Source: an uncultured Sunxiuqinia sp.
Lineage (GTDB): Bacteria > Bacteroidota > Bacteroidia > Bacteroidales > Prolixibacteraceae
Direction of reading: 5' to 3'
Assembly: GCF_963678245.1 (NCBI RefSeq)
Contig: NZ_OY782767.1
Span: 372,001 to 436,000 of the forward strand
Length of the DNA: 64,000 bases
In this document: one piece after another, positions 1 to 64,000 of the stretch
Position numbering within the stretch: position 1 is the stretch's first letter
Layout: every line of letters begins with the position of its first letter
Translations under genes and position numbers: made by a program
The notes under the pieces: model-generated
The model's database searches: none
Told to the model about the DNA's origin: nothing
The model's input: only the letters and a program-made list of their open reading frames with translations

Positions 1-577
1 CGTTGTGGTAACGTAAGCTCGGATCAGATTCCGGGTTATAATCCGGGTTGGAGTAGACTTGCCATTGTCCTGAAGTCACTTTACTTCCGTTCCAGCCATT
101 GGCTAAAAGAACCCAGCCAATTCCAGTCCCCGCAGGAAAAGAGCCTATTTTCACTTTGTCGCCAGCTTTTAAACTACCGCCGGAACCTTCTGCTGATACA
201 TTTGGAAAAATAATTGTAATATCTTCCGGCTGAGGTTTAGGAACTGATTTCGAAGAAATGTCGTAGGTGTAAAATCCTAGCACGTTTTTGTACCCAGCAC
301 CTTCTTTTACAAATGTTACATATACATCAGCTTGTTCATATAAAATAATATCGGTATCATAGCCTGAAGAGATGTAATGCGGATTGTAATCCGATACCGG
401 ATAGCCTTCGGGCAGAGAGTTATTGATCAAAGTCATCGTTGTAGAGGTTACTTTATCACGATTGGGTTCAAGATAAAGTGGTGTTCCGTCGCTGGTGTAG
501 TCACCCAGAAAATTGTAATTCTGAGCCAACAGAATGTTTGTTAATAACATCAAAGTAAGGAATGTAAACTTTTTCAT
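1..577 (-). CDS. Secreted DUF4114-like protein, C-terminus outside window
   Basis: Reading leftward from an ATG at 577 there is an open frame of at least 192 codons that leaves the window. It begins with a signal peptide (MKKFTFLTLMLLTNILLAQ) cleaved near residue 19. The segment around residues 85-175 (LGFYTYD, then IIFPNVS, then LKAGDKVKIG and GTGIGWVLLANGW) resembles the DUF4114 domain of secreted Bacteroidota proteins. The function of that domain is not established; it often occurs in calcium-linked adhesin or matrix-like proteins. The gene is divergent from the H-NOX signalling operon and has its own LytTR-like motif 71-87 bases upstream (648-664), so it may belong to the same regulon. 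It could be a matrix or adhesion protein, but this is inference. Confidence 0.7.
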   Translation of the reverse strand, partial: MKKFTFLTLMLLTNILLAQNYNFLGDYTSDGTPLYLEPNRDKVTSTTMTLINNSLPEGYPVSDYNPHYISSGYDTDIILYEQADVYVTFVKEGAGYKNVLGFYTYDISSKSVPKPQPEDITIIFPNVSAEGSGGSLKAGDKVKIGSFPAGTGIGWVLLANGWNGSKVTSGQWQVYSNPDYNPESDPSLRYHN

Positions 578-626
578 TGTGCTTGTTTTTTTTTCAAATG
601 TATGATGCATTTGAAGCGGTTTGGTT

Positions 627-664
627 TTTATTCGTTTTTTGGAAGACAAGTGTCGACCAGTGGT
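627..664 (-). promoter_or_regulatory. Candidate LytTR operator upstream of DUF4114 gene
   Basis: Read on the minus strand, 648-664 is ACCACTGGTCGACACTT, matching 14 of 17 bases of the site at 704-720. A weaker copy sharing CCA and CGA at the same offsets (TCCAAAAAACGAATAAA) lies exactly 21 bases further downstream at 627-643. It sits 71-87 bases before the start codon at 577. LytTR regulators bind 9-bp direct repeats at about 21-bp period. The assignment is inferred from the motif and the neighbouring LytTR gene. Confidence 0.4.
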
Positions 665-703
665 AGTGTAGCATGCTTAATTGGTTTCGCCAAAAGAGCA
701 AAT

Positions 704-741
704 ACCATTCGTCGATACTTTTTTGCCGTCTAACGAACATT
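704..741 (+). promoter_or_regulatory. Candidate LytTR operator upstream of H-NOX relay operon
   Basis: ACCATTCGTCGATACTT at 704-720 fits the published LytTR half-site consensus (W-M-M-GTT-N-R-K) at 8 of 9 positions, with A replacing G. A degenerate copy (GCCGTCTAACGAACATT) follows exactly 21 bases later at 725-741. The eleven bases CCATTCGTCGA recur identically upstream of the receiver-GT2 gene at 18111-18121. The site is about 90 bases before the first gene of an operon that itself ends in a LytTR regulator, so autoregulation is plausible. Confidence 0.45.
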
Positions 742-810
742 CCATAACTTTAAACGAATATTATGATTTCTCAGAAAATCTATTGTCAAATTTGTCTAAA
801 GTAAAAATCA

Positions 811-1242
811 ATGAAAACAAGTAATGAGATGGCAAAAAAACTTTCAATTCTATTGATTGAAGATGATATGATAGAGATCATGAAACTCAATCGCACAATT
901 TCCAAACTAGAACTCCCTCACCAGATTGTTGAAGCACACAATGGCGAAGAAGCGTTGGAGCAGTTGAAACAAAAGGACCGGTTACCGGAAATTATCCTAT
1001 TGGATTTAAACATGCCCAAAATTAGCGGAATCGAATTTTTGAAAATCCTGAAGAATGATCCTATCCTCAGATATATTCCGACAATTGTTTTAACGACTTC
1101 AGCAAATCATAAAGATATGTTGGAGTGTTACAAAATTGGGATTGCCGGATATGTAATCAAGCCTCTGAAATATGAAGATTATGTACAGAAATTGAAAGCA
1201 GTAATGGAATATTGGACTGTTAATGAACTAATAAAAGCCTAA
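811..1242 (+). CDS. Single-domain response regulator (CheY/Rcp1-like)
   Basis: 143 residues forming one receiver domain and nothing else. Acidic residues D18-D19, phospho-acceptor D65 (ILLDLNMPK), a Thr near 95 and K117 (IKPLK) are all in place, so it should accept phosphate. A start at M7 (MAKKLSIL) is also possible and would remove a short leader. With no output domain it probably shuttles phosphate between the kinases and the Hpt protein encoded downstream. It is first in a seven-gene run with gaps of a few bases, and H-NOX begins 4 bases after its stop. Which kinase it pairs with cannot be told from sequence. Confidence 0.9.
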   Translation: MKTSNEMAKKLSILLIEDDMIEIMKLNRTISKLELPHQIVEAHNGEEALEQLKQKDRLPEIILLDLNMPKISGIEFLKILKNDPILRYIPTIVLTTSANHKDMLECYKIGIAGYVIKPLKYEDYVQKLKAVMEYWTVNELIKA

Positions 1243-1245
1243 CTG

Positions 1246-1791
1246 ATGAAAGGAATTGTTTTTACTGAATTGTTGGAAATGGTCGAAGACAAGTTTGGAA
1301 TTGAAATGGTGGATGATATGATCCAACAATCCGACTTGAAGTCAGAAGGAGTTTACACTTCGATTGGAACGTATGATTTTTTTGAGATGCAGCAGCTGCT
1401 AGCGGTTCTTAGCACAAAAACAGGGATTTCAATTGATGATTTGGTGTACACATACGGACTCTTCTTTTTTAGTGTGTTGTACAAGCATCATCCCAATATT
1501 TTTGAGCTTTATCATGATCCGTTAGAGTTTCTTGCTTCTATCGAAAACCACATTCATGTTGAAGTACGAAAAATGTACCCCGACGCCGAACTTCCCACAT
1601 TTGAAGTTCTCTTAAAAGATGACAGACAGATTGAAATGATCTATTCGTCAGAAAGATCAATGTATATGTTTGCCAAAGCACTCATGGAAAAAACTTTTGA
1701 GCATTACAATCAGCCTGTGAAATTGACCATGGAAAAATTAAACGAACAAGGTACAAAGGTTTATTTTAAGCTTGCCTCGCTAAATCAATGA
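1246..1791 (+). CDS. H-NOX haem nitric oxide/oxygen-binding sensor
   Basis: 181 residues, the usual length of a stand-alone bacterial H-NOX (HNOB) domain. Aligning it by eye to soluble guanylate cyclase puts the proximal haem ligand at H104 (IHVEVRKMYP, matching the LHDHLATIYP region). The haem-propionate motif Y-x-S-x-R is present as Y133-S135-R137 (YSSER). The protein is therefore expected to bind haem and sense NO in the cytoplasm. In other bacteria such as Shewanella and Vibrio, H-NOX encoded beside a kinase inhibits or tunes that kinase when NO binds. Here the gene lies 13 bases upstream of a multi-PAS kinase, which fits the same partnership. Whether it also binds O2 depends on distal-pocket residues I cannot judge. 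Confidence 0.93.
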   Translation: MKGIVFTELLEMVEDKFGIEMVDDMIQQSDLKSEGVYTSIGTYDFFEMQQLLAVLSTKTGISIDDLVYTYGLFFFSVLYKHHPNIFELYHDPLEFLASIENHIHVEVRKMYPDAELPTFEVLLKDDRQIEMIYSSERSMYMFAKALMEKTFEHYNQPVKLTMEKLNEQGTKVYFKLASLNQ

Positions 1792-1804
1792 TAAAATCTC
1801 TTTC

Positions 1805-4168
1805 ATGACAGAACTAACTAAAAAGATAGAAATTCTTGAACGTGCATTAAAAAGAGAAAAATCAGCTCGGCGTTTAGCTGAAGCGATTCTGGAGAGAAAG
1901 TCGTCTGAACTATTCGATCTTTCGCAGGCTTTGCAAGACTCCAATAGCCAGTTGCAGGAATTGCTTTCGGAGCAAACTTCGGAGTTGGAAGGTGTTTTTT
2001 TGAATATTGCCGATCCTTATCTTCTGATTGATATGAAAGGTTATGTGCTAAAGATGAATGATGCTGCCAGCAAAATGCTGGGCGTGAATCTCGATCAGGG
2101 AACTTTTAATGTGAGACCATTCATTGCTGAAGGACAACACGAGTACAATCAGAAAGCTTTCAAAAAACTTATTCAGAGCGGTTTTTACGGCAACTACATC
2201 GTTGATATCGTTACGAATAATGATAGCCATAAAAAATTACAAATTAATGCCAGTCTAATATATAAGAATGGACACCCGATAGCTATTCAGGGAATTGCTC
2301 GCGATATTACCGAAGAAACCAGGCTAAAAGAGCTTTTGGAAGAGCATCGAATCCAATTAAATATCATAGTGGATAATTATCCGATGGGAATTGGCTTGAT
2401 TGATTTGAAAACCAATCAAATGGTGATTACTAACCAAGCGCTTTGTTGTTTGATGGAGCGTACTTCCAATGAACTGAAAGATGTTGATATTGATGATTTA
2501 CTCAATGCTGATGAAGATGAAACAGTTCGTGAGTTTAAAGAAAAGCTGAAACGAAGCGAGACCGCTACGGTGACTGTAGAGAAAAAGCAAGTAGGCGAAT
2601 CAGGAAAAATCAGTTGGCTAAAAACCTTAATTACATCTGTAAAAGCAAATGAGAAGGAGATTACACATTTAGTGGTAACTATTGAAGATATTACCGAGGA
2701 GAAGGAGGCGAAAGAAAAGTTAAAAGAGTCGGAAAACAGGCTTTCTACGCTTATTCTAAACTTGCAAACAGGTATTTTGCTGGAGAATGAAAATAGAGAA
2801 ATATTATTGGTTAATAAGCAGTTTTGTAATATGTTTTCCATCCCGGTAGAGCCGGAAATCTTGTTCGGCATGGACTGTTCAAATTCAGCCAATGAATCCA
2901 AAGGCTTATTTAAAGAGCCGGAGCAATTTGTAACGCGAATTGCTGAATTACTCGAAAAACAAGAAGTGTCAATGGGTGAGGAACTTGAGCTGGCTGACGG
3001 CCGGATTTTTGAGCGGAGCTACATTCCCATCTATCTTGATGGCGTGTATAAGGGGCACCTCTGGAAATATAACGATGTAACTTACAAACAGCGATACCAA
3101 CGAAACTTACAAAGCCAAAAAGAAAAATATAGTAACATTATTGCCAACATGAATTTAGGCTTAGTGGAAGCCGATACACATGGCAAAATTCTATATGCAA
3201 ATAATTCGTTCTGCGAGATGACGGGTTATGTCAAAGATGAACTTTGTGGAAACAACGTAACTGATATACTAATGCCAGAGTCGGAAGTTTCTGTGCTTCA
3301 ACATTTAAAAGACCGGGAACAAGGTGTGGCTGATTCATATGAAGTGAAAATAAGGACTAAAAGCGGACGAAAAAGGTACTGGTTGAACAGTGCTGCACCA
3401 AACTTTGATAACGATGGTAAAATTATTGGTTCAATTGCAATTCAGCTTGATATTACTCAGCGCAAGAAGCTGGAAAGCCAGAAAGAAAAATTGCTTGAAA
3501 ATCTAGAGTCGCAGAATGAGCAGTTGAATGAATATGCCCACATTGTTTCGCACGATCTGAAATCGCCTTTGAGAAATATCTCGGCCTTATTGGACTGGAC
3601 AATGGAAGATTTTCAGGAAAAGTTAGGCGAAGAAAGCCTTCAGAATTTGAAATTGATGCAGGGTAAAGTGGAGAAAATGGATCACTTGATCGGAAATATA
3701 CTGAACTACTCCAGCATTGAACGCGGTCGACTAACTTCGGATCAGGTTGATTTAAATGATGTTATTCGCGAGATCTTGGAATTGGTTTTCATCCCTGACC
3801 ATATTAGTGTAAATACAATAACTAAACTACCCACTATTGCTATTGATAAAACACGGATTCAGCAAGTTTTCCAGAACCTGATCAGTAATGCAATCAATTA
3901 CAATGATAAAGAAAAAGGCTTGATTGAAATTGGTTACTTGAGTGACGATACGCATCATATTTTTTCGGTGAAAGATAATGGCGTGGGCATTGCTGAAGAA
4001 CATCACGAGAAAATATTTAAAATATTCAATACACTTGGAAATCATGAAGCATCAACTGGAATTGGTCTGAACATCGTGAAAAAAGTTGTCGATTTGTATC
4101 ATGGTAAAATATGGTTGGATAGTGAGTTAAGCAAAGGAACTACATTTTATTTCAGCATAAAAAAATAA
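1805..4168 (+). CDS. Multi-PAS sensor histidine kinase, likely H-NOX-partner kinase
   Basis: 787 residues with no signal peptide or membrane segment, so it should be cytosolic. The N-terminal 60 residues are a charged coiled coil (KIEILERALKREKSARRLAE) of the kind seen on H-NOX-linked kinases. About four PAS-like segments follow (roughly 60-170, 185-295, 305-425 and 430-550; the last has a clear MTGYVKDE core). The HisKA phospho-acceptor is H583 (AHIVSHDLKSPLRN). The ATPase has an N box (QQVFQNLISNAINYND), a G1 box (DNGVGI) and a G2 box (TGIGLNIVKK). There is no receiver, so it needs a separate one such as the protein encoded at 811. It lies between the H-NOX and FIST genes and probably integrates both, by inference. 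Confidence 0.9.
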   Translation: MTELTKKIEILERALKREKSARRLAEAILERKSSELFDLSQALQDSNSQLQELLSEQTSELEGVFLNIADPYLLIDMKGYVLKMNDAASKMLGVNLDQGTFNVRPFIAEGQHEYNQKAFKKLIQSGFYGNYIVDIVTNNDSHKKLQINASLIYKNGHPIAIQGIARDITEETRLKELLEEHRIQLNIIVDNYPMGIGLIDLKTNQMVITNQALCCLMERTSNELKDVDIDDLLNADEDETVREFKEKLKRSETATVTVEKKQVGESGKISWLKTLITSVKANEKEITHLVVTIEDITEEKEAKEKLKESENRLSTLILNLQTGILLENENREILLVNKQFCNMFSIPVEPEILFGMDCSNSANESKGLFKEPEQFVTRIAELLEKQEVSMGEELELADGRIFERSYIPIYLDGVYKGHLWKYNDVTYKQRYQRNLQSQKEKYSNIIANMNLGLVEADTHGKILYANNSFCEMTGYVKDELCGNNVTDILMPESEVSVLQHLKDREQGVADSYEVKIRTKSGRKRYWLNSAAPNFDNDGKIIGSIAIQLDITQRKKLESQKEKLLENLESQNEQLNEYAHIVSHDLKSPLRNISALLDWTMEDFQEKLGEESLQNLKLMQGKVEKMDHLIGNILNYSSIERGRLTSDQVDLNDVIREILELVFIPDHISVNTITKLPTIAIDKTRIQQVFQNLISNAINYNDKEKGLIEIGYLSDDTHHIFSVKDNGVGIAEEHHEKIFKIFNTLGNHEASTGIGLNIVKKVVDLYHGKIWLDSELSKGTTFYFSIKK

Positions 4169-4171
4169 ATC

Positions 4172-5305
4172 ATGAAGATCGTTCAGGCACAACGTATGGA
4201 AGATTCTCCCTGGCAATACTTAACAGAAGAGAGAACTTTAAATAATCCGCTAGTTCTTGTTTTTGGCAGCCGTTTTTTGCTCGAAAAGCAAGAGATCATT
4301 GCGGATGTAAAAGACGAATTTCCTTATGAGCACATCATTTTTGGGTCTACAGCCGGCGAAATTGCTGGAATCAATGTAAAAGATGAAACGATTGTGGTAT
4401 CGGCAATCGAATTTGAAAAAGCCAGTTTCCTGATTCGACATGAGAATATTCTGGATTATAATAAAGATGCCAGGCAACTAGGGCAGGCACTGGGCAGTTC
4501 AATTCCTCCGGAACGCTTGGCCCATGTATTTGTTGTTTCCGAAGGAACTTATATGAATGGAAGTTCGTTGATTGCGGGGATGTCTCAGGTTTTAGAAAAA
4601 AGAGTAGCACTTACCGGCGGACTTTGTGGCGATGGTTCTCGTTTCGAAAAGACGTTGGCGGGATATCAGGAAGCGCCTAAAGTTGGAGAAGTGATTGCCG
4701 TAGCTTTGTATGGCGATACATTGGATGTTTCGTTTGCCAGCTTCGGTGGTTGGATACCATTTGGTCCCGAACGAATTGTGACACGTTCCGAAGACAACAT
4801 TTTATATGAAATGGACGGTGTGCCAGCTTTGGAAATTTATAAGCGCTACTTGGGCGATAAAGCCAACGAGCTGCCGCAAGCTTCATTGCTTTTTCCTTTG
4901 AATATTACGTTTGAAGATAAACCGGAGCCAGTGGTGCGTACCATATTGAATATTGACTCAGCCGAAAATTCTATGATTTTGGCTGGCGATGTGCCCATGA
5001 ACTCAAAGGCACAGCTCATGATGGCCTCAGTAGATGGAATTGCTTCCGGTGCTGCAAAAGCCGCCGAACTTGGCATGAAAAAACGCAAAAAAAAGCCAGA
5101 ACTGGCATTATTGGTGAGTTGTATTGGTCGAAAGTTAGTGATGGATCAGCGTATAGAAGAGGAGATCGAAGAAGTGTTCGAGGTTATTGGGAAACAATCC
5201 GTTATTGCCGGATTTTATTCCTATGGTGAAATTGCACCTTTTAAAGAAGGACATTCTTGCGAATTACATAACCAGACCATGACATTGACTTTAATAAGTG
5301 AATAA
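4172..5305 (+). CDS. FIST-domain sensory protein (FIST_N + FIST_C)
   Basis: 377 residues covering the whole of a FIST protein: FIST_N about 25-215 (IIFGSTAGEI, then ALTGGLCGDGSRF) and FIST_C about 220-355 (KRYLGDKANELP, ending in GFYSYGEIAP). FIST is thought to be a small-ligand sensor, with amino acids suggested as ligands, and is usually fused to or encoded beside signalling proteins. Here it stands alone between two histidine kinase genes, 3 bases after the first and 2 bases before the second. That makes it a likely cytosolic input module for one or both kinases. No signal peptide is seen. The ligand is unknown. Confidence 0.9.
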   Translation: MKIVQAQRMEDSPWQYLTEERTLNNPLVLVFGSRFLLEKQEIIADVKDEFPYEHIIFGSTAGEIAGINVKDETIVVSAIEFEKASFLIRHENILDYNKDARQLGQALGSSIPPERLAHVFVVSEGTYMNGSSLIAGMSQVLEKRVALTGGLCGDGSRFEKTLAGYQEAPKVGEVIAVALYGDTLDVSFASFGGWIPFGPERIVTRSEDNILYEMDGVPALEIYKRYLGDKANELPQASLLFPLNITFEDKPEPVVRTILNIDSAENSMILAGDVPMNSKAQLMMASVDGIASGAAKAAELGMKKRKKKPELALLVSCIGRKLVMDQRIEEEIEEVFEVIGKQSVIAGFYSYGEIAPFKEGHSCELHNQTMTLTLISE

Positions 5306-5307
5306 AG

Positions 5308-6348
5308 ATGACGCCATTATTGAAAAGACAGATTAAGAAACATTTACCAGTGAGGTTGTTGCATGATAAATCAATGCAAAATTTTTTGAATGCAGTAACA
5401 GGCTCATACGGCAACTATGAAGAGCAGATTGCCATGTTGCAGCGAGCAATGAAGATTAGTTCGGAGGAACTTTTTGAAGCCAATGCTAAATTGAGAGAAG
5501 AGGGCGAAAGCCAGAAGAAAGTGATAGCCAATTTGAGCACAGTGGTTGCTTCATTTCAAAAAAATGGACATGGCAGTGTACAAATTCTGGAAGTTGAAAA
5601 TTTGAACGATTTTATCGAAAAGCAGTCCAAAGAAATTGTAGATATTTCAAGACAACGCGAAGCTTTAATGAAAAACCTGAAACAGAAGAACCAGGTGCTA
5701 TCAGATTATGCCCACATGGTTTCGCACGATTTGAAATCGCCTTTGCGCAATATCGATTCGTTGGTTAATTGGATCAAGGAGGAGAATGAATCGTATGTTG
5801 ATGATAATTGTAGCCAGCAGTTTGATCTGATTTTAAGAAATCTAGAGAAGATGGATGACCTCATCAATGGTATTTTACGCTATTCAACAATCGACGATGC
5901 AAATTCTGAAGTTTACGATGTTAACACGCATCATCTGGTGTACGAAATTATTGAAATTTTAGACATCCCAAAACATATAAAAATTGAAGTAGATGAGAAT
6001 TTACCGGTTCTAAGAGGTGATAAATTCAGGCTGCAACAGCTTTTTAAAAACTTACTGCACAATGCCATTAAAAGTGTTGATAAGCCAAAAGGGAAAGTGC
6101 AGGTAAAAGTTGAAGATAAAAGCGACTACTGGGAATTTTGTGTGTCGGACAACGGGAAGGGGATACCCAAAGAGTACCAGAATAAGATTTTTCAAATTTT
6201 TGAAAAGATAGAAAATGACCAAGTGGCAACAGGAATTGGACTTTCCATCGTAAAAAAAATTGTTGATTACTACGAAGGGGAAATTCAGGTGCAGAGTGAA
6301 GTTGGTCAGTTTACAAGTTTCTTTTTTACCATTCCAAAAAAAATGTAA
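5308..6348 (+). CDS. Cytosolic sensor histidine kinase with coiled-coil N-terminus
   Basis: 346 residues. The first 130 are helical and coiled-coil-like with no recognisable PAS domain. A HisKA domain follows with H140 (AHMVSHDLKSPLRN) and then an ATPase with N box (LQQLFKNLLHNAIKS), G1 (DNGKGIP) and G2 (TGIGLSIVKKIV). The catalytic core is closely similar to the kinase at 1805, which suggests duplication within the operon. With no sensor domain of its own it probably takes its signal from the FIST protein encoded 2 bases upstream, by inference. Its stop codon is 1 base before the Hpt gene, so the two are likely translated together. Confidence 0.9.
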   Translation: MTPLLKRQIKKHLPVRLLHDKSMQNFLNAVTGSYGNYEEQIAMLQRAMKISSEELFEANAKLREEGESQKKVIANLSTVVASFQKNGHGSVQILEVENLNDFIEKQSKEIVDISRQREALMKNLKQKNQVLSDYAHMVSHDLKSPLRNIDSLVNWIKEENESYVDDNCSQQFDLILRNLEKMDDLINGILRYSTIDDANSEVYDVNTHHLVYEIIEILDIPKHIKIEVDENLPVLRGDKFRLQQLFKNLLHNAIKSVDKPKGKVQVKVEDKSDYWEFCVSDNGKGIPKEYQNKIFQIFEKIENDQVATGIGLSIVKKIVDYYEGEIQVQSEVGQFTSFFFTIPKKM

Positions 6349-6349
6349 C

Positions 6350-6679
6350 ATGAAAACAATGAAAGAAGAACCAAATCTCCTTTATATAAGGGAGTTGTCG
6401 GAAGGTGATACTGACTTTGAGATGACTTTGTTGCAGGTCGTTAAGAAGGAGTTGCCGGCTGAAATTGAAGTTTATAAGCAACAACTCGCTGAAGAAAATT
6501 ATAGTAAAACAGCAGAAAGTGTACATAAGCTGAAACATAAAATTAGTATATTAGGGCTAGAAAAAAGTTACCAGACAGCCGTTGACTACGAAAACGAGCT
6601 GAAAGAAGGCCAAACACGACTTCAAGCTGAGTTTGAAGAAATTCTGGACAGCATGGTGGCTTTTATTGGAAAGCTCTAA
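6350..6679 (+). CDS. Hpt histidine phosphotransfer protein
   Basis: 109 residues, nearly all one helical Hpt domain. H59 in ESVHKLKHKISILGL is the expected phospho-histidine. I chose the ATG at 6350 because it comes directly after the upstream stop (taaCATG). A longer open frame from 6260 would overlap the kinase gene by 89 bases and add an unrelated leader. M4 at 6359 is another possible start. Hpt proteins carry phosphate from one receiver to another, here probably from the single-domain regulator (811) to the LytTR regulator (6690). The receiver-GT2 enzyme at 18229 is a second candidate target. Confidence 0.85.
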   Translation: MKTMKEEPNLLYIRELSEGDTDFEMTLLQVVKKELPAEIEVYKQQLAEENYSKTAESVHKLKHKISILGLEKSYQTAVDYENELKEGQTRLQAEFEEILDSMVAFIGKL

Positions 6680-6689
6680 ATCTAACTTT

Positions 6690-7409
6690 ATGAATTGTAT
6701 CATAGTTGACGATGAAGAAACAGCTCGTATTGTAATTAATCGGTTAATTACCAAGAATGGAAACCTGAATAAGTTAGCCGATTTTTCAAACGCGATGGAC
6801 GCCATCAAGTTTATGAACCAGAATGAGCAGGTTGATCTTATTTTTCTCGATATTCATATGCCTGCCTTTTCTGGTTTTGATTTTATTCAGACCATTAAAA
6901 ATCCACCCAAAATTATTCTCACCACCTCAGATCGTAATTTTGCTATTGAAGCCTTTGAGTACGAATGCATCGTTGATTACCTGACCAAGCCGATTACGCA
7001 GGAACGGTTCGATAAAGCTGTTACCCGCGCTTTTTCGGTAAAAAAGTCAATAACGGTTGAAAATGCGCCCATACAACAAGGTGTAGCGGCTGAATCGGGA
7101 CAAACATTATTTGTAAATATTGACCGGCGGCTAATCAAAATTGATATGCCTTCGATTAACTACATCGAAGCAAGTGGAGATTACATTTCAATCAAAACGG
7201 AGAAAAAAAACTATACGGTTCATTCAACGCTGAAAAAAATTGAAGATAAATTACCCGACAGTATTTTTCTGAAAGTTCATCGCTCCTACATCATCAATGT
7301 AAATAAAATTGTTGACATTGAAGATAACAGTGTTTTAATTGAAAAGAACGTCATTCCGGTGAGCCGGTCGAATCGTCCCGAACTGATTAAAAGGCTCAAT
7401 CTTTTATAA
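6690..7409 (+). CDS. LytTR-family response regulator (receiver + LytTR DNA-binding)
   Basis: 239 residues. The receiver domain (1-125) has D7-D8, phospho-acceptor D54 (IFLDIHMP), a TTS motif and K98 or nearby (YLTKPI). The LytTR DNA-binding domain covers about 140-239 (EASGDYISI, then FLKVHRSYIIN and IPVSRSNRPEL). The open frame extends upstream to 6633, but the receiver begins exactly at the ATG at 6690, 11 bases after the Hpt gene, so I start it there. It is the only DNA-binding protein in the operon and the probable transcriptional output. Candidate sites are reported at 627-664, 704-741, 9552-9610, 10907-10923 and 18110-18148. Confidence 0.93.
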   Translation: MNCIIVDDEETARIVINRLITKNGNLNKLADFSNAMDAIKFMNQNEQVDLIFLDIHMPAFSGFDFIQTIKNPPKIILTTSDRNFAIEAFEYECIVDYLTKPITQERFDKAVTRAFSVKKSITVENAPIQQGVAAESGQTLFVNIDRRLIKIDMPSINYIEASGDYISIKTEKKNYTVHSTLKKIEDKLPDSIFLKVHRSYIINVNKIVDIEDNSVLIEKNVIPVSRSNRPELIKRLNLL

Positions 7410-7422
7410 AAATGGTAAGGCC

Positions 7423-9504
7423 TTAGCGAAAGTGGTCATACTTTTTCCGGTTGAAAATGGGCGACGAGCTAATCTGCCATTTCAAGCGTAAGCCTACTTC
7501 AGTAAAAGAGAAACCGGCGGCAGTGGCCGATGCGATATTACTTTGCGTACCGTAGAAATTCGCCAATAATCGATTGCTGGCTTTGTAGCCCAATTTCACC
7601 TGCACTCGGTGAGTAAATTGCTTTTTGCCATCTTCAATAAACTGATATCCGGCAGCTGCATTTAACCCGTAAAATAAGCCCGATTGATCTTGAATGCTGT
7701 TTTCATCCTTCAAAAAATCCAGAAATAATTCGTAAACTTTGAATTTTTCGGGGCTGAAATAAACAGTAGGGCGCTGTTCTTTAAATCCGATCGTCTGAAA
7801 ATTGAAGCCTGTTTTAAGAACAGGTTTTGATAGAATATTGTAGTACAAAGATGTAAATAACAGATTGCGAACATTTTCGTCCGATTGGTTCGTGTAGAAA
7901 TATTGGGTAAACCATCCAACGCCAACATTAGAGCCCAAGTTATGGTTCAAGTAAAAGTGATTGGCTTTCAACTCGCGATCGACTAAATCGGCATTGTAAT
8001 TCTGAATATCTTGTTTAAATCCGAGCTCAAGATCCTGCAATTTTAAAAGTTTCATTTTTGCTGATAACTCGCTTGAGAAACTAGTGTAATCATGGCTGAA
8101 TGATTTTGCATCGATGACTGTTCCGGCAGCATGAAGTTTTACTTTGGGCAATAAATGATAGTTGACTCCTACTCGGAATTCGTGTGTGGTTGCCTGTTCA
8201 TCTGTGTTTTTATTTTTGGCTTCGCGGTAAAGGTAAGCCCCTGAAAAACTAAGTTTGGTACTCACCGGAAATAGCAATTGAGTTTTAGTGCTGATTGCTT
8301 GGTTTTTTCCGTTATCCGAAGTTAAACTTATTCGTTCTTCAACTACCGGGCTGAAGCTACGATCGAGCTTATTCAAAAAGGTTTGGGCATCAACTTGATT
8401 TTCAAAAATCTCCAATGTTTGATCGGCGGCGCTGTATGCTTTATCCACTTTGCCAACGGCATAATAGGCATTGCCAATTCCCAGGTTCCCATCGAATGAA
8501 GCTGAATCATTCTCGAGAATTTGGTTGTAGGCTGCAATACTTTCGCTAAAATCACTTCGGTACATACCCAACGTAGCTTTCAGCGATAAAATCCAGTTTT
8601 GATCCCCGTATTGTTGTTGGTAACTCCGAATGGTATCTTCGGCCTTGCTGTAGTGTTTATTCCAAATTAAAGCTTGCACAAAACGCTCTTTCGTACTTTT
8701 GGTAGTCGTTGAGTCGATGGTGGCACTAAGTTTCGAAATCGCTTTTTCTGATCGTTGAAGTGCCAGTTTATTTTTTCCAGCGATGTGGGCAGCCAAAGCC
8801 ATTCCATTTAAAGCAAGCAACGAATCTTTTGGCGAAGTAGCCAATGTCTGGTAGGTTTCAGAGGCCAAGTCTGTTTCTTTCATTAATATATAGATATTGG
8901 CAAGGTTGATTAATGTTTGCCGGTCATTCTCGAAATCGGCCAAATTAGCTTTCAACAATTCTACGGCAGCTTTATATTCTTGCTGCTGACTTAATGAATA
9001 GGCTTGCCCCAGCCGGATATACTTTTTAGAGGTCATTGCGCTCGCATTGCCTGGTTGTACGACTAAAGCACGGTTGACATAGTCTGTGGCCTCTGCGTAT
9101 TTTTTCAGATTTGAAAACGTATTGGCATACCCTAGCAGTACCGCAAAGTTTTCTGGGTATTGTTTAGCGAGCGTTGAGTAGTACTTTTCCGCTTTTCCAT
9201 ATTGCTTTCCCCAGAGTAAGGACTCTGCATAATTTAATTGTACTTCAATATCATTCGGATATTGTTTGAGCAAATCGGAAAATATGTTTTTTGCTTTTGA
9301 AGGTTGCCCGTTTAGCCCAACAGCGCGGCCATAACAAATAAGGGCAGTTTTATTGTCAGGATATTCCTCCAACACTTGCTCAAAGAAGCTTTCTGCTTGG
9401 GCAAATTCTCCGGCTTCCAAATGTGCAAAGCCTGTTTTCATGTCCTGACCGTTAGCCAGAAAAAAAGAAAAATAAAGGATTGTTAGTACGATTGTTTTTT
9501 TCAT
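7423..9504 (-). CDS. TPR-repeat outer-membrane beta-barrel protein (YaiO/PelB-like layout)
   Basis: 693 residues. The signal peptide MKKTIVLTILYFSFFLANGQ is followed by tetratricopeptide repeats from about 22 to 380 (for example LEAGEFAQAESFFEQVLEEY). From about 390 to the end there are alternating amphipathic strands ending in an aromatic-rich segment, as expected of an outer-membrane barrel of the YaiO type. A periplasmic TPR scaffold with a C-terminal barrel is the layout of polysaccharide export porins such as PelB, BcsC, AlgK/E and PgaA. Its neighbours are a flippase and glycosyltransferases, so export of an exopolysaccharide is the likely role. It ends tail to tail with the LytTR gene and is divergent from the flippase across a shared regulatory region. 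Confidence 0.8.
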   Translation of the reverse strand: MKKTIVLTILYFSFFLANGQDMKTGFAHLEAGEFAQAESFFEQVLEEYPDNKTALICYGRAVGLNGQPSKAKNIFSDLLKQYPNDIEVQLNYAESLLWGKQYGKAEKYYSTLAKQYPENFAVLLGYANTFSNLKKYAEATDYVNRALVVQPGNASAMTSKKYIRLGQAYSLSQQQEYKAAVELLKANLADFENDRQTLINLANIYILMKETDLASETYQTLATSPKDSLLALNGMALAAHIAGKNKLALQRSEKAISKLSATIDSTTTKSTKERFVQALIWNKHYSKAEDTIRSYQQQYGDQNWILSLKATLGMYRSDFSESIAAYNQILENDSASFDGNLGIGNAYYAVGKVDKAYSAADQTLEIFENQVDAQTFLNKLDRSFSPVVEERISLTSDNGKNQAISTKTQLLFPVSTKLSFSGAYLYREAKNKNTDEQATTHEFRVGVNYHLLPKVKLHAAGTVIDAKSFSHDYTSFSSELSAKMKLLKLQDLELGFKQDIQNYNADLVDRELKANHFYLNHNLGSNVGVGWFTQYFYTNQSDENVRNLLFTSLYYNILSKPVLKTGFNFQTIGFKEQRPTVYFSPEKFKVYELFLDFLKDENSIQDQSGLFYGLNAAAGYQFIEDGKKQFTHRVQVKLGYKASNRLLANFYGTQSNIASATAAGFSFTEVGLRLKWQISSSPIFNRKKYDHFR

Positions 9505-9551
9505 TCTTTCTTGTTTTAATTTCTTATCTGCAAGTTATGTACAAAATTCCG

Positions 9552-9610
9552 ATCATTCATCTACACAAAACGACCAACCAACGAAAAGGAACGACCACTC
9601 ATTGAAAAGG
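9552..9610 (+). promoter_or_regulatory. Triple 21-bp direct repeat, candidate LytTR operator
   Basis: Three 17-base units start at 9552, 9573 and 9594, exactly 21 bases apart: ATCATTCATCTACACAA, ACCAACCAACGAAAAGG and ACCACTCATTGAAAAGG. Units 2 and 3 share 12 of 17 bases and all three keep the CA and A spacing. They lie in the 148-base divergent region between the TPR/barrel gene (start 9504) and the flippase (start 9653) and resemble the sites at 704, 10907 and 18110. Units 1 and 3 match the LytTR half-site at 7 of 9 positions. A 21-bp period puts all units on one face of the helix, as LytTR dimers need. Confidence 0.5.
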
Positions 9611-9652
9611 GGAACATCTTTACAGCGAAAATCAAACACAAAACCAAAAAAA

Positions 9653-10903
9653 ATGATTCTCGCACAACTAAAAACAAAACGAATTTCGGCTGAGCAATTT
9701 TTCATGCTCAGTGTCATGATTGTAAATGGTGGCAATTATTTATACAATTTATTACTGGGCCGGATTTTAGGTCCCGTACAATTTTCTGATGCTGCCATTC
9801 TGATTACCCTCTTATTGGTCTTGTCGTTCGTAGCAATGACTTTCCAACTGACTGTAACCAAATTTGCTGTGAACTACAGCGAGCAGGGCGAACAAGATTT
9901 TCTGAATAGTATGAAGCGGAAAGCTTTAGTGATCAGCTTAATTTTAGGTGGACTGATTGCTGCTTTTTCGCCACAACTTCAGCAAATATTCAATACCAAT
10001 TCAAAAAGCATGTTCATTCTTTTTGCCTTGGGAATACCAGTTTACTTTCTTATGAGTATCAACCGTGGATTTTACCAAGGACATAAAGATTTTATAAAAC
10101 TGAGTATTAGTTACCAATCGGAGATGTTGAGCCGGTTGCTGTTAACTTTACTTTTCCTGCTACTATTAAGTACGAATACTTCGGCATTGGTTGCAGTAGG
10201 AATTTTATTCTCCTTGTTTTTTGGATTGATACCGTTTAAGAAAACCGGTCTGACTTTTCGTTCAAAGTTAAAATTAGATGTGGCCGAACGAAAGCAAATC
10301 AATCGGTTTATCCTGATTACGGCTTTCTACGAAATGACACAAATCATTATTAACAACAGCGATATTTTATTGGTGAAGCATTATTTTGATGCATACGAGG
10401 CCGGACTGTTTGCCTCATTGGCTTTAATTGGCCGAGTCGTTTATTTTATTGCCTGGATGTTTGTCATGATTTTACTTCCCACGGTGGTTGAAAAAAGTAA
10501 AAACGGTGAAAACACCTTGCCGGTCTTTTTCAAATACCTGAGCTACGTTGTTTTACTGGCGACGGTCATCGTTTTGTCAACCATGACTTTCCCGGAGTTG
10601 ATTGTGATCCTGATGTTTGGTTCGGCTTACCTTGAAATTGCTCCTATTTTATGGCAATACGCCATTGCTACAGCCATTTTCGCAATCTCAAATGTATTTG
10701 TGTACTATTTTCTTTCGTTGGAAAAATATTGGCCTGTGGTGATATCCGGAGTATTTGGCATGGCACAAATCGGCTTGATTGTATTCTTCCACAATTCGCT
10801 AGCACAAGTAGTTCATGTACAAATTCTGGCGATGGTTGCTTTGCTTTTGATCCAGGTGGCGTTTTTCATTTATCAGCACAAGATAAATATTCACCGAAGG
10901 TAA
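9653..10903 (+). CDS. Polysaccharide flippase (Wzx/MATE-like, O-antigen transporter family)
   Basis: 416 residues from the ATG at 9653 (MILAQLKTKRISAEQFFMLS), an integral membrane protein with about 12 predicted hydrophobic segments. I prefer this start because the frame extending to 9602 adds a basic, non-membrane leader and runs into the triple repeat. The opening LLGRILGPVQFSDAAIL is typical of the multidrug/oligosaccharidyl-lipid/polysaccharide flippase superfamily, which moves lipid-linked sugars across the inner membrane. Pel systems use PelG, a relative of this fold, together with a TPR/barrel protein and a GT4 enzyme. The combination here is similar, but I do not claim it is PelG. Confidence 0.85.
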   Translation: MILAQLKTKRISAEQFFMLSVMIVNGGNYLYNLLLGRILGPVQFSDAAILITLLLVLSFVAMTFQLTVTKFAVNYSEQGEQDFLNSMKRKALVISLILGGLIAAFSPQLQQIFNTNSKSMFILFALGIPVYFLMSINRGFYQGHKDFIKLSISYQSEMLSRLLLTLLFLLLLSTNTSALVAVGILFSLFFGLIPFKKTGLTFRSKLKLDVAERKQINRFILITAFYEMTQIIINNSDILLVKHYFDAYEAGLFASLALIGRVVYFIAWMFVMILLPTVVEKSKNGENTLPVFFKYLSYVVLLATVIVLSTMTFPELIVILMFGSAYLEIAPILWQYAIATAIFAISNVFVYYFLSLEKYWPVVISGVFGMAQIGLIVFFHNSLAQVVHVQILAMVALLLIQVAFFIYQHKINIHRR

Positions 10904-10906
10904 ACT

Positions 10907-10923
10907 ACCATTAATCGAACTTT
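10907..10923 (+). promoter_or_regulatory. Candidate LytTR half-site upstream of GT4 gene
   Basis: ACCATTAATCGAACTTT at 10907-10923 matches 13 of 17 bases of the site at 704-720 and fits the LytTR half-site consensus at 8 of 9 positions. It lies 71-87 bases before the GT4 start codon. A partner at about +22 is weak, so this may be a single or degenerate site. Confidence 0.35.
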
Positions 10924-10993
10924 TCAAAATCACTTCTCTTTTTCCCGGATATTTGAATCAAAAATAATAAGTAACACACAAAATTTAAACATC

Positions 10994-12232
10994 ATGAAAG
11001 TAGCCGTTGTCACAGCATTCCCTCCTAGCAAAGTAACGTTGAATGAGTATGGATACCACTTGGTAAAAAACTTTGCACAGAATGAAGAAGTATCAGAATT
11101 GGTTTTAATTACCGACCATACTGACGAACCCAAGCAACTGGATTTTGAAACCGGAAATTGCAAATTAACTGTAAAAGAAAGCTGGCGTTTTAATAGCTAT
11201 AAAAACATCTACCGTATTTATAAAACGATTGTTGAAGAAAAGCCTGACGTTGTTTTTATCAACCTTCAGTTTATGAAATTCGGAGAGAAAAAAATCCCAG
11301 CCGCTTTAGGTTTGCTCTTGCCAACTCTTTTAAAATTCAAAGGTTTTCCAACTGTTTCCTTGTTACACAATATTTTGGAACAAGTTGATTTGGAAAGCGC
11401 AGGATTCACAAAAAATAAAATTGCACAGAAAGTTTATAACTTCATCGGAACAACATTAACTCGTTTTATTTTGCAATCGGATTTGGTTGCCGTCACCATC
11501 AGCAAATATGTTGATGTGTTGAAAACAAAATACAAGAAAGACAATGTGGCTCAGGTGCCTCACGGAACGTTTGAAGTTCCGCCAATGCCAAGTATGATTT
11601 TGCCTGCTGGACCGAAAAAAGTAATGACTTTCGGAAAATTCGGGACTTACAAAAAAGTTGAGGTGATGATTGAAGCAATCCGAAAAATCAGAGAACGTTC
11701 GCACATCGATGTAGAAGTGGTTATTGCCGGAACTGACAGCCCAAATACACCAGGATACCTGGCCGAAGTGCAAGATAAATACAAAAATGTAGAAAACCTG
11801 ACGTTTACTGGTTACGTTGAAGAAGAACAAGTTCCGGTTATCTTTTCAGAAAGTGCAGTAGTGGTTTTCCCTTACACGTCAACAACCGGAAGTTCGGGAG
11901 TATTGCACCAGGCTGGTAGCTACGGAAAAGCAGTTGTAATGCCGGATTTGGGAGACCTGGGCATTTTGGTTCGTGAAGAAGGATATGTTGGAGAGTTTTT
12001 CCAACCCGAAGATGTCAACTCGTTGGCTGATGCTATTCAACGAATTCTGGAAGATGATTTATACCGCATCAAACTTGGTGTAAAAAACTACAAAGCAGCT
12101 TGTTCGTTGCCAATGAATGAAATCGTAGATATGTACATGTGTCATTTCAAACGTGCAATCAACAAAAAGGCACCTCAACAATCAACGGTTAAAGAATCGA
12201 AAAGCAGGCTTCGGATTCCCGAGGCGGTCTAA
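10994..12232 (+). CDS. GT4-family glycosyltransferase
   Basis: 412 residues with a GT-B fold. The N-terminal Rossmann half starts MKVAVVTAFPPSKVTLNEYGYHL, and the C-terminal half has the donor-site region around residues 290-325 (GSSGVLHQAGSYGKAVV followed by PDLGDLG). No membrane segment is evident, so it is probably cytosolic or peripheral. GT4 enzymes are retaining and use nucleotide-sugar donors; the sugar cannot be read from sequence. It follows the flippase by 90 bases on the same strand and has its own candidate LytTR site. Its last 51 bases overlap the 3' end of the opposite-strand glycosidase gene. Confidence 0.88.
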   Translation: MKVAVVTAFPPSKVTLNEYGYHLVKNFAQNEEVSELVLITDHTDEPKQLDFETGNCKLTVKESWRFNSYKNIYRIYKTIVEEKPDVVFINLQFMKFGEKKIPAALGLLLPTLLKFKGFPTVSLLHNILEQVDLESAGFTKNKIAQKVYNFIGTTLTRFILQSDLVAVTISKYVDVLKTKYKKDNVAQVPHGTFEVPPMPSMILPAGPKKVMTFGKFGTYKKVEVMIEAIRKIRERSHIDVEVVIAGTDSPNTPGYLAEVQDKYKNVENLTFTGYVEEEQVPVIFSESAVVVFPYTSTTGSSGVLHQAGSYGKAVVMPDLGDLGILVREEGYVGEFFQPEDVNSLADAIQRILEDDLYRIKLGVKNYKAACSLPMNEIVDMYMCHFKRAINKKAPQQSTVKESKSRLRIPEAV

Positions 12233-13735
12233 AATACCGAAATGTTTCTGGTTGCTTTTCCGCCAAGGCAAGCGACCAACAACAGAACTGGGAACATGTT
12301 TAAAATCGTATAGTGTCCAAAGCATAAATGCAAGTTTTTCTTCTTCCAGAAAGGCTTGCATTTTTTTATAATAAGCCTCCTGGTCTTTCAGGCTGTTTCC
12401 AAACGGATTCCAGATTCCACGATAAGTCGACAGGCCATATTCCTGCAACACCAAAGGTTTGGATGGAACCGCTTGCCTGAGCGCTGCAACTTTCTCCTGA
12501 AATTGATCAATCTCCTGATAATAATGAAAGGAAACAAGATCAACAACATTTTTTAAATTTGTTGCTGCTTGCGGGCTCGCCCAGCCAATAGTGATGAGGT
12601 GATTCGAATCGTATTGCTGCACTTCCGAAGCCATTTGCCTGAGCCATTCCAATACATTTTCTTTTCCCCGGCTTTCAAAGTCCAGATCTGGTTCGTTTTT
12701 CAAATCCCATGCAAGTATGGCCGGATGATCTTTAAAACGCGACACCACAATTTTGGCATGCTGGTTTGTAAGACTCCAATCCATCACCGAATAATCGCCG
12801 TAAAAGTCAAAAAGTGTTGCGACTACTTTCAGCTGATTCTGGCTGGCTAAATCAAGAACAATTTGTAGCTTTTTCAATTTATCTTCCTTCACTTCTGCTT
12901 TCCCAAAATCGTGGTACGGTATAAAAATCCGGATGCTGTTAAAAACCGACTGCCTTATAAATTTAAAATCATTGTTTATAATGGTCGAATCAAATTTTTC
13001 AGCAAACATGTCCCAGGGCGTATCCTGCGGATAATAATTAATGCCAGCAATCGAAAACGTTTCTCCATTTACCAATAGCTCCCCGTTTTTTACCTGGTAT
13101 TGGTTCGAACGCTTCGTTTTTTCAATTGGTAAAGAAGGAGTCAGCTTTACCTGATGCCGAATCCGCCAAAACCCATCTTCCAGTAACATAACCACCTGGT
13201 AATCGGAAGTATCCTGAACGGTGGCAATTAATTCATTGTTTTTATAGATTTTCTGGTATTGCACCACCTGTTTATCCGTGAAAGAGACCAATTGTCCGTC
13301 GGCACTGTAAAAATCAAGAAAAGGAGAGTGGTTTAGTGTGGTACTTTCAATATGAATATCCTGGCTTTTATTCCATTCAATCAAAGAAAAAAGGTTCACC
13401 CGGGCACTGTCGGTATAATAATCTTCAATGCCGTAAGGCTGATTGGTTTGATAAGCCACATTCCGAACGTACCAGGCATCAAGATAATCTTTTTGAAGAT
13501 CGCCCAATGTTTGCATTTCCATTGGTCGTCCGGGGTTTTCGAGGCTTTCCCAATTTAGTTCGGGCAGGTAAACTTCGGTTCGTTTTACATCCAGATGCAG
13601 CATATTGCTACGATCGGCCCCCGTGCTTAGGTAAGCAAGAATCTGGCTCAACCCGAATAGAATGAGCAGATTGACTCCGACAAATGATAAGATTAGTAAT
13701 CCGCGGTATATTATTTTATTGAGTGAGACCATCAT
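12182..13735 (-). CDS. Membrane-anchored clan-A glycoside hydrolase (GH5-like TIM barrel)
   Basis: 517 residues. One N-terminal membrane segment (about 8-36) puts the rest outside the inner membrane. Residues 75-200 look like an NTF2-like extra domain. From about 215 to 515 there is a TIM barrel with likely acid/base E348 (AWDLKNEPD) and nucleophile E432 (LVLQEYGLSTYRG), the spacing of GH5/clan-A enzymes. Pel, Psl and cellulose loci often carry a glycosidase that trims the polymer, and that role would fit here. The start overlaps the end of the upstream secreted-protein gene by 20 bases, so coupling is likely. The 3' end overlaps the GT4 gene. Confidence 0.8.
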   Translation of the reverse strand: MMVSLNKIIYRGLLILSFVGVNLLILFGLSQILAYLSTGADRSNMLHLDVKRTEVYLPELNWESLENPGRPMEMQTLGDLQKDYLDAWYVRNVAYQTNQPYGIEDYYTDSARVNLFSLIEWNKSQDIHIESTTLNHSPFLDFYSADGQLVSFTDKQVVQYQKIYKNNELIATVQDTSDYQVVMLLEDGFWRIRHQVKLTPSLPIEKTKRSNQYQVKNGELLVNGETFSIAGINYYPQDTPWDMFAEKFDSTIINNDFKFIRQSVFNSIRIFIPYHDFGKAEVKEDKLKKLQIVLDLASQNQLKVVATLFDFYGDYSVMDWSLTNQHAKIVVSRFKDHPAILAWDLKNEPDLDFESRGKENVLEWLRQMASEVQQYDSNHLITIGWASPQAATNLKNVVDLVSFHYYQEIDQFQEKVAALRQAVPSKPLVLQEYGLSTYRGIWNPFGNSLKDQEAYYKKMQAFLEEEKLAFMLWTLYDFKHVPSSVVGRLPWRKSNQKHFGILDRLGNPKPAFRFFNR

Positions 13736-14942
13736 TTTGATTGATATGAATTGTTTTTGAAATTCCCAATGCGTCGATTGTTATATCGTAATTTGCTTGC
13801 TGGTAAAAGTCTTTTTGAATAAGAAACCGGGCGTATCCGTTCTTTGTATTTTCGGCCAATTGGTCCACCAGAACAGAATCGTTTTTCAACGCCAGTTTAA
13901 CGCGGACTCCATCCGGTATCAACTGGTTCATAAAGCTGGTAAGCGGGCCAACCGTAAGCAGTTGTTTTTCTTTTGAATAAGAAATTTTAAAATCAGCAAG
14001 AATCGATTTATACTGAATATTTAGTTCATTGCTCTCGGCCAGTCCGGTTACATACGCTTTTATTTGCCACGAAGTTGGATGATCGGGATGAATGATCTGG
14101 GCTTTGGCTTGTCCGTTCACTGTTAATCCACCTACCTGGAGTTTGGCACCATCCGGTTTTTGAATGATAAAACTGACCAGGGTTCCATCACTGATCAGAT
14201 TTCCGTATGTGTCACGAATTGCCGATGTGGTGAAAGTGGTTACTTCGTTGCCATCGGCAAATTGATGGTGGCGTGAATAAAAAATGTTGAAATCAGAAGC
14301 ATTTTCAGGATAAATTTCACTGATTAATTCTTTCGAACTTTTGCCCATGCAGTTGGCTGAAACGAAGATGGTTCCCGTTGTCGTACGCGTGTAAAAATTT
14401 TTCCAGGCTATGGCATTTTTTATTTCAAGTTCGTCCGAAAAATTTGCTTGTAGAAATTGATGTTTAATGGTTACCGGAGTACCTTCGGGGAGCGGGTTGT
14501 CCAACAAATCGGTTGGCACGACAACCAACATCGAATAGTCACGGTTTCCGGCCTGAATTTGGCGCGGCCCGAAATAGCATTCCGGTTCGGCAACCGCGTT
14601 TACTTTGGGCAAAATTTTAAAGGTTCCTTTTAGTAATTGAGTTTGCCTGGATAGCAATTGCCAGTTGATCGTTCCGGTTTTTTTGCAAATGAGTGCCGGG
14701 AGCGAATAACGAATTGTTTTTCCTTTTTGCGTTGGTGTGACCACCGTTGAACCATAGGAGCCGTGCACAAATAAATGTGGAAATTCGTCGGTCGTAACTT
14801 GGAAACTCAGCTCGATTTTATCGCCGGCTGTAAACGACTGATTATTGGTGAGCAGCTTAATTTCTTCGTCAGGTTGCCCCTGTGCCTGTTGTAATGAGAA
14901 CAGTATAAATAAAAGACATGCTATGTTGACGAACTGTTTCAT
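13716..14942 (-). CDS. Secreted Ig-like/invasin-type protein of unknown function
   Basis: 408 residues with a signal peptide (MKQFVNIACLLFILFSLQQAQGQ) and no later membrane segment. The body looks like repeated beta-sandwich domains. Phrases such as PLPEGTPVTIKHQF, NLISDGTLVSFIIQKPDG and QLIPDGVRVKLALKND recur at roughly 90-residue spacing, which resembles bacterial Ig-like (Big/invasin) folds. I do not recognise a named family. The ATG overlaps the stop of the large membrane-protein gene by one base (TAATG), and its own end overlaps the glycosidase start. The three genes are therefore one translationally coupled unit at the cell envelope. Confidence 0.7.
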   Translation of the reverse strand: MKQFVNIACLLFILFSLQQAQGQPDEEIKLLTNNQSFTAGDKIELSFQVTTDEFPHLFVHGSYGSTVVTPTQKGKTIRYSLPALICKKTGTINWQLLSRQTQLLKGTFKILPKVNAVAEPECYFGPRQIQAGNRDYSMLVVVPTDLLDNPLPEGTPVTIKHQFLQANFSDELEIKNAIAWKNFYTRTTTGTIFVSANCMGKSSKELISEIYPENASDFNIFYSRHHQFADGNEVTTFTTSAIRDTYGNLISDGTLVSFIIQKPDGAKLQVGGLTVNGQAKAQIIHPDHPTSWQIKAYVTGLAESNELNIQYKSILADFKISYSKEKQLLTVGPLTSFMNQLIPDGVRVKLALKNDSVLVDQLAENTKNGYARFLIQKDFYQQANYDITIDALGISKTIHINQNDGLTQ

Positions 14943-17900
14943 TAAAATAAGTTTCCGATATAATTATTGATTTGAATATTGACAAATCTTGTTTCATCAC
15001 CGGGAATTACCTGAAAATCTTTTTGATGCTGCTCCCAATTGCGGTTGGGAATGATTTTTTCAGCAATGGATTTATTCGGCAATCCGTTTACATAACAGTT
15101 TTCGAGCGATGAACGTATGATTTCAATTTCTTCAATATCTTGAATAGAGTAGTTGAAAAATTGCTTGCGCTGTACACGGATGCCGTCTGCCAGGTACATT
15201 TTATCAACCCAACGCAGTTGTTTGGTTTCATCAAAATAGGAAACAAGCAACTGAGGAATGGTAACTTCCTGCGTTCCATAATTAAAAAGTGTACCGGTTA
15301 AGTGATTCTCGCTAATTTCGAGGTCGGAAAGTGCCACTTTTTTATATAAATCGGTGGTTGCTACATTTCCGGCACATTGCAAATCAAAATTTACAGGTTT
15401 TTCTTCAAATTCAACTGGTGTGAACTGCTCTGGATCAAAAGTTTCGGGCACCGATTCCCCTTGTTTTAACCAGGCAATTGCTTCAAAATCGATGCGAAAG
15501 CTGCTAATTTCCTTGGGCATTAATTTGTGTTTAATAACGTCTTTTGCATTGTAAGTGGCGAGTTCATTATTTTGGGCATCGTACAGCGTGGCTTTTAATA
15601 CGACATCAGCCGGTACATGATCAACATTTTGCACTTCGCCAACAATGGCATATCGGCTGCCTTTTTTTACCAGGCTGGCCGAAAGAATTTCAAGTACCGG
15701 TTGTTTTAGTACATCTTCGTGGTATGTTTGCTGTGTGGTAATTCGTCTTCGTCCGTGGTTATAAAAATCAGTGATGTTGTCGGAAAATAGCTGGTTGGGA
15801 GGAATATCTGTATCAAGCGTTGATGGTTTGATAAACCATTTGCCTTGTTTTTTTATGATTTCGTGATGATTCACTTTTTTGACATTTTCCAGCGGTGTTA
15901 CCCAATGTGTAACGGCTTCTACTTTTGCAGCCGTGTCGTTTTGCTGAACCACATTTACCTCGATGGCATTGAGCTTTGCATACGAACTTAGAATACCGTC
16001 GCTCACCGAAACTTCGAGCATATATTGAGCCATGGTTTTTCCCGACGCCGGATCGATGTATGAATGGGCACGTTTAAATTCCTTGAAATCGAGCGCATCA
16101 TAATAAGATTTCACCACATTTTTAACGCTGATTTGAGCTGTATTCTGGATATAAAGCAAATATGTTCCGTATAAAATACAGCCAAAAATAAAGAAGGCCC
16201 AGATATGGTTGATCGTAATTAAGCGAATTGAAAACCGTTGATAGGGTAATTTAAAATTTTGAAAGTCGGGATGATGATGCTTTATTTTGATTTTTAGAGC
16301 TTGGTGCCAAATCATTTGAACATTGAATATAAACGCCAGGATAACAGTTAATATCGGAATGATTCCCCACATCAGTTTCAAGACAACAGGCACGTCTTCT
16401 TTTGGTAAAATTTTAGATAACGGTGGAACATTGAGTTTTTCCCAAACCATGATACCATTTTCCAAAGTTTGTAGCCGTTGCCACCCGCAGAAATAGAGAA
16501 GCGGGTCGTAAAATTTATCATTCGCGAAAATGTATTTCAGGTTGAATTTATCGGGCACCGTCAAAAATTGCTGCAAGGAGCCAATTCCTTCAACTCCCCT
16601 GAACTTTGAATTCTCAAGTCGTTCCACGGCTCGAGTGGTTAACTCGGGTAAGCGCCGGGCCGAATGGTAATTTCCATCAACTGTAAGTGCGCTGGTTTGT
16701 GCCGACAGCCAGGCCATTTGGTCGCCAAAACCCAGAGTGAGGTAGCGCCAATGGTCGTGTTGGTCCTGGCTCAGAAAGTTTGTGATGGGCAGCATATCTA
16801 TTTTTTGAGGCTGCATTGGCCGGAAATATCCCAGACTGACGGTGAATGCGCAGGTAAACAAAAAGAGGGCAGCAATAAATCCTCCAAGCATCCGATGATA
16901 AATGGCTCCAAAACGCTGTTGCAAGGCTACTTTTAAATCGCCTTCAACAAAACGATAAGCAAACTCGCCAAACATCGGGAGCGACATAATTGAGGCCCAA
17001 AGGGTAAAACGGTCGAGTGTTAAAATATTGAAAGCGGTATCGCCGAGTAATTTTCGCGGAAGTGGTGTTGTTCCACCGCTTCCTAAAAGAGTAAGCAGGC
17101 TGATGGATAAGCCGAAAAATAAATACCTTTTTGAATAATAGCGATAAAAAATATAGGGGAGAAAGAGCAATAAAATTCCCCAAGGAATTAAAAAGAAAAC
17201 CAAACCGGAAGAGGTTACTTCCAGAAAATTGTCGCGGCTTCCGTGTGGAATTGGAACCTGTGTAATAGGATTGGCTTTTGAATTGACCCAATAAGGAAAG
17301 ATGCAAACCACAATCACCACCAATGCAAATCCTCCGAAAACTATAATTCGTTTTAATAATTTGAAGAATGATTGAATAAAAATACGCAGCGTAACCTCTT
17401 TCATAGAGTTGACCCGTTCGCGCGACACATCCATAATGACCATTCCAATCAGCGGAAAAATGAAGAAAACCATTCCAAAAATTGGCGTTACATGATGCGA
17501 AGTTACGGTAACGGCAATTAACGAAATTGAACGCACCAGATAAATGAGTTTTCCTTTTTTGATCCAAAGATAAATTTCGGGCAGCGCATGCATTAATATT
17601 GAAATACCAACAATGCTGGGCAGCTGGCCAAAAATATGGAGCGTTTCTACAAAGAAAGAAGAGAGTGATGCCACAATTGCCCCGTAGCCAGCAATGGTAC
17701 GACTGCCTGTAATGACCAATGAAAAACGGAAAACCCCGGTTATAAATAGTACAATGCTGATATAGCCAACGGCAAAAAGCCCAAATTTTAGTCCGCCAAT
17801 CAATGAAAATAAGGCAATGATCTGGTGAACCAGCGGGGGGTAGCCCATTACTGTAAAACCAGTGTACCATTTATAACTCCACGATTCGAACCAATGTTGG

Positions 17901-18034
17901 GCGTAATGACCGGCAAAAAACTGGTGAATTAAAGCGTCGTACGTATTTTCCAATGTGAAAAACAGGATCGACCCGTGAAATACCAAACCAATGAGTAAAG
18001 CCGCAATAAGATATTTATTGGATTTTTCAGGCAT
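14942..18034 (-). CDS. Large multi-TM membrane protein (GT-C/PTPS-related-like) with periplasmic tail
   Basis: 1,030 residues from the ATG at 18034 (MPEKSNKYLIAALLIGLVFH). A longer frame reaches 18088 but adds a non-conserved leader. Residues 10-440 hold about ten to twelve hydrophobic helices and resemble the 'membrane protein, 6-pyruvoyl-tetrahydropterin synthase-related' or GT-C-like group. Early HQFFAGHYAQHWFESWSY and MGYPPLVHQ segments are typical. A further TM pair lies near 545 and 620. The C-terminal 390 residues contain an NTF2-like domain (VVKSYYDALDFKEFKRAHSY) and beta-rich FxLYD-like segments (AIVGEVQNVDHVPADVVLKA). Polymerase or lipid-linked sugar transferase activity is possible but unproven. 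Confidence 0.7.
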   Translation of the reverse strand: MPEKSNKYLIAALLIGLVFHGSILFFTLENTYDALIHQFFAGHYAQHWFESWSYKWYTGFTVMGYPPLVHQIIALFSLIGGLKFGLFAVGYISIVLFITGVFRFSLVITGSRTIAGYGAIVASLSSFFVETLHIFGQLPSIVGISILMHALPEIYLWIKKGKLIYLVRSISLIAVTVTSHHVTPIFGMVFFIFPLIGMVIMDVSRERVNSMKEVTLRIFIQSFFKLLKRIIVFGGFALVVIVVCIFPYWVNSKANPITQVPIPHGSRDNFLEVTSSGLVFFLIPWGILLLFLPYIFYRYYSKRYLFFGLSISLLTLLGSGGTTPLPRKLLGDTAFNILTLDRFTLWASIMSLPMFGEFAYRFVEGDLKVALQQRFGAIYHRMLGGFIAALFLFTCAFTVSLGYFRPMQPQKIDMLPITNFLSQDQHDHWRYLTLGFGDQMAWLSAQTSALTVDGNYHSARRLPELTTRAVERLENSKFRGVEGIGSLQQFLTVPDKFNLKYIFANDKFYDPLLYFCGWQRLQTLENGIMVWEKLNVPPLSKILPKEDVPVVLKLMWGIIPILTVILAFIFNVQMIWHQALKIKIKHHHPDFQNFKLPYQRFSIRLITINHIWAFFIFGCILYGTYLLYIQNTAQISVKNVVKSYYDALDFKEFKRAHSYIDPASGKTMAQYMLEVSVSDGILSSYAKLNAIEVNVVQQNDTAAKVEAVTHWVTPLENVKKVNHHEIIKKQGKWFIKPSTLDTDIPPNQLFSDNITDFYNHGRRRITTQQTYHEDVLKQPVLEILSASLVKKGSRYAIVGEVQNVDHVPADVVLKATLYDAQNNELATYNAKDVIKHKLMPKEISSFRIDFEAIAWLKQGESVPETFDPEQFTPVEFEEKPVNFDLQCAGNVATTDLYKKVALSDLEISENHLTGTLFNYGTQEVTIPQLLVSYFDETKQLRWVDKMYLADGIRVQRKQFFNYSIQDIEEIEIIRSSLENCYVNGLPNKSIAEKIIPNRNWEQHQKDFQVIPGDETRFVNIQINNYIGNLF

Positions 18035-18109
18035 CAAGTAAAGTTCATTCTTTTTTATAAATATAAAAATAACTAGGCAAACGTCCACTTCTTTAATCTA
18101 AAGATAAAT

Positions 18110-18148
18110 GCCATTCGTCGAACCTTATGAAACTACTGATCTAAAAAA
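18110..18148 (+). promoter_or_regulatory. Candidate LytTR operator upstream of receiver-GT2 gene
   Basis: GCCATTCGTCGAACCTT at 18110-18126 shares 14 of 17 bases with the site at 704-720, including an identical run CCATTCGTCGA. A weaker repeat (ACTACTGATCTAAAAAA) begins 22 bases later at 18132. The site is about 103 bases before the receiver-GT2 start codon, a distance like those of the other candidate sites. It also lies between two divergent polysaccharide genes. Confidence 0.45.
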
Positions 18149-18228
18149 CAACTTAGCGCATTCAAAATCAATATACTTTCGAATTAGAATTAAAAAATAA
18201 ACGCAAACACAAACAAACATCAAACATC

Positions 18229-19416
18229 ATGAAAGTATTAGCAATTGACGATCAACAACTGGTATTATTACCACTAGAAAGAAGATTAAAAGAATTAGGA
18301 TACGAAGTAAGAACAGCTCGATCAGTGAAAGAAGGAATAGAGGCTTTTGGTGATTTTGGACCGAACCTGGTAATCGTTGATATGAATATTCCTGACGTAT
18401 CAGGAATTGAAATGGTGAAATTTATTCGTTTGGAAGTTCAATCAACGATTCCGGTAATGGTTCTTTCAGGAATCACTGACGACAAATTAATCGTAGAATG
18501 CTACGAACTCGGAATTGACGACTACATGAAAAAGCCGTTGAGCTTAGACGAAGTGAGTGCTCGGGTGAAAAGATTAATTGGCCCGGGAAAAGCACCGGCA
18601 ACGAAAGTTTCTTCAGCAAATACCATTATTCAGAAACGATGTGTAGGAGTAGTTATCCCTTGTTATAATGAAGAAAAAAGATTGTTAAGCAAAGAATTTA
18701 CAGATTTTGTAGATCGCCATTCGGGTTATCACCTTTGCTTTGTAAACGATGGAAGCCGCGATAATACGCTGGAAGTTTTACACGAATTGAAAAAAGGCCG
18801 TGAAGATTATGTGACTGTTTATAATTGCGAAAAGAACGGTGGAAAAGCGGAAGCAGTGCGCCTGGGAATGTTACACATGGCAAATTACTCAGACTTGGAT
18901 TACATTGGCTTTTTGGATGCCGATTTGTCGACTGACTTGTCAGACTTTGATGACTTAACAAAAACCATTGAAACTTCAAATTTTAAAATTGTCAGTGGTT
19001 CCAGAATCAGCCGCATGGGAGCGAACATCACAAAAGAGTCGGCTCGTAAAATTATCAGCCTCACGATTAATTTCATCATCCGGAAAATTCTGGGCATGGA
19101 CTTTAAAGATACGCAGTGCGGAGCTAAAATTATGGATAAAGAAATTATACCGATTGCATTTAACCGCAAGTTTTTAACCCGTTGGTTATTCGATGTCGAA
19201 ATTTTTATGCGAATGAGAATACACTACGGTAGCACCAAAGCGCAAAATTACATCTGTGAGCAACCATTGAAGCGCTGGATCCATGCTGACGGATCGAAAC
19301 TATCGATGAAAGACTCCATTAAAATTGTTTTTCAGCTTGCGCAAATTGGCTGGAACTATCGTATAAAAAAAAATAACAACACGCCAATGTTGATGATAGC
19401 GAATACCCTTAGTTGA
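18229..19416 (+). CDS. Response-regulator receiver fused to GT2 glycosyltransferase
   Basis: 395 residues. Residues 1-118 are a complete receiver domain: D7-D8, phospho-acceptor D51 (LVIVDMNIPD), S80 (MVLSG) and K102 (MKKPLS). After a short linker, residues 137-375 are a GT-A glycosyltransferase of the dolichyl-phosphate-sugar-synthase-like GT2 type: VVIPCYNEE at 141-149, NDGS at 173-176, a GGKAEAVRLG motif and DAD at 230-232. No clear membrane segment follows. All key residues of both halves are present, so phosphorylation could control sugar transfer directly. Receivers are normally joined to DNA-binding, cyclic-di-GMP or kinase outputs, so this pairing is unusual. It is encoded alone, divergent from the large membrane-protein gene. 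Confidence 0.92.
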   Translation: MKVLAIDDQQLVLLPLERRLKELGYEVRTARSVKEGIEAFGDFGPNLVIVDMNIPDVSGIEMVKFIRLEVQSTIPVMVLSGITDDKLIVECYELGIDDYMKKPLSLDEVSARVKRLIGPGKAPATKVSSANTIIQKRCVGVVIPCYNEEKRLLSKEFTDFVDRHSGYHLCFVNDGSRDNTLEVLHELKKGREDYVTVYNCEKNGGKAEAVRLGMLHMANYSDLDYIGFLDADLSTDLSDFDDLTKTIETSNFKIVSGSRISRMGANITKESARKIISLTINFIIRKILGMDFKDTQCGAKIMDKEIIPIAFNRKFLTRWLFDVEIFMRMRIHYGSTKAQNYICEQPLKRWIHADGSKLSMKDSIKIVFQLAQIGWNYRIKKNNNTPMLMIANTLS

Positions 19417-19603
19417 CTGATTGTACAGATTGTATTGTGACTTGGAGTGAATGAAAGAGAAATAAAAAGAATAGATGAAGACCAGTTTGGATACAGTGTG
19501 TTTCGAGAAAAGGTTTGTTATGATGTTTGGGTTACTGTAACCAAATAGGTGATGAGAGAGGGAGGGGCCTGTTGTCCAGGTCTATAGGTTTAGTTAGTGT
19601 GAG

Positions 19604-19630
19604 CCTCGCCAGAAATGGCGAGGTTTTTTT
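19604..19630 (+). terminator. Rho-independent terminator
   Basis: A perfect 8-bp stem (CCTCGCCA/TGGCGAGG) closed by a GAAA tetraloop is followed by seven T. It lies 188 bases after the receiver-GT2 stop, so the transcript either has a long 3' UTR or an independent small RNA ends here. Confidence 0.85.
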
Positions 19631-20313
19631 GCTTTTAGCAAATCTAAGTTTACATTTTCTTATCTTCTAATAATTAATAGAAAGAACGAAAGAGTGCTCG
19701 CATTTACAACTATTGTTTTGGATGCTGCTCTAACTAATTCCGAATAAGTGATGGTCAATCCTAATCACTACGGACCGCCCTCTTACTTCATCAAGCAAAC
19801 ACCAAACAAGTAGAAGTTTAAATGTAAGGCTTTTGAAATGACATGATACAAAGGAAAGAATGGACAAATCAAATTCTTCCGTAGAGCAGTCAACTTGCCG
19901 AAGGGAGCGTTCAAACTGCCGATGGAGGGGGAAAACCTGCCGCGGGGCTTATAAAAACAAGGGGTTCAGAAAATACTATTTGTAATTCAAACATGGTATA
20001 GTATATTGTTCCGGTTTCCTAATTGGTCGGGTTGTAACTATCTTCAAAGCTTCTTAAAAAGGGAAGGTGTGAATCATAAACCAGAAGAAAAAGACACGAT
20101 GATAAAAGTAAGTGAGAATTTGATCAGGGACAATTAATTGTTTGCTATGTATAGTAACCTCATTAACCTTCTTTTTCGAGGTTATTTCTCATTTGCAAAA
20201 ACTCATCAAAGCCTTTTCTGAAAAATCTTCTTGGTGTAAGGATAAACCATACAATTGGTATTGTGTTAATTGATGAAATATTGTGCAATAGTAGTTAATC
20301 AGAAGTAAAGCCT
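19631..20313. other. Geneless stretch
   Basis: No convincing gene is seen. It holds the 21-base triple repeat at 19892-19954 and a weak 7-bp inverted repeat (TAACCTC/GAGGTTA, 20155-20184). Short frames such as one reading AVNLPKGAFKLPMEGENLPR across the triple repeat have no start or context that would support a gene. Confidence 0.5.
19892..19954 (+). repeat. Three imperfect 21-base tandem units
   Basis: Units start at 19892, 19913 and 19934, exactly 21 bases apart, each with an AA-C-[TC]TGCCG core (AACTTGCCGAAGGG, AAACTGCCGATGGA, AACCTGCCGCGGGG). The G+C content is clearly higher than that of the surrounding DNA. It is either a fragment of a repeat-bearing coding sequence or a dispersed repeat of the genome. 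Confidence 0.55.
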
Positions 20314-21234
20314 ATGAAAAATAATAAAATCTACATCATTGGTTCAGGAGCAATTGGAAAGGCGTTGGCTGTTTTTCTACAACATGAAAAAAAGAATGTT
20401 GTTCTGGTCAGGGGAAGTGTGGATAACCTACCTGATGAAGAAACCCTGATAACAGTAACAAATCAGGATCATCAGAAATTTCAGCAGAAAATAACGACTA
20501 CTACCTTTAGTAATTTGACCGATATTAATGGTGTTGTATTGATTGCGACCAAAACATTTGCCAATGCTAAACTAGCCCAAATACTAAACGATAAAAAAGG
20601 CAGTTTTTCAATTATCTTGCTTCAAAATGGTCTTAACATAGAACGCCCTTTTGCCTCTTTTGAAGAGGTATATCGCTGTGTCCTGTTTTCAACAAGCCAG
20701 ATCCAAAGCGAAAATGAGATTGCATTTAAAACGGTTGCGGCTTCTCCAATCGGAAAAATACAGCAACATAATTCTAATCAGGATGAGCTAATAGACCATA
20801 TTGATACACCTTATTTTAGCTTTGAAAGTGTTCCCGATATTTCGAAGCACGTTTGGATTAAAGTGGTCATAAATTGTGCCTTCAATTCGATTTGTCCACT
20901 ACTTGAAATTGATAACGGGATTTTTTATAGAAATTCAGAAGCCGTAAAACTGGCGAGCATCATCATCGGAGAATGTGTAGCTTTGGCCGGTAAATATGAA
21001 GTTGAACTCGACCAAAAAGAGATTGAAGGTAAATTGGTGCTGATAAGCAGGCGGTCAGATGGGCAGCTTATTTCTACTTATGAGGATATTCGAAATAAAA
21101 GGAGAACAGAAATAGAAAGTTTAAACCTTGAGATTTCGAGGCTTGCCAATGAAATCGGAATGCCTGAACTGGTAACGAATACCAGGCTATTAGGTGAAAT
21201 GATTGGTTTGAAGTCCCAAATTAAAGTTGACTAA
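20314..21234 (+). CDS. Ketopantoate reductase-like oxidoreductase (PanE/ApbA family)
   Basis: 306 residues. The N-terminal Rossmann motif is IIGSGAIGKALAVFLQ (NADPH site). A central substrate-binding stretch reads LIATKTFANAKLAQIL. The C-terminal helical domain includes WIKVVINCAFNSICPLLEIDNG, where the Lys and Asn are the usual PanE active-site positions. The family reduces 2-dehydropantoate to pantoate for coenzyme A, but many paralogues act on other 2-keto acids. Because this copy is next to a HAD phosphatase and not to panB or panC, I do not assign the symbol. The HAD gene follows 63 bases later on the same strand, so they may be co-transcribed. Confidence 0.85.
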   Translation: MKNNKIYIIGSGAIGKALAVFLQHEKKNVVLVRGSVDNLPDEETLITVTNQDHQKFQQKITTTTFSNLTDINGVVLIATKTFANAKLAQILNDKKGSFSIILLQNGLNIERPFASFEEVYRCVLFSTSQIQSENEIAFKTVAASPIGKIQQHNSNQDELIDHIDTPYFSFESVPDISKHVWIKVVINCAFNSICPLLEIDNGIFYRNSEAVKLASIIIGECVALAGKYEVELDQKEIEGKLVLISRRSDGQLISTYEDIRNKRRTEIESLNLEISRLANEIGMPELVTNTRLLGEMIGLKSQIKVD

Positions 21235-21297
21235 AACCTTGCCGTTTATCTGGCTGAAAAAGAATAATAATGACTTATAAATTTTCAACAACAGAAT

Positions 21298-21963
21298 ATG
21301 ATTCAAAAAACAGGGAATGAGATAAAAGCCATTATATTCGATATGGATGGGGTGATCATTGATTCCTGCAACTTATGGAAGCAGGCTGAATATGAAGTTT
21401 TTTCGTCAGTGGGTGTGAAATTGTCGGATGAACTGTGTAAAGTTACAGAAAACATGACCACAAGCGAAGTAACCCGGTTCTGGTTTGAGAGGAGCCCCTG
21501 GCAAGGCAAATCGTTAGCTGAAATCGAAAAAGCTGTTATAAAACGTGTAGCCGGCTTGGTTGAAGAGGAGGGAAAAGCCATTGATGGAATCGGGGAATTG
21601 ATAAGAGAACTAAAATTAAAAGGATATAAAATCGGCTTAGCAACAAATTCGCCATCGGCACTGATTCCGGTTGTGTTGGAAAAACTGGCACTGAAACATT
21701 ATTTCGATGCGGTTTCTTCGGCGGAGCATGAACCGGAGGGCAAACCGGATCCGTCGGTCTATCTCAGCGTCATTAAGAAGCTGGGGATGAAGCCTGGGAA
21801 CTGTGTCGCCGTTGAAGACTCTTTATCCGGCTTGCTGGCAGCCAAAAAGGCCGGAATGAAAACGATCGCCCTTACAAAAGATAATACTGATTTCCGGGAT
21901 CGAGCAATCATCGATTATGCAATCACTTGTTATCAAGAATTTGACTTTTCGCTGTTGATTTAG
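21298..21963 (+). CDS. HAD-superfamily phosphatase (beta-phosphoglucomutase-like)
   Basis: 221 residues. HAD motif I is FDMDGVIIDS (nucleophile D15, acid D17), motif II is LATNSPS, the motif III lysine is in the GKPDPSVY region, and motif IV is VAVEDSLSG. The helical cap following motif I and the overall length match the hexitol/sugar-phosphatase and beta-phosphoglucomutase group (YniC/HxpB-like). The probable substrate is a phosphorylated sugar or polyol, but specificity in this family is broad and cannot be assigned by eye. It follows the PanE-like gene and ends just before the IS3 element. Confidence 0.88.
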   Translation: MIQKTGNEIKAIIFDMDGVIIDSCNLWKQAEYEVFSSVGVKLSDELCKVTENMTTSEVTRFWFERSPWQGKSLAEIEKAVIKRVAGLVEEEGKAIDGIGELIRELKLKGYKIGLATNSPSALIPVVLEKLALKHYFDAVSSAEHEPEGKPDPSVYLSVIKKLGMKPGNCVAVEDSLSGLLAAKKAGMKTIALTKDNTDFRDRAIIDYAITCYQEFDFSLLI

Positions 21964-22077
21964 ATAAAAATCAATCCAGCTTGGTATTTCGGTTTCATCG
22001 TGCCACAATAAATGACAGGGTAGGCTTGGAGTTGCTACTTTTACTCGGACACAAATTTTAAGACTATTTGTTGGTAA

Positions 22078-22389
22078 CCAAATATCTTAGAGAAAAAAAA
22101 ACGTGTTTACAGTAAAGAATTTAAAGAACAAGCGGTACGTTTAAGTCATCAGCGAGAAAATATAAAAGAGTTAGCAGATGAACTAGGAATTAAAGTTGAG
22201 CGACTGTATAAGTGGCGTAAATGGGCAAACTCCAGTCCCGCGACAGAAGTAAAAGCAAGCTTACCTGAAGAATCAATTGAGGTTAAGAAATTGCGTAAGG
22301 CTCTTCGGGAAAAAGAATTGGAACTTGAAATCTTAAAAAAGGCCGTTCACATCTTTTCCAGTAGCGATGGGAAATCTACCAATTTATAG
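22078..22389 (+). pseudogene. IS3 orfA (helix-turn-helix transposase subunit), start lost
   Basis: About 100 codons read EKKKRVYSKEFKEQAVRLSH, then the HTH (IKELADELGIKVERLYKWRKW) and a leucine-zipper-like tail (LRKALREKELELEILKKAV). No ATG, GTG or TTG suits the expected start; the frame opens after a stop at 22075-22077, so the start seems to be lost. An A AAA AAG slippery heptamer is present in the zipper (at about 22334), as in active IS3 elements. The -1 frame meets a stop soon after it, so programmed fusion with orfB would fail here. Confidence 0.75.
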
Positions 22390-22421
22390 CGGGGTATTGA
22401 CATTTATATTCCATCGAAAGG

Positions 22422-23254
22422 ATGTGTAGGGTTTTAAACGTAAGTAGGAGTAGTTATTACCGGTGGTTTAGCCGAGGTCCTTCTAAGCGAGCTGTGGAGC
22501 GTAGTTTGTTTGCAGATTTAATTAAGAAGGAATTTGATGCAAGTCATGCTACTTATGGATCTACCCGCATTACAGAGCGGTTGAAACGCAAACACTATAA
22601 AATCTCAAGACGCAGGGTCGCCAAAGTCATGAGAGAAAATGGGTTGGTCAGTAAATACAAAAAGAAGTTTAAAGTCACTACCGACAGTACTCATAATTGT
22701 CCGGTATGTAGAAATTTATTGGACCGCAACTTTAGATCAAATAGATTAAACCAAGCCTGGGTATCAGATATTACCTATATCAAAACTCAAAAAGGATGGT
22801 TGTATTTAACCACTATCATGGATTTATACGATAGGCAAATCACCGGATGGTCATTAAGTACAAGTTTATATACTCAGAAAACTATCATTCCGGCCTGGAG
22901 AATGGCTATAGGGAAAAGAAAAATGACACAATCGGTACTTTTCCATTCTGATAGGGGGATACAATATGCTTCCAGGGAATTTAGAAAGCTATTAAAGACC
23001 AATTCTTTCATCTCTCAATCGATGAGTAGGAAAGCCAGTTGCTGAGATAACGCTGTAGTAGAATCCTTCTTCAAAACCTTGAAAACAGAATTAATATATG
23101 GCAATAAGTTCGAATCTATTGAGATACTAAATCAAAAGTCTTTGAATGGATAGAAATATGGTATAACAAAAAGCGGTTGCATTCTTCATTGGGATGCAAA
23201 ACTCCTTATGAGATGGAACAGGAATTTTATCAGAAAATTAACAATGCGGCATAG
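22422..23254 (+). pseudogene. IS3 orfB (DDE transposase), broken
   Basis: The frame from 22422 reads a typical orfB (HTH_21 segment with VSRSSYYRW, then the rve core). It has the first catalytic Asp (WVSDITYIKT) and the second (FHSDRGIQYAS). It stops at 23043-23045, where a conserved Trp codon appears to have become TGA. Downstream the frame continues with DNAVVESFFKTLKTELIYG, which holds the catalytic Glu. It then shifts by one base near 23130 before [20 protein letters not shown] and the natural end at 23254. Another TGA just upstream of 22422 (about 22398-22400) interrupts the expected join to orfA. Confidence 0.85.
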
Positions 23255-23292
23255 TCTTTTAAAAAATTGTCCGACTTTTTGTTGCAAGTCCA

Positions 23293-23606
23293 AAAACGAG
23301 GGAATCCAATACCTAGAACAAGATTTTGGATAAACGACGACTTTGATATCTTTTACTTAATCGATAACTAGTACTTCTAATCTCACTGGGGTTAGTTCCC
23401 CGCTGCTTGCAGCGAAAAGTAACATTATTAATCGATCATGATACCCCGTCTGCTTGCAGCGGGGAGATTCATTTGTTGTATATGTCAATAAGCATGTAAC
23501 GAATGTCCCATTTTGGATTTAGTAATAATTATAGCTTTTATATTTAATTCAAATAGTTGGCTGGTTTCATTATATTTTGTTTTTTTACAAATCCTAAAGA
23601 ATTGAG
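23293..23606. other. Intergenic stretch with REP-like doublet
   Basis: No gene is seen between the IS3 right end and the ECF sigma gene. The only structured part is the hairpin doublet at 23390-23470. The last 130 bases are A+T-rich and presumably hold the sigma gene promoter, but I could not pick out a convincing -33/-7 pair. Confidence 0.5.
23390..23470. repeat. REP-like hairpin doublet
   Basis: Two copies of a CCCCG-TGCTTGCAGCG palindrome lie 46 bases apart. The first (23398-23414) is CCCCGCTGCTTGCAGCG, with its closing G run altered to AAAA. The second (23444-23464) is CCCCGTCTGCTTGCAGCGGGG, which folds into a full hairpin. Paired G+C-rich palindromes in A+T-rich intergenic DNA are typical of REP/BIME elements moved by RAYT (TnpA-REP) transposases. 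No RAYT gene is in the window. Confidence 0.6.
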
Positions 23607-24221
23607 TTGGAAACAAATCAGAACATTAAAAAACTACTAAAAAAAATCTCCTTTGAAGAAGATGAACGTTCTTTTAAACATCTGTTTGATTTATTTGCCG
23701 GGCGTCTGTACCAGTTTTCATTTTCTTTTGTAAAAAGCAAATCGGTGGCAGAAGAAGTTGTATCCGATGTGTTTTTAAAGGTCTGGATCAATCGATCGGA
23801 GCTAGTGAATATTCAAAATATCAAAGCATATCTTTTTAAATCGACTTACAACACCTCACTCAATTATCTCGATGAAATGAAAAGGAAAAATGCAGTTTCA
23901 TTGGACGACTTGGAGGTTGATTTGGGAGTTGACCTCATTTGCCCCGAAACTGAATTGATCAACAAAGAATTAAAATCTATTATTGAACAATCGATCGAAG
24001 ATTTACCTCCCCGTTGTAAAATGATATATAAACTGGCTAAGGTAGAGCAAATGAAATATAGGGATATAGGTGAGTTGCTCGATATTTCTGTAAAAACCAT
24101 TAACCACCAGTTGTCAATTGCGCTCAAAAAAATTGGAGAGACAATAAAAAGTTACCTTAATGAAAAAGGAGATAGTTCTGGTTTTATGGTACTTTTCCAA
24201 CTGTTCTTACTTCCAGATTAA
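23607..24221 (+). CDS. ECF RNA polymerase sigma factor (SusCD-linked)
   Basis: 204 residues. Region 2 is at about 20-90 (FKHLFDLFAGRLYQFSFSFV, VVSDVFLKVW) and region 4 at about 135-190 (LPPRCKMIYKLAKVEQMKYR, then ISVKTINHQLSIALKKI). The open frame has no ATG before residue 90; TTG at 23607 is the best start and gives a normal N-terminus. In Bacteroidota such sigma factors are held by a FecR-type anti-sigma and released when the partner SusC binds substrate. The FecR gene follows 80 bases later and the STN-bearing SusC gene comes after that, so this is a complete trans-envelope switch for the first utilisation locus. Confidence 0.9.
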   Translation: METNQNIKKLLKKISFEEDERSFKHLFDLFAGRLYQFSFSFVKSKSVAEEVVSDVFLKVWINRSELVNIQNIKAYLFKSTYNTSLNYLDEMKRKNAVSLDDLEVDLGVDLICPETELINKELKSIIEQSIEDLPPRCKMIYKLAKVEQMKYRDIGELLDISVKTINHQLSIALKKIGETIKSYLNEKGDSSGFMVLFQLFLLPD

Positions 24222-24301
24222 AAAAAAAAATCAATTTTTTCAGTTTACCTTTAGGACATTCAATAAAATCTTCTGTCATAGGAGATATAAGAACATTCTG
24301 A

Positions 24302-25303
24302 ATGGACAAGGAAAAGGTTTGGGAAAATATAGCTAACAAGGTTGCTGGGGAAGTAAATGAAACTGATGAACAAGTGTTTCAGGAATGGATAGCCAGCGAT
24401 CCTGTAAATAAAAAGGTTTTCGACCGCCTGTTACAAGTCTGGCAATACAATCCCAAACAAATTCACGATAATTCAGCCATTTACCGGAAATATCTTCAAC
24501 GGAAACATCAGTTTGGTAAACAAAAAATAGTAACTCCTTTTGTTTACTACGCTTTGCGCATATCAGCGATATTCTTTTTTCTAATTACAACTACTTTTGT
24601 CATTCAAGCCATTTTAACATCCTTAAACAAAGAAATTGTATATCAGGAGATAGCCGTCCCAAAAGGGAGTCGTTCGCATTTTAATTTGCCCGATGGAACT
24701 AAAGTTTGGTTATCAAATAATTCGAGCATACGATACCCTTCTGAATTTAGAGGAGATTTCCGAGAACTTGAAATGGAAGGGGAAGCCTATTTTGATGTAA
24801 AACACAATAGCAAAAAACCTTTCATTGTTAATATAGGCAACAACAGAATTAAAGTATTGGGTACCCAATTTTCTGTAACAGCTTACCCCGATGATAATAT
24901 TGTACGTGCCGATCTGGTAAAAGGAAGTATTCAATTTGATATAGCAAATAGTAAAAATGGTTTTAACTCTTATATCATAAAACCATCGCATAGTCTAGTT
25001 TTAGATAGATCATCCGGGAAGCTTTATGAATCAATGGTCCCGGATGGCTTTTATGATTATTGGCAGGAAGGAATTTATCAATTTAGAAATGAACCGTTGG
25101 AAGATTTGGCTGTGAAAATAGACAGGATTTACAATACGCAGATAGTATTCGAAAATGAAACCCTTAAAACAAAACGGTTTAGCGGAACAATAAGCATCAA
25201 TGACAACATCTTTACTTTTATTGAAGCGATAAAAAGCACTTCAGTAGAACCAATAATCTATCATTACGAAAAAAACAAACTGTATATAAACTTTAAAGAA
25301 TAA
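24302..25303 (+). CDS. FecR-family anti-sigma factor
   Basis: 333 residues. Residues 1-70 are the cytoplasmic sigma-binding part (WENIANKVAGEVNETDEQVF). One membrane segment covers about 80-102 (YYALRISAIFFFLITTTFVI). The periplasmic FecR domain covers about 120-215 (VPKGSRSHFNLPDGTKVWLS, then LEMEGEAYFDVKHNSKKPF), and a C-terminal DUF4974-like domain covers about 255-330 (NEPLEDLAVKIDRIYNTQIV). It should hold the sigma factor encoded upstream and receive the signal from the STN domain of the SusC protein at 25449. Confidence 0.92.
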   Translation: MDKEKVWENIANKVAGEVNETDEQVFQEWIASDPVNKKVFDRLLQVWQYNPKQIHDNSAIYRKYLQRKHQFGKQKIVTPFVYYALRISAIFFFLITTTFVIQAILTSLNKEIVYQEIAVPKGSRSHFNLPDGTKVWLSNNSSIRYPSEFRGDFRELEMEGEAYFDVKHNSKKPFIVNIGNNRIKVLGTQFSVTAYPDDNIVRADLVKGSIQFDIANSKNGFNSYIIKPSHSLVLDRSSGKLYESMVPDGFYDYWQEGIYQFRNEPLEDLAVKIDRIYNTQIVFENETLKTKRFSGTISINDNIFTFIEAIKSTSVEPIIYHYEKNKLYINFKE

Positions 25304-25335
25304 ACTTGCCTATGGAATAGCTTATGAACTAAAAA

Positions 25336-25421
25336 GCGGAAAATGCGCCTACATTTCCCGCTAGTTTCAGAAACCTAAGTTTCTCATTATCTAACAATAG
25401 CCATTTGATGAAAATGGGCTA
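25336..25421 (+). promoter_or_regulatory. Two hairpins in the FecR-susC leader
   Basis: The first hairpin (25336-25361) pairs GCGGAAAATG with CATTTCCCGC around a CGCCTA loop with one mismatch. The second (25398-25421) pairs TAGCCATTT with AAATGGGCTA with one bulged G. Neither has a T run, so they look more like mRNA processing or stability elements separating anti-sigma from transporter expression than plain terminators. Confidence 0.45.
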
Positions 25422-25448
25422 AAGTCAATAACTTAACAATACAAATGT

Positions 25449-28400
25449 ATGAAAAAAATTAGATTACAAAAGGGGAGGCATGTACTCTCTCCTCTAAAAA
25501 AATTATTACTCATGGCTAAACTAACAACTTTACTGATTCTAATCAGTTTTATGCAGATTTCCGCCAGGGTTTCAGCCCAGTCAGAGAAGCTTGTTTTGAA
25601 TGTAAAAAATGTTTCAATATTCGAAGTTTTCGAAGAAATTGAAGACAACAGCGAGTATCGATTTTTTTATGACAATGAACAGCTAGATTTAACGAAAAAA
25701 GTCTCGATAGGTACAAAACAGAAGGAATTGGCAAATGTATTAAACGAACTTTTTAAAGGAACAGATTTAACCTATCAGGTAAAAGATCGGTTGATCTTGG
25801 TGCAGTCTAAAAATTCAAATATCAATAATACCCAACAAGAAAATACTGTTTACGGAACTGTAACCGACGCCTCCGGAGGAGCGCTTCCTGGCGTTACAGT
25901 AGTAATAAAAGGAACCACAAAAGGAACCATTACCAACACCGATGGAAACTACTCGCTTCCCAATGTGCCAGACAATGCAACTCTTGTTTTCTCCTTCATT
26001 GGGATGAAATCGCAGGAGCTTGCCGTTTTAGGCAAGACGACGATTAATGCGACTTTGGCCGAAGAAACCGTTGGGTTGGAAGAAGTTGTTGCCATTGGAT
26101 ATGGCACAGTGAAGAAAAGTGACCTGACAGGTTCGGTCGGTTCGGTTGAATCAAGCACCATTGCTGGTACAAACATACCGGATGCTACACAAACCTTGCA
26201 GGGACGTGTAGCCGGTTTAAATATTGAACAGAATGTTGGAAAACCAGGAGGCTCCTTTGAGGTTTCAATTAGGGGACTAAGTTCAATCAACAACTCCAAT
26301 GCCCCGCTTTACGTGATTGATGGAATTCCGACAACTTCTGGTCTGAACGACTTAAATCCAGAGGATATCGACAAGATCGATGTGCTAAAAGATGCTTCTG
26401 CAACAGCCATTTATGGATCACGTGGTGCAAACGGGGTCATTATCGTGACCACCAAGAAAGGTAAGGTTGGAAAAACAGTTATCGCCTACGATGGTTATTT
26501 TGGCTACCGCGTCCCGGCCAATTTGCCGGATATGATGAACGGGCCGCAGTATGTTAATTGGAGGACAGATTACTTTAAAAAACAAGGGAAGAGCACGGAC
26601 CGGTCGAATGCTGATTTCTTTACACCTGCGGAATGGGATATCATCGATAGTGGAACCTATACCGATTGGATCAATCTCATTTTAAGAAATGGAGTACAAA
26701 CCAGCAATACACTTACGATTTCAGGTGGTGATGACAAAGGGACCTTTGCAATGGGGATTGGTCAACTAAAAGAACAAGGTACAGTGCCCGGACAGGATTT
26801 CAACAGGTACAATATACGACTGAACCTCGACCACAATTTCACAAAGAAATGGAAAGCCGGTGGGAACCTTTATTTCACCCATAGTGTGCAAAACGAAGGG
26901 AGTTACGAAACGCTGAGATCCACCTATAGAATGCCACCGATCGCTCATCCCTATGATGAGAATGGTCAGCCTGTGTATCAGCCCTATAGACAGGACTATT
27001 TGTCAAACCCCATGTTTGAATATACAAAAGACGGTGAAATAAGGGAACATCGCCGTTACAGGGCTTTTGGTAACATCTATTTGCAATTTGAGCCAATCGA
27101 TGGGTTGACTTTACGTTCTCAATTAGCTCCACAGATGATTTATAAGCGCGATGGCTATTCCTATGGGCTTTGGGCTAAAAATGGTGGACATGGGAACTCC
27201 GCCAATACGTCGGCTGAATATCATACGACAGACTATTTTGGCTATGTTTGGGATAACCAGTTGAATTATGGTAAAAGAATTGGCAAGCATAATATCAATT
27301 TTAGCTTGATCCAAAGTGCCCAATACGAACAGTGGCAGTACTCAGACCAGGCTTCAAGGAACCTTCCATTTAACAGCTTATGGTATAACCTCGATGCTGT
27401 TACTTTAAGTGATGTTAAGAAATCTGCAACTAACTATCAGCAAGCCACTTTATCTTCATTTACAGGGAGGTTGAATTATTCCTATAACGATAAATATTTT
27501 TTCACGGCAACAGGTCGTTATGATGGTTCTTCCCGGTTGGCACCCGGCAACAAATGGGCCTTTTTCCCATCGGCAGCTTTGGCTTGGCGAATATCGGAAG
27601 AAGACTTCCTGAAAAATTCGGAAAGCATCAGTAACCTGAAACTGCGATTGACTTATGGAGTTACCGGGAACGACGCTGTTAATATTTATGGCACCCAGTC
27701 AAACGTTTCACAAAACAATTACAATTATGACGGTGTCCTGACTTCCGGATACTATAAAAGTGGATTAGCTAATCAAAACCTAACCTGGGAAAAAACAACG
27801 GAAATAAATCTCGGAGTCGATTATGGTTTTTTCAGAAACCGGATCAATGGATCAATCGACGTTTACAAGCGCGATGCCAAAGACCTGATCATGAAAAGGC
27901 AGCTTCCCCAAACCAGCGGATGGACCAGCATTTGGGATAATGTTGGCTGGATTAGTAATACCGGTATTGAATTGGGAATCAATACGGTAAACATCCAAAC
28001 AAAGGATCTGACCTGGAGCACCAACATTATTTTCGATACTAATAAAAACGAAATCGTGGAATTGTATGGCCAAAAAAAGGATGATGTGGGGAACAGATGG
28101 TTCATTGGCGAACCGATTGAGGTGAATTATGATTATCAATTTGATGGAATTTGGCAATCGAGTGAAGCCACCGAAGCCGCCAAATATGATCAAGAACCCG
28201 GTCAGGTGAAAGTGAAAGATTTGAACAATGATGGTGTCATTGATGCAAACGACCGGAAAATAATCGGCCAACGCACCCCCAAATGGAGCGGCAGTATCAC
28301 CAATAGTTTAAAGTATAAAAACTGGGATTTTTCGGCCTATGTTTATACCCGGCAGGGAGAACAATTATTCAGCACCTTTGTATCTTCCTTTATGGCTCTT

Positions 28401-28736
28401 AGTGGGAATTATAATAACGTAAATGTTAACTATTGGACGCCCGATAACCCTTCAAATAAGTACCCTGAACCTGGTAATACTGGTAATTATTTCAGGAATT
28501 ATAGGTATCAGGATGTTTCATTTGTCAGGGTAGGTAATATTTCGTTAGGCTATTCCATTCCAAAGAGCTTGTTGAGCCGTTGGAACATAAACAAACTTCG
28601 CGTTTACGGTTCCGTTACCAATCCGTTTACATTCACAAAGTATCCGGGATACGATCCGGAATGGGCAGACCAGAATACTTGGGGAGAGGCTACTGGATAT
28701 GCAAGTTATTTATTAGGTGTTAATCTCGAACTTTAA
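25449..28736 (+). CDS. SusC/RagA-type TonB-dependent outer-membrane glycan transporter with STN domain
   Basis: 1,095 residues. After a signal peptide ending near VSAQ come an STN domain (about 45-115, LVLNVKNVSIFEVFEEIEDN), a carboxypeptidase-D-like beta domain (about 130-210, VYGTVTDASGGALPGVTVVI), a plug (about 215-335, with DVLKDASATAIYGSRGANGV) and a TonB-type barrel to the end. The STN domain marks it as a transducing receptor that talks to FecR. SusC proteins import oligosaccharides in a pedal-bin complex with SusD, encoded 12 bases downstream. The substrate is not readable from sequence; the neighbouring enzymes point to plant hemicellulose or pectin-like glycans. Confidence 0.96.
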   Translation: MKKIRLQKGRHVLSPLKKLLLMAKLTTLLILISFMQISARVSAQSEKLVLNVKNVSIFEVFEEIEDNSEYRFFYDNEQLDLTKKVSIGTKQKELANVLNELFKGTDLTYQVKDRLILVQSKNSNINNTQQENTVYGTVTDASGGALPGVTVVIKGTTKGTITNTDGNYSLPNVPDNATLVFSFIGMKSQELAVLGKTTINATLAEETVGLEEVVAIGYGTVKKSDLTGSVGSVESSTIAGTNIPDATQTLQGRVAGLNIEQNVGKPGGSFEVSIRGLSSINNSNAPLYVIDGIPTTSGLNDLNPEDIDKIDVLKDASATAIYGSRGANGVIIVTTKKGKVGKTVIAYDGYFGYRVPANLPDMMNGPQYVNWRTDYFKKQGKSTDRSNADFFTPAEWDIIDSGTYTDWINLILRNGVQTSNTLTISGGDDKGTFAMGIGQLKEQGTVPGQDFNRYNIRLNLDHNFTKKWKAGGNLYFTHSVQNEGSYETLRSTYRMPPIAHPYDENGQPVYQPYRQDYLSNPMFEYTKDGEIREHRRYRAFGNIYLQFEPIDGLTLRSQLAPQMIYKRDGYSYGLWAKNGGHGNSANTSAEYHTTDYFGYVWDNQLNYGKRIGKHNINFSLIQSAQYEQWQYSDQASRNLPFNSLWYNLDAVTLSDVKKSATNYQQATLSSFTGRLNYSYNDKYFFTATGRYDGSSRLAPGNKWAFFPSAALAWRISEEDFLKNSESISNLKLRLTYGVTGNDAVNIYGTQSNVSQNNYNYDGVLTSGYYKSGLANQNLTWEKTTEINLGVDYGFFRNRINGSIDVYKRDAKDLIMKRQLPQTSGWTSIWDNVGWISNTGIELGINTVNIQTKDLTWSTNIIFDTNKNEIVELYGQKKDDVGNRWFIGEPIEVNYDYQFDGIWQSSEATEAAKYDQEPGQVKVKDLNNDGVIDANDRKIIGQRTPKWSGSITNSLKYKNWDFSAYVYTRQGEQLFSTFVSSFMALSGNYNNVNVNYWTPDNPSNKYPEPGNTGNYFRNYRYQDVSFVRVGNISLGYSIPKSLLSRWNINKLRVYGSVTNPFTFTKYPGYDPEWADQNTWGEATGYASYLLGVNLEL

Positions 28737-28748
28737 AAACTTATTGCA

Positions 28749-30437
28749 ATGAAATCATTAACGAAATATAGTTTAATCAGTTTGTTCCTCGTGCTAGCTT
28801 TTTCGTGCCAGGACTTTCTGGTAGAAGACAACAAAAGCAACATTACGGCGGAGAATTATTTTACAAGCTCATCTGGGTATGAAGCTTTGGTTAACGCTGC
28901 CTATGAGACTTTGCGGAGTGATCTCGGAAGCGCCGGAGGCAACCGGGGATATCCTTTTTTGTTCTGTTCTGGTGTAGATATTTACAACAGGGGAGAAAGC
29001 CAATTAGTTGGCGGTACTTATGAAGGCCGTGACATTGTTAGCTCAGAGCTAAATGAGTATGGCTCCCTGGATGCTCAGAATGGAGCTGTTGCCGATTTCT
29101 ATACAGATATGTATAAAGCAATACAAACTTGTAATACTGCTGTTTCAAGAGCCGGTAATGTCTCCGAAATGAGTGAATCATTGAAAACACAACGTCTTGC
29201 TGAGGTAAGGTTCTTAAGAGCTTATTATTATTACCTATTGGTTGAACAATTTGGCGATGTACCACTTGTTACCGATGAAATTATGGGTGCTGTTACCCAC
29301 TTTGACAGGACACCGGAAGAAGATGTTTATAAATTCATCATCACCGAACTGGAAGCTTCGGTGGGCAGCCTTCCTGCAGTTTCCGACGAATTTGGGCGCG
29401 TTACCAAAGGGGCGGCCAACCACTTACTGGCCCTGGTGTATCTGACACGAGGATACAAGTCTTATGCTGGATCCGATGATTTCTCCACGGCGGCTTCACT
29501 GGCCGATGGCGTGATAACCAGTGGTAATTATTCACTGCAAAGCACGTTTAGCGACGTTTTTGCCCGGGACAATGAAACCAACAATGAAATCATTTTTTCC
29601 ATCCAATATGATTATGGCTCCGGCCTTGATGGAAGTTTCCAAAGCAGGCAATTCGGTTGGTTGTTGAACGATAAAGAACAAGGTTTTGCGTATGGAGATT
29701 TAGCTTATCCGCTGCAATACCCACAATTTACGCCAAGCCAGTTTTTGTACGGGCTATATAATACCAATATCGATAGTCGTTATGATGCTACCTTTAATAG
29801 TGAATATTACGCGACAGCGGATGTTCCTCATTTAGGGATAAAAAAGGGTGATTTACGCGTTTATTTTCCCAAGCCAGATCAACCGTTCACTACAGCCGAC
29901 TCATTGGCATTTATGGCAGAACATCCGGTAGCGGATATTTACACACTCCCTCGATGGAAACCGGATATTGAAGGTTTAGGTGGCTCTGGTAAATTTCCAA
30001 TGATCTGGAAATTTCATGATCCAAAAACAACCGACCCTTATATCTCCACCCGCGACATCGTGCTGTTACGTTTGGCAGAAACCTACCTGATCGCCGCGGA
30101 AGCTTATTATAAATCGGGCGACAACCAGAAGGCCGCCGACCGGATTAATGCGGTACGGGAAAGGGCAGCACTTCCCGGGAAAAAGGCAGACATGGATATC
30201 CAGGCATCGGATGTCAATATTGATTTTATCCTGGATGAACGGGCCCGCGAACTGGCCGGTGAATACCACCGCTGGTACGACCTGAAACGGACAGAAAAGT
30301 TGATTGAACGCACCCTGAAGTACAATCTCCTAGCCAAAAGGGCCAACAAGCTTGACGAACACAACCTGGTTAGGCCGATCCCTCAATCGGTGATCGACCG
30401 CGACTCCGGAGAATTCCCGCAGAATACGGGGTATTAA
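28749..30437 (+). CDS. SusD/RagB-type surface glycan-binding lipoprotein
   Basis: 562 residues with a lipobox (LVLAFSC, Cys20). The N-terminal SusD-like region runs to about 240, including EVRFLRAYYYYLLVEQFGDVPLV. The C-terminal SusD/RagB domain includes LLRLAETYLIAAEAYYKSGD and the closing RELAGEYHRWYDLKRT motif. It acts as the lid of the SusC transporter encoded just upstream. The pair ends at a strong terminator (30456-30495), so downstream enzyme genes need another promoter or read-through. Confidence 0.96.
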   Translation: MKSLTKYSLISLFLVLAFSCQDFLVEDNKSNITAENYFTSSSGYEALVNAAYETLRSDLGSAGGNRGYPFLFCSGVDIYNRGESQLVGGTYEGRDIVSSELNEYGSLDAQNGAVADFYTDMYKAIQTCNTAVSRAGNVSEMSESLKTQRLAEVRFLRAYYYYLLVEQFGDVPLVTDEIMGAVTHFDRTPEEDVYKFIITELEASVGSLPAVSDEFGRVTKGAANHLLALVYLTRGYKSYAGSDDFSTAASLADGVITSGNYSLQSTFSDVFARDNETNNEIIFSIQYDYGSGLDGSFQSRQFGWLLNDKEQGFAYGDLAYPLQYPQFTPSQFLYGLYNTNIDSRYDATFNSEYYATADVPHLGIKKGDLRVYFPKPDQPFTTADSLAFMAEHPVADIYTLPRWKPDIEGLGGSGKFPMIWKFHDPKTTDPYISTRDIVLLRLAETYLIAAEAYYKSGDNQKAADRINAVRERAALPGKKADMDIQASDVNIDFILDERARELAGEYHRWYDLKRTEKLIERTLKYNLLAKRANKLDEHNLVRPIPQSVIDRDSGEFPQNTGY

Positions 30438-30455
30438 ACGAATGTCATATCAAAT

Positions 30456-30495
30456 AATAAACCTTCAAGTTGTCAGGACTTTGAAGGTTTATTTT
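30456..30495 (+). terminator. Rho-independent terminator after susCD pair 1
   Basis: A 13-bp perfect stem (AATAAACCTTCAA/TTGAAGGTTTATT) with a 12-base loop is followed by a short T run, 18 bases after the SusD stop. Confidence 0.8.
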
Positions 30496-30526
30496 CTCTC
30501 CATATTCATGAAAGACTTAAATAATC

Positions 30527-30844
30527 ATGGTGCGCAATTCTGTATTTCTGCTTTTATTTTTCTTACCCGTTAGCTTATCGGTACAAACAGCCGAAAAGTC
30601 GGCTCATTCAACAGAACAAACTCGGGGCAGTTGCTATACGAATCCAATTTTGCCAGGCGATTATCCGATCCATCCATCTTCCGGGATGGTGCGATTTTTA
30701 CATGACCCACTTGTCATTCGAATATTATCCGAGTTTGCTGATATGGCATTCCAAAGCTTGGTGCATTGGGAGCCGGTTTGCCGTGCGCTTCATAAAAATA
30801 CCTATCTGTTGGGTATTCGTGATACCTACAATCAACAACGCTAA
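30527..30844 (+). pseudogene. GH43 glycoside hydrolase remnant
   Basis: 105 codons with a signal peptide, then CYTNPILPGDYP, the N-terminal signature of GH43 enzymes. At that point the frame slips. In the next frame the DNA reads DPSIFRDG, then DFYMTH and SFEYYPSLLIWHSK, exactly as in GH43. Near 30760 it returns to the first frame as LVHWEPVCRALHKN before ending early. The catalytic Asp (YPDPS) is therefore out of frame and about two thirds of the enzyme is missing. It was probably an arabinofuranosidase or xylosidase of the first utilisation locus. Confidence 0.85.
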
Positions 30845-30856
30845 ACAAACTGAACG

Positions 30857-33778
30857 ATGAAAAATTTAACAGTTCACTTACAACAACTGAAATGGACACT
30901 TCTTTTTTTGATCCCGTTTGTCTCCGGATCGTGCTCTAGTACAAATGAAAAAGGCACGTTTGTCATTTCTTCACCCCAAAATACAGCCGAAATTGTTGTT
31001 CAATCTAACGAAAAGGAGTTTGTTCATACAGCTGTTGATTTGTTTGCCAATGATGTGTTGATGGTCACCGACCGAAAACCCGAGATCAAAACATCAAGTG
31101 ATTCCCCATATCAAATCAAGATTGGAACGATCGGACTGAACCCGGATTTTGATCGGGAATGTGTAGCCAGTGGAATCGACATTGAAAGCCTGAAAGGTAA
31201 GTGGGAAGCTTACATTATAAAAGCCATTCAGAAAGACAGCAAACATATTTTGTATGTTATCGGCAGCCAGCCGCGGGGAACAGCTTACGGATTGATGGAG
31301 CTGAGCCAACGGATTGGTGTATCGCCCTGGTATTGGTGGGATGATATTCATCCGCAAAAGCAGGAGACTTTGATTTTTCCGGATGACTTGTCGCTGCAAG
31401 ATGGGCCTAAAGTCCAGTTCCGGGGTATTTTTATTAATGATGAAGATTGGGGCTTGCAGCCTTGGGCGGCCAAAACCTTTGAGCCGGAGACAGGTGACAT
31501 CGGGCCGAAGACTTACGCGAAAGTTTTTGAACTGTTGCTGCGGCTGAAAGCCAACGCCATTTGGCCAGCCATGCATCCTTGCACCCGCGCTTTTTTTACG
31601 TATCCCGGTGACATCAAAATGGCTGATAAATACGGCATTTTTATCGGTTCGTCGCATGCAGAGCCGATGCTCCGCAACAACGTGGATGAATGGCATCGTT
31701 GGGAGCCTGCTGAAGGCAAACGTGAGGATTGGAACTTCGATACCAACCCTGCCCAACTCAAAGAATACTGGCGAGAGCGGGTGGATTCAACGCTCAATCA
31801 TGATGTGATTTATACGATTGGCATGCGGGGCGTTCACGATAGCGGCATGCCCGGTGGGAAAACACTGGAAGACAAAGTCCAGATCTTGGATCGGGTGTTT
31901 GATGCACAGCGAAAGATTTTACAGGAAGAGAGTGGAAGGCAAGATGCTAGCCAGATTCCGCAGATTTTTTGCCCTTACAAAGAAGTGCTTAAACTTTACC
32001 GCATGGGGGCTAAAGTACCGGATTATGCGGCCATCATGTGGGCAGACGACAATAATGGCTACATCCGCCAGCTGTCAGATTCCGCAGAGCGCCAACGTTC
32101 TGGTGGTGCAGGCGTTTATTATCACATTTCCTATTGGGGGAGACCACACGACTACTTGTGGATCGAGTCAACTCCTGCTTCCCTGATTTGGGAGGAGATG
32201 CACAAAGCTTATAAAACCAACGCCAAACGGGTCTGGATCGTTAATGTGGGCGATATAAAAGCCAACGAAATCGGCATGAACTTCTTCCTGAACACAGCCT
32301 GGAATCCTGATCAGTATTCATCTGACAATCTTGGGTCCTGGTATAATTATTTTGCAGAAATCCAGTTTGGGGCAGCATATGCTGACGAAATTGCTGATCT
32401 TCTGAAACAGTATTTCCAGCTTGGATTTTCGCGCAAGCCGGAACACATGGGCTGGAGCAAAGTTTATCCAAACACAACGATCCAGGATCCGGCACTTTCA
32501 TTAGTTAATGACGGCGATGAGGTGCAACAACGCATTGATGCCTATGACAAGCTGGAAAAACAAGCAGAAGCCATCTATCAAAAATTACCCGATCGCTTAA
32601 AAGATGCTTTCTTCGAATTGGTGGCATACAAAGTGATTGGCGCGTCAAACATGAACAAGAAGCTTTTGTACGCCTATAAAAGTCGCGAGTACGCCAAACA
32701 AGGGCGCGTGATTGCCAACCAATATGCCGATGAGGCCAAACAAGCTTTTGAAATGATCAAAGCGGAAACCGAAAGGTACAACGAACAGATAGCCAGTGGC
32801 AAATGGAACCACATTATTTCCTGGCAGCCCCGTAAGCTGCCCGTGTTTGATATGCCGGAAACTGGGCATGTTGATCCACAGCAAAAGATGGCTGGTGGCG
32901 TTGTGCCGGAAGGGGATTCAGAACCAATGAATCTGAACACAACAACGGCATCGCTGCCTGTCTTCAACAAATACACTGATCGCAGATATTTTGTGGATGT
33001 CTTCAATGCAGGATGCGAACCTTTGAATTGGAAAGCGGTAGTTGATCAACCTTGGGTAAAACTTTCTGAAAAGTCAGGACAAACAGCAACTCAAAACAGA
33101 ATTTGGGTTTCGATGGATTGGGATAAGATTTCAACCAATGACACTGTCCAAGCAACTGTCAGTGTTGAATTGAATGGTCAAACTTATCCAATTCAGATCA
33201 AGGCCATCAAACCCGACTGGCCGGTTACCGGCAAAAACCAGTTTGTGGAAGACAATGGCGTGATTTCGATCGAAGCTGAACATTTCTCGGAGGAAAGCCG
33301 GAGAGGCAATATAAGTTGGAAACTGATTCAAGGACTTGGGCGCACCGGTGACGCTATGGGAACTTTCCCGGTAACTGCACCGCCATTCAATACGGATGAT
33401 CTTAGCGGTGCACCTTCACTGAGCTATGATTTTTACTCGACTACAAGTGGTGACGCTACACTTCTCTTTTATTGTCTGCCCAGCCAGCCTATAGATGCCG
33501 ATTATCAGCTCCGGTTTGCTGTTAGTGTTGATGGTGAAAAGCCGGTGATCGTCAATGCAATCTTAGAAGAAACCATGGACGAGAACAACCCGGAGTGGCA
33601 AAAAAATGTCCTTCGTGCGGTAACGGTTCCTGAATGTCAGATGGATATTCCCGGAACTGGAAAGCACAAGCTGAAAATTACGATGATCGATCCGGGCGTG
33701 GTGTTGGATAAAATAGTCATCGACCAGGGAGGATTGAAGTCGTCTTATTTTGGGCCGGAGGAAACGAAGACGAATTGA
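30857..33778 (+). CDS. GH115 alpha-glucuronidase
   Basis: 973 residues with a lipobox-like end to the signal (FVSGSC). The GH115 core spans about 60-640: GTAYGLMELSQRIGVSPWYW near the start, NAIWPAMHP and GSSHAEPMLRN at the barrel, then AAIMWADDNNGYIRQLSD, GVYYHISYWGRPHDYLW and VWIVNVGDIKANEIGMNFFL. A C-terminal beta domain (about 690-965) is usual for the family. GH115 enzymes remove (4-O-methyl-)glucuronic acid from xylan or from arabinogalactan side chains, including internal positions. It starts 12 bases after the GH43 remnant. Confidence 0.95.
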   Translation: MKNLTVHLQQLKWTLLFLIPFVSGSCSSTNEKGTFVISSPQNTAEIVVQSNEKEFVHTAVDLFANDVLMVTDRKPEIKTSSDSPYQIKIGTIGLNPDFDRECVASGIDIESLKGKWEAYIIKAIQKDSKHILYVIGSQPRGTAYGLMELSQRIGVSPWYWWDDIHPQKQETLIFPDDLSLQDGPKVQFRGIFINDEDWGLQPWAAKTFEPETGDIGPKTYAKVFELLLRLKANAIWPAMHPCTRAFFTYPGDIKMADKYGIFIGSSHAEPMLRNNVDEWHRWEPAEGKREDWNFDTNPAQLKEYWRERVDSTLNHDVIYTIGMRGVHDSGMPGGKTLEDKVQILDRVFDAQRKILQEESGRQDASQIPQIFCPYKEVLKLYRMGAKVPDYAAIMWADDNNGYIRQLSDSAERQRSGGAGVYYHISYWGRPHDYLWIESTPASLIWEEMHKAYKTNAKRVWIVNVGDIKANEIGMNFFLNTAWNPDQYSSDNLGSWYNYFAEIQFGAAYADEIADLLKQYFQLGFSRKPEHMGWSKVYPNTTIQDPALSLVNDGDEVQQRIDAYDKLEKQAEAIYQKLPDRLKDAFFELVAYKVIGASNMNKKLLYAYKSREYAKQGRVIANQYADEAKQAFEMIKAETERYNEQIASGKWNHIISWQPRKLPVFDMPETGHVDPQQKMAGGVVPEGDSEPMNLNTTTASLPVFNKYTDRRYFVDVFNAGCEPLNWKAVVDQPWVKLSEKSGQTATQNRIWVSMDWDKISTNDTVQATVSVELNGQTYPIQIKAIKPDWPVTGKNQFVEDNGVISIEAEHFSEESRRGNISWKLIQGLGRTGDAMGTFPVTAPPFNTDDLSGAPSLSYDFYSTTSGDATLLFYCLPSQPIDADYQLRFAVSVDGEKPVIVNAILEETMDENNPEWQKNVLRAVTVPECQMDIPGTGKHKLKITMIDPGVVLDKIVIDQGGLKSSYFGPEETKTN

Positions 33779-33808
33779 AACAAGTGAATTGACAATTATA
33801 ATAAGAAA

Positions 33809-34516
33809 ATGACTAATCGTTTGTGGAATATAGCATTGGAAAATATTGAATCAAATATTATTAAAACGGAGGACGGGGAGTACTTTGGGGCAGGTAAAAA
33901 TTTCGGTTTACGCATATATACGCGTGATATCAGTTACTCAGGGATATTGGGTGTTAATTCTCTTTATCCCTGTAAAATTTTAAATTCACTGAAAGTTACC
34001 CGTAACTTGCGTCTCAGTCTTGGGCTGAGGATATCTGAAGGCCATATGATCCATGGGCTGTCAGGCAATTGGGTACAGGATTCACTTTCAGAAAAGGAAT
34101 TTCTTAAAAAATATCGAACAAATTGTTATACGCGCAGGATCGATGATGTAGTATGGCTATGGGCAGCTATGGACTTGTTTGAAAAGCATCCTGAATTGGC
34201 TGATTGGCAGTGGATTTATGAGAATGGAAAGAATTGTTTTGATAAGTTATATGATCCTTTTCTTGATCCTACTGACGGATTTTACAGGGGACAGGTCTCA
34301 TTTATTGATATCCATTTCCTGGAGAGAAAAGCATCAGGTTATCAACAGGATTTGTCTGTTGAAGAGTGTGTGATGATCAAACCAATGTCAACAAATTGTT
34401 TGTACTATAAAGATCTGCTGTCAATGGCTTCAGCAGCAAAGAAGCTACATAAACCAGTAGAAGCCTCAGAATGGCGGAAAGAAACTGCTACTCAGGTTGC
34501 TTATACTTTAAATTAG
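33809..34516 (+). CDS. Truncated six-hairpin-glycosidase-like fragment
   Basis: 235 residues, no signal peptide. The sequence is helix-rich with a segment IYTRDISYSGILGVNSLYP and later RRIDDVVWLWAAMDLF and DPTDGFYRGQVSFID. These look like the first half of an (alpha/alpha)6-barrel glycosidase. It stops abruptly at AYTLN, well short of the usual 400-700 residues, and both its lack of a secretion signal and its length suggest a remnant. I cannot assign a GH family. Its base composition is more A+T-rich than that of the GH115 gene before it. Confidence 0.5.
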   Translation: MTNRLWNIALENIESNIIKTEDGEYFGAGKNFGLRIYTRDISYSGILGVNSLYPCKILNSLKVTRNLRLSLGLRISEGHMIHGLSGNWVQDSLSEKEFLKKYRTNCYTRRIDDVVWLWAAMDLFEKHPELADWQWIYENGKNCFDKLYDPFLDPTDGFYRGQVSFIDIHFLERKASGYQQDLSVEECVMIKPMSTNCLYYKDLLSMASAAKKLHKPVEASEWRKETATQVAYTLN

Positions 34517-34562
34517 GAGTTTGAAAGTTAAAATTATAAACAATGTTCAATAACCAACATAA

Positions 34563-35956
34563 ATGAAAATGATGAATAGAATAAAATTGCTGGTCTTGGT
34601 GGGCTTTTGTTTGATTTTTATTTCAGCCAAGGCTGAAATAAAACTTCCGGCAATTTTCGGAAGCAACATGGTGCTGCAACGTAACAGCGAAGCAGCTCTG
34701 TGGGGAACAGCCAGGCCTGAAACAACCGTACTGGTAAAAACCTCCTGGGACAAAGCAAAGTATCATGTAAAGTCTGATGAGGACGGGAAATGGAAAGTTA
34801 AAGTCAAAACACCGGAAGCTGGTGGGCCCTATGAAATTATCATATCTGACGGGGAAATAGTAAAACTTGAGAATATACTGATCGGAGAGGTGTGGCTGTG
34901 TTCGGGGCAGTCCAATATGGAAATGTCTTTACGCGGCGCAGCGAACGATCCGGTTTTTGGGGCAAATGAGGCTATACTAAATGTCAACAAACCAGCGATA
35001 AGATTATTCAAGGTAGAAAATGACAAAGGCCTGCAGCCTCAAGATAACTTCATGGGAAGTTGGCAACCCTGCAACAGGGAAACGGCACCTGTTTTAGTGC
35101 GACAGCTTACTTTTTCGGCAACCTTCTTCAAAAGACATTGGGTGTACCAATTGGTCTGATCGAATCGGACTGGGGCGGTACGCGGATAGAGGCGTGGATG
35201 GACGAAGAAAGCCTCAAAGAAGTTGATCCAAACCTATTGAGTGACCGAAATGGAAAATTGAATCCGAATACATCGACCGCTCTCTTTAATGCCATGATCT
35301 ATCCGATGATTGGCATTACCATGCGCGGGACGATATGGTACCAGGGGGAGTCCAACCGGAAGGAACCGCAAACATATGCGGGGCTCATGGAACAAATGGT
35401 GAAGAGCTGGCGGGAGCTATGGGGGCTCGGGGATTTCCCTTTCTATTATTGCCAGATTGCACCTTACAAATATGACAATACCGTAAATACGGCCTACCTG
35501 AGAGAAGCCCAGCTCGAAGCGTCAAAGAGAATTCCAAATTCTGGTATGGTTTCGTTGTTGGATGTGGGAAACAAAGATCACATTCATCCGGGCAATAAAA
35601 GAGCCGCTGGGGAGCGGCTGGCTTATTTCGCGTTGAAGGAAACCTACGGAATTGAAGGGATCGCCTGTCGTGGGCCTGAATTTCAAGACATGACCATTAA
35701 GGGTTCCAGTGTGGAACTGACCTTTAATGAGAACCTGACTTCCTATGACCAAGAGTTACGCCTATTCAAAGTAGCTGGGAAAGACAGGACATTTCATCCT
35801 GCTGTTGCTGAGATAAAAGGACGAAAGGTCATCCTTACTTCAAAGGAAGTCCCTGATCCGGTAGCGGTGAGGTATGCCTTCGACAATTATGTTGACGGTA
35901 ACTTATTCAACCTCTATGGCCTGCCAGCTTCCTCATTTAGGACAGATGACTGGTGA
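34563..35956 (+). pseudogene. Sialate-O-acetylesterase-type (SASA/SGNH) esterase, frameshifted
   Basis: The first 198-codon frame has a signal peptide, the domain start (LPAIFGSNMVLQRNSEAALW) and the catalytic Ser motif (CSGQSNMEMS). It loses frame near 35090, just after SWQPCNRETAP. The second frame (usable from 35060) carries on without a gap as CFSATAYFFGNLLQKTLGVP, then GTIWYQGESNR and the catalytic DHIHPGNK, ending FRTDDW. One missing base near 35090 explains the break. Intact relatives remove acetyl groups from sialic acid or, in plant-glycan loci, from xylan and pectin. A sequencing error cannot be excluded. Confidence 0.85.
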
Positions 35957-36010
35957 GGATATTGAAGATTTTTTTTTGAATGTTTTCGGTCGGATAATGA
36001 AATACAAAGA

Positions 36011-36157
36011 ATGAAGATGGTAAGACAAAAATTTATTCAGTTAGCAGGTGTTAGCTGGTCTGTAATGATATTGGCGCCATCATTGTCATTTAGCAATAGG
36101 CAAACTGTACCGTCAAGTTTGAGAAATTATTCAAAAATTGATGTTGCAAAAGAATAA
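36011..36157 (+). pseudogene. 48-codon N-terminal leader fragment
   Basis: A short frame reading MKMVRQKFIQLAGVSWSVMI followed by LAPSLSFS looks like the export leader of a secreted enzyme. It has a Tat-like pattern (VRQKFIQLAG) in which the first of the twin arginines is replaced. It ends after 48 codons with no domain. It sits between the broken esterase and the beta-helix gene and may be the remains of a deleted gene. Confidence 0.4.
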
Positions 36158-36169
36158 ATTAATCAGAAA

Positions 36170-37636
36170 ATGAATATAAATAATAGAACAATGATTTTAA
36201 GACTTTTAGTTTTTACTGCATTTATCGCATCATGTTTGTCGATAGATGCCCAAAACCCGGGATTTACAAATGCCGCAGATTTTGGGTTCTCGCCAAATGC
36301 CACAGGCGTTGAGAACGTGAAAGCCCTGCAAAAATCGGTCGACCAGGGAGGGACAATAATCGTGAGCCAACCGGGAACCTATAAAGTGGCCGGAACAACT
36401 TACGTTGGGAGCAACACTACCCTGGAGTTTGGCAACGGAGTCATCCTGAAGAAAGTGGACGAGGCCGGGCCTTTTACCCATGTTCTTTTAAACAAGGGAG
36501 CTCTGACCAGAACATATGATGAACACATCGTCATAAAAGGATTGAACGTAAGTGTGAACCATGTGCTCAAAGCGTTTGATGAAGTATTTGGCCTGCGGGG
36601 ACAAATTGCTTTTTTCTATATCAAAGACCTGAAGATCGAGGGGTTCAGGTGTTCTGACATTGAAAACCCCCAGTTTGGGATCCATGTCTGTACGTTCGAA
36701 GACCTGGTTATCGACGATGTTATTCTTAAAGGTACCAAGGACGGGATACATTTGGGGCGCGGAAACCGGTTTTCCATCTCCAATGTCGTGTTTGAAACCG
36801 TTGATGACGCCATTGCCCTGAATGCCCATGACTATGCCACCTCAAACCCTGAATTGGGCTGGATTGAGAACGGACTGGTTAAAAACTGCTATGATCTCAG
36901 TGGTGACCAAAAGTTGGTTGGTTTTTTCTGCCGGATACTGGCCGGTGGCTGGATCGATTGGCATGAAAGCATGAAAGTCCAGAATGCAGATGCTGTGGTG
37001 TCTAATGGCAGGATTTACAGGGTTGACGGCATTATGCCAAATGGCAAACCGGACGGAAAAGAATACATCTCTGAGACACGCCCCACACATACCGAAGGGA
37101 CAAAAGTTTTGGATGGGATCAAATGGGTGATGGTGCAAAAAGGAGACGAGCATGTTGCCGGGGTCAGAAACGTGACTTTCAGGGACATCTATCTGGAAAA
37201 GCCCCGGGTAGGTTTTTCCATTCACTTTGATAACGGTATTTGGAGCCGTTCGTATTATCCGGGAGCTGAGATCCCTATGCAGAAGCAGCTGGTTTTTGAC
37301 AATATTAGGGTGATGCATGATGGCACCAAGGAATTTCTGGGCGTGGATACCCCAATTGATGCGATCACGATCTGCAACTCAAGTTTGAAGAACGGTGGGA
37401 TAAAATTCCGCTCCAACAAGGCAATGCCGGATTATTTTCCAACTGCAATCAATATTTACGGAACGGTTTTCAATGCCAAAGGGCAAATGACTTTGCTCGA
37501 CAATACTGTTGACAATAAAATTATTCACCTGAATACTTCAAGTAACATAGAAACAAGTAGTGATTTTTTTGCCAAAGTAAATCCCGGGAAAGGGAAGGTA
37601 ACTATCAGTTCTGACCTTAATGGACTTGATGATTAG
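36170..37636 (+). CDS. Secreted right-handed beta-helix protein (pectate lyase/GH28-like)
   Basis: 488 residues with a signal peptide ending near SIDAQ; a lipobox reading (IASC) is also possible. The start FGFSPNATGVENVKALQKSV and then GGTIIVSQPGTYKV is the typical opening of pectate-lyase-superfamily helices. Regular beta-helix coils follow (HIVIKGLNVSV, IDDVILKGTKDGIHLG, ISNVVFETVDDAIALNA). GH28-like Asp pairs (KDG, VDDA) are visible but I do not see the G-H-G motif of polygalacturonases, so the reaction is uncertain. Cutting of pectic or other uronate-containing glycan is the most likely role. Confidence 0.8.
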   Translation: MNINNRTMILRLLVFTAFIASCLSIDAQNPGFTNAADFGFSPNATGVENVKALQKSVDQGGTIIVSQPGTYKVAGTTYVGSNTTLEFGNGVILKKVDEAGPFTHVLLNKGALTRTYDEHIVIKGLNVSVNHVLKAFDEVFGLRGQIAFFYIKDLKIEGFRCSDIENPQFGIHVCTFEDLVIDDVILKGTKDGIHLGRGNRFSISNVVFETVDDAIALNAHDYATSNPELGWIENGLVKNCYDLSGDQKLVGFFCRILAGGWIDWHESMKVQNADAVVSNGRIYRVDGIMPNGKPDGKEYISETRPTHTEGTKVLDGIKWVMVQKGDEHVAGVRNVTFRDIYLEKPRVGFSIHFDNGIWSRSYYPGAEIPMQKQLVFDNIRVMHDGTKEFLGVDTPIDAITICNSSLKNGGIKFRSNKAMPDYFPTAINIYGTVFNAKGQMTLLDNTVDNKIIHLNTSSNIETSSDFFAKVNPGKGKVTISSDLNGLDD

Positions 37637-37845
37637 TAATGTTTGTTATTTGAGCGAAAGATGTATTGCCATTTGGAAAATTAGGAACTGTTAAGGTAAA
37701 TGGAAATTAAAGTGATCATGAAATATATTTTCCAAGATCATATATCCTCCGGTTGTGGATAATCAAATTTTAGCATTTTATTACTTTTTAAAAGAAATAT
37801 TAGCAATATCTATCAACCTTTAAAAGAAAAAATCAAATAGAGTAA

Positions 37846-38463
37846 ATGGATAATCAGGCTAAAATTAATTATTACTGGAACCAATTTGTCAAGGAAGGTA
37901 AATTGAATGCACTATCCAAAATCTATTTTGCTTACTATGATTTTTTATTCGACTATGGACTAAGATTGACCAAGAATATCCAGGCGGTTGAAGATACAAT
38001 CCAAAATATGTTCGTTAATTTTCTCAATACAAGGGAACGAATAGGTGAAGTGAAGAATTTATCTGGTTATTTGGTTAGTATATTTAGACGTACTTTATTT
38101 AAAGAGCTTGAAGCTCATAATAAAATATTTAGAGACGACACATCGGACAATTTGCAATTTGATTTTTTCAAAAGTGTGGAGAATAGCGAAGTCCATGATA
38201 AGATAAAGCTTGAAAAAACTTATGATGCAATCAAAGAAAGCATCAGAAAATTAAGCAACCGACAAAGGGAAATCATTTATTTGAAATTTGAGAAGGAAAT
38301 TTCGTATGAAGAGATTTCGGAAATATTGAAAATTTCTGTTGACTCCTGCTACAAATTATTATACCGGGCCATCACATCAATAAGAAAAGAGACGGAAGAG
38401 ATTCTGAGAGAGAATACAGATAGCACTATCTTGTACCTACTCTTCTACAAGAACCTCAATTAA
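37846..38463 (+). CDS. ECF RNA polymerase sigma factor (second SusCD system)
   Basis: 205 residues. Region 2 is at about 20-85 (FDYGLRLTKNIQAVEDTIQN), and region 4 at about 130-185 (KLSNRQREIIYLKFEKEISY, then EISEILKISVDSCYKLLYRA). It differs clearly from the sigma factor at 23607, so it is not a recent duplicate. The matching FecR gene is 139 bases downstream. Codon use is strongly A+T-rich like the rest of this second system. Confidence 0.9.
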   Translation: MDNQAKINYYWNQFVKEGKLNALSKIYFAYYDFLFDYGLRLTKNIQAVEDTIQNMFVNFLNTRERIGEVKNLSGYLVSIFRRTLFKELEAHNKIFRDDTSDNLQFDFFKSVENSEVHDKIKLEKTYDAIKESIRKLSNRQREIIYLKFEKEISYEEISEILKISVDSCYKLLYRAITSIRKETEEILRENTDSTILYLLFYKNLN

Positions 38464-38602
38464 GTTCTTGCTTTTTTACTTCTTGTAACATGTTTATCCA
38501 TAGTTATTTAATTTATTCTTTAAATAAATATTATTTTTTTGTCATTTAAGGTGTCCAGATTTTTGATTTTTTAACACATATAATTGAAAACTATTCTTTT
38601 CA

Positions 38603-39769
38603 ATGAAAGATTTAAGTAAATATAAAGAATATACCATCGAAGAATTTGTCATGGATGATGATTTTCAGGAGATTGTGAATCATAAAAATTCAGAATTGAA
38701 TATCGATGATTTAATTCAAAGGTATTCTAATAAAAAAAGAGAAATCCGATTAGCTTCTTATATTATAAAGGCGTTAAAAGTAGTACCTGCTAAACAAGAT
38801 TCACAAAAAATAAAAAAGTCATGGCAAATAATTGAAGCGAGCAGGAGGAAGCCATTGATATTATCGAAACAAATTCAGATTGCCGCGACTTTATTGGCAA
38901 TCATCAGTCTTTCTGTTGTCGTTCTTTATCAGGTGTCAACAAATAAAGCGACAGATAAACTTAGCGAAGACAAACCACTCAATGCTGAGTTGATTCTAAG
39001 TAATGGCGAATCCATTGAAATTAATAGTCCTCAGTCAACGATAAGTTATTCATCAGATGGTGCAGGTATTGTGCTGAATGATTCTACAGAAATTTCTCAG
39101 GAAAATTCTAGAGAGAGCTTTAACCAGCTTGTTGTGCCATTTGGGAAACGATCATATGTAGTGCTATCAGATGGTTCGAAAGTTTGGTTGAATTCAGGGT
39201 CGAAACTAATCTTTCCCCCAGTATTTAGCGGACGGGAACGAGTAGTGAGATTAGAAGGAGAGGGTTTTTTTAAAGTGGCAAAAAACATTGAAAGCCCATT
39301 TTTTGTCGAAACAGATCATGCTTCTTTAAAAGTGTACGGAACTGAATTTAATTTTCAGGCATATCATTCAGATGAGACTTATAGCATTGTGCTTATTGAA
39401 GGCAGCATTAGTTTAAAAACGGCTGAAGTAAATAGGGAAATCTTTGTAGAACCATCACAAAAAGCAACAATTGATTTACAGAAATCGGAGATAGAAATTA
39501 ACGACATCGAGAACTCTGATTCTTACACTGCATGGAAGGATGGTTATTTAATATTCGTAAATGAGGATGTTTCTGAGGTATTAAAACGGGTTTCCCGTTA
39601 TTACAACATCAAGTTGAGCTGTGATAAGAATGCACGGTTTGAAAAAGTTTACGGAAAACTTGATTTAAAAACTGATTTTACAAAAGTTCTGGATGGTTTA
39701 GCTTTTATTTCAGATGCGAGTTATGAAAGAAGAGGAGACGAATATGTATATATAAATAAAACGAAATAA
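38603..39769 (+). CDS. FecR-family anti-sigma factor (second system)
   Basis: 388 residues. The cytoplasmic part runs to about 92, with one membrane segment at about 94-113 (IQIAATLLAIISLSVVVLY). The FecR domain covers about 190-285 (VVPFGKRSYVVLSDGSKVWL, then VVRLEGEGFFKVAKNIESPF) and a DUF4974-like end covers about 315-385 (FVNEDVSEVLKRVSRYYNIK). It should hold the sigma factor encoded at 37846 until the STN domain of the SusC at 39853 signals. Confidence 0.92.
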   Translation: MKDLSKYKEYTIEEFVMDDDFQEIVNHKNSELNIDDLIQRYSNKKREIRLASYIIKALKVVPAKQDSQKIKKSWQIIEASRRKPLILSKQIQIAATLLAIISLSVVVLYQVSTNKATDKLSEDKPLNAELILSNGESIEINSPQSTISYSSDGAGIVLNDSTEISQENSRESFNQLVVPFGKRSYVVLSDGSKVWLNSGSKLIFPPVFSGRERVVRLEGEGFFKVAKNIESPFFVETDHASLKVYGTEFNFQAYHSDETYSIVLIEGSISLKTAEVNREIFVEPSQKATIDLQKSEIEINDIENSDSYTAWKDGYLIFVNEDVSEVLKRVSRYYNIKLSCDKNARFEKVYGKLDLKTDFTKVLDGLAFISDASYERRGDEYVYINKTK

Positions 39770-39771
39770 AA

Positions 39772-39804
39772 AATCCGGTTAATGTTACCAGCATTAACCG
39801 GATT
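39772..39804. terminator. Hairpin between FecR and susC 2
   Basis: A 13-bp perfect stem (AATCCGGTTAATG/CATTAACCGGATT) has a 7-base loop and an A run on its 5' side but no T run on its 3' side. It lies 2 bases after the FecR stop. It could act as a weak terminator, an attenuator or a processing site that sets the SusC to FecR ratio. Confidence 0.6.
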
Positions 39805-39852
39805 CAATAATGCCCAAGGGCAAAATTATTTATTTAAAAACAGTTCAAACTT

Positions 39853-42800
39853 ATGAAAAAAATGTCAATTGTTCATCCTTTTCGAGAACGGGAGGGAATG
39901 AATTTAATTTTGTTGAAAATGAAGTTGCTAACTATTCTGATTTTCACAGGTACCATGGCTTTTTCTGCAACCAGCTATTCGCAGAAAACAAAGATTAATC
40001 TTCATTTGGAGAATTCAACTTTAACTGAGATTTTAAATTCCATTGAACAAAAAAGCGAATTTATTTTCATCTACAATCAAAAAATTACAGAGTTAGATGA
40101 AAAGAGAAGTATTTCTGTTAAAAATGAAAACATTGAGAAAATCCTTAATCATTTGCTGGATGATATAGGCGTAAATTACAAAATTGATGACCGACAAGTT
40201 TTTCTCTTTAAAAAAGGAACAGACGAAAAAAAAGTACCGGTAGAGAATCGTAAAGTCGAGGCTCCGCAACAAAACAAAGTTAAAGGGAAAGTTACCGACA
40301 ACGAAAAGAAGCCTATCCCCGGTGTAACCATTACTATTTTAGGTACTACAAGAGGTGTTATTACGGACAATGATGGTACATACAGCATTGAAGCCAATCC
40401 CGGCGACAGGTTGGTTTTCTCCTTTATCGGAATGGAAAGCCAAGTGATTGATGTAAGTAATCAGACAAAAATTAATGTACAATTAGAACCCAAAACGCAG
40501 GAATTGGAAGATGTAACAATTGTAGCCTTTGGTAAACAAAAGAAAGAAAGTGTATTGTCCTCCATTTCAAGCGTAAATGTTGATGAACTGCATATACCAA
40601 CATCTAACTTAACAACTGCGTTAGCAGGACGAATGTCTGGTGTTATTTCCTATCAAAGAAGTGGAGAACCTGGACAAGACAATGCCGAGTTTTTTATTCG
40701 TGGCGTGACTACATTTGGATATAAAAAAGATCCATTGATCCTTATTGATGGAATAGAATTAAGTGCAGATGATTTGTCACGCTTAAACCCAGATGATGTA
40801 CAAAGTTTCTCAATTATGAAAGATGCTACCGCAACGGCCTTATATGGTGCACGCGGAGCAAATGGTGTAATTCTGGTAACCACCAAAGAAGGACGGGAGG
40901 GAAAGACCAAAATATCTTTTAGGTACGAGGAGTCGTTTTCAAAGCCAACACAAGAAATTGAGCTTTCCGATCCAATTACTTATATGAATCTCTTTAATGA
41001 AGCTGTACGTACAAGAAATCCATTGGGAGCAATTCCCTATACTGAAAGTAAAATTAGAAATACAGAAAAAGGAACAAATGAGTTTGTTTATCCAGCCATG
41101 GATTGGCAAAATTTACTTTTTAAGAATTATGCACAGAACCGTCGTTTTAATATGAACGTTAACGGAGGAGGAAAAGTAGCTCAGTATTATATCGCAGGTT
41201 CAGCCAAGCAGGATAATGGAATGTTAAATATTGACAAAAGAAATGACTTTAATAATAACATTAAGTTGAATAAATACCTTTTGAGAGCCAACATTACAAT
41301 CAATCTAACAAATACTACTAAAATGAAGGTAAGAATGCATGGTACCTTCGATGATTATACCGGACCGCTTGATGGAGGTACTACTATTTACAACAAAGCT
41401 GTTAGAACCAGCCCTGTTGATTTTCCGGCTTATTATGAGCCAAGTTTAGATAATCAATTTACCGAGCATATATTATTTGGTAATGCAGGAAATGGTAATT
41501 ATGTAAACCCTTACTCCGATCTGGTAAAAGGTTATAAAGATTATTCAAAAACTTTGCTTTTAACACAGCTGGAGTTAGAAGAAGATTTAAAGTGGATAAC
41601 TGACGGACTAAGGTTTAGAATAATGGGAAACACAAATCGCTATTCTTTTTTCGATGTGCGAAGAAGTTATAACCCATTTTATTATCAGGTAGGTTTATAT
41701 GATCGACCAAGTAACACTTATACTTTAAACCCATTTAACCCTGATGGGGGAACAGAATATTTGGGGTATGAGGAAGGAGACAAACAAATTAGTAGTTCGT
41801 TTTATGTAGAAAGCGCAATTAATTACGATAAAACAATCAATGGAAAACACAACCTTTCAGGTATGCTTGTATACATGATGCGAGAATCAAAGAAAGCCAA
41901 TCAGGGGAGCTTGCAAAAATCTTTACCATACCGTAATCTAGGCTTATCAGGCCGATTTACTTATTCATATGATCGTCGCTATTTTACTGAATTTAATTTT
42001 GGCTATAATGGTTCCGAAAGGTTTTCTGAAGGTGAACGCTTTGGTTTTTTCCCATCAGTAGGAATAGGATGGGTAGTTAGTAATGAACCTTTTTGGGACG
42101 GAATTAAAGATAAACTAACAAACCTAAAATTGAAAGTAACTTATGGATTGGTTGGTAACGATGCAATTGGTAGTGCTGATGATCGTTTCTTCTATTTGTC
42201 GAATGTCAATATGAATGACAGTGAAATGGGGGCCTCGTTTGGAATCGAAAATTCGTTCAGTCAAAATGGAGTTTCTATTTCACGTTATGAAAATTCGGAC
42301 ATTACGTGGGAGATTGCAAAAAAACTAAATATTGGTGCTGAAGTGAGTTTGTTCGATAAACTAGAATTGCAACTTGATTTATTCCGAGAAGATCGTTCAA
42401 ACATCCTAATGGACAGGATTATTCCTGCGGATGCGGGACTACAGGCAGATGTTCGTGCCAATGTTGGAGAGGCCTATAGTCAAGGATTTGATATCTCTGC
42501 AGATTATAACCAATTTTTCAATAACGATCTTTGGGTTACTTTTCGTGGTAACTTCACATATGCAACAGGTAAATTCAAATATGTAGAAGAACCAGACTAT
42601 TCTGAAACTCCTTGGCTATCTAAGGTAGATCAACCAATTAATCAAAGGTGGGGATATATAGCAGAAAGGTTGTTTGTAGATGAAAGTGAAGTGAAAAATT
42701 CACCAGAACAAACCTTTGGTGAATATATGGCAGGTGATCTAAAATACAGAGATATTAATGGTGATGGTAAAATATCTTCACTTGATCGTGTTCCTATTGG

Positions 42801-43317
42801 CCATCCAACTACACCCGAGATTGTATACGGTTTTGGTGCCTCTGTTGGGTATAAAAACTTTGATATAAATTGCTTCTTTCAAGGCTCTGCAAGATCTTCT
42901 TTTTGGATAGATGTTAAGAATAGTGCTCCTTTTATTGATAGCAATCAGGATGATGATATTGTTACCAATAATGCATTGCTCGAAGTAATAGCCAATGATC
43001 ACTGGTCCGAAGATAATCGAAATGTTTTTGCATTATGGCCACGTCTTGCTTCGTATAATGTTGAAAACAACTCTCAACAGAATACCTGGTTTATGCAAAA
43101 CGGCTCATTTCTTCGTTTAAAATCATTGGAGGTAGGATATTCTCTTCCTGTTCAATTAATTGAACGTATTGGTGCTGAGCGTTTAAGAGTTTATTTGAAT
43201 GGATCAAACTTAGTTAGTTGGAGTGGATTTAAACTTTGGGATCCGGAAATGGCAGGAAACGGATTAGGGTACCCAATACAACGTGTTATGAATATTGGTG
43301 TACATGTTTCATTCTAA
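39853..43317 (+). CDS. SusC/RagA-type TonB-dependent transporter with STN domain (second system)
   Basis: 1,154 residues. The signal region ends near ATSYSQ. An STN domain (about 48-118, INLHLENSTLTEILNSIEQK) is followed by a carboxypeptidase-D-like domain (about 145-215, VKGKVTDNEKKPIPGVTITI), a plug (about 225-345, SIMKDATATALYGARGANGV) and the barrel. It imports glycan with the SusD encoded next and signals to FecR. An internal ATG at residue 16 (MNLILLKMKLL) could be the real start. Sequence and base composition differ greatly from the first SusC, which suggests a separate origin. Confidence 0.96.
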   Translation: MKKMSIVHPFREREGMNLILLKMKLLTILIFTGTMAFSATSYSQKTKINLHLENSTLTEILNSIEQKSEFIFIYNQKITELDEKRSISVKNENIEKILNHLLDDIGVNYKIDDRQVFLFKKGTDEKKVPVENRKVEAPQQNKVKGKVTDNEKKPIPGVTITILGTTRGVITDNDGTYSIEANPGDRLVFSFIGMESQVIDVSNQTKINVQLEPKTQELEDVTIVAFGKQKKESVLSSISSVNVDELHIPTSNLTTALAGRMSGVISYQRSGEPGQDNAEFFIRGVTTFGYKKDPLILIDGIELSADDLSRLNPDDVQSFSIMKDATATALYGARGANGVILVTTKEGREGKTKISFRYEESFSKPTQEIELSDPITYMNLFNEAVRTRNPLGAIPYTESKIRNTEKGTNEFVYPAMDWQNLLFKNYAQNRRFNMNVNGGGKVAQYYIAGSAKQDNGMLNIDKRNDFNNNIKLNKYLLRANITINLTNTTKMKVRMHGTFDDYTGPLDGGTTIYNKAVRTSPVDFPAYYEPSLDNQFTEHILFGNAGNGNYVNPYSDLVKGYKDYSKTLLLTQLELEEDLKWITDGLRFRIMGNTNRYSFFDVRRSYNPFYYQVGLYDRPSNTYTLNPFNPDGGTEYLGYEEGDKQISSSFYVESAINYDKTINGKHNLSGMLVYMMRESKKANQGSLQKSLPYRNLGLSGRFTYSYDRRYFTEFNFGYNGSERFSEGERFGFFPSVGIGWVVSNEPFWDGIKDKLTNLKLKVTYGLVGNDAIGSADDRFFYLSNVNMNDSEMGASFGIENSFSQNGVSISRYENSDITWEIAKKLNIGAEVSLFDKLELQLDLFREDRSNILMDRIIPADAGLQADVRANVGEAYSQGFDISADYNQFFNNDLWVTFRGNFTYATGKFKYVEEPDYSETPWLSKVDQPINQRWGYIAERLFVDESEVKNSPEQTFGEYMAGDLKYRDINGDGKISSLDRVPIGHPTTPEIVYGFGASVGYKNFDINCFFQGSARSSFWIDVKNSAPFIDSNQDDDIVTNNALLEVIANDHWSEDNRNVFALWPRLASYNVENNSQQNTWFMQNGSFLRLKSLEVGYSLPVQLIERIGAERLRVYLNGSNLVSWSGFKLWDPEMAGNGLGYPIQRVMNIGVHVSF

Positions 43318-43330
43318 AATTTTTATAAAC

Positions 43331-45235
43331 ATGAAGAAAATTATATATATACAGATATTATTCCTATTAATTGTAGGAACATCGTGCTCAGATTATCTTG
43401 ATGTTGTGCCAGATAATGTTGCAACTATCGACAATGCTTTTACTAATCAACATCAGGCATATAAATATTTGGTAACTTGCTATTCATACATGCCAAGGCA
43501 TGGATGGGTTTCCGAAAATCCAGCTTTCCTTTCGGGTGATGAAGCCTGGATGCCAGACGCAACCTTACAAATAGATAATGTGCGTGCCTGGTCTATAGGT
43601 AGAGGTGATCAGGTTGTTACCGATCCGATACTTAATTACTGGAATGGAAGTAGAGGCGGATCAAAACTTTATAATGGCATCAGGGATTGTAATATTTTTC
43701 TACAAAATATTGACAATGCTAAGGATATGGATGAATATGAAACGCTCCGTTGGAAAGCTGAAGTGAAGTTTCTGAAAGCGTATTACCATTTTTGGTTACT
43801 TCGCATGTATGGTCCTGTTATTTTAATAAAAGAAAATCAACCGGTGAGTACCCCAGCTAACGAATTATTAAAAGAGCGTTCCTCTGTAGATGAAACTTTC
43901 GATTATATAATAGAATTGATTAATGAAGCTGTAGTTGATTTGCCTGTGCGGATTGAAAACCAAGCCGAGGAAATGGGACGTATAACTCAACCAATTGCGA
44001 TGGCAATGAAAGCTCGAATATTGGTTGAGGCAGCAAGCCCATTATTCAATGGTAATTCCGATTTTTCTACTCTAACAAACAAGGATGGTAAAAAACTTTT
44101 TAATCCGGATTATGATGCTTCAAAGTGGCAAAAAGCATTAAGCGCCTGCGATTCTGCAATTAGCTTATGCTTAAATGCAGGACATGGACTTTATCAGGTC
44201 GATGATTATAGAAGTGCCTATACCATAGGAGATGATTTGAAATTGAACTGTGCTCTGCGAAGTGTAATAACTGAACGCTTTAATAAAGAAATAATTTGGG
44301 GAGATAATTCAAGTTGGATAAGCGATATCCAATATCGTTCTTTTGCAAGATTACAATCTTATGTAGATGGAGTTTGTTCTTCAAATCTTGCACCAACACT
44401 AAAAATTGCGGAACAATTTTATTCAAATAATGGTGTGCCGATTGATGAAGATACTTCTTGGGATTATGCAAATCGTTACCAGCTTAGGACTGCAGGAGAA
44501 GAGGACAAAAATTTTATTGAAGAAGGAGAACAAACGGTTCAACTTCACTTTAATCGGGAACCTCGTTTTTACTCTTCATTAGGCTTTGATAGAGGCGTTT
44601 GGTACGGAAGCGGAAAATATGAAGAGGGTGAATTACAGGTTGTTCGAACCAGGTTTGGAGAGCCTGCAAATCAATATAACGCAACACAATATTCAATAAC
44701 AGGATACTGGGCTAAAAAACTGGTTCATTTACAGACCGTTGTAAATAGTAATGGTACAAGCTTGTCCGCATATGGTTATGCCTTTCCGGTAGTTCGCATG
44801 GCCGATCTTTACCTCTTAAAAGCTGAAATAGAAAATGAAATAGCTGATAATCCCAATAGTAAAGTTTTTGAAGCCATAGACCGCGTTCGTAATAGAGCAG
44901 GACTGTTAGGTGTAGTTGAGAGTTGGGAAAAATTTTCGAACAATCCGAGCAAACCCCAAACCAAACAAGGTATGCGAGAAATTATTCATCAGGAGCGCTT
45001 AATAGAACTTGCAATGGAAGGACAACGATATTGGGATGTGCGTAGATGGAAGAAAGCCTCTAGTTTGTTTAACGAACCTGTTGTTGGATGGACTCTTTTG
45101 GAGAAGGACGCGAAGAATTTCTACCAACCCAAAGTACTTTACGTTCCCAGTTTTAATATTAGAGACTATTTCTGGCCTATTAAGGAAAGCGAGTTAACCA
45201 AAAATCCAAATCTTGTTCAAAATATTGGTTGGTAG
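43331..45235 (+). CDS. SusD/RagB-type surface glycan-binding lipoprotein (second system)
   Basis: 634 residues from the ATG at 43331 (MKKIIYIQILFLLIVGTSC), which gives a clean lipobox with the Cys at residue 19. The open frame reaches back to 43295 inside the SusC gene but that leader is not a signal peptide. SusD features include EVKFLKAYYHFWLLRMYGPV, the C-terminal VVRMADLYLLKAEIENE and ELAMEGQRYWDVRRWKKASS. It is longer than the first SusD and forms the lid of the SusC encoded just upstream. Confidence 0.95.
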   Translation: MKKIIYIQILFLLIVGTSCSDYLDVVPDNVATIDNAFTNQHQAYKYLVTCYSYMPRHGWVSENPAFLSGDEAWMPDATLQIDNVRAWSIGRGDQVVTDPILNYWNGSRGGSKLYNGIRDCNIFLQNIDNAKDMDEYETLRWKAEVKFLKAYYHFWLLRMYGPVILIKENQPVSTPANELLKERSSVDETFDYIIELINEAVVDLPVRIENQAEEMGRITQPIAMAMKARILVEAASPLFNGNSDFSTLTNKDGKKLFNPDYDASKWQKALSACDSAISLCLNAGHGLYQVDDYRSAYTIGDDLKLNCALRSVITERFNKEIIWGDNSSWISDIQYRSFARLQSYVDGVCSSNLAPTLKIAEQFYSNNGVPIDEDTSWDYANRYQLRTAGEEDKNFIEEGEQTVQLHFNREPRFYSSLGFDRGVWYGSGKYEEGELQVVRTRFGEPANQYNATQYSITGYWAKKLVHLQTVVNSNGTSLSAYGYAFPVVRMADLYLLKAEIENEIADNPNSKVFEAIDRVRNRAGLLGVVESWEKFSNNPSKPQTKQGMREIIHQERLIELAMEGQRYWDVRRWKKASSLFNEPVVGWTLLEKDAKNFYQPKVLYVPSFNIRDYFWPIKESELTKNPNLVQNIGW

Positions 45236-45269
45236 TTGCATCTAATTTTAACTTATAAAAAAAATACAT

Positions 45270-46442
45270 ATGAAAAATATAAAGTATTTGTACTTTTTTT
45301 GGATCGCAGTTTTTATAACTGCTTGTACCGAAGAAAAGGAATTGTTACCAATAGACAATGATGCTATTGCACCTGGACCTCCACAAATTGAGAGTATCGA
45401 AAATGGTTCGGGTGTTGCAACAATAAAATATAAACTTCCAAATGATGCGGATTTATTATACCTGAAAGCAAGTTACGTTGTTAATGATAAACAGATGGAA
45501 GTTAAGTCAAGTTATTATAACAATAGCGTAACACTAGAAGGCTTTAATGAAATAAAGTCTTATGAGATTAAGTTAACGTGTATTGATAGAAGTAATAATG
45601 AAGGAGAAGCAGTAATAGCAACGGTTCATCCTGAAGAAGCTCCTATCTTCAAAATTTTTAAAGCATTAAAAATTTCTACTGACTGGGGAGGTGCAAAATT
45701 TACATGGGAAAATAAATTTAATGCTCCAGTTATAATAAACCTACTTGTACAAGATTCAACAGGAAAATTTAATCCGTTGGAATGGGTTTATACCGAGGCA
45801 AGTGAAGGAGTTAAATCCCTTCGAGGATTTGAACCAGAAGAGCGTACCTTTGCAGCAGTTATCAGAGACCGTTATGATAATTATAGCGACACTTTGTTTA
45901 GATCAACAATTCCTTTGTTTGAAGAAGAAATAGTGTTCGATCAGAGCAATTTGATGGTTTTAGATAACGATACCCATAGGAACTCCTGGAGCGGGGCATG
46001 GGGAAATTTATTTGACAGTGACATAAGATCATATGTGGCTTTTGAAACTGCATATCCTCAAATATTTTCTTTTGACCTGGACGCTAGAGCTAAGTTAAGT
46101 CGATTTATTTTGTACTCAAGAGTTACAGATCCGTCTCACTACTATGGCTTGGGTAATCCGCAAAAATTTCGTCTATATGGTGCGGCTGAGTTGCCAACAT
46201 CAAATGATCTTTCTGATTGGGAACTCTTAGGTACTTATGATATTAAGAAACCTTCTGGATTACCATTTAGTGCTGAATTAACAACTGAAGATAAAGCTTA
46301 TGTTGACAATGGTTTTGAGTGTGAAATTTCGATAGAAATGCCAGAAGTGAGGTATATTAGAATTGCTATAGATAAAACCTTTGCGAATACCTTGTATAGT
46401 TATCTCGGTGATTTGAAATTCTATGGACAAGTAAAAGAATAA
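45270..46442 (+). CDS. Surface lipoprotein with Ig-like and DUF5000-type domains (SGBP-like)
   Basis: 390 residues with a lipobox (AVFITAC). Two beta-sandwich segments (about 30-120 and 125-210, DUF4959/DUF5126-like) lead into a C-terminal discoidin-like DUF5000 domain (about 215-390). The last has SWSGAWGNLFDSDIRSYVAF and KFRLYGAAELPTSNDLSDWE. Genes of this type right after SusCD encode extra surface glycan-binding proteins. It lies 34 bases after SusD and 16 bases before a second lipoprotein with the same kind of C-terminal domain. Binding of the imported glycan is inferred. Confidence 0.8.
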   Translation: MKNIKYLYFFWIAVFITACTEEKELLPIDNDAIAPGPPQIESIENGSGVATIKYKLPNDADLLYLKASYVVNDKQMEVKSSYYNNSVTLEGFNEIKSYEIKLTCIDRSNNEGEAVIATVHPEEAPIFKIFKALKISTDWGGAKFTWENKFNAPVIINLLVQDSTGKFNPLEWVYTEASEGVKSLRGFEPEERTFAAVIRDRYDNYSDTLFRSTIPLFEEEIVFDQSNLMVLDNDTHRNSWSGAWGNLFDSDIRSYVAFETAYPQIFSFDLDARAKLSRFILYSRVTDPSHYYGLGNPQKFRLYGAAELPTSNDLSDWELLGTYDIKKPSGLPFSAELTTEDKAYVDNGFECEISIEMPEVRYIRIAIDKTFANTLYSYLGDLKFYGQVKE

Positions 46443-46458
46443 CTTTAAAAATTAGAAA

Positions 46459-47649
46459 ATGAAAAATTTAATATATTCCTTTTTATCCCTACTAATTGTT
46501 CTCTCATCATGCGAAAAGTTTGATGAAGTTCATCAGGAATATGTGGAGGGAGGTGAAATTGTATATTCGGTAAAGCCTGATAGTATTGAGGTTATACCAG
46601 GATATAAAAGGTGTATGATAAAAGCACAGGTTGTGGGAACCTCAAATGTCGATAAATTTGTTGTCGAATGGGGAGAGCAAACTGTAGAGACGCCTATTCC
46701 GTCTGATGATACAGCATCGGTTGAAGTTGAGATCAATAGTATTACTGAAGGCGCAGTGATTTTCAATGTTATCACTGTAAATAAAATGGGAGACAAATCC
46801 GTTCCGTCAAATGCTTATGGAAATGTTTATGGCGAGAAATACCAGAAAACGTTGCTTCCACGTATAATAGATGAGGTAAAAGGAGTAGATGGGGGAGCAG
46901 TTGTTATGTTTAGTTCAAGTCCTGATAAATCTGTTGGAATTAGATTGAACTATAAGGATCAGGACGGTGTAATCCAAACAATTTCTGTTTCTCCAGATGT
47001 AAATGAAGTAAATCTACCCAACTCAATGTTTGGTTCAGAGCTTGATTACCTAACATATTATTTGCCTGAAGAAAACTGTCTTGATACTATCCCAACATAT
47101 AGTCCAACTTATGAATTAATTCCTGAACCTGTTTTGGTAGAAAAGATTGTTGAAGTGGATGCTTCAAGCATTATGGAACTAGATAATGATGTTAAAGATC
47201 CTGTGTGGGGTTCAAAGTATAGTAACCTTTTTGATGGGAAATTTTCTACTTATACTGCCTTTGATTTCTCAGAAGAAAGAAGTTCTTTATCTTTTGACCT
47301 TGGAAAGATCCTAAAGTTGTCCAAACTTAAAGTTTGGTTTAGACTTAATACGGACGAACACTATTTTGGAGGTTCAAATGCTAAAACAATCGAAATTTAT
47401 GGTGCTGATGAATTGCCTGCCAGTAGTGATTTTTCTGATTGGGATTTATTGGGAACCTATACTTTTCAAAAACCATCTGCTGGTGAAGAATTGACTGATG
47501 AAGATAAAACAACAGCAGAAGGTGGACTCGAATGTTTAATTGAAGGAAATATAAATGCACGCTATCTTCGAATAAAAGTTCTGGAAAACTTCAATGGTAG
47601 TGCAAATTTTTATTTTGGAAACATAGAGTTCTATGCTTTACAATTCTAA
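46459..47649 (+). CDS. DUF4998/DUF5000-type surface lipoprotein
   Basis: 396 residues with a lipobox (LIVLSSC). The N-terminal beta domain (about 25-125, IEVIPGYKRCMIKAQVVGTS) fits DUF4998. A middle segment follows, and the C-terminal discoidin-like domain (about 235-396) reads KYSNLFDGKFSTYTAFDFSE and IEIYGADELPASSDFSDWDL. This last part is visibly paralogous to that of the preceding protein (A-D-E-L-P-x-S-x-D-x-S-D-W). It is the last gene of the second SusCD transcript, which ends at the hairpin 47684-47710. Confidence 0.8.
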   Translation: MKNLIYSFLSLLIVLSSCEKFDEVHQEYVEGGEIVYSVKPDSIEVIPGYKRCMIKAQVVGTSNVDKFVVEWGEQTVETPIPSDDTASVEVEINSITEGAVIFNVITVNKMGDKSVPSNAYGNVYGEKYQKTLLPRIIDEVKGVDGGAVVMFSSSPDKSVGIRLNYKDQDGVIQTISVSPDVNEVNLPNSMFGSELDYLTYYLPEENCLDTIPTYSPTYELIPEPVLVEKIVEVDASSIMELDNDVKDPVWGSKYSNLFDGKFSTYTAFDFSEERSSLSFDLGKILKLSKLKVWFRLNTDEHYFGGSNAKTIEIYGADELPASSDFSDWDLLGTYTFQKPSAGEELTDEDKTTAEGGLECLIEGNINARYLRIKVLENFNGSANFYFGNIEFYALQF

Positions 47650-47683
47650 GAATTTTAGCGCATAGTTTAGTTTGGTGAAAGTA

Positions 47684-47710
47684 AAGGGCATCCATTTAAT
47701 GGATGCCCTT
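47684..47710 (+). terminator. Hairpin terminator after second SusCD operon
   Basis: A perfect 12-bp stem (AAGGGCATCCAT/ATGGATGCCCTT) with a TTA loop starts 35 bases after the last lipoprotein gene. The T run is short, so it may be partial, but the stem is very stable. Confidence 0.7.
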
Positions 47711-47723
47711 GTAAACTGAGAAT

Positions 47724-47855
47724 AAAGTTATCCTCTCTGCTACAGATGTGATTTATCCGATAGCAGTTAGGTATGCCTTTCAGGATTTTGCGGTTGGCGA
47801 ACTATACAATGCTTACGGCCAACCGGCATCCTTGTTCAGGACAGATGACTGGTAG
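47724..47855 (+). pseudogene. C-terminal scrap of a second SASA-type acetylesterase
   Basis: 43 codons reading KVILSATDVIYPIAVRYAF, then YNAYGQPASLFRTDDW and a stop. This is the same C-terminus as the broken esterase at 34563-35956 (VILTSKEVPDPVAVRYAF ... ASSFRTDDW), with about half the residues changed, so it is an old paralogue and not a recent copy. Nothing of the enzyme's front half is present. It marks a junction where the AT-rich SusCD block meets the more G+C-rich enzyme block. Confidence 0.8.
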
Positions 47856-47942
47856 GTGTTTGATTTTCAAAGTTGACCTTCATGGAATGGTTTCTGGTGG
47901 CGGCATTGGAAAGAATAGTATTAATAAATAAAATATACCACG

Positions 47943-48800
47943 ATGAAAAATAATGTATTCGGGAAATATTGTATTCAGATTTTTGTATTATCGGTTTCCA
48001 TATTTTTCGTTTCATGTGTTTCCCATTCAAAGAAAGGCTCAGCGAGCAAGGGTAATCCTGTGGGACAGGAAGCTTCGAAAGCAAACACCTGGGTCTTTTT
48101 AATGGCAGGGCAGTCCAATATGGCTGGCCGGGGTGCAGTTGAGGCACAGGACACTGTTACCAATAAGCGCATATTAACAATCAATAAAGGAAATAAATGG
48201 ATCCTCGCCAAAGAGCCATTGCATTTTTATGAGTCGAGTGATGCCCTTGATTGTGGGATGAGTTTTGCCAAAGAACTGTTGAAAGGTGTTCCCGATTCCA
48301 TAACCATAGCACTGGTCCCCTGTGCGGTTGGTGGGAGCTCTGTCTTCCAGTGGCTGAATGATGAAGAACACCGGGGCGTGAAGCTATTGAGCAATTTCAG
48401 GCAAAAGGTGCAGTTGGCCAAACAGAAAGGAATCATCAAAGGAGTATTGTGGCATCAAGGCGAAAGCAATGCCAGTAAAGCAGGTTTGCAGAATTATCAA
48501 AATTCATTACTTCAGTTACTCTCCAAATTCAGGGAAAGCGTGGGGAACGACACATTGCCGATTATCATGGGGGAAATAGGGAGGTTTGCCCAGCCCGAAG
48601 AAAAGGCAGCTTATTTTGAAGACATCAATCAAATTATCAGAACTGTTGCCGCTGACAACGACAACCTCTATTTTGTTTCCTCCGAAGGGCTGACAGATCG
48701 GGGCGACCATCTCCATTTTAATTCGGCATCCCAACGTGAATTGGGGAAAAGGTATGCGGACAAGTTTTTAAGCATTCAGAAATCTGAAAACAAAAAATAA
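47943..48800 (+). CDS. SASA-domain carbohydrate acetylesterase lipoprotein (CE6-like)
   Basis: 285 residues with a lipobox (SIFFVSC). SGNH-type motifs are in order: WVFLMAGQSNMAGRGAV (catalytic Ser), GVLWHQGESNASK, and near the end DRGDHLHFNSASQRELG with the Asp and His. The layout and size match the short SASA/CE6-like acetylesterases that remove acetyl groups from xylan or pectin. It is intact, unlike the two other esterase copies in the window, and probably does the deacetylation job for the locus. The truncated sulfatase gene follows 9 bases later. Confidence 0.88.
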   Translation: MKNNVFGKYCIQIFVLSVSIFFVSCVSHSKKGSASKGNPVGQEASKANTWVFLMAGQSNMAGRGAVEAQDTVTNKRILTINKGNKWILAKEPLHFYESSDALDCGMSFAKELLKGVPDSITIALVPCAVGGSSVFQWLNDEEHRGVKLLSNFRQKVQLAKQKGIIKGVLWHQGESNASKAGLQNYQNSLLQLLSKFRESVGNDTLPIIMGEIGRFAQPEEKAAYFEDINQIIRTVAADNDNLYFVSSEGLTDRGDHLHFNSASQRELGKRYADKFLSIQKSENKK

Positions 48801-48809
48801 TTCGTTGTC

Positions 48810-49346
48810 ATGAAAAATGCTTATCTCCTCTTGATCTGTGTTTTTTCGTCGGGCTTTCTGTTGTACGGTAGCGCCCTGCAGGCGAAAGATGAAGAGGCGA
48901 AGCGTCCCAATATTTTGTTCATTTGTGTGGACGACCTGCGGTCTGAACTAGGTTATTATGGGCAACAGTATATCAAATTGCCCAACATAGACAAGCTTGC
49001 TGCTGATGGAGAAGTTTTTACGCACCATTTCGCTAGCATCCCAACCTGCGGGGCTTCGCGCTGTAGTATTCTCACAGGGATGTATCCAAAGACAACAGAC
49101 TATATAAGCAACGAGGCCTGCCGGGAGTTTATCGCTGAAAAGCCGCACCCTAATGGCTCCGAAACTTTTATCCAATATCTAAAAGACAATGGCTACTATA
49201 CCGTTGGCATCGGGAAGATCCGTTATTACACCGATGGACAACTGCACGGGTATAATGATCTGGAGGGTACTAAGCTGGAATTTCCGCACAGTTGGGACGA
49301 AATGCTTTTTAATGCAGGACAAAGGAAATACGAGTCGATACGATAA
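48810..49346 (+). pseudogene. Sulfatase, truncated after N-terminal third
   Basis: 178 residues with a signal peptide, then the sulfatase opening KRPNILFICVDDLRSELGYY (metal-binding Asp pair) and PNIDKLAADGEVFTHHF. The maturation motif is intact: C80-G-A-S-R84 followed by CSILTG, where Cys80 would become formylglycine. The frame ends at 49346, while sulfatases have 450-600 residues; the rest of the catalytic domain and the C-terminal metal ligands are gone. The GH97 gene starts 26 bases later, which suggests a deletion joined the two. Confidence 0.85.
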
Positions 49347-49372
49347 ATAAAAATAGAAAAACAAAAAAAACG

Positions 49373-51268
49373 ATGGAAAAAATACTCCAAGCCTTATTTC
49401 TTCTTTTACTCCTTTCATGCCAGATGGAGGACAAGGTTCAGTTGTCCAGTCCCGATCAGCGGCAACAGCTTGCTTTGACGGTGGAAGGGGACTCTGTCCT
49501 GTTTAGTTATTCCTATAATGGAACCCAAGTCCTCAAAAATTCCCCTATTGGTTTAAAGACCAATCCGGAAGCCACTGGTCATATCAGCTTGGAAAGTGTG
49601 GAAAAATCCTATGTTGATACTACCTGGAAACCGGTGGTTGGAAAAAGCAGGAGTGTGCGAAACAACTACAACCAATATATTGTCCATCTCCAGAAAAAGA
49701 ACAGCCCATTGGGGGTTTATGATATTGTTTTTCGTTGTTACGATGATGGTTTTGCCTATCGGTACATAATTGATAGCAAAGGTCAAAAGCCATTACAAGT
49801 TGTTGGGGATGAGACAACACTTAATTTTTTCGATAAACCTACTTATTGGGCCTATAATGGCGAACGCCCAAATGTTGGTCCCTTAAGCGTTGGCGACACT
49901 TCCATGATGGTACGTATCCCAATGGTCTTAAAACTTCGGGAAAATTGTTACATGGCAATCCATGAAGCTGAGATCAGCCAATATACCCCTTTCACTTTGC
50001 AGACCACGCAATTTAAAAACTCCCTCTCGGTCCATATTGATCCGACAGATGCGGAGTATACCTTAAAGACCTCGTGGAGGACATTTATTGTTGGGAACCA
50101 GCCGGGCGATCTGGTTGGATCCAATCTGTTGGATAACTTGAACGAGCCTTGTAAAATTGAAGATACCTCCTGGATCAAGCCCGGCAAGTCAATGTGGGAC
50201 TGGCGTGTCTGGGGATACAAAGCCCCCGGTGGTTTTGTCTATGGGTTGAACACCCCCAGCCACAAGCGCCTGATCGACTTCGCCTCAAAAAACAATATTC
50301 AATATTTGTTGATCGATGCGGATTGGTACGGACCGGAGTTCAACGACAATTCCGACCCCACTGTAGCCAGGAAAGGGATCAATATTGAAGAGACCATATC
50401 CTATGCAAAGGAAAGAGGTGTTGGTTTGATTCTATATTTGAATGATGTGGGTGCAAAGAAGTTCGGGCTGGAGCGTGTGCTCAAACAATTTTCAGCATGG
50501 GGTGCAGTTGGTGTGAAGTATGGGTTCATGAAAGGCAGTTGGGAACAAAAAGTAAGGCATACCCGGGAGGTGATAAAACTGTGTGCCAAATACAAGCTGA
50601 TGGTGGACTTTCATGACGGCCCTGTCCCACCAAATGGGGATGACCGAACCTATCCGAACGTGATGGCACGGGAATTTTGCCATGCCCAGGCAGATGCCAA
50701 ACGCTCTTACTCTCCGGAAACAGCCGTTTCCTCTGCTTTTATCAACATGATTGCCGGGAAGCTTGATTATACCAATGGTTGGTTCGATCTCAACCATGCG
50801 CAGTCACGGGCGCGTGTGTTCGAGGAAATTTCCGGCACAGTTTCCGCAGAGGTTGCAAAACTTATTGTGGCCTACACTGGGTGGATGATCCTGCCGGATG
50901 CCCCGGAAGCCTATCTGGCAAAAAGCGACCTGTTTGAATGCATTAAAGAAATGCCATCGCAATTTGATAGTTTCAAGGTGCTGCAGGGCGATATCGATAA
51001 ATACATTGTTGTTGCCCGGGCTGCTGGTGAAGACTGGTTCATCGGGTCACTGACCAACAGGGAAGAACGGAATGTTGAGATCGATTTGGGTTTCCTGCCC
51101 AAGGGCAGCAAGTACCTGGCGACCATCTACAGCGATGCCGATGATTCAAATTTTCTCACCAACAAGGAATCCTATAAAATTGAGGAACAAGAGGTTGAAC
51201 CGGGTACGAAATTGAAGGTCAGATTGGCGCCCGGAGGGGGAAATGCCATTCATCTAAAGAAATTATAA
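49373..51268 (+). CDS. GH97 glycoside hydrolase
   Basis: 631 residues with a lipobox (LLLLLSC). The N-terminal beta-sandwich covers about 20-280 and the catalytic TIM barrel about 285-560 ([50 protein letters not shown]). A C-terminal beta domain completes it. GH97 includes inverting alpha-glucosidases (SusB) and retaining alpha-galactosidases. Where the retaining enzymes have the Asp nucleophile (K-V-D-F), this protein reads K-Y-G-F, and Gly is what SusB has there. It is calcium-dependent in known members. The substrate is an alpha-linked glucosyl or galactosyl side chain; which one is open. Confidence 0.93.
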
Positions 51269-51279
51269 AAGACCCAAAT

Positions 51280-53670
51280 ATGAAAGCTTATTTTAGTTTT
51301 TGTGCTATGATATTGATGTTTGCAGTGACATCCTGCGGCTCATCAAAAACGGTTCAAAAAAATGTACTGTGGTACAAACAACCTGCCCACAAATGGATGG
51401 AGGCCCTTCCGTTGGGCAATGGCCGGATCGGGGCGATGGCCTTTGGAACGGTCGGAAAAGAGCGGTTACAACTCAATGAAGAAAGTTTATGGGCAGGAGC
51501 CCCCGAAAATCCCTATCCCAAAGATGCCAGGGAGCACTACAAGGAATTCCAGCAATTGAACCTTGAAGGGAAATATGACGAAGCCATGAAATACGCGATG
51601 CATAATTTGGCTGTTTCACCAACTTCGTTCAGGTCTTACGAACCTTTGGGGGATTTGTACCTGAAATTTGCAGGTCAGGACACTTATGATTCTTACAAAC
51701 GGAAACTGGATCTACAAACCGGGATTTTCTCGGTTGAGTATAAAATCAAAGGGAAAAAATTCATCCGCGAATCTTTCATATCGACCAAATATGATGTTCT
51801 GCTCTACCGGTTTTATAGCCCAGACAATGAAAAGACATCGTGCACCATCGATTTTGAGAGGAGCAGGGACATTTCTAAAAATACAATTCAAAATAAAATA
51901 CTGGAAATTGCAGGGCAGGTAGCGGATGACAGCACGGGTTACGATGACAATCCCGGAGGATCGGGAAAAGGAGGGCTGCACATGAAATTTTTCTCCCATA
52001 TCGGGGTAGTGGCTGATAATGGTACAGTCCGTTGCGAAAGCGATCAATTAGTGGTTGAAAACAGTTCCGCATTTACGGTCATTTTAAGCACGGCCACTGA
52101 CTACAACATCAACAAAATGGATTTTGACAGGAACATTGATGCCCGGCAGAAGTCCCTGAACAAGTTAGCAGCAGCACTGAATACCCCACACGACAAAATT
52201 AAAGAAGACCACATCCGGTATACTTCCGGGATTTTTGACCGGATGTTTCTGGACATCGAAGGGGAATCTGCGGATAGTTTGCCCACCGACAAGAGGATCG
52301 AGTTAATGGCCAATGGGGAAAACGATTTCGGGCTGGAGCGCCTGTTCTTCCAGTATGGCAGGTATTTGCTCATGTCCAGTTCAATGGGAAGGTCTGTTTT
52401 GCCGGCCAATTTGCAGGGGATATGGAACAAAGATATGTGGGCACCTTGGGAGTCCGATTATCACTTGAACATCAATTTGCAAATGAACTATTGGCCTGCC
52501 GAGGTCTGTAATTTATCTGAATCGGTGAATCCCCTTACCAGCTTCATGGTGCAGTTGTCGGACAGGGGAAGGGAAACAGCCCAAAAGTTAATTGGGTCAG
52601 ATGGCTGGATGGCGCACCATGCCACCAACCCTTTTGGACGGACAACACCTGCCGGGTCGAGTAAAAAGTCGCAGGTAGCTAACGGGTACTGCTTCCCATT
52701 GGCCGGGGCATGGATGTCGTTGACGATTTGGCGGCATTATGAGTTTACCCAGGACAAGGAATATCTCAAAGAAAAAGCCTATCCGATGATCCGGGGCGCG
52801 GCCAGGTTTATCCTCGACTTTTTACAGGAAAATGACAAGGGGGAATTGGTCACTGCCCCTTCTTATTCTCCTGAAAACTCCTATTTGAATCCAGCAACGG
52901 GCAGGCCACAGTTGAACACCGTAGCCTCGACCATGGATATCCAAATCATCCGGGACGTATTCAATGCCTGTTTAAAGGCAGAGAAAGTATTGAATGTGGA
53001 CAACCTTAGCGGCCCCATAGAAAAAGCAATGAATAAACTTCCCGGGATCAAAGTGGGGAAAGACGGTACAATCCGGGAATGGTACAAAGACTATCAGGAA
53101 ATAGAGTCAGGGCACAGGCATATCTCACACCTCTACGGGCTATACCCATCCAACCAAATAACTACGCAAACCCCCAAACTTTTTGAAGCTGCGGAAAAGA
53201 CAATTGAAAAGAGGTTGTCGTCCGGGGGCGGGCAGACAGGATGGAGCAGGGCCTGGGTAGTCAACTTTTATGCGCGCTTAAGTAAGGGGGACAAATGTTT
53301 AAAAAACCTGGATGAACTAATCAGGCAGCAGTTGTCCCCCAATTTATTTGATCTCCATCCACCTGGGATTTTTCAAATAGACGGAAATTTAGGAGGGACG
53401 GCTGGCATAGCTGAAATGCTTTTGCAGTCGCAGGAACCAGGTGAAATTTATCTCTTGCCCGCATTGCCATCAGCTTGGAAAGATGGCGAGGTAAAAGGAC
53501 TAAAAGCAAGGGGGAACTTTACGGTGGATATTGATTGGAAAGATGGAAAAGTTGCAAAAGCCACTATTTTTTCGCCAATAGGTGGATCCACTACAGTTTA
53601 TGCTGACGGGAAAGCCCAAAAGGTCACTTTAGAAGCTGGAGAATCAATTCAAATTTTTGATAAACAATAA
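51280..53670 (+). CDS. GH95 alpha-L-fucosidase/alpha-L-galactosidase
   Basis: 796 residues with a lipobox (MFAVTSC). The N-terminal GH95 beta domain begins [20 protein letters not shown] and [16 protein letters not shown]. The (alpha/alpha)6 catalytic barrel includes [40 protein letters not shown] and [12 protein letters not shown]. The C-terminal region has [16 protein letters not shown] and [20 protein letters not shown]. Family members remove alpha-1,2-L-fucose or L-galactose; the latter occurs on complex xylans. It follows GH97 by 11 bases and shares its G+C-rich codon use. Confidence 0.95.
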
Positions 53671-53707
53671 ATCTTAATGGAATCTGAAACCATTAACCGG
53701 AAATAAG

Positions 53708-56098
53708 ATGATAAAATTCCTATCTGCACTTGTCCTGATTTTTTCGATAAGTGCGCCAAGCTCATTACAGGCCCAGAAAAAAGATATCTATCATGATGGC
53801 TGGATTGACTTCAACAAAAATGGCAGGATGGATGTGTATGAGAACCCAAAGGCCACGATCGAAGCCCGCATAACCGACCTTTTGGAGCAGATGACCGTTG
53901 ACGAAAAGACCTGCCAGTGTGCCACACTCTATGGTTACAAACGGGTGCTCAAGGACGAGATGCCGACCAAAGGTTGGAAAAATGAAATCTGGAAAGACGG
54001 GATTGCCAATATCGATGAGGAATTAAATGGGTTGAAGAAAACGCAGTATTCCTATCCTTTCAGCAAGCATGCCGAAGCGGTCAACACCATCCAGCGGTGG
54101 TTTATCGAGCAGACCCGTTTGGGCATCCCGGTGGATTTTACCAACGAAGGCATCCATGGGCTCAACCACGACCGGGCAACCAGTCTGCCTTCGCCCATTG
54201 CTATTGGTAGCACCTGGGACAAGGGGCTGGTCAGGCAGGCGGGTGAGATCGTAGGGCGGGAAGGGAAAGCCCTTGGCTATACAAATGTCTATGCGCCCAT
54301 CCTTGATTTAGCGCGCGACCCACGCTGGGGAAGGGTAGTTGAATGCTATGGGGAAGACCCGTTCCTGGTTGCCGAACTGGGGACACAGATGGCAGAGGGC
54401 ATCCAGTCGCAGGGGGTGGCCTCCACTCTGAAGCACTATGCCATTTACAGTGTTCCTAAAGGGGGCAGGGACGGAGATGCGAGGACAGACCCCCATGTTG
54501 CCCCGCGGGAGCTGCACGAGATGTACCTGTACCCTTTCCGGAAAGTGGTCGAACAGGCGCACCCTTTGGGTGTGATGAGCAGCTATAACGACTGGGACGG
54601 GGTGCCAGTCACGGGAAGCTACTATTTTTTGACCACCCTGCTCCGTAATACCTACGGTTTCCGAGGATACGTGGTCTCCGATAGTGAGGCGTTGGAGTTC
54701 CTGGCGACTAAACATCATGTGGCAGGTGATATCAAGGAAGCCGTGAGGCAGGCTGCAGAAGCCGGTATGAACGTTAGGACAAACTTTTCCCCGCCGGGAG
54801 ACTATATCCTGCCGTTGCGCGAACTGGTGAACGATGGCCAACTTTCGATGGCTACCCTGGACAGGAATGTAAGGGATGTGCTGAGGGTGAAGTTTGAACT
54901 GGGACTGTTTGACCACCCATATGTCGAAAACCCCAAACAGGCCGACCAGACCGTCGCCCATGGAACCGAAGGCTTTATGCTGGATATGGCCCGGCAGTCG
55001 CTGGTACTGCTCAAGAATGAAAACGGACTGCTCCCACTCGACCTGAAATCATTGAACAACATATTGGTTACAGGGCCACTGGCCATTGACACCACTGTTT
55101 ACGTGAGCCGGTACGGGCCGCAAAACCTAGAAGTGGGTACCGTTTTTGAGGGTATAAAAAGCTATGTCGGTAACAAGGCCAAAGTTGATTTTTCCCTGGG
55201 GAGCACGGTTGTGGACAACAACTGGCCCGACAGCGAGATCGTCCCAACTCCTTTAACGAAAACGGAACAGCAGCGCATAGATCAGGCTGTTGCCAAAGCT
55301 AAAAAGGCGGATGTGGTCATTGCCGTTATGGGTGAAGACGAAATGCGTTGTGGCGAAAGCCGGTCACGGACAGGGCTTGGCCTGCCCGGGCGGCAGCTTC
55401 AATTGTTACAGGTGCTGAAAGAAACCAATAAGCCAATTGTACTGGTACTGATCAATGGGAGGCCGCTGACCATTAACTGGGAAAACCGATACATCCCTTC
55501 AATTCTGGAAGCCTGGTTCCCAAATACGGAAGGGCCAAAGGCGATCGCTCAAACTATTTTTGGGGATTATAACCCAGGTGGAAGATTACCGGTGACTTTC
55601 CCAAAATCAGTCGGACAGATAGAGCTGAACTTCCCGTTCAAGCCCAGCTCCCAGGCAGGCCAGCCTGCATCGGGTCCGAATGGTTCGGGGAAAACCTCTG
55701 TGGTCGGTTCTCTGTACCCTTTCGGATACGGCTTGAGCTATACCGAATTTGAATATGGCAACCTTGTGATATCACCAACACAAGGCCATACCCAGCAGAA
55801 AATCCAGGTTGATGTGGACATAACCAATACCGGAAAATACAAAGGGGACGAGGTGGTTCAACTGTATGTGAAAGACCTGGTCAGCAGCGTGACGGTTTAT
55901 GATACACAGCTCCGGGGCTTTGAGCGGGTAACCTTAGCTCCGGGACAGAAACGATCAGTCCACTTTACCCTGAAGCCCGAAGACCTGCAGCTGTTGGACA
56001 AAAACATGGACTGGACGGTGGAGCCAGGGGAGTTTGAGGTGCTGGTCGGTTCCAGTTCTGAGGATATCCGGCTGACCGGTAAGTTTGAGTTGGAATAA
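53708..56098 (+). CDS. GH3 beta-glycosidase
   Basis: 796 residues with a signal peptide ending near SSLQAQ. The GH3 N-terminal barrel (about 90-395) has the nucleophile D325 (GYVVSDSEAL). The GH3 C-terminal alpha/beta sandwich (about 430-650) has ADVVIAVMGEDEMRCGESRS, and a fibronectin-III-like domain covers about 690-785. The insertions and NGRMDVYENPKATIEARI opening are those of the beta-glucosidase/beta-xylosidase branch common in hemicellulose loci. It would release terminal beta-linked glucose or xylose in the periplasm. Confidence 0.94.
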   Translation: MIKFLSALVLIFSISAPSSLQAQKKDIYHDGWIDFNKNGRMDVYENPKATIEARITDLLEQMTVDEKTCQCATLYGYKRVLKDEMPTKGWKNEIWKDGIANIDEELNGLKKTQYSYPFSKHAEAVNTIQRWFIEQTRLGIPVDFTNEGIHGLNHDRATSLPSPIAIGSTWDKGLVRQAGEIVGREGKALGYTNVYAPILDLARDPRWGRVVECYGEDPFLVAELGTQMAEGIQSQGVASTLKHYAIYSVPKGGRDGDARTDPHVAPRELHEMYLYPFRKVVEQAHPLGVMSSYNDWDGVPVTGSYYFLTTLLRNTYGFRGYVVSDSEALEFLATKHHVAGDIKEAVRQAAEAGMNVRTNFSPPGDYILPLRELVNDGQLSMATLDRNVRDVLRVKFELGLFDHPYVENPKQADQTVAHGTEGFMLDMARQSLVLLKNENGLLPLDLKSLNNILVTGPLAIDTTVYVSRYGPQNLEVGTVFEGIKSYVGNKAKVDFSLGSTVVDNNWPDSEIVPTPLTKTEQQRIDQAVAKAKKADVVIAVMGEDEMRCGESRSRTGLGLPGRQLQLLQVLKETNKPIVLVLINGRPLTINWENRYIPSILEAWFPNTEGPKAIAQTIFGDYNPGGRLPVTFPKSVGQIELNFPFKPSSQAGQPASGPNGSGKTSVVGSLYPFGYGLSYTEFEYGNLVISPTQGHTQQKIQVDVDITNTGKYKGDEVVQLYVKDLVSSVTVYDTQLRGFERVTLAPGQKRSVHFTLKPEDLQLLDKNMDWTVEPGEFEVLVGSSSEDIRLTGKFELE

Positions 56099-56129
56099 TA
56101 GAAAAGCAATACAATAAACGAATAAGACG

Positions 56130-57464
56130 ATGAACAAAACTTTGAAATATAAAATTATTGTGCTCTTGTTATTTGTCGGTTTGGGGCAACTGGCCGCACA
56201 GGAAAAGCCCTTGAACCTGAATAGGCCGGAACGTGAACAGTGGTTTGCCGGTTTAGGCTTTGGGATGTTTATCCACTGGAGCCTGGATGTGCAACTGGGG
56301 ATGGTGATCAGCCATAGCCTTGTCGGGGCTTCCGACGACTATGTGAACAGGTATTTTAACGAACTTCCGACGACTTTTTACCCGGAATCGTTCAACCCTG
56401 CTGTATGGGCTAAAGCAGCCCGGATGGCCGGGATTAAGTACGTGGTATTCACGACCAAACACCACAACGGGTTCTGCATGTACGACACGAAGACAACGGA
56501 CTTTAACATCATGAACACACCGTACGGGAAAGATATTACTAAGGAGGTCGTGGACGCGTTCAGGAAAGAGGGACTGGCCATCGGGCTTTACTTTTCACCG
56601 GACGACTTTCATTATCTGTATAAGCAGGGCAGGTTCATCTCAAGGACAAGGCCGGAGTCATTTGCTTCGAACAATGAACCATTGAAGAGCTATGTGAAGG
56701 AACAGATGCAGGAGCTGATGACCCAATACGGAAAGATCGACATTGTGTTTTTGGACGGCATGGAACAATCAGGCAAAACAGCGGTCGCAAAGGTGTGCTG
56801 GGAGGTCAACCCCGATGTGGTTGTTACCCGGGGAGCTATTGAGACACCGGAGCAGGAGACGCCCAATAAACCGCTGCCTTCACCCTGGGAGGCCTGTTAT
56901 ACCTTTGGCGACCAATGGCAGTACCGGCCAACGAATGAAGATTATAAGTCAGCCAATGATGTGATCCAAAAACTGATCGAGATCAGGGCAAAAGGCGGGA
57001 ACTTCCTGTTGAACTTCGGGCCTGATAAAGAGGGCAGGTTCCCGAAAGAACAGGAAAGCGGGCTGAACGAGATTTCGCTATGGATGTTTATCAACCACGA
57101 GGCATTCGGGAACACAGTCCCTTTTGGGGTGACCAACGAATCCAATGTATGGTTCCTGAAGAAAAAGGGCGAAAATACAGTTTATGCTTTTCTTTTGGAA
57201 AAGGACTGGCCATTGGGGGACCGAAAGACCTATGACCTGCAATCGGTCAAGGCAGGGAATAATGCGAAAATTTCAGTGTTGGGGCAGAACAGTAAAGTGT
57301 TGGAATACCATCCGGAAACTGACCCAATGCCAACCATTAAAAACACAAAAGAAGGGATCGAAATATCGGTGATGCGGGCACAACGGATCTACAACGACCG
57401 TAAATGGCTCAACCCGGTTGTGGTCAAGTTGGAAAATGTGGTTTCACGAAATCAAAACGAATAA
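56130..57464 (+). CDS. GH29 alpha-L-fucosidase
   Basis: 444 residues with a signal peptide ending near GQLAAQ. The GH29 barrel opens with WFAGLGFGMFIHWSLDVQLG and continues with YVVFTTKHHNGFCMYDTKTT. The likely nucleophile is D209 in IDIVFLDGMEQSG. Later motifs are GGNFLLNFGPDKEGRFP. A beta-sandwich completes the C-terminus. It removes alpha-linked L-fucose and starts 31 bases after GH3. Together with GH95 the locus has two fucose/L-galactose-type exo-enzymes from unrelated families. Confidence 0.94.
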   Translation: MNKTLKYKIIVLLLFVGLGQLAAQEKPLNLNRPEREQWFAGLGFGMFIHWSLDVQLGMVISHSLVGASDDYVNRYFNELPTTFYPESFNPAVWAKAARMAGIKYVVFTTKHHNGFCMYDTKTTDFNIMNTPYGKDITKEVVDAFRKEGLAIGLYFSPDDFHYLYKQGRFISRTRPESFASNNEPLKSYVKEQMQELMTQYGKIDIVFLDGMEQSGKTAVAKVCWEVNPDVVVTRGAIETPEQETPNKPLPSPWEACYTFGDQWQYRPTNEDYKSANDVIQKLIEIRAKGGNFLLNFGPDKEGRFPKEQESGLNEISLWMFINHEAFGNTVPFGVTNESNVWFLKKKGENTVYAFLLEKDWPLGDRKTYDLQSVKAGNNAKISVLGQNSKVLEYHPETDPMPTIKNTKEGIEISVMRAQRIYNDRKWLNPVVVKLENVVSRNQNE

Positions 57465-57474
57465 AATTTGTCTT

Positions 57475-59598
57475 ATGAGAAATTATTTATCTATAATTAT
57501 CGTTATTATTATTTCTAATAATTTGCTATTTGCTCAAACAAGTAGTATCGATGTGTTTCCCAATGTATCAGGACAACCGGGTTTTCCAAATTATTGTTCT
57601 GCCAGGTTAACTGGTGATACATTAATAGTTGAGAATTCCCGTATTAAACGGGTTTATCTATGGAACAAAGGAGACATTATATCTCAAAAACTGGAAGATA
57701 AGCGATTTGATAAAGTCTGGTTATTTAATACCTCAAAACCAGATATGAGCTTTCCTGGCCAAAAGGAACTGTCAGGTGATGGTTCATTTTCGGTTGAAAT
57801 TGTTCCGGAAAATCGAATCAAACCGGAACACCTGGAAGCCACTGTTCTTTGCACTCTTGGAAAACTTCAGGTAAAAAAGGTTTTTAGCATTTACCCTAAC
57901 TGCCCGGCAATTGCCTGCACTGTATATCTGCGAGGACAATCAGAATCGGATTGGGTGTATCAATCTACGAATCCTGCTGATTTGAAAAATATCGAACAAC
58001 TAAACGAAAAAGTGAATGACGGCTCTGTGCCAATACTTGAAAGGTTGCGTCTTCATGGGAAGCAATGGATGTTGACGGTTGTTGATTTTAAGGATGTTAC
58101 AGATAGGTTCAATACGTTGGTTATAGAACAAGAGGTGTTGGCATACCGGAAAAATTTATTTAGGGGCAACCTGCTCTTTGCAACCGACCAAACCTCAGGG
58201 GAAGGGGTATTTGTTTTGAAGGAGTCGCCAACTCCAACTGCGCAGCTGGCCTATCCTGGGGGAGACTTTTTAAGCGACTTTGGTCATATTAGGATGATTG
58301 GTGCAAATATGCAATCAAGCGATCTTGATCCGGTAAAATGGACGAAAGCCTGTGGTTTTGCTACAGGTGTTTATGGGGGGGATTCGGTAAATAAATTATT
58401 GGCGTTACGCGAATATCAACAAAGGATTCGGTTACACCGCCCGGATCGGGACGAAATGATTATGATGAATACCTGGGGAGATCGCAGTCAGGATACGAAA
58501 GTAGATGAAGCTTTTTGCCTGGATGAACTGGACGCGGGCGCCCGCTTGGGGATTACATATTTTCAGCTCGATGATGGCTGGCAAACGGGGAGAAGTGGAA
58601 ATTCTGCTTTTGAGGGAGGATCTTTTAAAGATATCTGGAGGGATTCAAACTATTGGAAGCCTGATCCTGTAAAATTTCCAGATGGACTTACACCTATTAT
58701 CGAGAAAGGGAAGAAACTTGGAATTAAGATTGGGATTTGGTTTAATCCCAGTTCTGACGGCAGTTATGCCAATTGGGAAAAAGATGCCAACGCGCTTATT
58801 GCCTTATATAAACAATACGGGATTCTGACATTTAAAATTGACGGGGTAAATATACCGGATAAGCAATCGGAAATAAATTTCAGAAAATTTATGGATAAAG
58901 TAGTGGATGCAACTCAGGGCGAGGTTGTATTTAATCTGGATGTTACAGCTGGTAGAAGAGGGGGGTATTTTTCATTTAACGAGTACGGAAATATTTTTCT
59001 GGAGAATCGTTATACCGACTGGCAGAATTATTATCCCTACTGGACTTTGCGAAATCTTTGGATGCTTTCAAAATATATTCCGCCACAAAATTTACAGATT
59101 GAATTTTTGAATAAATGGAGAAATACTGAAAAATATAAAGATGAGTTGTTTGCTCCTGAGAATTATTCATTCGACTACCTCTTTGCTACAACTATGGCTG
59201 GTCAACCGCTCGCATGGTTTGAAAGTACAGGCTTGCCCGAAGCGGCTTTTAGTGTTGCAGGATTAATCGGTCGTTACAAGGAGGTCATGTTTGATTTTCA
59301 TTCGGGGATTATCCTGCCTATTGGAGAAGAACCCTCTGGGAGAAGTTGGACAGGCTTTCAATCTCAAAAGAAAGAGAGCCTCAATGGCTATGTGCTGGTG
59401 TTTAGGGAGCAAAATAAATCTAACAATGTTGTGTTGAAACTCCCAATGATAGCTGCTGGATCCTATCACTTTGAACCAATTGCCGGTGCAGGGAAACCAT
59501 TCATTACTAAAGTGGTTCAAAACAAGGAAGTCCGGTTTTCTCTCGATCAACCCAATAGCTTCGTGCTCTACAAATATACAAAACAGGAGCACCCATGA
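57475..59598 (+). CDS. GH36-like alpha-galactosidase
   Basis: 707 residues from the ATG at 57475 (MRNYLSIIIVIIISNNLLFA), a clean signal peptide; the frame open from 57418 overlaps the fucosidase gene and has none. The N-terminal beta-supersandwich covers about 25-310. The TIM barrel has MMNTWGDRSQDTKVDEAFCL, YFQLDDGWQTGRSG, and a probable nucleophile D456 in FKIDGVNIPD. The overall layout matches GH36/clan-D alpha-galactosidases. Codon use is more A+T-rich than in the four enzyme genes before it. The last codons run into a sulfatase fragment, so the extreme C-terminus may have been altered. Confidence 0.85.
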   Translation: MRNYLSIIIVIIISNNLLFAQTSSIDVFPNVSGQPGFPNYCSARLTGDTLIVENSRIKRVYLWNKGDIISQKLEDKRFDKVWLFNTSKPDMSFPGQKELSGDGSFSVEIVPENRIKPEHLEATVLCTLGKLQVKKVFSIYPNCPAIACTVYLRGQSESDWVYQSTNPADLKNIEQLNEKVNDGSVPILERLRLHGKQWMLTVVDFKDVTDRFNTLVIEQEVLAYRKNLFRGNLLFATDQTSGEGVFVLKESPTPTAQLAYPGGDFLSDFGHIRMIGANMQSSDLDPVKWTKACGFATGVYGGDSVNKLLALREYQQRIRLHRPDRDEMIMMNTWGDRSQDTKVDEAFCLDELDAGARLGITYFQLDDGWQTGRSGNSAFEGGSFKDIWRDSNYWKPDPVKFPDGLTPIIEKGKKLGIKIGIWFNPSSDGSYANWEKDANALIALYKQYGILTFKIDGVNIPDKQSEINFRKFMDKVVDATQGEVVFNLDVTAGRRGGYFSFNEYGNIFLENRYTDWQNYYPYWTLRNLWMLSKYIPPQNLQIEFLNKWRNTEKYKDELFAPENYSFDYLFATTMAGQPLAWFESTGLPEAAFSVAGLIGRYKEVMFDFHSGIILPIGEEPSGRSWTGFQSQKKESLNGYVLVFREQNKSNNVVLKLPMIAAGSYHFEPIAGAGKPFITKVVQNKEVRFSLDQPNSFVLYKYTKQEHP

Positions 59599-59719
59599 TT
59601 TGGGATATGGGGATTTGAGTTGTTACGGGCAAAAGCACTTCCAAACACCCAATATCGACCGGATGTCCCGTGAGGGGATGCCAAATACTCAGAAATACAA
59701 TGGAAACAATCTGTTATAA
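59591..59719 (+). pseudogene. Sulfatase N-terminal scrap
   Basis: In the frame from 59591 the DNA reads HDLGYGDLSCYGQKHFQTP and NIDRMSREGM, the start of a sulfatase (metal-binding Asp, then T-P-N-I-D-R). It degenerates at 59687 and stops at 59719. The upstream part, with the start codon and signal peptide, is missing; the scrap is joined directly to the 3' end of the GH36 gene. It is a different sulfatase from the one at 48810. Confidence 0.85.
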
Positions 59720-59821
59720 AAACAGCTTCTCAAAAACTTTTATAATACTCATTAATATCGCCCAAGAAATGGGTTTTTAGACAGACTGACGTTACAATAC
59801 ATTTGAAAAATTATATTATAG

Positions 59822-60967
59822 ATGAAACGAATAACAATTTTTACTTTGGGATTGATTCTTTTGTTTTCTTGTAATACCCCTAAAACAAGTTATAACGTAT
59901 TCAATCCAGGACAAGAATGGAAAGACAATAATGATGTTCATATAAATGCTCATGGAGGAGGCATCCTGTTTTTTAATCAAACATACTATTGGTATGGGGA
60001 ACATAAAGTTGAAGGGAAAATAGGAAATACGGCACAAGTAGGAGTTCATGTCTATTCATCTAAAGATTTATACAACTGGAAGGATGAAGGAATCGCTTTG
60101 CCAGTGGATAGTATAGATTCCAACTCTGATATTTCAAAGGGTTGCATTCTCGAAAGGCCTAAGGTGATTTATAATGAAAAAACAAAAAAGTTCGTCATGT
60201 GGTTTCACCTGGAAATAAAATCACAGGGATATGCTTCAGCAAGATCTGGTGTGGCAGTAGCTGATAATCCAACAGGACCTTTTATTTTCATTGAGTCAGT
60301 AAGACCCAACAAAGGCACTTGGCCTGTTAACGTTCAGGAATACCATAAACTTCCTGTATCGAATACTGTTAAAAGCAACTATTGTGGAGGAAAAGGTTGT
60401 CTTCCTGCTCACGTAGATTCATTAAATATTTTGGGACGAGATTTCAAGAATGGACAAATGGCGCGAGATATGAATTTATTCGTAGATGATGATGGAAAAG
60501 CATACCACCTATATTCTTCTGAAGAGAACAGTACTTTGCATATCGCCGAACTAAGTGATGACTACCTTTCTCATTCTGGCAGATATGCCCGGTTTTTTAG
60601 CAACAGATATATGGAAGCACCAACTATTATGAAGACCAGTAAAGGGAAATATTATTTCATTGCTTCTGACTGTACCGGCTGGTCTCCAAATGCAGCCCGA
60701 TCAGCCAGTGCTGATGACATATTTGGGCCATGGACAGAATTAGGAAATCCATGTGTAGGTCCAGATTCTTCAACCACCTTTCATTCGCAAAGCACCTACA
60801 TTCTTCCTGTCCAGGGGAAAAATGATGCGTTCATTTTTATGGCTGACCGATGGACTCCTGAAAATCCTATAGACGGTAGATATATCTGGTTACCCATCCA
60901 TTTAGTAAATGACAAGATTGAATTGAAATGGATGGACAAATGGGATTTAAGTATTTTTAAAGAATAA
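59822..60967 (+). CDS. GH43 glycoside hydrolase (galactanase-like subfamily)
   Basis: 381 residues with a lipobox (LILLFSC). A five-bladed propeller starts with DVHINAHGGGILFFNQTYYW and YGEHK. It continues with LYNWKDEGIAL, ILERPKVIYNEKTKKFVMWF, RDMNLFVDDDGKAYHLYSSE and YYFIASDCTGWSPN. The HGGG opening resembles the GH43 subfamilies that act on beta-1,3-galactan (24 and 34), more than arabinofuranosidases or xylosidases. That would suit arabinogalactan side chains, but subfamily assignment by eye is uncertain. It is the last enzyme gene before the integrase. Confidence 0.85.
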   Translation: MKRITIFTLGLILLFSCNTPKTSYNVFNPGQEWKDNNDVHINAHGGGILFFNQTYYWYGEHKVEGKIGNTAQVGVHVYSSKDLYNWKDEGIALPVDSIDSNSDISKGCILERPKVIYNEKTKKFVMWFHLEIKSQGYASARSGVAVADNPTGPFIFIESVRPNKGTWPVNVQEYHKLPVSNTVKSNYCGGKGCLPAHVDSLNILGRDFKNGQMARDMNLFVDDDGKAYHLYSSEENSTLHIAELSDDYLSHSGRYARFFSNRYMEAPTIMKTSKGKYYFIASDCTGWSPNAARSASADDIFGPWTELGNPCVGPDSSTTFHSQSTYILPVQGKNDAFIFMADRWTPENPIDGRYIWLPIHLVNDKIELKWMDKWDLSIFKE

Positions 60968-61087
60968 AACGTGTTGTTTTGTAAATTGTATGAGTAGTGG
61001 CAGATTATACGGCTAACGAAGCCCCCAAATCTTTTTAGTATTAATTAAGCTTGCATCACGGAACTGAAAACTTAAAGCAGGAGATAT

Positions 61088-62329
61088 TTAAATCCGAGAT
61101 TGCTTTATAGATTCCAATTTTGTTTGTAGTTGTTTGATAGCGTCAGAAATTTTTTGATCCAGAATCTTGGCATATATTTGAGTCGTTTTCAGACTGGTAT
61201 GGCCAAGTATTTTAGACACAATTACAAGAGGAACACCATTGGTAAGCGTTACCGTGGTTGCAAAAGTATGTCGGGCCATATGGAACGTCAGATTTTTATC
61301 TATCTCACACAAATCAGCAATTTCTTTCAGGTAACTGTTTAGTTTCTGGTTAGAGATATTAGGGAAAACAGTGCCTTTGTTTTCAGAACGTGGATGATTC
61401 TTATATTGGTCAATAAGTAATTGGGCTTGCTTCAAAATTGGAATACGGACCGGAGTAGAAGTCTTTTCTCGTTGTGTTACAATCCATGACATACCGTTAA
61501 TTCCTTTCCTGATGTTATTAGGAGCCAGGTTTGCCACATCGATATAAGATGATCCGGTGTAACAGGCAAACACAAAAAGGTCACGAACATAGTTAAGCCG
61601 TTCCATTTTGAATATTTTCTTTTCAATGGCAGCTAACTCTGTTTCGGTTAAAAATTCACGTTCTACTTTCTTGAAATGTAGTTTGTAAGCTGCAAAGGGA
61701 TCTTTATCCAGCCATTCCATGCGAACAGCCATGGATATCATTTTACGAAATCGTTCCAGGTGTTTCATAACCGCATTATTACCCATTGGCCGTTGATGAT
61801 CGATTGGTTTGTGTTTTCGGAGGTAAAACTCAAAATCAGTGATGAATCGGTAATTGAGTTCGGATAAGAAAATATCCTCCCTGTTCATACTTTTTTGTAG
61901 GAACAATTCAATATATCTTGCAGTAGTATGATAGTTTTTGAGTGTTCCCATTTTAGGTTCAAACCCATGCTGACGTTGTGATATTCGACCAGTTCCTTTA
62001 GTGTTTTCCCGGTTTCGTCAATACCATAAAATTTGTCTTTTATTGCATCTGGAGTAATTACAACCTTCTCTAATGCAAGTTCCTGGTAGTAACCGGTTAG
62101 CTGGGAGCGGATCTGCTCAAGATAGGAGTTAAGCTGCGCAATTTCAGAAGACTTTCCTTTTGCCATACCTTGCCCTTTGTTCCAGTTGGAAACGGGTATT
62201 CGCTTTTTTACAGAGATTTCTCAACGGTAGGAATCAACCGTAATAACGTGCGTAAATTGGGGCAGTTCCATACATAACTTTGGCTCTTTTTAGCACAATA
62301 TGAATTCCGAAAGTACTTTTTGTTTTCAT
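61088..62329 (-). pseudogene. Tyrosine recombinase/integrase, frame-broken
   Basis: Three pieces in different frames give one Bacteroidota-type integrase. An ATG at 62329 opens MKTKSTFGIHIVLKRAKVMY, which loses frame near 62240. The second piece (62166-61885) is the arm and start of the SAM-like domain. The third (61951-61088) holds the rest of the core-binding domain and the catalytic domain. The catalytic H-x-x-R (HMARHTFAT), GH (LGHTSLKTT) and Tyr (QIYAKI) are present. The first catalytic Arg is replaced by Ser (CYTGSSYIDV), as in IntDOT of CTnDOT. At least two indels, near 62240 and 61900-61950, plus a stop make it inactive unless errors are involved. Confidence 0.88.
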
Positions 62330-62560
62330 GTCAAATCATTTAATTTGGTTCTGGGTTCCCAAAAGGTCACCTTTTACTGTTTTTTTTTTGCTCCAAAATG
62401 AACCAAATCGCACCATTTCGAATGAGGAAAATCCTCTTCAACTAACATGTTGACAATTCGTTATAAGATCTTCGGCGATCTCTAAGGTATCAAAATTTAG
62501 AGGTCCCCGGATAGGTCCCATTTACAATGGTTTTTTATGGTGTATTTTGACCTTATAAAA
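62330..62560. other. Non-coding stretch between integrase and tRNA terminator
   Basis: No gene or clear repeat is seen. If the element used the tRNA 3' end as its target, its core attachment site should lie at the right edge of this stretch. I did not find a second copy of the tRNA 3' end elsewhere in the window. Confidence 0.4.
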
Positions 62561-62595
62561 AGAAAGCCCGTAAATCATTTGACTTATAGGCTTTT
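62561..62595 (-). terminator. Terminator of tRNA-Pro gene
   Basis: On the minus strand, AAAGCC and a matching GGCTTT form an imperfect hairpin followed by CTTTTT. It lies 25 bases after the tRNA 3' end. Confidence 0.65.
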
Positions 62596-62619
62596 GATTT
62601 GTTTTAGATTTTGAATCTG

Positions 62620-62693
62620 TCGGGATGACTGGATTCGAACCAGCGACCCCGTCGTCCCGAACGACGTACGCTACCAGACTGCGCTACATCCCG
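62620..62693 (-). tRNA. tRNA-Pro(CGG)
   Basis: Read on the minus strand, this 74-base sequence folds as a cloverleaf. The acceptor is CGGGATG/CATCCCG, the D arm carries AGTCTGGTA, and the anticodon stem CGTCG/CGACG has loop TTCGGGA (anticodon CGG, proline). The T arm is GCTGG-TTCGAAT-CCAGT. The discriminator is A, and the CCA end is not encoded, so it must be added enzymatically. The broken integrase gene lies just beyond its 3' end. Confidence 0.96.
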
Positions 62694-62859
62694 TTATTTG
62701 CAGTATGACAAATTTACAACTTTTGCTCAATTTGCATCATTACTTTCACCAAAAACTCCAACAGAGTATATTGCATTTTTTTGGTAAGCCCATAAAAGAT
62801 GTTTGAATCTTTTATTTATAATCAGTAACTTGTATATAATAAACTAATTATAAAAATTC

Positions 62860-63588
62860 ATGCAAGTCAAAAACCTGATTCGAGTTTTGCCATGGCACGA
62901 AAGTCGTGTTTGGCGGAAACGTGAGCTACGGCAAATCAACAAGGTAATCCTGCACCAGGAGCTGGGAGAAAGCGTTGTTGAAAATGTTAACACCTACCAT
63001 ACTTCTGTTAGTCCCCAAAATCATATTACGCCCAAGGGATGTCCGCATATTTGTTACCATTATGCTATTCGAAAGAATGGTGAAATATTGCAGACCAATG
63101 AGTTATCAGATATTACCTGGCACTGCAAAGGGCAAAATACATCATCGGTTGGAATCATGTTTGTGGGGAATTTTTCAGGTCCGGGCTATGATATGGGAAC
63201 CAGTGAGCCAACACCAGAGCAAATGCAATCGGTAGAAGTGCTTGTTGACTTTCTACTCGAAAGCTTAGGCCTTGACAATGCTGACCTATTTGGGCATTAT
63301 CATTTTGGGAAACCTGCTTGCCCCGGTTATGTATTGCAGGAATGGATAGAAAAAAAACGAGGAAACTTAAGCGCTCAACTAGTTGAAGAAAAAATAGAGA
63401 AATCTGTTTCAGAAATTCAATCTCGTTTGAATAAGCTTGGATATAGCTCGGGTAAAGTTGATGGCATTATGGGTATGAAAACCCAATCGGCTATTCGCCG
63501 CTTTCAGGCCGATCAGCATTTGATTGCCGATGGCATTGTGGGACCACAAACCTGGTCGAAATTACTAAACCTAACACTTCAGTCATGA
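62860..63588 (+). CDS. N-acetylmuramoyl-L-alanine amidase with peptidoglycan-binding domain (endolysin-like)
   Basis: 242 residues, no signal peptide. The amidase_2/PGRP domain covers about 20-165, with zinc ligands at H32 (VILHQELGES), a His near 146-148 (LFGHYHFG) and C154 (KPACPGY). The C-terminal PG_binding_1 domain covers about 180-238 (IQSRLNKLGYSSGKVDGIMG, TQSAIRRFQAD, GIVGPQTW). The lack of an export signal and the overlap (ATGA) with a small two-TM protein are typical of a phage lysis cassette, endolysin plus holin. It cuts the bond between N-acetylmuramate and L-alanine. It might instead serve another cell-lysis device such as a contractile injection system. Confidence 0.88.
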   Translation: MQVKNLIRVLPWHESRVWRKRELRQINKVILHQELGESVVENVNTYHTSVSPQNHITPKGCPHICYHYAIRKNGEILQTNELSDITWHCKGQNTSSVGIMFVGNFSGPGYDMGTSEPTPEQMQSVEVLVDFLLESLGLDNADLFGHYHFGKPACPGYVLQEWIEKKRGNLSAQLVEEKIEKSVSEIQSRLNKLGYSSGKVDGIMGMKTQSAIRRFQADQHLIADGIVGPQTWSKLLNLTLQS

Positions 63589-64000
63589 CACAAACAAAAA
63601 GCAACATCAGTCAGGAGGAATTTTACACCGTCACACAAAAGGAATTTTGGTTGAAATGGACATCGAAGCTCCTGTTCACATTGATCTCTGTAAAACTATG
63701 GGGATTAATTGCCTGCACCTGGGTCTCTACATATTTGCTCCTTCATCATCAGCTCGTTGAGATTGGACAGAATGCTTATGAACTTGGAATAACCGGTGGA
63801 CAGTGGGTAACATTTAACACAACCATCTGGGGACTCATATTTGGAATGAAAGAGATTTTTCGAGTGATGGAAAAGAAAGATAAAAATGATGAGAAGATTT
63901 TAAAGGCCGATAACGAAACCAAAGAAGAGATTGCCAAGATTACCGCCAGCACTATGAGCAGCCCTGCTACAGGTTCTCAATCGAGCTATAATACAGAAGG
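63585..64000 (+). CDS. Holin-like two-TM protein, runs off window
   Basis: At least 138 codons. The ATG at 63585 overlaps the amidase stop by 4 bases (ATGA). Residues 28-52 (LLFTLISVKLWGLIACTWVS) and about 72-90 (TFNTTIWGLIFGMKEIF) are hydrophobic and are followed by a charged, coiled-coil-like tail (MEKKDKNDEKILKADNETKE). Size, topology and position after an endolysin suggest a holin or lysis-accessory protein. I do not recognise a named family. Confidence 0.65.
   Translation, partial: MTQTKSNISQEEFYTVTQKEFWLKWTSKLLFTLISVKLWGLIACTWVSTYLLLHHQLVEIGQNAYELGITGGQWVTFNTTIWGLIFGMKEIFRVMEKKDKNDEKILKADNETKEEIAKITASTMSSPATGSQSSYNTE

Follow-up and report, generated by a model that had tools for sequence, protein, structure and literature searches.

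Which protein, if any, acts on the short related sequences that precede the genes of a combined signalling and polysaccharide cluster in an uncultured Sunxiuqinia sp.? The cluster lies in a stretch of 64,000 nt (hereafter the window; assembly GCF_963678245.1, contig NZ_OY782767.1, positions 372,001-436,000, forward strand) from this member of the Prolixibacteraceae (Bacteroidota; Bacteroidia; Bacteroidales in GTDB). The initial annotation had proposed a motif shared by five intergenic regions and defining a putative LytTR regulon. Every site that it quoted is found at its position, 704 and 18110 have CCATTCGTCGA in common, and the LytTR regulator at 6690 is confirmed by Pfam (Table 1).

Table 1 Genes and LytTR-type sites of the cluster in the window
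Feature	Position	Strand	Evidence
DUF4114-like protein, predicted target	2..583	-	Pfam E 8.1e-5, under curated cut-off; gene extends past window edge
LytTR-type site, DUF4114 gene promoter	648..664	-	17.6 bits; -7 box TACATTTG, 0 mismatches, in phase, 62 nt from site start
LytTR-type site, REC/H-NOX operon promoter	704..720	+	22.0 bits, best of the window with the 17-nt matrix
Single-domain receiver (REC), signalling operon gene 1	811..1242	+	Pfam Response_reg
H-NOX haem sensor	1246..1791	+	Pfam HNOB 7.5e-39; 1.4e-64 to 6bde
PAS histidine kinase	1805..4168	+	Pfam
FIST/FIST_C protein	4172..5305	+	Pfam 1.8e-40 and 2.8e-33
Histidine kinase	5308..6348	+	Pfam
HPt phosphotransfer protein	6350..6679	+	Pfam Hpt
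LytTR response regulator, proposed activator	6690..7409	+	Pfam LytTR 9.3e-21, Response_reg 2.7e-18, both above cut-offs
TPR/barrel protein, candidate for polysaccharide export	7423..9504	-	Pfam TPRs; kept in cluster of relatives
Three units (9552, 9573, 9594), exact 21-bp steps	9552..9610	+	18.9, -1.6, -0.5 bits
Oligosaccharide flippase, predicted target	9653..10903	+	Pfam Polysacc_synt_3
Weaker unit before GT4	10907..10923	+	5.8 bits; -7-like GATATTTG at +41
GT4 glycosyltransferase, predicted target	10994..12232	+	Pfam
GH-like TIM-barrel protein, cluster member	12182..13735	-	Pfam Glyco_hydro_2_C
Ig-like cluster protein	13716..14942	-	Invasin-type domain, below cut-off; gene order conserved
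Large cluster protein, membrane protein by sequence	14942..18088	-	No Pfam match
Three units (18089, 18110, 18132) before receiver-GT2	18089..18148	+	-0.2, 17.6, 4.8 bits
Receiver-GT2 fusion glycosyltransferase, predicted target	18229..19416	+	Pfam Response_reg and Glycos_transf_2

The H-NOX gene adjoins a histidine kinase gene. The FIST and FIST_C domains likewise lie beside a kinase, in a protein that we take to be a NosP-type NO sensor. The flippase probably starts at ATG 9653 rather than at TTG 9602. The large protein shows 43-76% identity in those relatives that match.

To score the sites, a 17-nt matrix (consensus ACCATTCGTCTACACTT) was derived from 26 dereplicated promoter sequences that precede receiver-GT2 orthologues in other bacteria. 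These training promoters were picked with a consensus written after a scan using the 17-mer of the initial annotation. Because the choice traced back to that 17-mer, 9-mers were also counted without any seed. CCATTCGTC is the commonest complex 9-mer upstream of both receiver-GT2 (23/78) and REC (31/51) orthologues, and this count did not alter the probabilities that we assign below.

Among the ca 128,000 positions of the window, the five best matrix scores include 704, 9552, 18110 and 648 (minus strand). The five-region motif holds for these sites and is weak at 10907, which falls outside the top 25 with a score that 0.02% of window positions reach. The fifth of the top five, 51245, falls within a coding region, immediately ahead of a GH95 gene. 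It has no second unit and no in-phase -7 box with at most one mismatch, the nearest being at +44, one base out of phase, and it was therefore read as chance.

The secondary copies proposed at 21 or 22 bp fared unevenly. The scores of units 9573, 9594 and 18132 are matched or exceeded at 0.25%, 0.17% and 0.03% of positions, and a 21-bp tandem also appears in relatives. Those at 725 and 643-627 (minus strand) are weak (-9.1 and -10.7 bits, reached by 1.9% and 2.8%). The unit at 18089, which had not been listed, lies 21 bp upstream of 18110 (score reached by 0.16% of positions). Within the window, the tandem arrangement is thus clear only at 9552 and 18110. The 9552 array lies in the divergent region between the TPR-barrel and flippase genes and is oriented toward the flippase.

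In relatives, the phase, tandem and -7 box counts are based on 171 distinct site contexts. On the same strand the mean score peaks at +21 and -21, and a second unit is present in 63% of contexts versus 0.6-4.7% at shifted offsets. Opposite-strand scores have their maximum mean (-13.1, with 4% above 0) at offset -8, equal in height to the tandem peaks. Because this position overlaps the site itself, we take the signal to reflect a partly self-complementary site rather than a second one. The Bacteroidota -7 box stands in fixed phase with the site in 152 of 171 contexts, against 6-18 at shifted phases. The sites are tandem units (two or three direct repeats, 21/22 bp apart) within sigma-A promoters with a -7 box but rarely a -33 TTG, and this 21-base-spaced signal is real and common to dozens of flavobacteria.

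In the window, a box with at most one mismatch to TAnnTTTG occurs at a phase known from relatives in four of the five promoters. By chance, a site would have such an in-phase box with a probability of 0.077 if the whole window is considered (P ~1.6e-4) or 0.10 in its intergenic DNA (P ~4.9e-4). The flippase promoter box has two mismatches. Site 704 has -7-like boxes (one mismatch) at +41 and +83 and none at 62-64, and the receiver-GT2 promoter has TACTTTCG at +64 from 18110. Given its -7-like sequence at +41, the weak unit at 10907 is probably a promoter-proximal one.

The flavobacterial sigma-A promoter has the same -7 box, TAnnTTTG, in the same place (-12 to -5), according to PMC9723704. Site-linked promoters differ from it in mostly lacking the upstream TTG that is enriched before unlinked boxes at the same loci: at a distance of 22-26 nt from the -7 box, a range fixed only after the table had been seen, an upstream TTG accompanies 1 of 76 site-linked versus 50 of 285 unlinked boxes (p 6e-5). 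The position of the units, the -7 phase and the missing -33 TTG form an activator pattern. This bears on the possibility that the bound LytTR protein represses the polysaccharide genes or blocks their activation. LytTR proteins can repress, as described for AlgR at rhlA in PMC4064291. Here, however, the units stop just upstream of -33 and keep helical phase with the -7 box, and most of these promoters lack the -33 TTG; we consider repression unlikely.

In relatives the site precedes the same targets, with 156 of their 269 upstream regions having it; for other cluster genes the count is 3 of 331. Conservation upstream of orthologues, which the initial annotation had set as a test, is thus strong. 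When the GT2 promoters that served to train the matrix are left aside, the count is 115 of 191. The site is present upstream of REC in 40 of 51 relatives' regions, of TPR-barrel orthologues in 39/61 (in the same orientation as 9552..9610), of GT4 in 31/69 and of DUF4114 orthologues in 5/10. No site reaches threshold in 38/69 GT4 and 37/78 GT2 regions, and the flippase itself has one within 250 bp in just 10/55.

The site also precedes non-homologous genes. This argues against a dispersed repeat, an RNA leader or a duplicated promoter travelling with the cluster, a reading that would fit the confinement of above-background copies to one patchy, probably transferred cluster. Moreover, as the -7 box comes after the site, the site is outside the transcript of that promoter. 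Flanks vary among the 171 contexts, while the unit, the 21-bp period and the -7 phase persist. We regard such an origin as very improbable.

The 17-mer of the initial annotation, allowing up to three mismatches, gives 3 matches in the window versus 0.25 expected. The genome's two best matches (one and two mismatches) are 704 and 18110. Genome-wide, this 17-mer lacks specificity, with 17 matches at the same threshold versus 16 for a reversed control. It has 14 matches away from the cluster, 13 of them within stop-to-stop frames of at least 355 codons and one within a short frame. No second unit near these matches exceeds -13 bits, and an in-phase -7 box (one mismatch) accompanies two of them. 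On these measures they were rejected as regulon targets. The same measures are not clean for the accepted sites: 648 (minus strand) is likewise contained in a long stop-to-stop frame (510), and 704 and 648 have weak second units of about -9 to -11 bits.

The consensus of relatives also performs poorly in the Sunxiuqinia genome, with three matches (control, none) of which only one is in the cluster; this counts against the regulon. The background level of the 17-mer could suggest a chance resemblance in AT-rich promoter DNA, which the matrix contradicts. In 53 stretches with the LytTR gene, matrix matches of at least 14 bits number 121 in intergenic DNA versus 0.4 with permuted matrices (coding DNA, 12 versus 5.6). 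With the shifted-phase controls, the target counts and the seedless 9-mer pointing the same way, chance is an extremely remote explanation.

Which protein would bind these sites? CCATTCGTC agrees at 8 of 9 positions with a general LytTR half-site consensus. It is 8/9 identical to the AlgR core CCGTTCGTC, one base apart. The half-site likeness noted initially is therefore found again; it is a weak criterion, because LytTR sites are described as having no shared consensus (PMC4847170, PMC4227749). Together with the tandem 21-bp direct repeats, this near-match to the AlgR core fits a LytTR protein.

The distribution of the motif points to the clustered regulator. An orthologue of this LytTR gene is found in 49 of 50 searched genomes with the receiver-GT2 cluster. 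In an even sample of the class (395 genomes), it is present in 6/6 genomes with receiver-GT2 and 2/389 others (Fisher 5.5e-12). In 29 cluster-bearing genomes, the motif has 87 matches versus 14 for the reversed control, and 76 of the 87 are inside the cluster or its duplicate. As the 11 outside are close to the 14 of the control, the regulon appears local to the cluster. The proposed LytTR regulon is retained as a prediction, supported by the conservation of the sites, their tandem layout and the co-occurrence with the LytTR orthologue, with its extent corrected to the cluster. In 29 relatives without the orthologue, the motif is not above background (12 versus 24 control matches).

The sites could also be genuine but bound by another DNA-binding protein, the LytTR protein regulating something else. 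The Sunxiuqinia genome encodes 33 LytTR-type matches, and a similar core might be bound by any one of them. The motif, however, tracks this LytTR orthologue and stays at background in relatives rich in other paralogues. Among the cluster genes of the window, LytTR is also the only DNA-binding domain shown by Pfam, the 14942-18088 protein having no match. Another binder thus seems improbable.

The cluster is patchy and was probably transferred. Among 60 relatives in the same genus and family, no orthologues were found (best LytTR E 1.3e-49). Across 344 genomes of the order, H-NOX has four other matches (28-43%), and the rest of the cluster is absent from the examined stretches around them. A scan of IMG/VR gave only three matches, at 27%, to part of the glycosyltransferase. 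When 54 LytTR proteins of the cluster were placed in a tree with 29 paralogues, they formed one clade, with a support of only 0.68. Of the 52 LytTR stretches that extend 6 kb or more upstream, 42 have H-NOX. Five of the other ten have FIST and five have neither sensor; each of the sensorless stretches is a second LytTR copy in a genome whose other stretch has sensors.

We consider it highly probable, judging from sequence, that the clustered LytTR protein stands at the end of an H-NOX/FIST phosphorelay and switches on an exopolysaccharide regulon limited to the cluster. The two sensors, H-NOX and FIST, would pass a gas signal, most likely NO as the operon suggests, to the kinases. The LytTR protein would be phosphorylated through the operon relay, presumably in the order kinases, REC, HPt, LytTR. 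It would then bind the tandem sites and recruit RNA polymerase, substituting for the -33 contact, and would activate its own operon together with the DUF4114, flippase, GT4 and receiver-GT2 genes, putatively for exopolysaccharide. The receiver of receiver-GT2 may provide a second branch at the enzyme level. A broader proposal is, to us, evenly balanced: a mobile and self-contained switch, gated by NO and common across Flavobacteriaceae, in which interchangeable H-NOX/FIST sensors and a branched phosphorelay would control one exopolysaccharide both by transcription (LytTR at 21-bp sites replacing the -33 contact) and by direct phosphorylation of the receiver-fused glycosyltransferase.

Parts of this scheme are known elsewhere. 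In Shewanella, an H-NOX/NosP phosphorelay serves in biofilm control. Vibrio H-NOX/NosP phosphorelays also have a gas sensor acting on kinases, phosphotransfer and receiver proteins and a link to biofilm, as described in PMC6769237, where LytTR appears in the context of AgrA. Compared with these relays, the present system has both sensors in one operon, a LytTR output, adjacent polysaccharide genes and sensors exchangeable between genera. AlgZR of Pseudomonas aeruginosa similarly places a LytTR regulator over polysaccharide genes, with the core given above; in PMC4064291, AlgR sites are dispersed and partly remote, whereas here two or three tandem units lie near a -7 box and H-NOX/FIST sensors are in the operon. 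LytTR promoters of the YpdB/AgrA type also have direct repeats adjoining the promoter (YpdB unit, GGCATTTCAT), the usual layout of LytTR sites in general being two 9-11-nt repeats with 11-13-nt spacers (PMC4847170, PMC4227749). In contrast, the present sites often have a third unit, a Bacteroidota -7 box without -33 and a multi-gene local regulon. A literature search that covered few subscription papers found no link from H-NOX/FIST to a polysaccharide cluster via a LytTR regulator.

Bacteroidota thus gain a precisely defined LytTR-type operator, with predicted binding, and a promoter architecture, and the matrix is ready for use on named, cultured flavobacteria. A LytTR regulator would here connect gas sensing by H-NOX and FIST/NosP with one specific polysaccharide cluster. 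An effect of NO on flavobacterial surface polysaccharide via transcription is now directly testable.

Putative LytTR-type sites, 17-nt units with a 21-bp tandem period, had been proposed before the REC operon, the DUF4114 gene, the flippase (divergent from TPR/barrel), GT4 and receiver-GT2 (GT2 below). All were found where the initial annotation had placed them, at 648 (minus strand), 704, 9552, 10907 and 18110. The window covers contig positions 372001-436000.

Signalling operon, polysaccharide cluster and neighbouring element in the window
Feature	Position	Context
REC	811-1242	First gene, signalling operon
H-NOX	1246-1791	Signalling operon
PAS kinase, FIST protein, kinase, HPt		Signalling operon, in this order between H-NOX and LytTR
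LytTR regulator	6690-7409	End of signalling operon
TPR/barrel, flippase, GT4, GH-like, Ig-like, large membrane protein		Polysaccharide cluster after signalling operon
Receiver-GT2	18229-19416	Last listed gene of polysaccharide cluster
IS3-like transposase part (HTH_21 + rve)	22422-23045	Behind the cluster

Orthologous LytTR was found in none of 60 relatives, including those of the same genus and family. A genome from another family of the same order (G315) carries a receiver-GT2 orthologue (79%). Receiver-GT2 orthologues of 52-73% are present in the 80 loci retained from the 379 matches listed, mostly under Flavobacteriaceae genus names, with one Saprospiraceae and two Chitinophagales. The transposase part behind the window's cluster is consistent with this patchy distribution.

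A 17-nt matrix was built from DNA upstream of receiver-GT2 in the relatives' loci, the window being left out. The training set comprised the 31 of 78 regions within ≤5 mismatches of a consensus, dereplicated to 26. This choice is seeded, because the consensus was composed following a scan with the initial annotation's 17-mer. In an unseeded 9-mer count, CCATTCGTC is the commonest complex 9-mer before both receiver-GT2 (23/78; shuffles ≤10) and REC (31/51; shuffles ≤6), and ranks second before GT4 (18/69; shuffles ≤11). It is outside the eight commonest 9-mers upstream of H-NOX, GH, HK and LytTR. The matrix's top five in the window are 704, 51245, 9552, 18110 and 648 (minus), with a marked fall in score below rank five; four of the proposed sites are thus recovered, whereas 10907 is weak (5.8 bits). 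The match at 51245-51261 scores high but falls within coding sequence ahead of a GH95 gene, lacks other site features and is probably due to chance.

Around LytTR orthologues, 53 stretches were fetched from 48 genomes, and their gene order is for the most part that of the window. Intergenic matches of ≥14 bits number 121 vs 0.4 with permuted matrices, and coding matches 12 vs 5.6. Sites of ≥10 bits oriented toward the target are found upstream of REC in 40/51 regions, GT2 in 41/78 (training promoters included), GT4 in 31/69 and DUF4114 in 5/10. The TPR-barrel/flippase region, taken from the TPR-barrel side, has one in 39/61. Limited to ≤250 bp from the start of the flippase, the count is 10/55, low partly because a STAS gene intervenes between site and flippase in some relatives. 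The other cluster genes (H-NOX, FIST, both kinases, HPt, LytTR, GH, Ig) have an upstream site in 3/331 cases. Additional sites in relatives precede, for example, the genes for a CAP-domain protein, a STAS protein and a DUF6923 protein of ~870 aa that carries a type IX secretion tail. In Salegentibacter (L188, 11762), a site precedes a nucleotidyltransferase that by its sequence looks like a mannose-1-phosphate guanylyltransferase, a possible sugar-supply target.

Promoter architecture was analyzed over 171 different intergenic contexts. Scored on the same strand, a second unit has its highest mean at +21 (-11.7) and -21 (-14.3), the next best offset being +17 (-20.3) and the median -27.6. A unit of ≥-5 bits at 21/22 occurs in 63% of contexts vs 0.6-4.7% at shifted offsets. 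The exact box TAnnTTTG begins 62-64 nt past the start of the site in 50 contexts and at 83-84 nt in 24, vs 9 control matches at scattered positions. With ≤1 mismatch, it is in phase in 152/171 contexts vs 6-18 at shifted phases, and in 4/5 window promoters (P 1.6e-4 for the whole window, 4.9e-4 for its intergenic DNA). According to PMC9723704, this box occupies -12 to -5, which would place the main unit at ~-75 to -59 and the next at ~-54 to -38. A TTG 22-26 nt upstream of the box, the -33 element, accompanies 1/76 site-linked vs 50/285 unlinked boxes (p 6e-5, the range having been picked after viewing the table). Its rarity is the pattern that an activator replacing the -33 contact would leave.

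Receiver-GT2 and the regulator co-occur. A LytTR orthologue (E≤1e-60) is present in 49/50 receiver-GT2 genomes. Among 395 genomes of the class, the 6 with receiver-GT2 (E≤1e-100) all have it, vs 2/389 others; with the window's genome removed, the counts with LytTR are 5 and 2 (p 2.7e-10). A genome-wide scan for the motif, run with the relatives' consensus at ≤2 mismatches, gave 87 matches vs 14 for the control in 29 chosen cluster genomes. By reading of the table, the cluster, or its duplicate, accounts for 76 of them; the 11 elsewhere are background. In 29 relatives without the cluster there are 12 matches vs 24 for the control. The window's own genome has 3 matches, only 704 being in the cluster, and no control match. 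The regulon is therefore local. Tamlana nanhaiensis (named by locus L073) has two site sets and two LytTR copies ~189 kb apart (G391:C2 137075-157490 and 325970-346385), the result of either recent duplication or misassembly.

The window's H-NOX matches the solved structure 6bde (1.4e-64), deposited under an aldolase name. We take 6bde to be the H-NOX of Kordia algicida. Sensors were tallied in the 52 LytTR stretches that extend 6 kb or more upstream: both H-NOX and FIST are encoded in 33, H-NOX alone in 7, H-NOX together with a weakly matching FIST in 2, FIST alone in 5 (mostly Flavobacterium) and neither in 5; thus the LytTR regulator is constant and the sensors are variable. H-NOX and FIST substitute for one another between genera beside the same regulator (L174-L226). 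All five sensor-less stretches hold a second LytTR copy, and another stretch of the same genome has sensors. Mesonia oceanica has two copies in adjoining stretches (L204, L226), one of them beside receiver-GT2 with REC and HPt and without H-NOX or FIST. A second, sensor-less copy also occurs in four further genomes (L202, L211, L214, L221).

LytTR sites in general are described with the same repeat layout as here, and as having no consensus in common; for AlgR, the core given in PMC4064291 is one base from the present half-site. No published description of such a system was found in the literature searched, most subscription papers being outside its reach. As far as we have seen, these features are new: the setting in Bacteroidota promoters that have no -33 element, a third unit that is often present, a regulon confined to its cluster, and its link to H-NOX/FIST.

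Most likely, the kinases, REC, HPt and LytTR would form one relay, in which LytTR, predicted to bind the tandem units, would activate both the operon that encodes it and the polysaccharide genes. From the sensor families, we infer that the signal would be NO. GT2 itself carries a receiver, which points to a second branch acting on the enzyme.
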